Assembly (NCBI GenBank): GCA_023653095.1
Contig: JAMNXP010000003.1
Location: 1-39,502 of the forward strand
Direction: 5' to 3'
DNA: 39,502 nt
From: Bacteroidia bacterium
GTDB taxonomy: Bacteria > Bacteroidota > Bacteroidia > NS11-12g > UBA955
The translations under genes were made by a program, and so were the position numbers. Positions within the stretch are counted from its first letter, which is position 1, and each line of letters opens with the position of its first letter. Below are positions 1-39,502 of this stretch, one piece after another. The notes beneath the pieces are model-generated. The model made no database searches. It was not told the DNA's origin and saw only the letters and a list, made by a program, of their open reading frames with translations.

Positions 1-2
1 GA

Positions 3-110
3 AAGAGTCATTTGACGCAAAGTACAATTAAATGGGGCATCGAGCCCCAGTTAATTGAGCAAACAAAGCCTCAGAATCAAGATGTATTATTTGCAATAAT
101 ATCAAATTGA
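3..110 (+). CDS. Possible C-terminal end of an upstream gene (partial)
   Basis: An open frame enters from the left edge and runs 35 codons to a TGA at 108-110. The translated tail includes the segment IKWGIEPQ and ends in AIISN. Its composition is mixed and protein-like, with little sign of low complexity. It contains the perfect hairpin TGGGGC-ATCGA-GCCCCA near 34-50, which is not followed by a T-run and so does not look like a terminator. The frame is short enough to be open by chance, so this is only a candidate gene end. I cannot assign a function. A second frame (2-31) also ends near the edge. Confidence 0.4.
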   Translation, partial: KSHLTQSTIKWGIEPQLIEQTKPQNQDVLFAIISN

Positions 111-147
111 AAAGAGGGAAAACGGTCAACGTTATTTAGGCATCGAC

Positions 148-224
148 ACTCAACTCTAAACTCTAAACTCTCAACTCTAAACTCTAAACTCTAAACTCTA
201 AACTCAACTATAAACCCTTTACTC
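148..224. repeat. 7-bp tandem array, unit TCTAAAC
   Basis: About eight head-to-tail heptads lie at 148-203 with the consensus TCTAAAC. Six of the units are identical and the others carry one or two substitutions. Degenerate units continue to about 224. The array lies between the possible upstream gene end and the 3' end of the GH92 gene, whose stop is at 248. The 7-nt period is the same as in the other arrays of the window, although the unit sequence differs. No spacers are present, so it is not CRISPR. Confidence 0.9.
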
Positions 225-247
225 AAAGCAGCAGCGAAGCGTAAGTC

Positions 248-3200
248 CTACTTCTCCAACAACACCTCCGACACCTCCGGATTGATTACTACCTCATCAA
301 TAAAGATGAATGCATTGCCGTTATAATCATAACCTGGATGCCCGTAAGGAAGTTTGCCAAAGTTTGAAGCGCTAACCCGTATATAACGCGCTTGAACCTC
401 TTTTAAAAAGTGTTTCTTGCGACCCTTCTTTTGCATAACTCTCGGACCCAAAATAATAGGAACTACACCTGCATCTGGCCATCGTTGAGATGAATTAAAG
501 GTAAATTCGTTAAACATAAAGAACTCATTACCATCGATGGAATACTCCAATCGAATGTCCTTCGGAAGAAAAATCCAAGCACGCTCATCGGTTAGAAAGC
601 GAGCACCTAAGTATTTTATGGGTATGATCTTCTTCAAATCAATCACCGCTTCAAAATCTTGAGACTGATACCCTTGCCAGCCTCCGCTGCGCCACTGTTC
701 AGTGCCTAAAACGCCGTCAACCAAAGCATTGGGGCCACCGCCAGAATATTGCGGATTGTATTTTCCAGCAATTGATTTTACCTCAAAATTATTGGGTTTC
801 TCGGTGATATAGGTAGCCGTAAATTCGGTAAATTTCCCATTAGGATCACCTAAGCAAGCCCAAACCAATACCGAACCTTTCAAGTCTAAATTTACCGAAC
901 CTGTTGTACTTTTCACGTATTTATGAACCACTCTGCCCGGTAATTCCGGCTTGAATACAAAGGGCGAATCGATGTATCTCACAAAAACATGCAACTCAGA
1001 ACCCACAGCCTTATTGGTAAACGTTCTCACATTCACCCTATACAATGAATCCTTCTCCACCTGCTGCGGAGCAACAATGTCAACCCTCTCCCATCCCGAT
1101 TGAACTTCAGGAAGATCTCTTGATTTATTCACGGTATAACTAAATTTCAACCCGTCATTCATCAATATCCAATCATAGGGAATTTGATAATACACTCGCC
1201 CTGGGTCAACCTCTATTGAAACTGTTTCGCCAAACTTGCGTGTATAGTTGGTTAAAATATCCATGCCACTGACTCCTAAAGGGATGTCTGATTTTGTTTC
1301 CGATGGACGTTCAAACGTCAGCACCTCACCCATTTCGTTCCTTAACGTGATTCTAGGAAACAACGGATACCCCAACGAATACTCGTTGCTGCCAGGTGCC
1401 ACGGCATAAATACCCAATGCTGACATCACGTACCACGCGCTCATTTGTCCGCAATCTTCGTTTCCTATCAATCCGCTTGGGGTGTTTGAATAGAAATCTT
1501 TCATGATGCGCTTGATCAATTTCTGTGTTTTCTGGGGACTTCCAGCGTTGTTATACAAATAGGCCATATGATGGCTAGGCTCGTTTCCGTGAGCATATTG
1601 CCCAATCAATCCCGAAATATCAGCTTGTTCCCTGCCTGAAAGTCCCTCAGAGCCATAAAAAAGGCTGTCTAATTGGGCATGAAAGGCCTCTTTTCCGCCC
1701 ATCAGCGAAATCAATTGATCTATCTTATGCGGCACGTAAAACGAATACTGCCATGCATTTGCTTCGGTGTAGTGATTGTTAACTTCACCGGGTTTGTAGG
1801 GAGTTAAAAACTGCCCGTTTCGGCGAGGACGCATAGTCTTAGTTTCCGGGTCAAAAAGTCCCAAGAAACGTTTACTGCGATTCAAATAAATATTCTGGGC
1901 AAGCAATGAATCTGGCTGAAGCAAGCCTATGATTTTATAAACACACCAATCATCGTAGGCATACTCCAAGGTTTTGGATACTGATTCAGCCTCCTTAAGA
2001 ACATCTATATATCCCAAATTCGCGAAATACAGGGTCAATAATTCTCGCGCTATGGGAATTTGATACTTATAATCCTTTTCTTTTTCATCAGAACTATGTC
2101 GAATAGCCCGAATCAATTGGGCCGTATCAAAGTCAACCAATATGCCCTTTTGGATGGCTTCCAAAATCACCGGAACGCTGTGAAAACCGATCATGCAGTT
2201 GGTTTCTGAACTTCCCAACTCCCAAACAGGTAGTCTTCCACCGTCTTGATATTGCAAGAGCATACTTTGCACAAACTCACGGGTGCGGGTTCGGTGAGTG
2301 AGAGTCAACAAGGGATGCAGCGCCCGGTAGGTGTCCCACAACGAAAACACATGATACACATTATGTGTGGCTTGGTGAATTTTCTGATCTCTTCCCCTGT
2401 AGCGGAAATCAGCATCAGACGCCAACGACGGATGAATCAAACAGTGATACCAAGCGGTATAGAAAACATTCAACACAGAATCGTGCTGTTTTTCCTTCTT
2501 AAATGCCTCATGGTCTACTTGCAAATGGCTCATTTCTGCAGACCACAATTGACCCGTGCGTTCTTTACACAAATCAAACAACTCTTGGGCGTTTACTTGC
2601 CAATTCTTGGGTGCAAATTCATTAAAATCCTTTCTATGAATCATCCACGAATTCACCTGATTGGAATTTTGCTTTACTCCATCATAGTCGGTGAATGAAA
2701 GGACCGTTTTAACCAACAAAGGTCGTCTATTTGATTCTCCAAAATAAATGGCCACCTTGGTTTTTGCTTCGTTCATCACGTATTTCTGCCAAGGTCGGGA
2801 GAACTCCGTCTCAAAAAACACCCACTGATTTTCGGCCCAAGCCTTGCTTTGCCTGTGTCCGCGCAACTTTAAATTGCCGTCTTGCATTTCCAAAGAAAAA
2901 GACAGCAGGGCGTCGCGGTGTTCCAAATCCAATATGACCCATTCTTCTTTTCCCTGGGGATAACTGTACTTCTGAAACCCTCCATATTCTGACGCGGTCA
3001 ATTCAACCAAGGTTTTAGTTTCATTCAATAAAACTTTATAGTAACCAACTTCTGCTCGTTCATTAACATGATCAAAGCTTTGCTTGTATTTCTTGGAATC
3101 AAATTCTGGCGCATTCGCTGGCTGAAAAAGCACATCTCCCAAATCAGAGACTCCAGTTCCACTTAAATGGGTATGAGAAAAACCCAAAATAAAAGAGTCG

Positions 3201-3400
3201 TGATAATAATATCCGCCGCAGGCATCCCAAGAATTATCATTACGGGTATCTGGACTAAGCTGCACCATCCCAAAAGGCGTTACTGGGCCTGGAAACGTAT
3301 GTCCATGTCCACCGGTACCAACCATCGGATTGACAAATTCAATTTGGGCGTTTGCATCTATTAACAGAACGGAAGCTAGCGCGAAGAAAAACGACTTCAT
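248..3400 (-). CDS. GH92 family alpha-mannosidase with C-terminal discoidin-like domain
   Basis: The 1050-residue protein has a Sec signal peptide (residues 1-19, ending ANAQ). The Glyco_hydro_92 N-terminal sandwich follows at once with VNPMVGTGGHGHTFPG and GFSHTHLSGTG. The (alpha/alpha)6 catalytic domain includes HGNEPSHH, whose Glu607 matches the general-acid position of the family, and GNEDCGQMSAWY near residues 643-655. Residues about 880-1040 resemble an F5/8 type C (discoidin) carbohydrate-binding fold. GH92 enzymes are calcium-dependent exo-alpha-mannosidases, usually of 700-800 residues. The extra length here is the binding module. The protein is probably periplasmic or surface-located and trims mannose from glycans. 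No SusC/SusD pair adjoins it, so it is not in an obvious polysaccharide utilisation locus. Linkage specificity cannot be read from the sequence. Confidence 0.93.
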   Translation of the reverse strand: MKSFFFALASVLLIDANAQIEFVNPMVGTGGHGHTFPGPVTPFGMVQLSPDTRNDNSWDACGGYYYHDSFILGFSHTHLSGTGVSDLGDVLFQPANAPEFDSKKYKQSFDHVNERAEVGYYKVLLNETKTLVELTASEYGGFQKYSYPQGKEEWVILDLEHRDALLSFSLEMQDGNLKLRGHRQSKAWAENQWVFFETEFSRPWQKYVMNEAKTKVAIYFGESNRRPLLVKTVLSFTDYDGVKQNSNQVNSWMIHRKDFNEFAPKNWQVNAQELFDLCKERTGQLWSAEMSHLQVDHEAFKKEKQHDSVLNVFYTAWYHCLIHPSLASDADFRYRGRDQKIHQATHNVYHVFSLWDTYRALHPLLTLTHRTRTREFVQSMLLQYQDGGRLPVWELGSSETNCMIGFHSVPVILEAIQKGILVDFDTAQLIRAIRHSSDEKEKDYKYQIPIARELLTLYFANLGYIDVLKEAESVSKTLEYAYDDWCVYKIIGLLQPDSLLAQNIYLNRSKRFLGLFDPETKTMRPRRNGQFLTPYKPGEVNNHYTEANAWQYSFYVPHKIDQLISLMGGKEAFHAQLDSLFYGSEGLSGREQADISGLIGQYAHGNEPSHHMAYLYNNAGSPQKTQKLIKRIMKDFYSNTPSGLIGNEDCGQMSAWYVMSALGIYAVAPGSNEYSLGYPLFPRITLRNEMGEVLTFERPSETKSDIPLGVSGMDILTNYTRKFGETVSIEVDPGRVYYQIPYDWILMNDGLKFSYTVNKSRDLPEVQSGWERVDIVAPQQVEKDSLYRVNVRTFTNKAVGSELHVFVRYIDSPFVFKPELPGRVVHKYVKSTTGSVNLDLKGSVLVWACLGDPNGKFTEFTATYITEKPNNFEVKSIAGKYNPQYSGGGPNALVDGVLGTEQWRSGGWQGYQSQDFEAVIDLKKIIPIKYLGARFLTDERAWIFLPKDIRLEYSIDGNEFFMFNEFTFNSSQRWPDAGVVPIILGPRVMQKKGRKKHFLKEVQARYIRVSASNFGKLPYGHPGYDYNGNAFIFIDEVVINPEVSEVLLEK

Positions 3401-3411
3401 TCCTCAAAGAT

Positions 3412-3443
3412 AAAAAAAGAGGCCGCCCTTTTGAGGCGGCCTC
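3412..3443 (-). terminator. Rho-independent terminator after the OmpA-like gene
   Basis: A perfect 9-bp GC-rich stem, GAGGCCGCC paired with GGCGGCCTC around a 7-nt loop, is followed on the minus strand by a run of seven T. It lies between the OmpA-like gene stop (3465) and the GH92 start (3400). GH92 is therefore probably transcribed from its own start within the short gap. Confidence 0.9.
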
Positions 3444-3464
3444 CACAAAATATCAAAAAATCAA

Positions 3465-4106
3465 CTACTTACAATCGATACTAATAACCGCTCTGCGATC
3501 TAACGTTAAGCTTTGCGAGTGTGCAGGCTGCACCGTAGTGATGTTAATTTTAGCTTTAACACCCAAAACTTCAGTCAAAAACTTACGTACAGACTCAGCT
3601 CTGCGAGCTCTCAAACGGTCATTGGTTGCATCCGAACCGGTTTTATCTGCCGATGTAAAGACATTAATCTCATAGCTATAAGCTGAAGAAGCAATATCCA
3701 AAGCCGACTTCCAACGGAACATTTCTTGCATAGCGCTAGTAGAAAGCACTGATGAATTCACTTCAAAAAAGATGACTGCTGTGTTTGAACGTTCAAATTC
3801 AGCCTTAGATTCCTTTTCTAATGTTTCAATGGACTTTAATTTGTCTTCTAACTTTGCCACAACTGCTTGCGCTTTTGCATTGTTCTCATCCATGGCTTTC
3901 ACCTTCATATCTACCGTAGAAATTTTTGCCTCAACACCAGATAAATCTACTTGTGGAGGATTTTTCTTCAAGATATCTTGGGTTTGTTCAGCCACAAATC
4001 CAGACAATTTTGACTTCTCGTAAGCCTCTTTCGAGTTAATGCAACTGCTCATGGCAACAGCGCCAATCAAAGCAAAAGATACAGTTTTAAATGAATTTAA
4101 ATTCAT
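3465..4106 (-). CDS. OmpA-like lipoprotein
   Basis: The likely start is the ATG at 4106. It gives a lipoprotein signal peptide with the lipobox-like AMSSC (Cys21), and a -7 promoter element lies just upstream. Residues about 40-100 form a charged, helical, coiled-coil-like stretch. The C-terminal part resembles the OmpA peptidoglycan-binding domain: VIFFEVNSSVLSTSA near the start, then NDRLRARRAESVRKFL, then RRAVI near the end. The usual role is anchoring the outer membrane to peptidoglycan. The protein has 213 residues and no N-terminal beta-barrel, so it is a Pal-like or coiled-coil OmpA protein rather than a porin. It has a strong terminator downstream and appears to be a single-gene unit. 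Confidence 0.8.
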   Translation of the reverse strand: MNLNSFKTVSFALIGAVAMSSCINSKEAYEKSKLSGFVAEQTQDILKKNPPQVDLSGVEAKISTVDMKVKAMDENNAKAQAVVAKLEDKLKSIETLEKESKAEFERSNTAVIFFEVNSSVLSTSAMQEMFRWKSALDIASSAYSYEINVFTSADKTGSDATNDRLRARRAESVRKFLTEVLGVKAKINITTVQPAHSQSLTLDRRAVISIDCK

Positions 4107-4120
4107 AATTATAAGTCTTG

Positions 4121-4128
4121 CAAATATA
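4121..4128 (-). promoter_or_regulatory. Bacteroidota -7 promoter element for the OmpA-like gene
   Basis: The minus strand reads TATATTTG, an exact match to TAnnTTTG, 14 nt before the ATG at 4106. No well-spaced -33 TTTG is evident. The element supports 4106 over the in-frame ATG at 4145, which lies upstream of it. Confidence 0.6.
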
Positions 4129-4211
4129 ACGTACACACTCACCAAAAAGTTCCCCCATCATCGACTAAAAACCAACTTCTAACTGATTGTCATGTTTTTT
4201 GGACAAATTGA

Positions 4212-4309
4212 CCCGTGATCGGTAGTCGGTGATCGGTAGCAAGAAGTCAGATTTAGGCTAACCACTGAAGTTTGAACACCGATCACCGATAACCGATCAC
4301 CCATCACTT
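4212..4309. repeat. 7-bp degenerate array with inverted arms (TCGGTGA / ATCACCG)
   Basis: Heptads TCGGTAG and TCGGTGA occupy 4219-4239. Their reverse-complement counterparts ATCACCG and ATAACCG occupy 4275-4302. The degenerate centre keeps the same 7-nt phase, giving roughly 13 units. Read on the minus strand, the array starts at the TGA stop of the aldolase gene (4304-4306). It can fold into a long imperfect hairpin but has no T-run. It lies between two genes transcribed in the same direction. Confidence 0.85.
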
Positions 4310-5308
4310 TTTCAACTGCAACGCCACATCAACAATCATATCTTCTTGTCCGCCAACCATCTTGCGATTTCCCAACTCTTCCAATATATCGCGGGTGTCT
4401 ACCCCATAGATCTGGCTAGCGCGCTCGGCGTGAAGCAAGAAACTGGAATATACTCCAGCATATCCCAAACTCAAAGTTTCACGATCAACTCGAACCGGAC
4501 GGGTTTGCAAAGGGCGAATCAAGTCATCGGCGGCATCCATTAGGGCGTATAAATCACACCCGTGTTTTGCATCCATACGATTCATAACAGCAATCAATAC
4601 TTCGAGAGGTGCGTTTCCTGCGCCGGCTCCCATACCTGCCAACGAAGCATCTAAACGAGTAGCACCCTCTTGAAGGGCCACCACAGTATTTGCAACCCCT
4701 AACGATAAGTTGTGGTGGCAATGAATACCTAATTCTGTTTCAGGCATCAAAACTGATTTGAAGGCTTGAATGCGATCTCGCACGCCGTCCATGGTCAAAG
4801 CGCCTGCACTGTCAGTAACATAAACACAATGAGCGCCATAACTTTCCATCAATTTGGCCTGTTCAGCAAGTTTTTCAGGAGTGTTCATGTGAGCCATCAT
4901 CAAAAATCCAGCAACATCCATCCCCAAAGAACGGGCAGCTGCAATGTGTTGTGCAGAAATATCTGCTTCCGTGCAATGGGTTGCTATTCGAACAGATTTG
5001 ACCCCCAAATCACTAGCCTTCTTCAAATTTTCAATGGTGCCTATTCCCGGGAGGAGCAACGTAGTGAGTTTGGCATTTTTCAAGACTTTCGAAACGGCTC
5101 CAATCCACTCCCAATCGGTGTGAGCGCCAAATCCGTAGTTGAAGCTTCCGCCGGAAAGTCCGTCGCCGTGAGCCACTTCAATGGCATCAACACCCGCTTC
5201 ATCTAGCGATTTAGCAATTTCTACGGCCTTATCAACACTGTATTGATGTCTGATGGCGTGTTGTCCGTCACGCAGAGTGACATCTTGAATGTAAAATCTC
5301 TTGGTCAT
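4304..5308 (-). CDS. 4-hydroxy-2-oxovalerate aldolase
   Basis: This enzyme splits 4-hydroxy-2-oxovalerate into pyruvate and acetaldehyde, the penultimate step of meta-cleavage catabolism. The ATG at 5308 overlaps the stop of the dehydrogenase gene as ATGA, which implies translational coupling and gives 334 residues. The N-terminus has the DmpG/HOA-aldolase signature TLRDGQHA, with Arg13, Asp14 and His17 matching catalytic residues of DmpG. The metal-binding HCHHN motif is at residues 196-200. In this family the aldolase binds the acetaldehyde dehydrogenase and channels the aldehyde to it, and the gene order here fits that complex. The C-terminus ([14 protein letters not shown]) looks complete, although slightly shorter than some homologues. 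Confidence 0.95.
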
Positions 5309-6240
5309 TTCATTAAGTATTGAGCCCAACGTTCGGCCGTTGCTTTTGCGGCACTCGTCATAATATCAAGGTTCCCTGCATATTCTGGAAGGTAATGTCC
5401 TGCACCCACCACTCTCAGAAATATAGACGTTTTAAGTCCCCAACGATGTCCAAGTCCTTCAATAAACACAGGATTGCTTTCAGGAATATCCTCAAATTGC
5501 ACCTCCTGATGCAATTGGTAGCCTGGCACGTATTTCTGCACCTCTGTTACCATTTCATTAATGCTTTTTCTGATAGCATCACGATCTGCAAATTCACTGA
5601 GTGTAAACACCGTATCGCGCATCACCAAAGGCGGTTCTGCGGGATTCAAGACTATGATGGCCTTTCCGCGCTCGGCTCCGCCCACTTTTTCTATTCCGTG
5701 GGACGTGGTTTCAGTGAATTCATCAATGTTCGCTCGCGTACCTGGGCCGGCCGATTTTGACGCAATGGATGCCACTATTTCCCCGTAATGCACCTTCGCC
5801 ACCCTGTAGACAGCTGCTACCATGGGAATGGTTGCTTGTCCCCCACAAGTAACCATGTTCACATTATCAACCGATTCTAAGTCAAGATTCTCAAAATTTA
5901 CAGGTGGAATCACGAACGGACCAATAGCCGCAGGTGTGAGGTCAATCATTTTCTTACCTGGAAACTGTCTGATGACAGCGGCGTTTGATATGTGCGCTTT
6001 TGCTGAGGTGGCATCGAAAACAAAATCAATTTCTCCCCATTGAGGCATATTTATGAGACCTTGAATACCTTCGTGTGTGGTTGGAACGCCCATTCTCTGA
6101 GCACGCGCAAGTCCATCAGAAGCTGGATCAATTCCCACCATAGCACCCATTTCTAAAATATCAGAGTATCTCATGACCTTAATCATAAGGTCTGTCCCAA
6201 TATTTCCGGGACCAATAATAGCTACCTTAAATTTTCGCAT
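5305..6240 (-). CDS. Acetaldehyde dehydrogenase (acylating)
   Basis: It oxidises acetaldehyde to acetyl-CoA with NAD+ and CoA, the last step of the meta-cleavage route. The dinucleotide-binding motif [10 protein letters not shown] is near the N-terminus. The catalytic cysteine is Cys132 in VTCGGQAT, the same position as in DmpF. The likely start is the ATG at 6240, which shares one base with the TGA of the hydratase gene (TGATG). A TTG one codon earlier is the alternative. The protein has 311 residues, the usual length. It sits between the hydratase and aldolase genes, with short overlaps on both sides, as a tight operon. Confidence 0.95.
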
Positions 6241-7028
6241 CAATCAGTAATTGAAAAGGATACAGCGCCCAATCCGTCAATTTCAGCCGTAAAAGTATCC
6301 CCCGAAACAGCGGGAACCATGGGGCCTAGTGCACCTGAAAGAATAATCTCCCCGGCTTTTAGCGGATTGCCCAACATTAAACGTGTATTTGCCAGCCACA
6401 TTACCGCATTAAGAGGATTGCCCATGCAAGCAGCACCACTTCCTTGAGAAACCATTTCCCCGTTTCTAAGTAATTTCATTTGGCAATTTTCGAAGTCAAA
6501 ATCCTTCGCACTTACCTCGTTGCACCCCAAAACAAAATGACTCGCCGAAGCATTGTCTGCAATGGTATCAGTAATGCGAATGTCCCAATTTGCGACTCTT
6601 GAACCTACCACTTCAATGGATGCGGTGATAAAATCAGTGGCATCGATGATTTGTTGAATATCGGTTACTGGTTGTTCAAAACCACTTTTTAACACAAAAG
6701 CAATTTCAGCTTCTGCTTTTGGCTGCATGAGTTCTGTATGGCTGATGCCTGTATTATTTTCAATTTGAGTATGGCTGTAGAGCACGCCAAAGTCGGGTTG
6801 ATCAACGCCCAACTGCTTTTGTACTGCCGCAGAGGTGAGTCCAATTTTAGATCCACAAAGACTTTTTCCGTTTTGCAGAGCCCAATCCACATTGATTTCT
6901 TGCACTTTGTATGCAGCCTCAATATTCTGATCACCAATCAGTTGCCTTACGGGAGAGCAAGGTATTCTATTGATTTCTGCTTCTCTCAAGGCAAGTGCCG
7001 CCTCTTCAATAAACGTTTCTAATGACAT
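6240..7028 (-). CDS. 2-oxopent-4-enoate hydratase
   Basis: It hydrates 2-hydroxypenta-2,4-dienoate to 4-hydroxy-2-oxovalerate. The 262-residue protein shows the hydratase/decarboxylase family core: [17 protein letters not shown], then [13 protein letters not shown] with metal-binding acidic residues, then [13 protein letters not shown], and [12 protein letters not shown] near the end. The residues before AEIAF are of the DmpE/XylJ (hydratase) kind, unlike the divergent neighbour at 7092. The ATG at 7028 is preferred because an upstream in-frame ATG (7046) falls inside the probable promoter -7 element. This is the first gene of the three-gene minus-strand operon. Confidence 0.9.
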
Positions 7029-7043
7029 TATTAAATTTCGAAT

Positions 7044-7084
7044 CAAAGTTAGTATGCATGTTTAAACAAAAAAAACGAACTTTG
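7044..7084. promoter_or_regulatory. Divergent promoter region between hydratase and decarboxylase genes
   Basis: Only 63 bp separate the two start codons. On the minus strand TAACTTTG (7044-7051) matches TAnnTTTG exactly, with a TTTG 15 nt upstream, which is closer than the usual 19-21. On the plus strand GAACTTTG (7077-7084) is a weaker match whose predicted start site falls at or next to the ATG at 7092. The divergent pair may share regulation. Confidence 0.55.
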
Positions 7085-7091
7085 CACCTTA

Positions 7092-7862
7092 ATGAGCTTT
7101 ATCTCCTCTGCCGCATCAACTCTCCATCAAGCCGCTTTGACCCGCACTTCTGTCGATCAATTAACATTGAATCAAGAATTCAGTTTAGAGGAAGCTTATC
7201 AAATTCAACACCAAGTCATTGAACATAGACTTAGTCAAGGGCATCAATTAATTGGTGTAAAGATGGGTTTTACTTCTGAAGCGAAAATGAAACAGATGGG
7301 TGTGAACGACATGATCATTGGAATGTTAACATCAGACATGTTAAATACCAACGGTGGAACCATGTCGTTATCTGAATTCATACACCCGCGTGTGGAACCA
7401 GAAATTTGCTTCATTTTAAACGATGACATTAACGAGGTTTTAGATGAAAATGAGGTAAAAAGCAAAGTTTCAGGTATTGCAGCTGCCATTGAAATCATTG
7501 ATTCTAGATATAAAAACTTCAAATTTTCACTTTCAGACGTGGTTGCAGACAATTGTTCTTCAGCAGCACTCGTAGTGGGTATCATCTCTGAAGATGTTAA
7601 CAATCCGTTAAACAACAATAAAATTCAGTTAAACATAAACGGTGAAGCCGTTGAAACTGGTAGTTCTGCGGACATTCTTGGCAATCCATGGAAAGCCCTA
7701 GCAGCAGCAACTCGTTTAGCAAAACAATACAACATCCCACTGAAAAAAGGCATGTATGTGATGGCTGGTGCAGCTACATCAGCTTATTTTGCTGAAATAG
7801 AGCAAGAAATCTCTGCTGATGTTGAAGGATTGGAATCGGTATTTTTTAGGGTAAACCAGTAA
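7092..7862 (+). CDS. 4-oxalocrotonate decarboxylase (hydratase/decarboxylase family)
   Basis: The 256-residue protein belongs to the same superfamily as the hydratase encoded divergently. It carries the decarboxylase-type signatures GVKMGFTSEAKMKQMGVNDM and IHPRVEPEICF, plus VVADNCSSAALVVG and GNPWKALAAATRLA. These resemble DmpH/XylI, which decarboxylates 2-oxo-3-hexenedioate to 2-hydroxypentadienoate and forms a complex with the hydratase. With the minus-strand operon, the window encodes every step from oxalocrotonate to pyruvate and acetyl-CoA. No ring-cleavage dioxygenase, semialdehyde dehydrogenase or tautomerase is present. The upstream substrate could be a catechol or 2-aminomuconate from tryptophan. 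That choice is inference. Confidence 0.85.
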   Translation: MSFISSAASTLHQAALTRTSVDQLTLNQEFSLEEAYQIQHQVIEHRLSQGHQLIGVKMGFTSEAKMKQMGVNDMIIGMLTSDMLNTNGGTMSLSEFIHPRVEPEICFILNDDINEVLDENEVKSKVSGIAAAIEIIDSRYKNFKFSLSDVVADNCSSAALVVGIISEDVNNPLNNNKIQLNINGEAVETGSSADILGNPWKALAAATRLAKQYNIPLKKGMYVMAGAATSAYFAEIEQEISADVEGLESVFFRVNQ

Positions 7863-7869
7863 TATTACA

Positions 7870-7917
7870 ATTGAATAACCCTTAGATAACATTAAGGTAA
7901 TTCAATGCTATTTATTT
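7870..7917 (+). terminator. Possible terminator hairpin after the decarboxylase gene
   Basis: An imperfect stem of about 14 bp pairs the region starting ATTGAAT (7870) with the region ending ATTCAAT (7906). It is followed by an AT-rich stretch with short T-runs. It is weaker than the other terminators of the window. Confidence 0.45.
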
Positions 7918-7946
7918 TGTAATTATTAAAATTAAATTACCATTAC

Positions 7947-9152
7947 ATGAAAAAAATTCATTCACTTTTAACAGTAGCAGCTTTATTCGGCTCTACCATG
8001 TTATTCAACGCTTGTGGCGACGACAACAACGGTGGTGACAACAACAACAATACTTCTGGTGAAGTTATTGTAACTTCTAACGTAACGGCAAGTACAACTT
8101 GGACAAAAGACAAGGTTTACATCTTAGCAGGACGTATTGCTGTAACTGCAGGAAACACTTTAACTATTGAAGCTGGTACCGTTATCAAGGGTCAGGCTGG
8201 TTCTGGTGCAAACGCTACAGCTTTAATTATTGCACGTGGTGCAAAGATCTTGGCTGAAGGTACACCTACAATGCCTATCATCTTCACTTCAGTTGCTGAT
8301 GAAATCAAATCTGGTGAAATCGCATCTCCTAACATGGACCCTAACGTAGACGGTCTTTGGGGTGGTTTATTGATTATGGGTAAAGCACCTGCTTCATTGA
8401 GCGGAGACGTTGTTGAGGCTGCAATTGAAGGTATTCCTCCAACTGATGCTAACGGTTTATACGGTGGAACAGATGCAAATGATAATTCTGGTGTATTGAA
8501 ATATATCTCTATTCGTCACGGTGGTGCTAATATTGGAGAAGGTAACGAGATCAACGGACTTACTTTAGGAGGTGTTGGTGCAGGTACTGTAATTGAAAAT
8601 ATTGAAGTTATTGCTAACCAAGACGACGGAGTTGAGTTCTTCGGTGGTACTGTAAACGCTAAAAACGTATTGGTTTGGAATGCTGGTGACGACGCTATCG
8701 ATACTGACCAAGCTTGGTCTGGTACTTTGGATGGATTTGCAGTTATCTGTGGTGACAACACTGACCACGCTTTAGAAATTGACGGTCCAGAAGGTTCTGC
8801 TAATGCTGGTCACAACGTGAAAAACGGTTGGGTTAAAGGTTCGGCGGCGGCTGAAATGGGCAACTGGAGATCTAATGCTCAAGGTAACTTTTCTTCTATC
8901 TACTTCTTCAACTTTGATGCTGGTATGAAAGACGGTCGTGGTGACTTAGATTTGGACGCAACTTCTGCTCCTAACAATGGAACTACTTTGAACTTCGACA
9001 AATTAGAAGTTAAAACTGACTCAACCAATCTTTCAAAAATCTTTTTGGACGGTGTAGCTGCAAAAGCAACTAAAGTTACAACCAACACTGTAGGAAGCGT
9101 AGTAGCATTTGCTAGTTGGACTTGGGCTGATAAAGCGGGTGCATTGAAATAA
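7947..9152 (+). CDS. Surface lipoprotein with parallel beta-helix fold
   Basis: The 401-residue protein begins with a lipoprotein signal peptide and lipobox FNAC. The cysteine is followed by GDDNN and an Asn/Asp/Gly-rich linker. Acidic residues right after the cysteine are a known surface-export signal for Bacteroidota lipoproteins. The remainder has right-handed beta-helix features: LTIEAGTVIKG, an ALIIARGAKILAEGT coil followed by PIIF, and acidic coils such as NQDDGVEFFGG and AGDDAIDTD. Codon use is strongly biased (GGT, AAC, GAC, CGT), more than in its neighbours, which suggests high expression. It lies just upstream of a TonB-dependent receptor and probably forms a surface uptake pair with it. 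The ligand is unknown. Confidence 0.8.
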   Translation: MKKIHSLLTVAALFGSTMLFNACGDDNNGGDNNNNTSGEVIVTSNVTASTTWTKDKVYILAGRIAVTAGNTLTIEAGTVIKGQAGSGANATALIIARGAKILAEGTPTMPIIFTSVADEIKSGEIASPNMDPNVDGLWGGLLIMGKAPASLSGDVVEAAIEGIPPTDANGLYGGTDANDNSGVLKYISIRHGGANIGEGNEINGLTLGGVGAGTVIENIEVIANQDDGVEFFGGTVNAKNVLVWNAGDDAIDTDQAWSGTLDGFAVICGDNTDHALEIDGPEGSANAGHNVKNGWVKGSAAAEMGNWRSNAQGNFSSIYFFNFDAGMKDGRGDLDLDATSAPNNGTTLNFDKLEVKTDSTNLSKIFLDGVAAKATKVTTNTVGSVVAFASWTWADKAGALK

Positions 9153-9199
9153 TTTTTTTGAAACTAAATTTTAATCATATTCTCTAAAACACTCTCGGA

Positions 9200-9235
9200 A
9201 AGGAGGTCATTGAACGGCCTCCTTCTCGAGTTTTT
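9200..9235 (+). terminator. Terminator or attenuating hairpin between lipoprotein and TonB receptor genes
   Basis: A 9-bp stem, AAGGAGGTC paired with GGCCTCCTT around a 7-nt loop, is followed after a short CTCGAG by five T. It lies 47 nt past the lipoprotein stop and 20 nt before the receptor start. Partial read-through would give more lipoprotein than receptor transcript. Confidence 0.75.
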
Positions 9236-9255
9236 GCGATCAACGTGTTAAAAGA

Positions 9256-12156
9256 ATGAAAAACGTAATAAAAATAATCGGAATCATTGCCTCTTTAGGC
9301 GCAAACTACCTCTCTGCTCAGACAGGTACAATACGTGGTAAAGTAGTTGACGAGACTACGTCAAAAGCCATAAAAGGAGCTACTGTTAGTATCTCAGAAT
9401 CAACCAAGACAAACACTGACCTCGACGGAAAATTCGAGCTCACCGTTCCAGTTGGTATCCATACACTTACCGCTGATTTTGAAGCCTACAATTCTGTAAG
9501 CATCAGCGAAATTCAAGTGAATGAAAACCAGATTTTTGTAATAGAAAACGACATTAAACTCTCTCCAGCGGTTGAAGGCATTGGCCAAGTAAAGGTCTCT
9601 GTTAAACGCATGAGCAACACCGAAGAAGCTCTTCTTTCTGCTAAGAAAATTGCACCTAATATGATTGACGGTATATCTAGCGCCGGATTCAAACGCATTG
9701 GCGATGGTGATGCAGCTTCTGCTATGTCTCGCGTTACTGGTGTATCTGTGGAAGGTGGTAAATACGTTTACGTGCGTGGACTTGGTGATCGTTATACCAA
9801 AACCACCTTGAACGGAATGGACATACCTGGTCTAGATCCAGACAGAAATACCATTCAGATGGACCTATTCCCAACAAGCGTCATTGATAACATCGTGGTA
9901 TCAAAAACCTTTACTGCTGATCTTCCCGCTGACTTTACTGGAGGTGTAGTAGATATCGGAACTAAAGACTTCCCAGATAAAAAGAACTGGAATTTTAGTT
10001 TAGGATTAGGTTATAACCCCAATATGAATTTCAAAAGCAACTACCTTACTTACAAAGGCAGTGGCACTGATTTCTTGGGATTTGATAACGGCCAACGCGA
10101 CATCCCTACTCAAGGAGTAGACAATATTCCTACTTATACAGATTTTATTGGAAGTCCTAACGGAACAAAAGGAACAGAATTTCAAAGAATCACCAGAGCA
10201 TTCAATCCAACCATGGGACCTAGCCAAAAAACCAGTTTGATGAATGTGAATATGGGAGCGTCATACTCTAACACCCGTAAAATATCAAAGCGCTATTCAT
10301 TAGGATATCAAGCCTCTATGACTTACCGCAACGAAACAGAATTATACGAAGATGCTGAATACAATATGTATGCGAAAGACATTAATTACGAAGTTACCGA
10401 ATTGACTCCTTTGGAACGTCAAAAAGGTACTTTTGGAACAAACAACGTCCTTTTGGGTGCTTTGGGAACCGTTGCAATAAAATCAGAAAATAATAAAGTA
10501 AAATTAAACCTTTTACATATACAAAACGGAGAATCTAAAGCTGGTGAGTTCATCTTTTTAAACACCAACTTAGGTGCTACTTTCGAAGCAAAACAATACA
10601 ACTTAGATTACAACCAACGTTCCTTAACCAATATGCTGATTGCTGGAACTCACTCTAGAAATAAGGGCAAGTGGCAAATTGATTGGAAAATATCACCTAC
10701 TCGTTCAGCAATCAAAGATCCAGACGTAAGATTTACCCGTTTCCGTATTCCAGATAATAACATTGGAACTGAAGTAGGAAAACCAGAGAGAATTTGGAGA
10801 AACCTCGTTGAATATAATATTTCCAATCGCATTGATGTGGCTCGTAACTACAGATTAATGGGAAAGAAAGCGCATTTAAAATTTGGGGCTGCATACACTT
10901 TCAAACACCGCGACTTTAATATTCAAAACTTCCAAATCACCGTAGGTAACATTAAATTCACAGGTGATCCCAACGAAATTTTCAACGAAGAAAACCTAGT
11001 TAGCTCAACTCAAACCAACGGAGTTCGTTACGACGCAATGTTCATTCCCAACAATCCCAACGAGTTCAAAGCTATGGTGAACCACACCTCCGTATATGGC
11101 TCAAACGATTGGCAACTCACTCCTCAATTAAAGGCTGTTGTTGGACTTAGAGCCGAGCATTATTTACAGCTGTACACTGGTATAAGTCAAACCAAAAACC
11201 CTCTTACTGGTAGACCTTTTGAACTTGACAATGAAGCAGTAATGAATGATTTCAACCTTTTCCCAACGGCTAATATGATGTACAATATCAGCAAAAAAGC
11301 CAATTTAAGGATTTCTTATGCACATACCATTGCTCGTCCATCATTGAAAGAACTTTCTTATGCTGAAATTCTTGACCCAATTACAGGTCGTACATTTATT
11401 GGAGGTAAATACACCGAAAACACCAATATCAACGGACAGGATATTCAACTTTGGGATGGTAACTTAAAGTCTACAAACATCAATAACTTTGACATTCGCT
11501 GGGAAAAATTCGAAAAGCGTGGAGATATGATATCAGCTGGTGTATTCTTCAAAACTTTACGTAATCCTATTGAAATTGTTCAGTTTTTGGCTGATGCTGG
11601 TAGTTTCCAACCCCGCAACGTAGGTAACGCAACTATTCTTGGATTAGAACTTGAAATGCGTAAAAATTTAGAAGGACTTTCACCTTCATTGAAAAACTTC
11701 TCATTCAATACTAACCTTACCCTGACAGATTCTCGTATCTCAATCACTGAAACCGAATTCTTATCGCGCGACCTAACAAAGCGTAAAGGACAAACCATTG
11801 AAAGAACCCGTGATATGGCAGGTCAAGCTCCCTACATTGTGAATGTTGGATTATCGCACATTACAAAAGACAAGAGCTTTGAATCTGGTTTATTTTACAA
11901 TGTACAAGGCCCTACTCTTCAGTTTGTTGGATTCAACAACAAAACTGACGTATACTCGGTTCCTTTCCACAGCTTAAACTTCAACGCTACTTATAAATTT
12001 GGCGAGAAAGACCGCATGAATTTAGGCTTCAAGGTGACCAATATCTTAAACGACAAACGTGAACAAATCTTCACTGGCTTTAATGCTACTGATCAAATTT
12101 TCACCCGTTTAAGTCCGGGCCGTAATTTCCAATTGAAATTCTCTTACACACTGTAA
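9256..12156 (+). CDS. TonB-dependent outer-membrane receptor
   Basis: The 966-residue protein has a signal peptide (residues 1-21, ending LSAQ). A CarboxypepD_reg-like domain follows (GTIRGKVVDETTSKAIKGAT, about 25-105). The plug domain carries YVYVRGLGDRYTKTTLNG and PGLDPDRNTIQMDLFP, then a long beta-barrel runs to the C-terminal aromatic residue in FSYTL. It imports a ligand across the outer membrane using TonB energy. It has the SusC-like N-terminal extension, but its neighbour is a beta-helix lipoprotein rather than a SusD. The barrel gives no substrate clue. Its position directly before ppk1 raises the idea of a phosphorus-containing substrate, but a terminator lies between them, so this is weak. 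Confidence 0.92.
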   Translation: MKNVIKIIGIIASLGANYLSAQTGTIRGKVVDETTSKAIKGATVSISESTKTNTDLDGKFELTVPVGIHTLTADFEAYNSVSISEIQVNENQIFVIENDIKLSPAVEGIGQVKVSVKRMSNTEEALLSAKKIAPNMIDGISSAGFKRIGDGDAASAMSRVTGVSVEGGKYVYVRGLGDRYTKTTLNGMDIPGLDPDRNTIQMDLFPTSVIDNIVVSKTFTADLPADFTGGVVDIGTKDFPDKKNWNFSLGLGYNPNMNFKSNYLTYKGSGTDFLGFDNGQRDIPTQGVDNIPTYTDFIGSPNGTKGTEFQRITRAFNPTMGPSQKTSLMNVNMGASYSNTRKISKRYSLGYQASMTYRNETELYEDAEYNMYAKDINYEVTELTPLERQKGTFGTNNVLLGALGTVAIKSENNKVKLNLLHIQNGESKAGEFIFLNTNLGATFEAKQYNLDYNQRSLTNMLIAGTHSRNKGKWQIDWKISPTRSAIKDPDVRFTRFRIPDNNIGTEVGKPERIWRNLVEYNISNRIDVARNYRLMGKKAHLKFGAAYTFKHRDFNIQNFQITVGNIKFTGDPNEIFNEENLVSSTQTNGVRYDAMFIPNNPNEFKAMVNHTSVYGSNDWQLTPQLKAVVGLRAEHYLQLYTGISQTKNPLTGRPFELDNEAVMNDFNLFPTANMMYNISKKANLRISYAHTIARPSLKELSYAEILDPITGRTFIGGKYTENTNINGQDIQLWDGNLKSTNINNFDIRWEKFEKRGDMISAGVFFKTLRNPIEIVQFLADAGSFQPRNVGNATILGLELEMRKNLEGLSPSLKNFSFNTNLTLTDSRISITETEFLSRDLTKRKGQTIERTRDMAGQAPYIVNVGLSHITKDKSFESGLFYNVQGPTLQFVGFNNKTDVYSVPFHSLNFNATYKFGEKDRMNLGFKVTNILNDKREQIFTGFNATDQIFTRLSPGRNFQLKFSYTL

Positions 12157-12184
12157 GTTGATCGCAAATCAAAAATAGAGAATT

Positions 12185-12217
12185 AAGAGGCTGTCTCACA
12201 AGGATGGCCTCTTTTAA
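12185..12217 (+). terminator. Rho-independent terminator after the TonB receptor gene
   Basis: The arms AAGAGGC and GCCTCTT (12185-12191 and 12207-12213) enclose a 15-nt loop and are followed by T-rich then A-rich sequence. It may act in both directions. It separates the receptor gene from ppk1. Confidence 0.75.
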
Positions 12218-12230
12218 AAATGGCTATTAA

Positions 12231-12265
12231 CGGCCAGCCAACAGCCGATAACCGAAAACCGAATT
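12231..12265. repeat. Short 7-bp array ending at the ppk1 start
   Basis: Five heptads in one phase include CCGATAA, CCGAAAA and CCGAATT. The array ends two bases before the ATG of ppk1 at 12268. It therefore lies in the leader or spans the translation initiation region. The units resemble the ACCGAT-type units of the arrays at 4212, 28932 and 30521. Confidence 0.7.
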
Positions 12266-12267
12266 AA

Positions 12268-14322
12268 ATGAAAATCAAACGCGATATATCCTGGTTGGCA
12301 TTCAACCAAAGAGTTTTGCAAGAAGCACAAGACGATGATGTTCATATTTATGACCGACTTCGATTCTTAGGGATTTTTTCCAATAATTTAGATGAATTTT
12401 ATAGAGTTAGGGTTGGAACTCTAACCAAAATGCTCACGCTCAATAAAAATACGGCCAAGATTCACTTAGAAGATCATCCTGAGCTAATCTTGCAGAGCAT
12501 ACTTGAGACTACTCAGAAACTTCAAGGACAATTTGATCGCACATTCGCTCAGATCATCAAAACATTGGGTGGCCAGTATAAAGTGTATCTTAGAAATGAG
12601 CGTCAATTAAATCCTGAACAAAAACAGTGGGTAAAACACTACTTTGAAGAAAAAGTAAGAACCCAAATTGTGCCTCTTATGATTGAGAGTATGCCTAAAA
12701 CTCCCATGTTAAGAGATAGATCCATCTATCTTGCTTGTATGCTAGGCAGTTCTTTGAATAGCATGCTTCAACGCTTTGCACTCATTGAAGTTCCTGAAAA
12801 CACCCTTCCCCGATTCATTAAATTGCCTTTTTCAGGCAATGAAACTCACATCATTCTATTGGAAGATGTGATTCGCGGAAACCTTCATAATTTATTTGCT
12901 CCCTTTGGATTTGACCGATTCAAAAGTTACATCATAAAGGTAACAAGAGATGCAGATATGGATATGGACAATGGATTCCATTCAGACCTCATCACCGAAC
13001 TACGGAAAAACCTTAAAAAAAGATCTACAGGTAAGGCCACTCGTTTTGTGTATGACAAACGCATGGATCCACAATTGTTGGAATACTTAACCAGACGCCT
13101 CGATTTGAGCAAAAATGCAAATCTTATTGCGGGTGGAAGAATTCACAACTTTAAAGCCTTCATGAACTTCCCAAAAGAAGTTTTTAGCGATATTATTCCG
13201 CGTCCAAAGTCATTTGTACATCCTTTATTGAAGCAACCATGTAGAATCATGAGTGTGATCGAAAAACGCGATGTTTTGTTGCATTTCCCCTATCATTCTT
13301 TCGACTCTGTCATCGATTTATTGAGAGAAGCAGCCATAGACCCTGCCGTTCAGAGTATTCATATGACGGTATACAGATTGGCAAAAGATTCAAAGGTCAT
13401 AAACGCATTGCTCAATGCCGTAAGAAACGGGAAAAAAGTTACGGTCATTCTTGAACTTAAAGCCCGATTTGACGAGGAAGCCAATTTGCAATGGAAAACA
13501 ATACTTGAAGAAGAAGGTATTCAAGTTTTTGTTGGAGTACCTGAAAAGAAAGTGCACGCAAAGCTATGTCTCATTAAAAAGCGTGAATTCAATAAAACCA
13601 TCAGCTACGGTTTTATTTCTACAGGAAACTTCCACGAAGGAACCGCAGGACTTTATGGTGACCATCTATTGATGACCACTAGACCCAACATTGTTCAAGA
13701 CATTCAAAGGGTTTTCCAGTGCTTGTCATCACCCACCCCTGATTTAAATCTATTGAAGGAGTGTAAGACACTGATTACTACCCCTCATCAGATGCGTCCA
13801 TTCTTTCAAGCTGCCATAAAGAAAGAAATCCAACAAAAGAAAAAAGGACGCCGAATGATTGTAAAATTGAATAGTTTGGTTGATCCAACCATGATTCAAG
13901 AAATTTACAAGGCCGCAAAAGAAGGCGTTGAAGTAGACTTAATTGTAAGAGGAATATTCACCGCTGATATCCATCAAGAAAAATTCAAAAAGCCCATTAA
14001 AGCCATTAGCATTGTAGATCAATATTTAGAACATGCACGTGTTTTTATTTTTAACAATGACGGTGACCCAAAAGTTTATATTTCTAGCGCCGATTGGATG
14101 ATGAGAAATTTAAATCATAGGGTGGAAGTGGCATGTCCTATTTTTTCTGAAACTTTTAGAAAAGAACTCATCGATATTTACGAAATACAACTCAGAGAAA
14201 ATGTAAAAGCCAGAATTCTCGATTCTAACCAGCACAATCGCTATGTTAAAAACGAGGATTCTGACCAAGATTGCAGATCGCAGATTGAGATTTATAATTA
14301 TTTAATAGACAAGGAATACTAA
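12268..14322 (+). CDS. ppk1: Polyphosphate kinase 1
   Basis: PPK1 reversibly transfers the gamma phosphate of ATP to a growing polyphosphate chain. The 684-residue protein has the N-terminal ISWLAFNQRVLQEA and FSNNLDEFYRVRVG. The kinase core includes TVYRLAKDS and VTVILELKARFDEEAN. The phosphorylated histidine is His430 in KKVHAKLCL, and the second conserved histidine is His617 in NLNHRVEVACPI. It ends at the usual place, with all four PPK domains represented. The start ATG is just after a heptad array. Eleven bases separate it from ppx, so the two are probably cotranscribed, which allows balanced synthesis and breakdown of polyphosphate. Confidence 0.97.
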   Translation: MKIKRDISWLAFNQRVLQEAQDDDVHIYDRLRFLGIFSNNLDEFYRVRVGTLTKMLTLNKNTAKIHLEDHPELILQSILETTQKLQGQFDRTFAQIIKTLGGQYKVYLRNERQLNPEQKQWVKHYFEEKVRTQIVPLMIESMPKTPMLRDRSIYLACMLGSSLNSMLQRFALIEVPENTLPRFIKLPFSGNETHIILLEDVIRGNLHNLFAPFGFDRFKSYIIKVTRDADMDMDNGFHSDLITELRKNLKKRSTGKATRFVYDKRMDPQLLEYLTRRLDLSKNANLIAGGRIHNFKAFMNFPKEVFSDIIPRPKSFVHPLLKQPCRIMSVIEKRDVLLHFPYHSFDSVIDLLREAAIDPAVQSIHMTVYRLAKDSKVINALLNAVRNGKKVTVILELKARFDEEANLQWKTILEEEGIQVFVGVPEKKVHAKLCLIKKREFNKTISYGFISTGNFHEGTAGLYGDHLLMTTRPNIVQDIQRVFQCLSSPTPDLNLLKECKTLITTPHQMRPFFQAAIKKEIQQKKKGRRMIVKLNSLVDPTMIQEIYKAAKEGVEVDLIVRGIFTADIHQEKFKKPIKAISIVDQYLEHARVFIFNNDGDPKVYISSADWMMRNLNHRVEVACPIFSETFRKELIDIYEIQLRENVKARILDSNQHNRYVKNEDSDQDCRSQIEIYNYLIDKEY

Positions 14323-14333
14323 ATTCGCACCAG

Positions 14334-15200
14334 ATGAAACTGGCAAGCATTGACATTGGCTCAAACGCAGCGAGGTTACTGATTGCCGAAATCAAATCTC
14401 CCACAGATTACTCCAAATTAAATCTCCTTAGAATTCCTTTACAATTAGGATTCGACGTTTTTGAAACCGGGAAAATATCCCCCGAAAAAACAGAAACCTT
14501 CGTAAAGACCATGCAGGTTTTTAAAGAGCTGATGGAAATTTACAAGGTTCAAGATTATCGAATCTGCGCAACTTCAGCCATGAGAGATGCCAGTAATTCT
14601 GCGGAAGTGGCGGCTATGATTGAAACTGAAACAGGGCTAAAGATTGAAATTATCTCAGGCGATGAAGAAGCCAGCATTCTCTATGAAAATCACGTATCTT
14701 CAAACCTGAACGATGAACCGTTTCAAGCATTTGTGGATGTGGGTGGCGGGAGCACAGAAATTACCCTATATGGCAACCAGCAGCTCATCCAGAAACACTC
14801 ATTCAACGTTGGCACCATTAGGGTTTTGAACGACCATTCTTCTGATTTCGAATGGCATCAAATGAAAGAATTTTGCAAGAAATACCTCAAAACCGAACGT
14901 TTCCAATTGATTGGTTCTGGAGGAAATATCAATAAAATCTTTTCGATGTCAAAAAACAAAGACGGCCAACCTGTTAGTTTAAATTACATCAAAAAGATAC
15001 ACTCCATCCTAGAGCCGCTAACCCTAGAAGAAAGAATTCATCAATACAATCTTAGAGAAGACCGTGCAAATGTGATTGTTCCTGCCTTGCACATCTATAT
15101 GCACATCATGAAATGGGGAAGTTGTGATCAAATATTTGTCCCAAAAATTGGCCTCGCCGATGCCATTGTAAAGAAACTTTACGCCGACAAATACATGTAA
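14334..15200 (+). CDS. Exopolyphosphatase, Ppx/GppA family
   Basis: The 288-residue protein has the actin-like ATPase fold of the Ppx/GppA family. It begins with the phosphate-1 motif ASIDIGSNAARLLIAE. The motif FVDVGGGSTEITLY (Asp135, Gly137-Ser140) and IGSGGNINKIF follow. It is much shorter than the roughly 510-residue E. coli Ppx and lacks the C-terminal HD-like domains. Short two-domain members are common in other phyla and are active exopolyphosphatases. It may also hydrolyse pppGpp. It follows ppk1 by 11 bp in the same direction. No sign of truncation is seen. Confidence 0.88.
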   Translation: MKLASIDIGSNAARLLIAEIKSPTDYSKLNLLRIPLQLGFDVFETGKISPEKTETFVKTMQVFKELMEIYKVQDYRICATSAMRDASNSAEVAAMIETETGLKIEIISGDEEASILYENHVSSNLNDEPFQAFVDVGGGSTEITLYGNQQLIQKHSFNVGTIRVLNDHSSDFEWHQMKEFCKKYLKTERFQLIGSGGNINKIFSMSKNKDGQPVSLNYIKKIHSILEPLTLEERIHQYNLREDRANVIVPALHIYMHIMKWGSCDQIFVPKIGLADAIVKKLYADKYM

Positions 15201-15269
15201 ATTTCACCCATTGGTATCAAATTGAAGATCAAATTTGTTCTATTGAATGGGGGCACCTATTTTTAGGGC

Positions 15270-17192
15270 ATGAAATACCCGTACCAAATTCAAAACTTAG
15301 ATCAATATTACAGCGATTATCAAAAAAGTATAGAAAATCCCGATGAATTTTGGGGTTCCATCGCAGAGCATTTTGAGTGGCATGAAACTTGGAATTCGGT
15401 AGTTCATTCTGACTTTCTAACGGCAAAAACTATCTGGTTTGAAGGCGCAAAACTCAACATCACCGAAAACTGCCTTGATAGACATCTCGAAGAACGAGGC
15501 AATCAACCTGCCATTGTTTTTGAGCCCAACGACCCAAACAAACCTTCTCAGACCCTCACCTATCAAGAATTGTATGATAGAGTGGCTGAATTTTCAACGG
15601 TGTTAACCAATATTGGCATACAAAAAAGCGATCGTGTTTGTATTTATATGGGCATGATTCCCGAACTCGCTATCGCCGTCTTGGCCTGCGCCCGTATTGG
15701 GGCCATTCATTCGGTTATTTTCGGGGGATTTTCAGCGCAAAGCATTGCAGACAGAGTCATTGATGCCCAAGCCAGTTGCATCATCACCTGCGATGGCGCT
15801 TACCGCGGAAACAAAGAAATCCCACTAAAACCCGTAGTTGACCAAGCACTAAAGTTATGCGATACCGTCAGTGAAGTTGTGGTATTTAAACATACAGGCA
15901 CCACCGTTAACATGACCAAGGGCAGAGACCTTTGGTGGCACGAACAAGTCAATGAAATAATTGAAGTGGGTATTCCTTGGGAAGAACCTGAAAGAGTAGA
16001 CGCAGAAGACCCCTTGTTCATTCTTTATACATCTGGCTCAACTGGAAAACCTAAGGGTGTGGTACATTCAACGGCTGGCTATATGGTTTGGGCCAATTAT
16101 ACCTTCGTGAATGTCTTCCAATACCAACCCAAGCAAGTGCATTTTTGCACCGCTGACATTGGCTGGATTACAGGACACACATACATTTTGTATGGTCCAT
16201 TAAGCGCTGGCGCAACCACCCTGATGTTCGAAGGCATTCCCACTTGGCCGGATGCAGGAAGATTTTGGGATATTTGTCAAAAACACTCTGTTGATATTCT
16301 TTACACCGCTCCAACGGCCATTAGATCTCTCATGGTTTTTGGCGATGAGCCTCTGAAAAACAAAGACCTGAGACATCTAAAAGTTTTAGGAACCGTGGGT
16401 GAACCCATCAATGAGGAAGCTTGGCACTGGTATGATGACAAAGTGGGTAAAAACAATGCTCCCATTGTTGACACTTGGTGGCAAACCGAAACCGGTGGAA
16501 TCATGATTTCCAACTTAGCTGGTATCACCCCTTCCAAACCTTCATTTGCAACATTGCCGTTGCCCGGTATTTTTCCCGTTCTCATGGATGAAAACGGTAA
16601 AATATTGGAAGGAAATTCAGTTTCCGGAAATTTATGTATTGCTAAACCTTGGCCCGGCATGATTCGCACTACCTTTGGCGACCACCAGCGATGTATTGAT
16701 ACCTATTTCTCTGCCTATAAGGGATATTATTTCACTGGCGACGGATGCTTGAGAGACGAAGATGGCCTATACAGAATCACTGGTCGTGTTGACGATGTGC
16801 TCAACGTCAGCGGACACAGAATTGGAACTGCCGAAGTTGAAAATGCCATCAACATGAACCCTCTAGTGGTTGAAAGTGCCGTGGTTGGTTTTTCGCATGA
16901 CATTAAAGGACAAGGTATTTATGCTTATGTTATTTTAAATAAGGAGATTGCCGACGAAGAAATGGCTTCAAACCTGAGAATTCAAATTCTGAGAACAGTT
17001 TCGGAGGTCATTGGCCCCATTGCAAAACCCGATAAAATTCAATTTGTAACTGGACTACCTAAAACCCGAAGCGGGAAAATCATGCGTAGAATCTTAAGAA
17101 AAATTGCCGAGGGTGAATTAAATAGCCTTGGAGACACCTCCACTCTATTAGATCCTTCGGTAGTAGAGTCTATTAAATTAAGCAGAATGTGA
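15270..17192 (+). CDS. acs: Acetyl-CoA synthetase (AMP-forming)
   Basis: It activates acetate to acetyl-CoA with ATP through acetyl-AMP. The 640-residue protein has the adenylation motif YTSGSTGKPKGVVHS (about residues 253-267), DTWWQTETGG, and TGDGCLRDEDGLYRITGRVDD. The C-terminal PKTRSGKIMRR carries the catalytic lysine, Lys603, which is regulated by acetylation in homologues. The length matches the family. It begins 69 bp after ppx in the same direction. It may connect to polyphosphate through ATP and pyrophosphate economy or may simply be a housekeeping gene. The acetaldehyde dehydrogenase of this window is another acetyl-CoA source. Confidence 0.96.
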   Translation: MKYPYQIQNLDQYYSDYQKSIENPDEFWGSIAEHFEWHETWNSVVHSDFLTAKTIWFEGAKLNITENCLDRHLEERGNQPAIVFEPNDPNKPSQTLTYQELYDRVAEFSTVLTNIGIQKSDRVCIYMGMIPELAIAVLACARIGAIHSVIFGGFSAQSIADRVIDAQASCIITCDGAYRGNKEIPLKPVVDQALKLCDTVSEVVVFKHTGTTVNMTKGRDLWWHEQVNEIIEVGIPWEEPERVDAEDPLFILYTSGSTGKPKGVVHSTAGYMVWANYTFVNVFQYQPKQVHFCTADIGWITGHTYILYGPLSAGATTLMFEGIPTWPDAGRFWDICQKHSVDILYTAPTAIRSLMVFGDEPLKNKDLRHLKVLGTVGEPINEEAWHWYDDKVGKNNAPIVDTWWQTETGGIMISNLAGITPSKPSFATLPLPGIFPVLMDENGKILEGNSVSGNLCIAKPWPGMIRTTFGDHQRCIDTYFSAYKGYYFTGDGCLRDEDGLYRITGRVDDVLNVSGHRIGTAEVENAINMNPLVVESAVVGFSHDIKGQGIYAYVILNKEIADEEMASNLRIQILRTVSEVIGPIAKPDKIQFVTGLPKTRSGKIMRRILRKIAEGELNSLGDTSTLLDPSVVESIKLSRM

Positions 17193-17234
17193 ATTAATCA
17201 TTACCGCTAAATTATTATTCTTTAAATTCGCAAA

Positions 17235-17909
17235 ATGGAGAATTTATTGAAAGATGCTCAACTTCTTAGCGCTATAAATTACGCTAATTGGTCTCTGGGC
17301 TTGGCTTTACTCATCATTTATACCCTTATATTTCAAGTTTTATTCAGAAAATTTGCATTAGTTGCATCGAATAGAGATGTTTTTGCGTCCAATTTCATGT
17401 TTTTTTCCGTAGCCATTTATTTAATCATCACTACCATCAAGTCTTCGTTGGCTCTTTCTTTGGGATTGGTTGGCGCCCTTTCCATCATTCGTTTTAGAAC
17501 CGCCATCAAAGAACCCGAACAAATCATATTCTTGCTGGCACTTACAGCCGTTGCCATATCATTAGCAGCTGAACAATACATAGTAAGCACCATTTCAGTT
17601 TTAGTATTCAGCATCATTTCAGCCACCCGAAATAAATTTCTATCCTCAAAAAACCGGTTGCACAATGACTTCCTCATGATCACATTCAGCGAATCTGACC
17701 ATCAAAAGGCCCAAAATTGCATTCAAACATTGAGCAATTTTGATGAGATTTCAAGCATCCACAATTACGACTTTAACAGTGCCAATCAGTATAGAATTTT
17801 ATTCAAACTAGACAATTCAAATCTAGAAATCGTACCTAAAATTCATGCTGCATTTCAGAACAATCAAATTTCTGAACCCAACATTCGTATTTCAGGCGGC
17901 AACGCATAA
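17235..17909 (+). CDS. DUF4956 membrane protein
   Basis: The 224-residue protein has about four or five transmembrane helices in residues 12-132 and a soluble C-terminal domain of about 90 residues. The signature SLGLVGALSIIRFRTAIKEPEQ is typical of DUF4956, which resembles MgtC-type membrane domains. DUF4956 genes are often found beside VTC-type polyphosphate polymerase and CotH genes, as here. Its function is not established. A role as the membrane part of a polyphosphate synthesis or translocation complex is inference. It ends with TAA at 17907-17909, in the same reading frame as the next gene and 12 nt before its TTG start. Confidence 0.88.
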   Translation: MENLLKDAQLLSAINYANWSLGLALLIIYTLIFQVLFRKFALVASNRDVFASNFMFFSVAIYLIITTIKSSLALSLGLVGALSIIRFRTAIKEPEQIIFLLALTAVAISLAAEQYIVSTISVLVFSIISATRNKFLSSKNRLHNDFLMITFSESDHQKAQNCIQTLSNFDEISSIHNYDFNSANQYRILFKLDNSNLEIVPKIHAAFQNNQISEPNIRISGGNA

Positions 17910-17921
17910 TCTGTTCTTGCA

Positions 17922-20189
17922 TTGATTACCAAACAATCAGCCAAGAAACACTCTTTTTGGAAAATTACCGCATTAATCCTGCTGGGATTTGGCCTGCTCG
18001 AAATTTTCAGTTTCGCTAAATACAACATTCATCTCCCAAAACTCATTCAGTTGGGAGTAGATTTTGATATCCGACATAAAGGCTGGGAACTCAAAAACTA
18101 CGTTGAAGAGAACCAAGAAAATCCGTATGACGTGAAAGACACCCTTAAAATTGAAATGACTCAGGTTGATTTTGCTGCGATGAATGACGAGTGGCTTGAG
18201 TTTTACAAAAATAAGCACCAACTTGACGGCTCACCTTGGGTAGAAAAAAAAGGGAAATACCCGGTTCAAGTAAAACACATCAACGGAGACCATAAATGGC
18301 ACAAGGCCAAAATATCTATGGTGGGAATGTGGACAGACCACCATCCCAACTTGCAACGATTCTCCATAAAACTCAAATTGTCAGATGATAATAGAATCTT
18401 TGGCAGCAAAGCCGTTAATCTCATCTTGCCTGAAACCCGTAGCATCATCATTGACCCTCTTGCCAATGACCTCTACAAAACCTTGTTCAACGGAATAGCG
18501 CTTCAATACAATCCCGTTATTGTTCAATTTCGCAAGAATCAACCCGTACTCACGCTTAGAGAAGAGAATTTCGATAAATTCCTCATTGAGCGCAACCGAA
18601 AACGTGAAAGTGTCATCTTCGAAAAAGGCTTTGCTGGTGGGCTCAAACACCTGCCTGGTTATGAGAAAGAATCACCTCAAGGTGATTTCAACTATGAATT
18701 CCCCGATTCAAGCAGACAGGCGGCTCTAAAAAATACCCTTTGGAGACATTTCAACAAACCTTCAGATACTTTGTTCAAGATGGTCGACAAAGAAAAATTC
18801 TTAGGGATGTTAGCCATTGGAATTTTCTTTAAGAGTTGGCACCACTTGGTAGACATTAACCTCCACTGGTATTACAATCCCGTCAATCACAAATTAGAAC
18901 CCCTCATCAGAGAAGTGGGAATGTACCCTGATTTTGGTTTTAAAAAAGAAATCAAGTCCGCCCAAGACCGCATTGATCATTACCAATTTCAGTTTGATTA
19001 TTACCACAAAACCATCGCACATGGACTGCCAAATTTCATAAATTCATACACCCAGTTTTTGAGTAAAACAGATCCTTTGTTTTTGCAGAAATTGGATCAA
19101 AATGTGTTGAAAGTGGCTCAAGCCGTTCAACAGAAAATCAATCATTATCCATATCAAAAGCCCTATGAAATGTTACCAGCTAGATTTCAACAGGCTCAAA
19201 AAGGCATCATAGATGTTTTAAAAATGAGGTCTGCTGAGCTCCTAAAGATTCCCACTCAAAACTATCGAGAAGAATCAAATACGGCTGCCAATAACATCAT
19301 TCGTTGGAAAAATAACGTGGTTTTAAATGAAAACGGATTTACCCTCAAGGAAAACCAAACACTCATCATTGAACCAGGCACACAAATACTTTTTACCGGT
19401 AAAAACTGTGTGGTAAAACTTCTTGGAAGCACGCAGTCTCAAGGCACCAAGTCTCTACCCATTATATGGCTGGTAGCTCCTCAAACAAACGGCAGCTTGT
19501 TCATTCAAAACCAAGGGAAACTTCAACTTATACATTGTATTTTCGACGGATTTTCCAGCCTTTCTGACGGAATTTGGTCCACTCCCGCGGGAATAACCAT
19601 TCATGAATCGCACTATGCCCAGTTACTGAATTGCACTTTCAAAAACAACCGTAAAGGCGACGACATGTTAAACCTATTTGGCTGTAATAATTTCAACATG
19701 TGGCAATGCAGTTTTGAGAACATATTATCTGATGCATTTGATTCAGATTTCTCTTCGGGGACTGTCAATCAATGTACATTCTCAAACATTGGTAATGATG
19801 GTGTAGACGGATCAGGAAGCAATATCACTGTGACTCATTCTCATTTCAATTTTGTTCAAGACAAGACCATTTCTTCCGGAGAAAAGAGCCAATTTATAGC
19901 TCACCACAACACCATTGATTCATGTGCCATTGCCTTTGTTTCCAAAGATTTGAGCGTACTCAAAGAATCATCAAATAAACTCACCAACAATCAACTTGAT
20001 TACGCAGCTTTTGTTAAAAAACCAGAATATGGGCCAGCAAGCATTCAATCAGACCAAGATCTTAACACCAAGAAATATTTATTTCAGCGAAAATCTATCA
20101 TTAAACACGGCGGAAAAAAGATTGTGATGATTAAAGACGTTGAATCAAAACTATACGGAAATGAATTCGGCAGAGCAACCAAAAAATAA
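17922..20189 (+). CDS. Membrane-anchored CotH-like protein with C-terminal beta-helix
   Basis: The 755-residue protein starts at TTG. The in-frame TAA of the upstream gene at 17907-17909 excludes an earlier start, and the first ATG lies beyond the membrane helix at residues 12-31, so TTG is the only start that keeps the anchor. Residues about 60-430 resemble the CotH family seen in DUF4956/VTC clusters (KISMVGMWTDHH, RFSIKLKL, LTLREENFDKFLIERN, HHLVDINLHWYYN). Where kinase-type CotH proteins usually have an Asp-rich metal site, I read EPLIREVGMYPDFGF, so activity is uncertain. Residues about 450-720 are a parallel beta-helix with acidic coils (KGDDMLNLFG, SDAFDSD, NDGVDGS). The bulk is probably periplasmic. 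Confidence 0.8.
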   Translation: MITKQSAKKHSFWKITALILLGFGLLEIFSFAKYNIHLPKLIQLGVDFDIRHKGWELKNYVEENQENPYDVKDTLKIEMTQVDFAAMNDEWLEFYKNKHQLDGSPWVEKKGKYPVQVKHINGDHKWHKAKISMVGMWTDHHPNLQRFSIKLKLSDDNRIFGSKAVNLILPETRSIIIDPLANDLYKTLFNGIALQYNPVIVQFRKNQPVLTLREENFDKFLIERNRKRESVIFEKGFAGGLKHLPGYEKESPQGDFNYEFPDSSRQAALKNTLWRHFNKPSDTLFKMVDKEKFLGMLAIGIFFKSWHHLVDINLHWYYNPVNHKLEPLIREVGMYPDFGFKKEIKSAQDRIDHYQFQFDYYHKTIAHGLPNFINSYTQFLSKTDPLFLQKLDQNVLKVAQAVQQKINHYPYQKPYEMLPARFQQAQKGIIDVLKMRSAELLKIPTQNYREESNTAANNIIRWKNNVVLNENGFTLKENQTLIIEPGTQILFTGKNCVVKLLGSTQSQGTKSLPIIWLVAPQTNGSLFIQNQGKLQLIHCIFDGFSSLSDGIWSTPAGITIHESHYAQLLNCTFKNNRKGDDMLNLFGCNNFNMWQCSFENILSDAFDSDFSSGTVNQCTFSNIGNDGVDGSGSNITVTHSHFNFVQDKTISSGEKSQFIAHHNTIDSCAIAFVSKDLSVLKESSNKLTNNQLDYAAFVKKPEYGPASIQSDQDLNTKKYLFQRKSIIKHGGKKIVMIKDVESKLYGNEFGRATKK

Positions 20190-20844
20190 TACAGATTTTA
20201 GATTCGAAAAAAAGTTCGTTGCTTCTGTCAATGACCTAATGTTTATTGAAAACTACATCCAAAGCCGTGGTGCATCGCCTATCTATCAGCCTCGTTGGAT
20301 CAACAATATTTACACTGATTTTGACGACATGCGAAGTCTTCACGAAAATATGGATGGACTTTCACTCCGCGTAAAAACTCGTTTTAGATGGTACGGCGAA
20401 ACCTTTGGCAATATTCAAATTACCGCTGAACAGAAGATAAAATCAGACGACGTCAATCGAAAAAACTCCATCAAACTGGGCTCATTCAATTTTTCAAATT
20501 ACCAAGAAACCCTCAACTTATATTTAGAAATCTCAGAACGACTTCTTGAGAATGATCAAGATGGACTTTTTTGGAACGTCATTCAACAACACCCCACCCT
20601 CATCAATAGATATCACAGGTCTTATTACATGAGTTTAGACAACCAAGTGAGAATCACCATTGACACTGAGTTACAGTATTATAACTGCCAATTTGAAACA
20701 ATTTCTCACCATGACCACATCATCATTGAGCTCAAAAGTCCCAGCGAAAATCTCATCAGCGGTGATTTCCTACCCCTTCAATTGAATAAATCTTCCAAAT
20801 ACGTGGAAGGCATGGTCAGCACAGATCCGGAGTTTATTTGGTAA
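20161..20844 (+). CDS. VTC-domain polyphosphate polymerase
   Basis: The 227-residue protein matches the VTC domain, the tunnel-shaped catalytic fold that makes polyphosphate from ATP in the eukaryotic vacuolar VTC4. The expected basic and acidic motifs occur in order: FRFEKKF (13-19), NNIYTDF (48-54), LRVKTRFRWYG (69-79), AEQKIKS (89-95), LINRYHRSYY (147-156), RITIDTEL (164-171), IIELK (188-192) and KSSKYVEGM (210-218). All lie at the positions of tunnel residues. The ATG at 20161 overlaps the CotH gene by 29 nt; a TTG at 20140 is the alternative. It is soluble and cytoplasmic, and probably works with the DUF4956 membrane protein two genes upstream. Confidence 0.9.
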   Translation: MNSAEQPKNNTDFRFEKKFVASVNDLMFIENYIQSRGASPIYQPRWINNIYTDFDDMRSLHENMDGLSLRVKTRFRWYGETFGNIQITAEQKIKSDDVNRKNSIKLGSFNFSNYQETLNLYLEISERLLENDQDGLFWNVIQQHPTLINRYHRSYYMSLDNQVRITIDTELQYYNCQFETISHHDHIIIELKSPSENLISGDFLPLQLNKSSKYVEGMVSTDPEFIW

Positions 20845-20852
20845 GACTCCAA

Positions 20853-22172
20853 CTATTTACCCATCAACAACTCCCCACTCAATCTGAGTATTGAATATCT
20901 CAGCTTCAACAAGTTCAATTGCGCGGTATTTAAAGCGTTCTGAACTTGTAGCGCATTTAGCTGCACTTGCCGCAAATCATTATAACCAATCAACCCCTCT
21001 TGATAACTTTTTTGTGCGCGTTTGACAGCCAAATTTGCCAAATCTACCGAACCCATAAGAGTCGAAATATTCATCTCCAAAGTTGACTGATCTAAAAATG
21101 CATTGGTAACCCAATGCTGAATTTCTAAACGTGCTTGCTCGCGTTCTTTTTCTGAAATCACCACTTGCAATTGAGTATTCTTTAGCGCTGCAGAAAGCTG
21201 CCCACCATTGAAAATGGGTACCGCCAATGCTGCAGAACTATTTATTCCCAAGGTACTTTGTGCCAAAATAATACCTGCGCCATTCTGGGATTGTTGCGCC
21301 CCATAACCCGCATTTAAAGTCAACTGAGGCAACATCCTGCTCCGTGATATTCCCACATTATTTTGGGAAATTTCTAAAGTCAACTCAGCCAATTTCAAAT
21401 TCACATTGCTCTTCAATGCCTTTTCCATGACCTCATCTAAACTCCCTACCAGGGGCACCGGCAACTCATTGCTAATGGCAGCCATAAAATCAGGTGATTG
21501 TCCCATCAACAACTTCAAGGCCAATGTTTCCTTCTCCAAACCTACATTTCTCTGAAATAAACTTAAGCTATCATTGCGATAATCCATTTCAGCATTCATC
21601 ACATCCAAGGATGTTTTAGTTCCCGATTGATATGCCAATTTGGTGTACTTGAACCTTTCCGCCGAAATTCGTAAATTCACTTCTAACGCAGCGATATCTA
21701 AACGGTTTTGCTGGATATTCGCATATTTATTTATAACCTCGAAAGCGGTATTCTCTCCCAATAATTCTGATTGAACTTCTGATAATCCCCACTGTTTTTT
21801 TAAGTTCTGGTAAGTGAATTTCCGGCCAAATCCGTTAAATGCAACATAGCTTAACCCCAAATTACCCCCAAAACTGGTATTTACGGCTCCGTCACGTTCA
21901 ACATCCGGCAATCCTCCTGCAAATTCCAAACGAGTATTATTTTGACTGAAAGACCCATTTCCAGTAGCATTTAAGGATGGAAAATACCCTGCCTGTCCCA
22001 AGGTAGATAAATTAGCTGACTGTAAAGTTCGCAAGTCTGCTACTTGAACATCAAGGTTATTTTTCAATGCCATTGCAATGGCATCTGATAGGTTAAAACT
22101 ATCTAGAGATTGTGACTGCAGACCCGTAAATGAGCTTACAATCCCTGCCAATAAACAAAACTTCTTAATCAT
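20853..22172 (-). CDS. TolC-family outer-membrane efflux protein
   Basis: The 439-residue protein has a signal peptide (ending around LQSQ). It shows the duplicated helical repeats of TolC-type outer-membrane factors, for example LSDAIAMALKNNLDVQVADL, VINKYANIQQNRLDIAALEVNL, and the KSYQEGLIGYNDLRQVQLNALQ repeat near the end. It forms the outer-membrane channel of a tripartite pump. Its start overlaps the end of the RND gene by 8 nt and it is the last gene of the adaptor-pump-channel operon. Its stop is only 8 nt from the stop of the convergent VTC gene, with no terminator between them. Confidence 0.93.
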   Translation of the reverse strand: MIKKFCLLAGIVSSFTGLQSQSLDSFNLSDAIAMALKNNLDVQVADLRTLQSANLSTLGQAGYFPSLNATGNGSFSQNNTRLEFAGGLPDVERDGAVNTSFGGNLGLSYVAFNGFGRKFTYQNLKKQWGLSEVQSELLGENTAFEVINKYANIQQNRLDIAALEVNLRISAERFKYTKLAYQSGTKTSLDVMNAEMDYRNDSLSLFQRNVGLEKETLALKLLMGQSPDFMAAISNELPVPLVGSLDEVMEKALKSNVNLKLAELTLEISQNNVGISRSRMLPQLTLNAGYGAQQSQNGAGIILAQSTLGINSSAALAVPIFNGGQLSAALKNTQLQVVISEKEREQARLEIQHWVTNAFLDQSTLEMNISTLMGSVDLANLAVKRAQKSYQEGLIGYNDLRQVQLNALQVQNALNTAQLNLLKLRYSILRLSGELLMGK

Positions 22173-25100
22173 TTTTCAGCTCCTCCAATTCAGATCTCAA
22201 TTCTATAATAGCAGGTTCAACGGATTCAGCCGATGGTATTTCACCAGCGTCCCATACAAACCAACCAAATCGTTTAATGTTATTCCATGCGCTCAAGAAT
22301 ACCGGCAACATGATGAGGGTCAATATAGTTGCTAAAGCAATTCCATAAGCCACTGATATGGCCATGGGAATCAAGAACTGAGCTTGAAAGCTTTTTTCTA
22401 AGATCAGCGGAGCTAAACCTGCAACCGTGGTGGCACTGGTCAAAAATATGGCTCTGAATCTAGAATAACCTGCTTGATATACTGCGTCTTTGAAGGGCAT
22501 TCCTTCTTTTAGGAAACCATTCATTTTATCAATCAACACCAAACTATCATTCACAATAATCCCTATTAATGCAACCACTCCCAAGAAACTCAGAATACTC
22601 ATTTGTTGTCCATGAATGACGTGTCCCCATGCAACACCAATCAAACTAAAAGGAACTAAAAACACCATAATGACCAGCGCCTGTGATAAACTTCTAAAAG
22701 TCAGAGTGATGATGGCTAAAATACTCAACAATACAAAAGGCAAAGCAAATTTTGAACTCTTCTGGGTTTTTGCAGCTTCGCGATTCTGCCCCTCAAACAA
22801 CGGCGATACGCTGGGGTATTTCGCCAACAGTGGGGGCATCAATTCAGCCTTTATGCGCGAAATTATTTCGGGCGCTGACACCATAGCATTGCTCAACTCA
22901 GCTTCAATAGTCACTTGCCTTTGTCCGTCTAAATGATCTATATCCACTACCCCACGTTTGATAGATATTTGTGCCAACTCCTTTAATGGTACGTCTCTAC
23001 CATCAGTTGTTCGGATGCGCATATCTTCCATTCTTTGAACACTATTTCTTTGTTCCTCGTTGTATCTAACCCATACCTTTACTTCGTCTTTTCCGCGCTG
23101 CAATCTTTGGGCTTCATAACCAAAATACCCGCGTCTCACTTGCGCCAATAACTGAGCTTCGTTAAAACCCAAAGAATATGCTTTGTCTGTGAGTTTCAAA
23201 TTAATTTCTTTTCGGCCCTGTTGGATGCTCTCAATTACATCCTTTAACTCAGGAATGGCCGACATTTTCTCACGTAACTCTGATTTTGCAGCATCCAATT
23301 CTTTGGTATTGCTGCTCAAAAGGGTCACTGAAACGGGCTTTCCAAAGGCACTCGCTTGTCCGAAAGTCAATTTCTCAGCATCATCCATCGACCCGAGTTC
23401 TTTTCTAAAAAGTGCCGCTAAATCCATAGAACTAATTCCCCTAAATTCAGACGGCAACAAAATGGCATTTACACTTCCTTGGCTGGCAGACGGTCCTACT
23501 TTTCGCTCAATTTTAGTTACTACTTCTTTTCCGTCGGTTCTTTTTGAGGACAATTGACTGTTAACCCTCTTAACCGCCTCTTCAATACGAACCAAACGTT
23601 CGTTAGTTATCTCTTCTCGGGTTCCGGAAGGCATGGTTAGTTCAATAGGAACATCGTTTCGTTCCAAAACGGGAAAAAAGGTAAACTTAATCCATCCGCC
23701 TTTGGCACCTCCCACAGTTATAATCACCAAACCAACCATGAATAAAAATGCAAACCATTTATGTCCCAAGGCAAACCTCAAAACGGGAGAATATAGACGG
23801 TCTCTCATGAAACTCATCAACTTGTCAGAAAATCGCTCAAAGACGTTCTTATTGTTGCCTTCGGCAGTTAGTGCTTTTGAATGTGCCATATGAGAAGGCA
23901 AAAACATCAAAGCCTCAACTAGTGAAACAAACAAAGTAGCAATGACCACAAATGCCAATTCACTGAAAAAATCACCTGCACGGCCATCCACCAAAAAGAA
24001 AAAACTGAATGCCACCATTGTGGTAACCACCGATGAAAACACTGCTGGCATAACCTCAACAGTACCATCAATAGCAGCTCTGATCGCTGATTTTCCTTGC
24101 TCGTAGTGACTGTATATATTTTCACTGATGACTATGCCATCATCTACCAAAATACCAACCACTACAATCATCCCAAAGAGCGATATTACATTGATTGTAA
24201 CCCCTGACCAGTAAGCCAGAATAAACATCCCCAAGAAAGCAACGGGAATTCCCATGGCCACCCAAAAGGCAATACGAATGTTTAAAAACATGGAAAGCAG
24301 CACCAAAACCAGAATCATACCAATGATTCCATTGTCAATGAGAAGTTGCTTTCTTTCATTTAAGGTTTCAGACTGGTCTCTAATGAGTGTGGCTTTTAAC
24401 TGAGGATTTTGTTCTTGAAATTCAGCAAAGTACTCTCTCACAAAGGCGGCATTTTTTAATAAATCTTCCCTATCTGTGCTTTGCACTAACACCTCCACCG
24501 CTGGCTTTCCGTCAATAAAGATTCTATTAGGATCTTCTGCCCACTTATCTTTTACAGTGGCTACATCTTTCAAACGCACCAATGATCCGTTAGACTGCGT
24601 TATCAGCACCAGATTCTCTAACTCTTGAGCGTGATATCCTTTATTTCTGCTGCGTATCAATAATTCTTCTTGCGGAGTCTTTACGGTTCCACCGGTAATA
24701 TCAATATTGCTGCTTTTAATCAATAAACCCGCCTGCTCCAAGGTCAAATTATGGCGTCTTAACGAGGCGTCATCAAAGGAAATTTCTATTTCTTCCTGAG
24801 GAAATCCAGACAACTCCACTTTTGAAATCCCTTCAAACTTCAATAAGTCTTTCTCCACTCTTCGGGCATAACTCTTTAATGCACTCAAAGAAATTTCATT
24901 TCCAGAAATGCCGTAATTGATGGTAAAATTGATGTTCTCTCTCAGAAATACCAGCGGCCGCTCCAAGTCTGTGGGGAAATTATTGATGCTATTGACTGCA
25001 TTCTGTACATCCTCCAATGCCTGAGAAGTACTATAACCTTTCTCTACCTCCACAGTTACGATGGCTAGATTCTCTTTACTCTTTGAAGTTACTCTCTCAA

Positions 25101-25335
25101 TTCCGCTAACTCCTTGTAACTTCTCCTCTACTATGGCTACAACCCCATCTTCTAATTCTTCAGGTGACGCACCAGGATAAACCAAATTTACATTGATGAT
25201 TCGGCTGTCTACCAAAGGAAAAAAACTCGCTGTCATCTTTGAATACGCCACAAATCCAGACATGGTCAAAATTACCAATAAGGTATTGACCGAAACCGGA
25301 TATTTTATAAAATATGTGATCAGCTTTTTCATCAT
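22165..25335 (-). CDS. RND-family (HAE1/AcrB-like) inner-membrane efflux pump
   Basis: The 1056-residue proton-driven transporter has twelve expected membrane helices and two large periplasmic loops. The N-terminus ITYFIKYPVSVNTLL is typical, as is the GASPEELEDGVV segment of the first porter loop. The paired acidic residues Asp398-Asp399 in TM4 (GILVDDGIVISENI), needed for proton relay, are present. The second half has GIIVNDSLVLIDKMN. It works with the adaptor and TolC-like protein to expel drugs, bile-like compounds or lipids. The substrate cannot be predicted. The first ATG overlaps the adaptor stop as ATGA. Confidence 0.95.
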   Translation of the reverse strand: MMKKLITYFIKYPVSVNTLLVILTMSGFVAYSKMTASFFPLVDSRIINVNLVYPGASPEELEDGVVAIVEEKLQGVSGIERVTSKSKENLAIVTVEVEKGYSTSQALEDVQNAVNSINNFPTDLERPLVFLRENINFTINYGISGNEISLSALKSYARRVEKDLLKFEGISKVELSGFPQEEIEISFDDASLRRHNLTLEQAGLLIKSSNIDITGGTVKTPQEELLIRSRNKGYHAQELENLVLITQSNGSLVRLKDVATVKDKWAEDPNRIFIDGKPAVEVLVQSTDREDLLKNAAFVREYFAEFQEQNPQLKATLIRDQSETLNERKQLLIDNGIIGMILVLVLLSMFLNIRIAFWVAMGIPVAFLGMFILAYWSGVTINVISLFGMIVVVGILVDDGIVISENIYSHYEQGKSAIRAAIDGTVEVMPAVFSSVVTTMVAFSFFFLVDGRAGDFFSELAFVVIATLFVSLVEALMFLPSHMAHSKALTAEGNNKNVFERFSDKLMSFMRDRLYSPVLRFALGHKWFAFLFMVGLVIITVGGAKGGWIKFTFFPVLERNDVPIELTMPSGTREEITNERLVRIEEAVKRVNSQLSSKRTDGKEVVTKIERKVGPSASQGSVNAILLPSEFRGISSMDLAALFRKELGSMDDAEKLTFGQASAFGKPVSVTLLSSNTKELDAAKSELREKMSAIPELKDVIESIQQGRKEINLKLTDKAYSLGFNEAQLLAQVRRGYFGYEAQRLQRGKDEVKVWVRYNEEQRNSVQRMEDMRIRTTDGRDVPLKELAQISIKRGVVDIDHLDGQRQVTIEAELSNAMVSAPEIISRIKAELMPPLLAKYPSVSPLFEGQNREAAKTQKSSKFALPFVLLSILAIITLTFRSLSQALVIMVFLVPFSLIGVAWGHVIHGQQMSILSFLGVVALIGIIVNDSLVLIDKMNGFLKEGMPFKDAVYQAGYSRFRAIFLTSATTVAGLAPLILEKSFQAQFLIPMAISVAYGIALATILTLIMLPVFLSAWNNIKRFGWFVWDAGEIPSAESVEPAIIELRSELEELKND

Positions 25336-26468
25336 TTACCCGCCATTTGTGGCACAACTTTCATTCCTTCAAATCCACCAGAAATTTGCTGACTCACTAA
25401 AATTGTGCCCGCTTCCAACCCCGACACTAAGGCTTTCTGCCCTTTATATCCATGAACAATCACGGGTTTAACAACCAAGGTAGAATCTTTATCATTTACT
25501 AAAAATACGGTTTGTTCATTGCTCAATAGGTTCCTTGCAATTTCAATGCTACCATTAACCTCTGCTGCGGCAATATTCATTTCAAAAAATTGCCCCTCTT
25601 TCAATTCGGGGTGATTAATTTGAATGATTACGCTCACCATCTGAGTTTGCAAATCAACTACTTCATTAAATCTGAGAATTCGCCCTAAATACGCTTTGCC
25701 TTCAGAAGTTAATTGTACGCTTTGTCCTTCTCTCAGATACTTAAGCTGACTAGGAACCACAGAAGCTTCCAATTCAAAAACACCTGGCTGCACGAATGTT
25801 CCAATTTTTTGCCCTGCTCTCACTAATGCGCCTGGTTCAATATTGGTCTCTACCAAAACCCCTAAGTAAGGTGCGGCTATTCTGTATTTGGCTAATCTCT
25901 CTTCCAAACTTTTAATGTTATAATAATTAGTTAAAACACTTCTAGCTGATAAAAACTTCTTCAATGAAGTTGAATTTACCACAGGCAATTCAGGCAATGA
26001 TTTCTCAACTTGAATTTTCTGGATGAATGCCTCCCAAGAAGCAAATTCACTAGAATGATCTATTTGAATGTCGGGCATCACTTGAGAAACCAAACCTAAA
26101 AACGCTGAACGTTGTGATTTCAACTGTCCTTCAAATTCCTTGGAATCAATAACAGCAATCGGTGAACCTTCTCCTATACGAGCCCCTTTCCTAAAGTTTG
26201 CATTCTGCAACACCCCAGTAACTTCTGCATAAACCTCAAATCTATTTTGTGCTTTCAACCTTCCTGAAGCTACAACATTGAGCCTATTGCTTTGCAAAAT
26301 CACCTCACTCACTTCCACCGTCTTGGTTCTGAACGAAGTCAAAGGAGCCTTTGTCTCTTTGGGAGCAGACAACTTTTTAGAGATAAACACACTCAACAAG
26401 ATAGCTGCAATCCCCAAAACCACTGATCTCACCAAGGTCTTGTTACCGCGAAGTTCTAATTTCATCAT
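25332..26468 (-). CDS. RND periplasmic adaptor (membrane fusion protein)
   Basis: The 378-residue protein has one N-terminal membrane helix (residues about 14-31). A biotinyl-lipoyl-like barrel follows (VTGVLQNANFRKGARIGEGS), then a helical hairpin region, then a second lipoyl half (RIAAPYLGVLVETNIEPGALV) and beta-barrel and membrane-proximal domains ending with GLEAGTILVSQQISGG. It links the RND pump to the TolC-like channel. It is the first gene of the operon. Two adjacent ATGs (26468 and 26465) are possible starts. A -7 element lies 24 nt upstream. Confidence 0.93.
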   Translation of the reverse strand: MMKLELRGNKTLVRSVVLGIAAILLSVFISKKLSAPKETKAPLTSFRTKTVEVSEVILQSNRLNVVASGRLKAQNRFEVYAEVTGVLQNANFRKGARIGEGSPIAVIDSKEFEGQLKSQRSAFLGLVSQVMPDIQIDHSSEFASWEAFIQKIQVEKSLPELPVVNSTSLKKFLSARSVLTNYYNIKSLEERLAKYRIAAPYLGVLVETNIEPGALVRAGQKIGTFVQPGVFELEASVVPSQLKYLREGQSVQLTSEGKAYLGRILRFNEVVDLQTQMVSVIIQINHPELKEGQFFEMNIAAAEVNGSIEIARNLLSNEQTVFLVNDKDSTLVVKPVIVHGYKGQKALVSGLEAGTILVSQQISGGFEGMKVVPQMAGK

Positions 26469-26491
26469 TTAAACAGAGATTTAATAATCAA

Positions 26492-26499
26492 CAAATTTA
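26492..26499 (-). promoter_or_regulatory. -7 promoter element for the efflux operon
   Basis: The minus strand reads TAAATTTG, an exact TAnnTTTG match, with a predicted transcript start near 26485 and a leader of about 20 nt. No correctly spaced -33 box is evident. No TetR/MarR gene is adjacent. Confidence 0.55.
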
Positions 26500-26542
26500 C
26501 GAACAAATAAATCGTCTGCCGGCCAGTTTTTTACCAATAAGG

Positions 26543-26582
26543 ACTTTTGTCACACACAAGTACTTTATATTTATTTTATAAA
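26543..26582. promoter_or_regulatory. Two dyads in the katG / efflux divergent region
   Basis: ACTTTTGT and ACACAAGT (26543-26561) form a near-perfect inverted repeat around a 3-nt centre. TTTATA and TATAAA (26564-26582) form an AT-rich dyad around 7 nt. The pair lies between two divergent promoters, 44 nt upstream of the katG -7 element. It could be an operator for an oxidative-stress regulator. The AT-rich dyad only loosely resembles a PerR box and has a different spacing. Confidence 0.35.
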
Positions 26583-26625
26583 TGAACTATTGTTTCTATT
26601 TATGATTTTTCGCGCAAAAATTATG

Positions 26626-26633
26626 TAAATTTG
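26626..26633 (+). promoter_or_regulatory. -7 promoter element for katG
   Basis: TAAATTTG matches TAnnTTTG exactly. It would give a leader of about 83 nt before the ATG at 26723, and that leader contains a heptad array. Confidence 0.55.
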
Positions 26634-26641
26634 TCTGTTGA

Positions 26642-28927
<2,286 letters not shown>

Positions 28928-28931
28928 TTGG

Positions 28932-29078
28932 TTTTCGGTGATCGGTGATCGGTGATCGGTGATCAGTTATCAGCAGTCAGCAGTCAGCGGTCTGCGGTCT
29001 GTGGTCAGCCGTCAGCTGATAGCTGATTGCTGATAGCTGATATCTGACATCTGAAAACCGATCACTGATCACCGTTAT
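28932..29078. repeat. Long 7-bp array that drifts into its own reverse complement
   Basis: Twenty-one consecutive heptads stay in one phase over 147 bp. The units start as TGATCGG (three identical), then change step by step through TGATCAG, CAGTCAG, CGGTCTG and CTGATAG. They end as CTGATCA and CCGATCA-type units, which are the reverse complement of the first ones. The whole can fold into a long imperfect hairpin. The array begins 4 nt after the katG stop and ends 56 nt before the HMG-CoA synthase start. Confidence 0.95.
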
Positions 29079-29134
29079 AATTCGTGTCAATAAGACACTT
29101 ATGAACCTTATAATCTTTTATTTGTTCTAAAGGA

Positions 29135-30520
29135 ATGAATTCATCTACCTCCGTCGGTATTGATGCCTTCGGATTTTACATCCCAAAGCACTTTCTTCCT
29201 ATAGAAAAACTAGCACTAAAAAGAAATATTCCATCCGAAAAGTTGACCCTTGGATTGGGATTAAAAAGCATGGCCGTTTGTGAAAAGCATGAAACGACTG
29301 ATTTCATGGCAGCACAATCAATTTTAGATCTTTGCAATGAATGGGAACAAAAAACAGGTCAAAAATTTGACTTCAACGACGTAGATAAGATCTATCTAGG
29401 TACAGAAAGTAGCATTGATAGTGCAAAACCCAGTATTACCTACGCAATTGAGCATTTAAAGGCCAATTTGCATTGTGATTTGACGCACATCGACTTTCTA
29501 GATATGACCTTTGCCTGTATTGGTGGAATTGATGCCATGTTGATTTGTGTAGATTATGTAAGACTTAATCCGTCTAAAAAATGCATCGTCGTTGTTTCAG
29601 ATAACGCCATTTATGACTTGGAAACCGGAGGCGAATACACTCAAGGTGCAGGAGCCATAGCCGTTCTCATTACTCATAAACCTTCCATTTTAGAAATTGA
29701 TTCATCTACAGTTGGAGTAAGTACCGCCAACGACTTTGACTTTTATAAACCGTTAAGATCCTTTTCTAAGGAACAACTTCTGCGCGAAGCTGCCCACAGG
29801 TTGGGTTGTTCGGATGACAAAATCTCACAAGCAATATTTGATTTAAACCATGAAAAAGTCCCCTTCAAAGAGGGCTCTCTAGAAGGAGTAATATCCTCTT
29901 TTTGGAATCTTCCGGAGGACACTATTCACGTCCATCGAAAACAACCCGTATACGATGGTAAACATTCAAACGATTGTTATGAAGATCGCATAGCTCAAGC
30001 ATTGAATAGATTTTCAAAGAAACACTCAACACCCATATCTCAATTTTCCACTTGGATTTTCCATCTTCCATATGCTTTTCAAGGGCGCAGAACTGCATCA
30101 AAAAATTGGTGGGAACACATTGCAAAGCACCAACCTGAACTCGTTCAAAAAATCAATCAAGAGATAAATTCATTGCCAGAAAGCGCGGAATGGTGGAAAT
30201 CTCTTGCGAAGTGTACTGAATATAAAAAATTCGTACAATCAACAATTGCCCGCACTGAGACCCTTTCATCTCAATTAGGAAATCTGTACACTGGATCTAT
30301 TTTTATGGCTGCTGTAAGTGCACTTATTTCCGATGATTTCACCTCTGAAAATCCCATTTTATTCCTCAGCTACGGATCAGGCTCAAAATCCAAAGTTTTT
30401 GCAGCTCAACCCCTGAAATCCATTATTCCTGAAACACTCAAAAAACAAATCCTCTCCAAGCTTGAAGCAAGGTCTGAAATTAACTTTGAAACCTACGAGC
30501 AATGGCATAGAATGCAATAA
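29135..30520 (+). CDS. Hydroxymethylglutaryl-CoA synthase
   Basis: It condenses acetyl-CoA with acetoacetyl-CoA to HMG-CoA, the entry to the mevalonate route of isoprenoid synthesis used by many Flavobacteriia. The 461-residue thiolase-fold protein starts with [13 protein letters not shown]. The catalytic residues fit Glu91 (LGTESS), Cys128 ([10 protein letters not shown]) and His310 ([13 protein letters not shown]). [19 protein letters not shown] and [16 protein letters not shown] are family signatures. The flanking sequence at Cys128 differs slightly from the common HACYG form, but the triad is intact. It stands alone between two heptad arrays. The array at 30521 starts directly at its stop codon. 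Confidence 0.92.
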
Positions 30521-30597
30521 ACAGCGGTCAGCTATCAGCGGTCAGCTATCAGCGGTCAGCGATAAGCTGAAAGCCGAAAACCGAAAGCCGATTACTA
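30521..30597. repeat. 7-bp array starting at the HMG-CoA synthase stop codon
   Basis: Eleven heptads in one phase follow the TAA directly. TCAGCGG and TCAGCTA alternate, then drift to TAAGCTG, AAAGCCG and AAAACCG. The GGTCAGC-type and GCTGA/GCCGA-type halves are partly complementary. The array runs into the -7 element of the next gene (30596-30603). Confidence 0.9.
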
Positions 30598-30603
30598 TCT
30601 TTG
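30596..30603 (+). promoter_or_regulatory. -7 promoter element for the PhnA-like gene
   Basis: TATCTTTG matches TAnnTTTG exactly. The predicted start site falls at or within a few bases of the ATG at 30609, so the mRNA may be leaderless. No -33 box can be seen because the preceding bases are heptad repeat. Confidence 0.55.
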
Positions 30604-30608
30604 CCCCC

Positions 30609-30956
30609 ATGAGCGACATCATTTACCCCTGTCCAACGTGCAAGTGTGATTACACCTACCCTCTCGATGAAAATTTATTTGTATGCCCTGAGTGTGCACA
30701 CGAATGGAATCCAGAAGATGAAAAATCTAGCGTAGACGAAGGAATTATTGTGAAAGATTCTAATGGAAATATACTTCAAAACGGAGATAGTGTTCTGATT
30801 ATAAAAGACTTACCCGTAAAGGGTGCATCCAAAAGCATCAAAGTAGGGACAAAAGTTACAAACATCAGGTTAGTAGAAGGCGATCACAATATTGACTGTA
30901 AAGTTCCCGGTTTTGGAGCTATGGGATTAAAAAGTGATTTCGTTAAAAAGATTTAA
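30609..30956 (+). CDS. PhnA/YjdM-type zinc-ribbon protein
   Basis: The 115-residue protein has an N-terminal zinc ribbon with two CxxC pairs ([12 protein letters not shown] and VCPECAHEW). A small SH3-like C-terminal domain follows ([20 protein letters not shown], then [20 protein letters not shown]). This is the PhnA (YjdM) family. Despite the name, it is not part of phosphonate breakdown in most genomes, and its role is unknown. The ATG at 30609 is supported by the -7 element directly upstream. The longer frame to the left runs through heptad repeat and is not coding. Confidence 0.9.
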
Positions 30957-31027
30957 TTATTTTTTACCAAATATTCGTCCTACCTTGCGAGAGTGGAAAG
31001 AGCCACAAATTTTAACTAGTATTTTAA

Positions 31028-31321
31028 ATGAACTTGTACGTTTCAAACCTGAATTTTAGAACAGGTGACGATGAATTGATGCAGGCGTTCTCCGCGTATG
31101 GGAACGTAGCATCTGCCCGAATTATCAAAGACCGCGAAACCGGAAGATCTCGTGGATTTGGCTTTGTAGAAATGGACTCAGACGAGGAAGCGCAAGCTGC
31201 CATGACTGCGTTAAATGGATCTGAGCTGAACGAAAGAACAATCTCAGTTTCTGAAGCTAAAGAACGAACTGAAAGACCCGCTCGTGGCGGATTCAATCAG
31301 AATCGTAATTCACGCTGGTAA
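31028..31321 (+). CDS. RRM-type RNA-binding protein
   Basis: The 97-residue protein is a single RNA recognition motif with RNP2 (LYVSNL, residues 3-8) and RNP1 (RSRGFGFVEM, about 40-49), plus a basic Arg/Gly/Asn tail ending NRNSRW. Such small glycine-tailed RRM proteins act as RNA chaperones and are often cold-induced in bacteria. It is followed by a strong terminator and then by a cold-shock-domain gene, which suggests a shared post-transcriptional theme. The 71-nt region upstream shows no clear promoter consensus. Confidence 0.95.
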   Translation: MNLYVSNLNFRTGDDELMQAFSAYGNVASARIIKDRETGRSRGFGFVEMDSDEEAQAAMTALNGSELNERTISVSEAKERTERPARGGFNQNRNSRW

Positions 31322-31333
31322 TTTTGACCCTCC

Positions 31334-31362
31334 AAGCCGCCCCTCAAAAGGCGGCTTTTTTT
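31334..31362 (+). terminator. Rho-independent terminator after the RRM gene
   Basis: The stem AAGCCGCC/GGCGGCTT encloses an 8-nt loop (CCTCAAAA) and is followed by seven T. Its stem and loop resemble the terminator at 3412-3443. The open frame of the next gene runs back through it, so that gene's start must be downstream. Confidence 0.92.
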
Positions 31363-31380
31363 CCCTCCCTAATCAATCCA

Positions 31381-31833
31381 ATGGCTAAATCCCAAACCAC
31401 ATTCTCCAAAAAAGAAAAAGAAAAAAAGAAAATTCAAAAGCGCCAAGAGAAACAAGAAAAAATGGCTCAGCGCAAATTTGAGAACAATAAAGGTAAATCA
31501 TTCGAAGACATGCTCGCTTATGTTGATGAGAATGGTAACATTTCAGATCGACCTGCAGATCCTACCAAATTGGTAGAAATAACAGCCGAAGAAATTTCGG
31601 TTAGCGGTTATCAAGTGGTGCACAATGTGGTTACCAATACCCGCAAAGGAAAAATCACCTATTTCAACGAACAAAAAGGTTATGGATTTATTCAAGACTA
31701 TAAATCACAAGACCGTGTTTTTGTTCATATGAGCAACCTGCCTCCAGATCTAAGAATGGATGCTGAAGTTGAATATGAAATAGAAAGAAGTCCCAAAGGC
31801 GAAGCCGCCATCAATGTGCGTAAAAAACAGTAA
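31381..31833 (+). CDS. Cold-shock-domain protein with lysine-rich N-terminus
   Basis: The 150-residue protein starts at the ATG at 31381 (MAKSQTTFSKKEKEKK). An earlier in-frame start would lie upstream of the terminator. Residues 10-45 are rich in Lys and Gln, basic and helical. Residues about 95-150 form the cold-shock OB fold with GKITYFNEQKGYGFIQDY and DRVFVHMSN, the two RNA-binding motifs. It probably binds single-stranded RNA or DNA. This long form with a charged tail is common in Bacteroidota. No promoter element is clear between the terminator and its start, so expression may depend on read-through. Confidence 0.93.
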   Translation: MAKSQTTFSKKEKEKKKIQKRQEKQEKMAQRKFENNKGKSFEDMLAYVDENGNISDRPADPTKLVEITAEEISVSGYQVVHNVVTNTRKGKITYFNEQKGYGFIQDYKSQDRVFVHMSNLPPDLRMDAEVEYEIERSPKGEAAINVRKKQ

Positions 31834-31875
31834 CCCTCACTGAACAATTTCAGGGGTTCCGCCGTTCTATCTTGA

Positions 31876-32997
31876 ATGATATCATCTTCAGGGAACAAAG
31901 GTTTTTACTTCAAAGAATTTGAACCAAAGAGCTTAGACCCTTTCGATGCTCTTTTTGACATTTTTAAAGAACTCATAACCCACACAGCAGGTGATTTTGA
32001 TGAAGCCATCTCCTGGCTTCGTGAGTTGGATAAAGAATACCAACTCACCGACGAAAACTATTCGGTAGACCAATTCATTGAAGACCTCAAAGAACGTGGG
32101 TATATAAAAGAAGAGCTCGACAACCCCTCGGGCTCAGGATTGGGAATCACCCCGAAAACCGAGCGCGCCATTAGACAAACTGCCCTAGACCAGATTTTTG
32201 GTAACCTCCACAAAAGTGGCGCCGGAAATCACAAAAGCAAGGCCGCCGGGCAAGGTGAAGAACTCACCGGTGAATTTAGAAGCTATCGCTTTGGTGACGG
32301 ACTTGAACGCATATCAATGACCGAAAGTCTCAGAAATGCGCAAATTAGTAAAGGACTAGGTGATATCATACTCTCTGAAGACGATCTGGTTGTTGAAGAC
32401 ACCAAGTTCCAAACTCAAATGAGCACCGTTCTCATGATTGACATCAGTCATTCCATGATTCTCTATGGCGAAGACCGAATTACTCCCGCCAAAAAGGTGG
32501 CCATGGCCCTTGCCGAACTCATCACTACCCGCTATCCCAAAGACTCCATCGATATTTTGGTTTTTGGAAACGACGCTTGGCGAATATCCATCAAAGACAT
32601 CCCCTATCTAAAAGTAGGCCCTTACCATACCAATACCGTGGCAGGTTTGCAACTCGCTATGGACATCCTCCGAAGGAAGAAAAACACCCACAAACAGATT
32701 TTCATGATCACCGATGGTAAGCCCAGCTGCATCAGAGAGCGTGACGGACGCTACTACATGAACAGCAACGGACTTGACCCTTACATCACTGAGCAGTGTT
32801 ACACCCAAGCCGCACAAGCCCGAAAATTGCACATTCCCATCACTACGTTTATGATTGCTCGAGACCCTTATTTGCAACAATTTGTAGATAAATTCACCGA
32901 AGCCAACCAAGGAAAAGCATTCTACACCGGCCTAAAAGGTCTAGGCGAAATGATTTTCCAAGACTATGAAACAAACAGAAAAAAACGACTCAAATAA
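31876..32997 (+). CDS. VWA-domain protein partnered with a MoxR-type ATPase
   Basis: The 373-residue protein has a helical N-terminal region and a C-terminal von Willebrand A domain. The MIDAS metal site is DISHSM (Asp189), with a further acidic motif MITDGKPS near residue 280. VWA proteins next to MoxR-like ATPases act together in metal insertion, complex assembly or protein remodelling. The precise target here is unknown. There is no signal peptide, so it acts in the cytoplasm. It ends 1 nt before the AAA gene start, and the two are clearly an operon. A stretch of Gly-rich basic residues near 110-130 may be flexible. Confidence 0.9.
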   Translation: MISSSGNKGFYFKEFEPKSLDPFDALFDIFKELITHTAGDFDEAISWLRELDKEYQLTDENYSVDQFIEDLKERGYIKEELDNPSGSGLGITPKTERAIRQTALDQIFGNLHKSGAGNHKSKAAGQGEELTGEFRSYRFGDGLERISMTESLRNAQISKGLGDIILSEDDLVVEDTKFQTQMSTVLMIDISHSMILYGEDRITPAKKVAMALAELITTRYPKDSIDILVFGNDAWRISIKDIPYLKVGPYHTNTVAGLQLAMDILRRKKNTHKQIFMITDGKPSCIRERDGRYYMNSNGLDPYITEQCYTQAAQARKLHIPITTFMIARDPYLQQFVDKFTEANQGKAFYTGLKGLGEMIFQDYETNRKKRLK

Positions 32998-32998
32998 T

Positions 32999-34429
32999 AT
33001 GATTTCTACATTCGGCGAACTCAAAAAATCAGGTTACACCCCAAAATCCATCAAAGATGAATTGCGCGAAAACCTCATTCGCAACATTCAATCTGGCATC
33101 AACTCTTTTGAAGGGGTTCACGGCTTTGAGAAAACCGTCATTCCCGAACTAGAAAGAGCCATCCTTTCCAGGCACAACATCAATTTCTTGGGACTTAGAG
33201 GCCAGGCAAAAACACGTTTGGCCAGACTTATGGTGCATCTGCTCGATGAATACATTCCATACGTTCAAGGCTCTGAAATCAACGACGATCCGTTCAATCC
33301 CATTTCCCGTTATGCCTGTGAACTCATTGCTGAAAAAGGCGATAACACCCCCATTGCATGGTTGCACCGCAACGACCGTTTTACCGAAAAATTGGCTACG
33401 CCAGACGTGACCGTAGCTGACCTAATAGGCGATGTAGATCCCATCAAAGCCGCAAATTTGAAATTATCTTACGCCGATGACCGTGTGATTCACTACGGCA
33501 TGATACCCCGTTCAAACCGGTGCATCTTTGTCATCAACGAAATTCCCGATCTGCAAGCGCGCATTCAAGTTGCCCTGTTCAACATCCTCCAAGAAGGCGA
33601 TATTCAAATCAGGGGATTTAAGTTGAGACTTCCGTTGGACATTCAATTCATTTTCACGACCAATCCAGAAGATTATACCAATCGCGGAAGCATCGTAACT
33701 CCGCTGAAAGACCGAATCGGATCTCAAATCTTGACCCACTACCCAGAAAGCGTGGAAGTGGCCCGCAAAATATCCGCTCAAGAAGCAAAAATTCATCCGT
33801 CTCAATCAGAAAAAATTCACGTTCCCGAGCTAGCCCTTGACCTGTTAGAACAAATCATTTTTGAGGCCCGCAGCAACGAATACATCGATAACAAAAGCGG
33901 CGTCAGCGCTCGTATGAGTATATCCATGCTCGAAAACTTGGTCAGCACCGCCGAACGCCGTTCCCTAATCAATAAAGAGTCGAATACTTCCGTTCGTTTG
34001 TCGGATTTCATGGGAATCATCCCCGCCATTACAGGTAAAGTTGAATTGGTTTATGAAGGCGAGCAAGAAGGAGCCACTTTTGTGGCAGAACAATTATTGG
34101 GATCTGCCGTGAAATCGTTGTTTCCTTCGCTATTTCCGCGCATCGAAAAACTTTCCAAAAAGACCGATTCCACCCCGTACGATGAACTACTCGCTGAATT
34201 AATCGCCGAAGGCGGATTGTTCCTCTACGACGATTGTGAAGACGCTGAATACATAGAATCACTCAATAAAATTGCCGCTTTAAACGATTTGGTGCAGCAG
34301 TACCAACCCGATTTTCCTGTTCAAGATCAACTGTTTTTGAAAGAGTTCGTATTGTGGGCCCTTGCCGAACATCAAAAATTGGGCAAAGAGCGTATGAACA
34401 ATGGTTTCGACTTTGGTGATTTGTTCTAG
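32999..34429 (+). CDS. MoxR/magnesium-chelatase-like AAA+ ATPase
   Basis: The 476-residue AAA+ ATPase has a variant Walker A, GLRGQAKT (residues 65-72), and a Walker B of the form IFVINEIPDL. It also has TNPEDYTNRG (sensor 1) and TPLKDRIGSQI (arginine-finger region). The GQAKT and NE forms look typical of this subfamily rather than damage. The ATG at 32999 follows the VWA stop after one base; an ATG at 32966 inside the VWA gene is less likely. The C-terminus is helical. It probably remodels a client recruited by the VWA partner. Confidence 0.9.
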   Translation: MISTFGELKKSGYTPKSIKDELRENLIRNIQSGINSFEGVHGFEKTVIPELERAILSRHNINFLGLRGQAKTRLARLMVHLLDEYIPYVQGSEINDDPFNPISRYACELIAEKGDNTPIAWLHRNDRFTEKLATPDVTVADLIGDVDPIKAANLKLSYADDRVIHYGMIPRSNRCIFVINEIPDLQARIQVALFNILQEGDIQIRGFKLRLPLDIQFIFTTNPEDYTNRGSIVTPLKDRIGSQILTHYPESVEVARKISAQEAKIHPSQSEKIHVPELALDLLEQIIFEARSNEYIDNKSGVSARMSISMLENLVSTAERRSLINKESNTSVRLSDFMGIIPAITGKVELVYEGEQEGATFVAEQLLGSAVKSLFPSLFPRIEKLSKKTDSTPYDELLAELIAEGGLFLYDDCEDAEYIESLNKIAALNDLVQQYQPDFPVQDQLFLKEFVLWALAEHQKLGKERMNNGFDFGDLF

Positions 34430-34444
34430 AAAATCGTAATTTTG
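34412..34444 (+). promoter_or_regulatory. Full -33/-7 promoter for the tail-collar gene
   Basis: TTTG (34412-34415), a 21-nt spacer and TAATTTTG (34437-34444) match the Bacteroidota consensus. The -33 box lies inside the end of the AAA gene. It gives a leader of about 20 nt before the ATG at 34472. Confidence 0.75.
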
Positions 34445-34471
34445 TATTTACTTCATTGTAAATCACTTGAT

Positions 34472-35389
34472 ATGAGAACTCTTGCTGCCGTCTTTTTATT
34501 ATTCACTGCCCCTCTTTTTTCTCAAGTAGGAATTGGAACCACTTCTCCAGACGCTAGTGCACAATTGGATGTCAGCAGCAGTTCTAAGGGACTTTTAACG
34601 CCACGAATGACATCGGCGCAAAGAACCAGCATTACCAATCCTGCGACAGGACTTTTGGTTTTTCAAACCGATGCTACCCAGGGTTTCTATTATTACAATG
34701 GAAGCTCATGGACCAACCTATCCAATACCTCTGCCTCTAGCTCAGTACCCAGCGGCACTGTAGTTTCATTTGCTGGAAGCACTGCTCCTTCAGGGTGGTT
34801 GCTTTGCGATGGCTCCGCTGTGAGCAGAACCACCTATTCAGACCTATTTTCAAACATTGGTACTTTATATGGCGCCGGTAATGGTTCCACCACTTTCAAC
34901 CTCCCTGATTTAAGGGGACGCACTGTTTTTGGACTAGACAACATGGGCGGTACAGCTGCAAATCGTTTAACTACCACAGGTGGAATCAGTGCCAACAATA
35001 CATTGGGCGCCACCGGCGGATCACAGAGTATTACTTTGGCTACCACCAACCTTCCATCACACAATCATACGTTTACAGGTAGTCAGGTGACTACATCATC
35101 TGATGCTCATACTCACACATATCAGGATGCTTATTTTGCCGAAAATTTCAGCGGAGGTACTGGCGGTAATGCTCGCTACGGCACCAGCGCCAACACCGAC
35201 ACAGACAACAACTTTTATTGGAGAACTTCCAGCAATACCCACAGCACCAGTCCCAGTAACATCAATACTGGCTCAGACAGCCACAGTCACACGGTCACTG
35301 CCTCAGGCACCATCGGAAATACCGGTAGCGGCACCGCCTTCTCACCTTTGAATCCAGCGGTGGTTTTGAATTATATCATTAAGATTTAA
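34472..35389 (+). CDS. Secreted phage-tail-collar domain protein
   Basis: The 305-residue protein starts at the ATG at 34472 with a signal peptide ending LFSQ. It has the Bacteroidota N-terminal module VGIGTTSPDASAQLDV and GLLTPRMTSAQR. A phage tail-collar (microcystin-dependent protein) domain follows (APSGWLLCDGSAVSRTTY and TFNLPDLRGRTVFGLD). The C-terminal half is rich in Ser, Thr, Gly and His (SHNHTF, DAHTHTY, DSHSHTV), as in receptor-binding fibres. It ends LNPAVVLNYIIKI. No other phage gene is near, so it is probably a domesticated surface adhesin or fibre. The exact role is unknown. Confidence 0.85.
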   Translation: MRTLAAVFLLFTAPLFSQVGIGTTSPDASAQLDVSSSSKGLLTPRMTSAQRTSITNPATGLLVFQTDATQGFYYYNGSSWTNLSNTSASSSVPSGTVVSFAGSTAPSGWLLCDGSAVSRTTYSDLFSNIGTLYGAGNGSTTFNLPDLRGRTVFGLDNMGGTAANRLTTTGGISANNTLGATGGSQSITLATTNLPSHNHTFTGSQVTTSSDAHTHTYQDAYFAENFSGGTGGNARYGTSANTDTDNNFYWRTSSNTHSTSPSNINTGSDSHSHTVTASGTIGNTGSGTAFSPLNPAVVLNYIIKI

Positions 35390-35410
35390 ATTCTCAATAA
35401 TATTTAGAAA

Positions 35411-36547
35411 TTGAGAATCTTAATCTACAATTTGTTTCTAATTACAAGTCTATTTTTTGCTTGCGGCAAAGAAATTCCACCGCCAACAAAATTACCATTC
35501 CAACCCATTGAAAAAAAGGTTTATCAGTGGTTCCAAAACCAAGCATTACCTAACGGCTTATTGGAAAGCATCGAAGATGGGAATGTAGTTTCACTCTACG
35601 ATAATGCCTTAGCCTCGCTGGTATTTATGGAATATGGCGACTATGAAAAAGCCGAAAAGATTTTTGATTTTTTCAATCAACGAATTCATTCCGAATTAAA
35701 GGCTGGCGTCGGGGGATTTTCCCAACTGAGAGACCGTTCGGGTGCACCCAATAACCACCGCTGGATAGGTGATAACGCTTGGCTATTGATTGCTTTGAAC
35801 AATTACAAAAAACGCACCAGTAACATCCGTTTCGACACATTATCCTATCACATCAGCCAGTGGTTGATCAAACTCCAAGACGCTGATGGCGGACTTTTCG
35901 CGGGATATGATGCCAGTGGAAAGCTCCTGAACTACAAAGTCACCGAAGGCATGATTGATGCCTTCAATGCGGTGGAGGGTTACACCGATTTCCACAGAAA
36001 CCTGCTCAATTTTTTACAGAAACTGAGATGGATGGGTTCTGATAAATCTTTGGTTGCTTGGCCCGAAAATCCGCCATACCTATACGCCTTGGATTTACAC
36101 CCCTGGAGTTTCTTGATTTTTGAAAACTTCCCTGACTACACGTTAACTTCGGCAAATCGACACTTGACCATCCGAAAGTCCACCGCAACAAACAAAGAAA
36201 TAACAGGATATTGTTTCGATGAAGACCGAGATGCGGTGTGGTTTGAGGGCACCGGGCAGATGACTCTTGCCTTTCATTTTGCCAACAGAACCATGGATAG
36301 AGACAAATATCTTCTGGAAATGGAAAATTGCTTGATGATATCGGCATCTGACAGCAGTGCAGCTGGTTTCCCCTATTCCAGCAACCCTGGAACGCATTAC
36401 GGCGACGGTCAACTTTGGCCAACTGCCCATACGAAAATCGCCATTTCCGGTGGTGCTTGGTACCTATTCACGAAGCGAAAATTCAATCCGTTTGCGGTGG
36501 GACGGAGTAAGGATATCCCAAAAGAAGATCAGTTTTGGGTTGATTGA
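35411..36547 (+). CDS. Lipoprotein with predicted (alpha/alpha)-barrel, function unknown
   Basis: The 378-residue protein begins with a TTG start. An in-frame TAG is at 35405-35407, and only this start yields the lipoprotein signal with lipobox LFFAC. The mature part has repeated helical segments: NALASLVFMEYGDYEKAEKI, RWIGDNAWLLIALNNY, DADGGLFAGYD, and VTEGMIDAFNAVEGY. GTGQMTLAFHFANR and a Trp-rich end follow. This is the pattern of a six-hairpin glycosidase-like toroid. Conserved acidic residues in GDNAW and the FEGTGQM motif may be catalytic, but I cannot name a family. A glycan-active periplasmic lipoprotein is inference. The end is close to the hip operon. Confidence 0.75.
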   Translation: MRILIYNLFLITSLFFACGKEIPPPTKLPFQPIEKKVYQWFQNQALPNGLLESIEDGNVVSLYDNALASLVFMEYGDYEKAEKIFDFFNQRIHSELKAGVGGFSQLRDRSGAPNNHRWIGDNAWLLIALNNYKKRTSNIRFDTLSYHISQWLIKLQDADGGLFAGYDASGKLLNYKVTEGMIDAFNAVEGYTDFHRNLLNFLQKLRWMGSDKSLVAWPENPPYLYALDLHPWSFLIFENFPDYTLTSANRHLTIRKSTATNKEITGYCFDEDRDAVWFEGTGQMTLAFHFANRTMDRDKYLLEMENCLMISASDSSAAGFPYSSNPGTHYGDGQLWPTAHTKIAISGGAWYLFTKRKFNPFAVGRSKDIPKEDQFWVD

Positions 36548-36572
36548 TCTTTAAAGTTTAACTTTAATTTAG

Positions 36573-36667
36573 TACCCTTTAGGGTATATTTTTATCAATT
36601 TCCGAAATTTTATACCCTAAAAGGTACATATTTGATATTTTTAATTAAATTTGCACCCAATAGGGTA
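36573..36667. promoter_or_regulatory. Palindromic operators upstream of hipB
   Basis: Operator 1 is TACCCT-TT-AGGGTA (36573-36586), a perfect inverted repeat. Operator 2 is TACCCTAAAAGGTA (36613-36626), almost the same. A third half-site AGGGTA lies at 36662-36667, just before the ATG. Operators 1 and 2 are centred 40 bp apart. E. coli HipB binds TATCC-N8-GGATA sites, so autorepression by HipB through these repeats is a reasonable inference. Confidence 0.75.
36646..36653 (+). promoter_or_regulatory. -7 promoter element for the hip operon
   Basis: TAAATTTG matches TAnnTTTG exactly and lies between operator 2 and the third half-site, so a bound HipB would cover it. The predicted leader is about 14 nt. 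Confidence 0.65.
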
Positions 36668-36672
36668 TAAAA

Positions 36673-36879
36673 ATGAGTTCCAATATAGCTATGTTTATCA
36701 AAGAGAGAAGAAAGCAACTGAAGCTCACGCAGCCTGAATTGGCTGAAAGAGCGGGTGTGGGACTTCGATTTGTGCGTGAATTAGAGCAGGGGAAACAAAC
36801 GGTTCAAATCAATAAAGTGAACCAAGTATTGGCCTTATTTGGCAGTGAATTAGGTGTAATTCAAAAAACTGAATCATGA
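36673..36879 (+). CDS. hipB: HipB-like XRE-family antitoxin/repressor
   Basis: The 68-residue protein is almost entirely a Cro/C1-type helix-turn-helix (KERRKQLKLTQPELAERAGV, then GLRFVRELEQGKQTV), with the recognition helix near residues 28-40. It should dimerise and bind the palindromes in its own promoter. Its stop overlaps the next gene as ATGA. HipB neutralises or sequesters the HipA-type kinase and represses the operon. The short C-terminus is typical of HipBST-type partners. Confidence 0.92.
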   Translation: MSSNIAMFIKERRKQLKLTQPELAERAGVGLRFVRELEQGKQTVQINKVNQVLALFGSELGVIQKTES

Positions 36880-37202
36880 GACAAGCGCACGTATTCTACA
36901 AAGATGAATTTGCAGGCATCATTCAGGAAACGGATGAAGGCTATATCTTTCAGTATGACGGTGAATATTTAGAAAATCCTAAATCGAAACCCGTGAGCCT
37001 TACGTTGCCATTGCAACAAAAACCATTTACAAGCAAGGTGTTATTCCCATTTTTTGATGGTTTAATTCCAGAAGGTTGGCTATTGAATATTGCCCTAAAC
37101 AATTGGAAAATCAATCCAAACGATCGATTTAGTTTACTCTTGACCTTGTGCAAGGACTGCATAGGTTGTGTTTCTATCATTTCTAATGAACTGGTATCAT
37201 GA
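36876..37202 (+). CDS. hipS: HipS-like protein (separate HipA N-terminal subdomain)
   Basis: The 108-residue protein matches the N-terminal subdomain that begins longer HipA kinases (VFYKDEFAGIIQE, LTLPLQQKPF, and FFDGLIPEGWLL). In the tripartite HipBST systems this piece is a separate protein that acts as the antitoxin. It overlaps both neighbours as ATGA on each side, so all three are coupled in translation. The last 10-15 residues are cysteine-containing (TLCKDCIGCVS). No frameshift is needed to explain the split, since both ends use proper starts and stops. Confidence 0.9.
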   Translation: MRQAHVFYKDEFAGIIQETDEGYIFQYDGEYLENPKSKPVSLTLPLQQKPFTSKVLFPFFDGLIPEGWLLNIALNNWKINPNDRFSLLLTLCKDCIGCVSIISNELVS

Positions 37203-38137
37203 GTAAATGCTTGTATTGCTATAAATCTCTAGAAAAAGAGCAAAATGATTATCATCCATCCTGTGCCAAAAAACTATTCGGCACTACACAGGTGCCTGAA
37301 ATCGACTTTGACTTTCAGGATTTGGAAGAGTTGGCCAAACAAAATATTATTAAAAGTAAAGCCGTAACTGGAGTACAGCCAAAGCTGTCAATAAATGTCG
37401 AAAAGCAGAGAAACGAACCCGCAAGATTAACCATTGTAGGTTTACATGGAGATTACATATTAAAACCACCAACGTCTCAATTCAGGGAACTTCCAGAGAA
37501 TGAAGACATCACCATGCATCTGGCAGAATTAGTTAACATCAAAACTGCCCAGCATGGATTAATTCGATTAAAGTCGGGAGAATTAGCATACATCACCAAG
37601 CGTTTTGATCGTAAAAAGGGAGCTAAAGTTGCTGTAGAGGATTTTTGTCAATTGAGCGAAAACCTCACGGAACATAAGTATAGGGGCTCCATAGAGAAAA
37701 TAGGCAAACTGGTAATTTTATTTACCAGAAATCAGGGATACGAGGCGCAACGACTTTTTGAATTGGTTTTATTTTGCTATCTAACCGGCAATGCAGATAT
37801 GCACTTGAAAAATTTCTCACTGATTGAAAATGTTCTTGGTGAATATGAACTTTCACCCGCATATGACCTTCTAAATACAGCCATTGTCATGCCCGAAGAC
37901 AAAGAAGAATCGGCACTCACCATTAATGGGAAGAAGAGAAAATTAACTCGTAACGATTTTCAAGTATTAGCAACATCACTGAAAATCACCAATAAATCAC
38001 TCGAGGCAATTTACAAAAGATTTGAAGCCGTATTACCCATTTGGATTTCGTGGATTGAACAAAGTTTTTTATCAGATGAATTTAAAGTTGGGTATACTGA
38101 TTTAGTCATAAGTAGATTTAAGAAATTGATTTTATAA
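37199..38137 (+). CDS. hipT: HipT-like toxin kinase
   Basis: The 312-residue serine/threonine kinase-fold protein lacks the HipA N-terminal subdomain, which is supplied by HipS. It starts with a CxxC-H-C zinc-binding-like knot (CLYCYKS, then HPSCAKK, residues 4-26). TGVQPKLS (57-64) is the Gly-rich loop region where HipT autophosphorylation occurs. The catalytic loop is GNADMHLKN (Asp200, Asn205), and Asp223 in SPAYDLLNT is the metal-binding aspartate. The known HipT inactivates tryptophanyl-tRNA synthetase, but the target here is unknown. All catalytic residues are present, so it is probably active. Confidence 0.92.
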   Translation: MSKCLYCYKSLEKEQNDYHPSCAKKLFGTTQVPEIDFDFQDLEELAKQNIIKSKAVTGVQPKLSINVEKQRNEPARLTIVGLHGDYILKPPTSQFRELPENEDITMHLAELVNIKTAQHGLIRLKSGELAYITKRFDRKKGAKVAVEDFCQLSENLTEHKYRGSIEKIGKLVILFTRNQGYEAQRLFELVLFCYLTGNADMHLKNFSLIENVLGEYELSPAYDLLNTAIVMPEDKEESALTINGKKRKLTRNDFQVLATSLKITNKSLEAIYKRFEAVLPIWISWIEQSFLSDEFKVGYTDLVISRFKKLIL

Positions 38138-38140
38138 TTC

Positions 38141-38728
38141 ATGACACCAAATCAAATCGAAAGGATTCAAACCAAGATCGCCAAGATAAAACGTGAACTC
38201 GCAGCTGACAAAAAGCTGTGGGGCGGCTATCATGATAGTGGAGGACTTCGATATCTTCCGCCGGCTTCATACCTACAGCTGCAAGATTATAAAGGAGCCA
38301 TGAGGTATTTCAATTGGTTTCATAAGAATTTCAATAACGATTCTGGTTACTCCATTTTTTTATTTGAATGGACTATCACATTGTTCAAAAATAACAAACG
38401 TAAAGAGGCAGAGAAAAGGGCCTTAGAAACCTTTTTTGCAAATACCGTTCTCTTCAATAAATTTTTTGGTAAGGAACTCATGGATTTAGAAATAAGTGAA
38501 CATCTACACTTTGAGAACCCCAAGCTTTTTAACAATCTTATTTACAAACATTCTGACACTGATCTTCTTGATTTTACCGCTTGGCTTTCTGAATTTATTA
38601 TCAGCGAAAAATTCAATCAATACGCCAAAGAATTCATGGAGATTGAGCGGAGACTTAACATCGAACCCGTTGGCGTTACTCGAACGCAATTGGTGTCTAG
38701 ACTCGCTTCATTATTGGTTGATTATTGA
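38141..38728 (+). CDS. TPR-like conserved hypothetical protein
   Basis: The 195-residue protein is largely helical, with a charged N-terminus (NQIERIQTKIAKIKRELAAD), then GGLRYLPPASYLQLQDYKGAMRYFNWFHKNF, which looks like a tetratricopeptide-type helix pair, and a second pair around KEAEKRALETFF. It starts only 3 nt after the hipT stop, so it is probably in the same transcript. I know similar TPR-like proteins from Bacteroidota without an assigned function. A link to the hip system is inference from position alone. It has no signal peptide. Confidence 0.8.
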   Translation: MTPNQIERIQTKIAKIKRELAADKKLWGGYHDSGGLRYLPPASYLQLQDYKGAMRYFNWFHKNFNNDSGYSIFLFEWTITLFKNNKRKEAEKRALETFFANTVLFNKFFGKELMDLEISEHLHFENPKLFNNLIYKHSDTDLLDFTAWLSEFIISEKFNQYAKEFMEIERRLNIEPVGVTRTQLVSRLASLLVDY

Positions 38729-38751
38729 CAAAAGTATGTGATATGCAAAAA

Positions 38752-38817
38752 ATGCATATTGCTAATTCACAGTTAGCAATACAAATATGCATGATTTTTT
38801 CCGATTTTTTCATGCAT
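38752..38817. promoter_or_regulatory. Hairpin and three ATGCAT sites before the AbiEi-like gene
   Basis: ATGCAT palindromes occur at 38752-38757, 38787-38792 and 38812-38817. The first two flank a stem made by TTGCTAA and TTAGCAA around a 7-nt loop. T-runs follow, so the hairpin could also terminate the upstream operon. AbiEi antitoxins bind inverted repeats in their own promoters, and this region is the natural place for them. Confidence 0.55.
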
Positions 38818-38851
38818 TTCTAAAAAACTCACTACCTTTTGTATTTAACCA

Positions 38852-39427
38852 ATGGATTTACTCCGTCAACATATAAAGCAAGGTGAAGTGTATCGCCGTT
38901 CTGACCTGGAATATTATTCCACGGCCATAGATAGGCATTTGGCACAGCTCACCAAAGATGGAACATTGATAAAACTTAATCAGGGATTGTATTACGCGCC
39001 CAAACAATCAAAATTTGGGGCTGTACCCCCGGATGACCGCCAGGTAGTAGAACGTTTTCTGAAGGACGAAGATTTTCTTTTGGTATCCCCAAATAGCTTT
39101 AATTCATTAGGGCTAGGACTAACACAGCTTTACAATACCACATGGGTTTACAACCATAAGCGCAAAGGCGAGTTTCAACTAAATGGTAAGACATTTGAAT
39201 TCAAATTAAAATCCTCTTTTCCTAAAAATATCTCAAGAGAATATTTGCTTGTTGATTTACTAAACAATTTGGACAATCTAGCTGAAGACCAAACCCAAGC
39301 TCTAGATAAACTACCGCACAATGTACGTAGTTTTAATGCTGATGCGTTGATGAAGGCTACGCAGCAATATGGAACAGGCAAAACAAAGAGGCTAATGAAA
39401 TCAATTTTAAGATCAATAATGAAATAA
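38852..39427 (+). CDS. AbiEi-type antitoxin (type IV toxin-antitoxin)
   Basis: The 191-residue protein resembles the AbiEi / DUF6088 antitoxin group. Its N-terminus is a winged helix-turn-helix (VYRRSDLEYYSTAIDRHLAQ, then KDGTLIKLNQGLYYAP). The middle has PPDDRQVVERFLKDEDFLLVSPNSFN-type residues and the C-terminus is a basic domain ending KRLMKSILRSIMK. AbiEi normally represses its own operon and neutralises the nucleotidyltransferase AbiEii encoded just downstream. Only 75 nt remain in the window and they show no clear AbiEii start, so the toxin is either beyond the edge or absent. The gene uses its own promoter region. Confidence 0.82.
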   Translation: MDLLRQHIKQGEVYRRSDLEYYSTAIDRHLAQLTKDGTLIKLNQGLYYAPKQSKFGAVPPDDRQVVERFLKDEDFLLVSPNSFNSLGLGLTQLYNTTWVYNHKRKGEFQLNGKTFEFKLKSSFPKNISREYLLVDLLNNLDNLAEDQTQALDKLPHNVRSFNADALMKATQQYGTGKTKRLMKSILRSIMK

Positions 39428-39439
39428 TTAACCCAACTT

Positions 39440-39502
39440 TTATAAAAATAATTCATACTTCTCCCTTTCATGCGCAATAAAATTAATCAACCCGAGTACT
39501 AC
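39440..39502 (-). CDS. Possible C-terminal end of a minus-strand gene at the window edge (partial)
   Basis: On the minus strand 20 codons stay open from the right edge to a TAA at 39440-39442. The translated tail LINFIAHEREKYELFL looks protein-like. A plus-strand ATG at 39470 could instead start a gene (MRNKINQPEYY), only 11 codons of which are visible. The two readings exclude each other in practice and the stretch is too short to decide. Confidence 0.25.
   Translation of the reverse strand, partial: VVLGLINFIAHEREKYELFL

What the first reader, a model, noticed from the sequence alone, without database searches (positions are those of the whole stretch)
148..30597. A family of 7-nt-period intergenic arrays with different units but one common rule
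Six intergenic regions (148-224, 4212-4309, 12231-12265, 26672-26713, 28932-29078, 30521-30597) carry tandem heptads. The units differ between sites (TCTAAAC, TCGGTGA, CCGATAA, AGACCAA, TGATCGG, TCAGCTA) and drift by one or two substitutions along an array. The phase of 7 is kept. Heptanucleotide short tandem repeats (STRR) are known from heterocystous cyanobacteria, but I know of no named equivalent in Bacteroidota. Three heptads equal 21 bp, two turns of B-DNA, so a DNA-binding or structural role is possible. Slippage alone would not easily explain why only 7-nt units occur.
Basis: partly seen in the sequence, partly recalled or inferred. Interest (0 to 1): 0.8.

Follow-up and report, generated by a model that had tools for sequence, protein, structure and literature searches.

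The report
Heptad repeat arrays at gene ends
In this Bacteroidota genome most longer gaps between genes that point at each other carry 7-base repeats, and a sister species has such repeats at several of the same places with the same left-right pattern but mostly different repeat words, which suggests that the pattern rather than the word is what is kept.

Summary
Observation confirmed: six lag-7 arrays in the window, 0.03 expected. Not local: 85 lag-7 segments in 1.22 Mb, at most 4 at any other lag from 2 to 13. The six 'different' units are about four families (TCGGTGA and TGATCGG are one unit in two frames).

(2) Polarity: G/T-rich first, A/C-rich last, on both strands (convergent 34 of 35). 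(3) At orthologous 3' ends arrays recur (8 both, 4 one only, 93 neither) while units overlap by about 1%. (4) Units are shared genome-wide. (5) A congener has 10-nt arrays of similar layout.

Heptads near stop codons are known from Xanthomonas and Nostoc (PMC4692102), TAACTGA repeats from five Bacteroidetes (PMC4679880): a new variant of a known kind. Best reading: two-sided transcription-boundary elements made by slippage and copying; the function is inferred, and neutral repeat turnover is a nearly equal rival.

The parts
143..224 (.). array 1, (AACTCTA)n, A/C-rich on +, so G/T-rich on the sense strand downstream of the stop of the GH92 gene (248-3400, minus)
   Evidence: at the orthologous 3' end G002 (L143 1935-1981) has ACCCGAC-type heptads
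4212..4309 (.). array 2, two halves, (GTGATCG)n and (ATCACCG)n, G/T then A/C, reaching the stop of the HMGL-like/DmpG gene (4304, minus)
   Evidence: the same gap in G002 holds heptads over L143 5935-6257 (ATCGGGT, then CTCGTCT, then GGACTTT), with the promoter-side flank similar
12231..12265 (.). array 3, weak (CCGATAA / CCGAAAA), A/C-rich, ending 2-4 nt before the ATG of polyphosphate kinase (12268)
   Evidence: no array before PPK in G002, which lacks genes 7947-12156 at this place
26672..26713 (.). array 4, (GACCAAA)n, A/C-rich, just before the likely ATG (26723, by eye) of the peroxidase-family gene
   Evidence: the listed ORF starts at TTG 26660, so the ORF list puts this array inside the gene
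28930..29078 (.). array 5, TCGGTGA x4 > TCAGCNN > NNGCTGA > ATCACCG, from about 3 nt after the peroxidase stop; G/T first, A/C last
   Evidence: G002 has GGGTA-type > ACCCGAA-type heptads after the orthologous gene (L143 17312-17521)
30521..30597 (.). array 6, (TCAGCGG TCAGCTA)n > AAGCCGA, from the stop of the HMG-CoA-synthase-like gene (30520) to about 11 nt before the YjdM gene (30609)
29135..30520 (+). HMG-CoA-synthase-like gene flanked by arrays 5 and 6; no match in G002, where one heptad region lies between the flanking genes

Best explanation
The arrays are one genome-wide class of intergenic heptad-repeat elements that sit at gene 3' ends and keep an architecture rather than a sequence. 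Shown: period 7; start at or within a few nt of a stop codon; often stop-to-stop filling of convergent gaps; G/T-rich heptads first and A/C-rich heptads last on both strands; recurrence at the same places in two related species while the repeat unit is mostly replaced; a dominant set of units in each genome. Inferred: arrays arise and turn over by slipped-strand duplication of neighbouring heptads and by copying of pieces between dispersed arrays; they are kept because they act as two-sided transcription boundaries. RNA polymerase leaving a gene on either side first makes G/U-rich RNA (pausing, stable hybrid), then a C-rich, G-poor stretch on which Rho can load, so antisense read-through into the facing gene is cut off in either direction without an intrinsic hairpin-plus-U terminator. 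Because composition, length and register suffice, the unit itself is free to drift. About 0.4 for the boundary function; about 0.9 for the descriptive part.
For: Context: arrays in 27 of 49 convergent, 22 of 180 tandem and 8 of 106 divergent gaps of at least 60 nt (58 of 70 arrays assigned to gaps; Fisher 2e-9 and 2e-10). In tandem gaps the median distance to the upstream stop is 2 nt against 55.5 nt to the next start. Polarity: left third more G+T than right third in 34 of 35 convergent (one tie set aside), 23 of 28 tandem and 7 of 9 divergent gaps with arrays, both species together; gaps without arrays show no such trend, convergent ones if anything the reverse. Recurrence: among 105 orthologous 3' ends with gaps of at least 40 nt in both species, 8 array/array (from 7 gaps), 4 discordant, 93 neither, Fisher 5e-9 taking ends as independent, mean unit overlap 0.014. 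Fewer terminator-like hairpins at array ends: G000 convergent 9 of 54 against 24 of 44, tandem 1 of 22 against 50 of 158; G002 convergent 2 of 16 against 12 of 18, tandem 1 of 5 against 25 of 75. Last 45 nt of G000 arrays: A 0.33, C 0.35, G 0.17, T 0.15; C>G 78-nt windows are commoner downstream of array ends. Rho over the curated cut-off in both species. In Xanthomonas citri transcripts start or stop at G4-type heptad repeats more often than at control repeats (PMC4692102, section 15 read).
Against: No RNA data. The terminator contrast weakens when gaps are matched for length (100-350 nt): G000 convergent 5 of 44 against 5 of 12 (p 0.03), tandem 1 of 17 against 22 of 71 (p 0.04); G002 convergent 7 of 24 against 4 of 12 (p 1.0), tandem 0 of 6 against 22 of 65 (p 0.17). 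A gap filled by an array also has little room for a hairpin. The published Rho-site model wants C every 11-13 nt (PMC6407284, passages), not 7, and has the C-rich stretch before the stop point, whereas here it comes last. Fold swap test: an array's own halves pair no better than halves of different arrays (own better in 15 of 47 and 5 of 13). Shared position could be plain descent. Outside this species pair the polarity rule is weak: 11 of 17 segments in other PPK loci (table). Other congeners show few or no lag-7 arrays in small samples and must terminate otherwise.
Confidence: 0.42

Rival explanations
1. Neutral turnover: heptads expand by polymerase slippage (7 nt being favoured by the polymerase) and spread by gene conversion; they survive only where no promoter or coding constraint stands in the way, i.e. 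behind stop codons and between convergent genes. Position is shared by descent, units are replaced by drift, no function.
For: Adjacent heptads are most alike and similarity falls with distance (0.75, 0.69, 0.65, 0.59). Divergent gaps are avoided (8 of 106). Units are shared genome-wide (within-genome overlap 0.146 and 0.066 against 0.025 between species), and in G000 44 array pairs share non-periodic 16-mers against a control mean of 2.05 (maximum 6), in G002 3 against 0.55, so pieces seem to be copied, at least in G000. Heptamers were reported as the commonest long simple repeats in most bacterial genomes of a 2007 study, with a polymerase-footprint idea (Mrazek et al. 2007 as cited in PMC4679880 and PMC4692102). 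SbcD, part of the nuclease that cuts DNA hairpins (recalled), is over its cut-off in 0 of 19 genomes of this order.
Against: It gives no reason for the G/T-first, A/C-last polarity, which holds in unit families that share almost no sequence. MutS is over its cut-off in G000 and G002. SbcD is missing in array-poor congeners too, so its absence does not discriminate.
Confidence: 0.4
2. Bidirectional hairpin terminators: the two halves of each array pair in the transcript and form a long stem.
For: Several arrays are quasi-palindromic (e.g. window 28930-29078). Arrays fold somewhat better than heptad-shuffled versions (34 of 47, median z -1.2; 10 of 13, median z -1.6).
Against: Own halves are not better partners than halves of other arrays (own better in 15 of 47 and 5 of 13). 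Terminator-like hairpin plus T-run in a minority of array ends. Hairpins alone do not fix the G/T-before-A/C direction.
Confidence: 0.1
3. A mobile or enzyme-templated element: REP/RAYT-type dispersal, or repeats written by a reverse transcriptase.
For: Composite pieces recur beside some G000 arrays (GCGGCNNNGCCGC-type hairpins at 5 places, 17-nt repeats).
Against: No Y1 transposase match in any of the 12 genus genomes searched, G000 and G002 included. One RVT_1 match in G000 (C11), none in the 99% complete G002. Arrays often fill gaps right up to the stop codons.
Confidence: 0.04
4. A DNA-binding or structural role based on 21 bp = two helical turns.
For: Regular spacing.
Against: No super-period of 21; units mostly unrelated between species at the same sites; a congener with period 10.
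Confidence: 0.04

Closest known systems
GGGAATC / GGGGA(C/T)T heptad repeats of Xanthomonas and Nostoc (Rehm et al. 2015, PMC4692102; passages incl. parts of the abstract, section 15 and the discussion read)
   Same: Heptads; intergenic; within 50 bp of stop codons on the coding strand or upstream of ORFs on the non-coding strand; rare between divergent genes; pairs in convergent orientation (70 in Xcc, 75 in Xac); mostly between the same genes in two species, with extensive length and sequence variation.
   Different: There one G-quadruplex-capable repeat type per genome is studied. Here many units, the main ones of the window's genome without GGG, often in one order (TCGGTGA > TCAGCNN > AAAGACC or AACTCTA), and at orthologous sites the unit is mostly replaced. 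They report a preference for gaps between aligned ORFs; here the strongest enrichment is between convergent genes.
TAACTGA direct repeats of Beggiatoaceae, cyanobacteria and five Bacteroidetes (MacGregor 2015, PMC4679880; abstract and passages seen)
   Same: Intergenic heptamer direct repeats; other heptamer repeats in the same gaps in Gramella forsetii and A. sublithincola.
   Different: One unit, in the main genome mostly just upstream of start codons; here many units, mostly just downstream of stop codons.
STRR heptanucleotide repeats of heterocystous cyanobacteria (recalled; PMC4692102 mentions three tandem heptanucleotides in Calothrix)
   Same: Several heptanucleotide families in one genome.
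   Different: Different phylum; polarity or orthologous sites were not discussed in the passages seen.
Tandem repeats of Borg elements (PMC9879509, search listing only)
   Same: Rapidly evolving tandem repeats.
   Different: Archaeal extrachromosomal elements; nothing on a fixed 7-nt period in what was seen.
Rho-dependent terminators (PMC6407284 and PMC12350095, passages)
   Same: C-rich, G-poor stretch downstream of genes; Rho gene present.
   Different: C spacing 11-13 nt in the published model; here a 7-nt register and a preceding G/T-rich half.

Membership tests
Heptanucleotide long simple sequence repeats (general class) | tandem units of 7 nt in excess over other periods | tested here: met
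   85 lag-7 segments in 1.22 Mb, at most 4 at any other lag 2-13; 6 against 0.03 expected in the window
GGGAATC/GGGGAYT repeats (Rehm 2015) | G-tract of three or more per unit (G-quadruplex capable) | tested here: not met
   main G000 unit classes ACCGATC (28 of 56 arrays), ACGGCTG (14), AAAGACC (12), ACCGCTG (11) have no GGG or CCC; some G002 classes do, e.g. ACCCGGT
GGGAATC/GGGGAYT repeats (Rehm 2015) | close to stop codons, rare between divergent genes | tested here: met
   27/49 convergent, 22/180 tandem, 8/106 divergent; median 2 nt from the upstream stop in tandem gaps
GGGAATC/GGGGAYT repeats (Rehm 2015) | inverted pairs in convergent orientation | tested here: met
   G/T-first, A/C-last polarity; tested as base composition, not as pairs of one unit
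TAACTGA repeats (MacGregor 2015) | unit TAACTGA | tested here: not met
   its class is not among the 40 of 41 unit classes listed for G000, nor the 38 of G002
TAACTGA repeats (MacGregor 2015) | just upstream of start codons | tested here: not met
   17 of 22 tandem-gap arrays lie closer to the stop; window arrays 3 and 4 do abut starts
REP/BIME with RAYT | Y1 transposase (PF01797) in the genome | tested here: not met
   no match in the 12 genus genomes searched, G000 and G002 included; G000 is only 75% complete, G002 99%
Intrinsic terminator | stable hairpin followed by a T-run | tested here: inconclusive
   terminator-like in a minority of convergent array ends: 9 of 54 (G000), 2 of 16 (G002); 5 of 44 and 7 of 24 in the length-matched set, the latter not different from array-free gaps
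Rho-dependent terminator | C>G stretch of about 78 nt in the transcript | tested here: met
   commoner downstream of array ends than of others; partly a direct consequence of the polarity
Rho-dependent terminator | regularly spaced C every 11-13 nt | not tested
   array register is 7; only C-minus-G windows were scored
Rho-dependent terminator | bicyclomycin-sensitive termination | not testable with these tools
   needs RNA from a cultured strain
Rfam RNA families | match at gathering score | tested here: not met
   0 matches in the window

The most novel reading that the evidence does not exclude
A class of genetic element whose conserved information is only its register and strand polarity: 7-nt (in a congener 10-nt) tandem units, G/T-rich after each stop codon and A/C-rich at the far end, working as two-sided transcription boundaries, while the unit word is replaced across the whole genome as species diverge, as satellite DNA does in eukaryotes.
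Probability: 0.3. Interest if true: 0.85.

Novelty: new variant of a known kind. Interest (0 to 1): 0.6.

Why it matters
According to PMC4692102 the heptamer excess in bacteria was noted in 2007 and a function remains to be found. Here two related genomes have arrays at several of the same gene ends, with the same period and polarity, while sharing almost none of the repeat words. That separates 'what is kept' (place, period, polarity) from 'what is free' (the word), gives a test between slippage and selection, and makes a concrete prediction (a two-way transcription boundary) for a feature that simple ORF calling can misread as coding. Genome-wide unit replacement would be a bacterial case of concerted evolution of dispersed satellites.

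Tried and rejected
Hairpin pairing tailored within each array: not supported by the half-swap test. 21-bp super-period: none. RAYT/REP mobility and reverse-transcriptase writing: no matching enzyme pattern. Mismatch-repair loss: MutS1 model matched in 19 of 19 genomes, over the cut-off in 16, G000 and G002 among them. SbcCD loss: SbcD over its cut-off in 0 of 19 (3 weak matches; 8 of 14 controls over it), so permissive at best and not discriminating. Sense-strand mutation bias from transcription: would make both ends G/T-rich on the sense strand, but the start-side ends in tandem gaps are A/C-rich. Local spread between neighbours: unit overlap within 15 kb is 0.175 against 0.145 farther apart in G000 (47 near pairs), but 0.117 against 0.064 in G002 (20 near pairs), so some local effect in G002. 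Rfam: no match. Polarity rule in 45 other PPK loci: of 19 lag-7 segments 2 lie more than 70 nt from a gene end; of the other 17, by my reading of the table, 11 fit the rule and 6 do not, two of the 17 being near 0.5, so its reach outside this genus is unproven. Regional gap: no array in C1 between about 49 and 330 kb, not explained.

Rows set aside: of 70 merged G000 arrays 58 were assigned to gaps of at least 60 nt, of 23 in G002 (590 kb) 15; the rest lie at stretch ends, in shorter gaps or inside called ORFs (some calls false, e.g. window 26681 inside the TTG-start ORF). In one search, 252 of 357 orthologous 3' ends were left out because a gap was under 40 nt in at least one species (among them 3 with an array in one species). 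Of the 4 discordant ends one is window array 1 itself, missed in G000 by the 40-nt limit, and one lies in a G000 gap whose array was assigned to the facing gene. Two of the 8 array/array ends are the two sides of one gap. One convergent tie was set aside. In one search the pair C3 49762/49957 is one gap, so an artefact, and many pairs rest on the 17-nt repeat. In one search only arrays of 80-320 nt were folded (47 and 13). L143 was first taken for a third species; it is G002's own assembly (same contig number and coordinates, a 200-nt stretch identical). The 20 stretches were chosen because they were rich in hits. In one search two contigs of G001 read N and gave spurious counts, and the output was cut. 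Gene calls are my own hexamer-scored ORFs.
Full report
WHAT WAS CHECKED. The window is contig C4:1-39502 of a 2.04-Mb, 75% complete genome (G000). The closest named relative by polyphosphate kinase is a MAG labelled Chitinophaga pinensis isolate MsE-30jul19-177 (89%), followed mostly by Chitinophagaceae, Flavipsychrobacter and unnamed Bacteroidetes at about 61-63%, so I take the order to be Chitinophagales (inference from labels); the species label of that MAG is the record's own. Its assembly is the congener called G002 here (PPK at the same contig number and coordinates, a 200-nt stretch identical). G000 and G002 share 308 reciprocal best hits at a median 92.6% in the first set and 357 above 60% identity at a median 93.4% in the larger set.

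The window has exactly six local lag-7 segments, against a mean of 0.03 and a maximum of 1 in 200 Markov resamples. Over 1.22 Mb of the genome there are 85 segments at lag 7, with the multiples 14, 21 and 28 following, and at most 4 at any other lag from 2 to 13. In the first 400 kb of C1 it is 11 against 0. G002 has 24 at lag 7 and at most 1 at any other lag from 2 to 13 in 590 kb.

ANATOMY. Arrays are built from a small vocabulary, often in one order: TCGGTGA, then TCAGC plus two variable bases, then AAAGACC and/or AACTCTA, or the reverse complement (by eye in the 54 arrays listed; not counted). The pattern TCAGCNN x3 occurs 232 times in G000 and its reversed control never. 4 of 57 genomes searched, G000 included, have it; in G002 the reversed control hits more often (21 against 12), because that genome has other heptads. 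Unit similarity falls steadily with distance inside G000 arrays (0.75 at lag 7 to 0.55 at lag 35). Some arrays carry GC hairpins and a 17-nt repeat with a GCGAAGC motif beside them.

PLACE. Arrays lie in 27 of 49 convergent, 22 of 180 tandem and 8 of 106 divergent gaps of at least 60 nt. In convergent gaps they cover a median 85% of the gap, and 43 of 54 array edges lie within 20 nt of the stop codon or overlap it (by up to 22 nt). In tandem gaps the median distance to the upstream stop is 2 nt. Among gaps of 100-350 nt, 22 of 28 convergent gaps in G000 and 12 of 18 in G002 carry one, against 17 of 88 and 6 of 71 tandem, and 5 of 62 and 4 of 46 divergent.

POLARITY. On the written strand arrays begin G/T-rich and end A/C-rich, so the same is true of the other strand. 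Left third above right third: 34 of 35 convergent, 10 of 12 and 13 of 16 tandem, 7 of 9 divergent (the last not significant, p 0.18), both species together. By array of at least 60 bp it is 48 of 56 in G000 and 17 of 18 in G002, and there is no such trend in gaps without arrays. In the window array 2 runs from 0.59 to 0.28 G+T, array 5 from 0.65 to 0.45, array 6 from 0.48 to 0.32; arrays 1, 3 and 4 are A/C-rich throughout and face a minus-strand stop or a plus-strand start.

CONSERVED PLACE, REPLACED UNIT. Of 105 orthologous 3' ends with gaps of at least 40 nt in both species, 8 have arrays in both (from 7 gaps), 1 only in G000, 3 only in G002 and 93 in neither (Fisher 5e-9, ends taken as independent); the unit profiles of the eight pairs overlap by 0.014 on average, near unrelated pairs (0.006). 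One of the eight (C1|514 with C17|10) does show TCAGC and CCAAAGA words in both species. In the window the GH92 3' end, the OmpA/HMGL-like gap and the peroxidase 3' end have arrays in both species with different words; in the second the promoter-side flank stays similar up to the array. The peroxidase-yjdM gap holds one heptad region in G002; in G000 an HMG-CoA-synthase-like gene stands there with an array on each side.

GENOME-WIDE SHARING OF UNITS. Unit overlap is 0.146 between arrays within G000, 0.066 within G002 and 0.025 between them. Distance matters little in G000 (0.175 within 15 kb, 0.145 beyond) and more in G002 (0.117 against 0.064, 20 near pairs). The ACCGATC class is tandem in 28 of 56 G000 arrays. 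Some arrays of the other species' type come in neighbouring groups (G000 C3 at 55-56 kb; G002 C25 and C17), others singly (G000 C1 at 8 kb, G002 C10), which would fit exchange of segments (inference). In G000 44 array pairs share non-periodic 16-mers against 2.05 (maximum 6) in controls, in G002 3 against 0.55 (maximum 2).

OTHER CONGENERS. G007 has no lag-7 but 11 lag-10 segments in 200 kb at threshold 14, made of GTTTATAAGG-type units. Several begin within 2-20 nt after a stop codon and are G/T-rich there (0.58-0.65), some before starts are A/C-rich (127986-128020 is a counter-example), with hairpins between. In smaller samples (threshold 12) G013 has one 9-nt and one 10-nt segment, G005 and G008 one lag-7 segment each, and G001, G006, G010, G011 and G013 none at lag 7 in 14-60 kb of readable sequence. 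In 31 further held loci of relatives (126 kb) there is none at lag 7. Among 45 other PPK loci two labelled Saprospiraceae (L169, L170) have 6 and 5 lag-7 segments.

HOW IT MAY WORK. The polarity is the feature that slippage and descent do not explain: it recurs in unit families almost without common sequence. A polymerase entering the gap from either side first transcribes G/U-rich RNA and then a C-rich, G-poor stretch (last 45 nt of G000 arrays: A 0.33, C 0.35, G 0.17, T 0.15). 3' ends with arrays have fewer hairpin-plus-T terminators, though after length matching the contrast is modest in G000 and not significant in G002. The pairing of the two halves is not tailored. Rho is present. I therefore favour a two-sided transcription boundary, Rho-assisted, at about 0.4, with neutral slippage plus gene conversion at about the same weight. 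No RNA evidence was available.

PRIOR WORK. Rehm et al. 2015 (PMC4692102; passages, section 15 and discussion read) describe G-quadruplex heptads in Xanthomonas and Nostoc with much the same placement, inverted pairs in convergent orientation, and mostly the same gene pairs in two species with extensive length and sequence variation; they identified no function. MacGregor 2015 (PMC4679880; abstract and passages) describes TAACTGA repeats, five Bacteroidetes included. 'Satellites in the prokaryote world' (PMC6749651, passages) notes heptamer-derived satellites. Of ten library searches, seven were on such repeats and three on Rho sites. In the listings and passages seen I met no description of unit replacement at orthologous sites or of a polarity rule independent of the unit; most subscription papers are not in that library.

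Noticed in passing
G007 C1 (L079, L082): A congener with 10-nt instead of 7-nt arrays (GTTTATAAGG) of similar layout: G/T-rich after several stops, hairpins, A/C-rich before some starts.
   Followed up: partly
L012 17724, L013 1610, L015 8187 and 11928, L023 3516 (G000); L063 1428, L064 6252 (G002): A 17-nt tandem repeat like AGTCCTAGCGAAGCGTG in both species, beside heptad arrays except at L064 6252; it contains GCGAAGC (recalled as a very stable DNA mini-hairpin).
   Followed up: partly
window 29135-30520: HMG-CoA-synthase-like gene present in G000, without match in G002, standing between two heptad arrays; arrays may be sites of gene gain or loss.
   Followed up: partly
window 7947-12156: Two genes (one a TonB-dependent receptor) present in G000 but not at this place in G002; the rest of G002 was not searched for them.
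   Followed up: no
G000, G002 and 17 relatives: SbcD (TIGR00619) is over its cut-off in 0 of 19 genomes of this order, while 8 of 14 control genomes have it.
   Followed up: no
window 36540-36700: Several GGGTATA / TACCCT words in inverted arrangement before a small helix-turn-helix-like gene (about 36673-36879) followed by two further ORFs; looks like an autoregulated HipB/HipA-type operon (by eye, not searched).
   Followed up: no
window 38740-38810: An inverted repeat around ATGCATATTGCTAA...TTAGCAATACAAATATGCAT before the gene at 38852 (by eye).
   Followed up: no
G000 C1 about 49-330 kb: No heptad array in about 280 kb, while C3 (60 kb held) has 12; regional clustering not explained.
   Followed up: no
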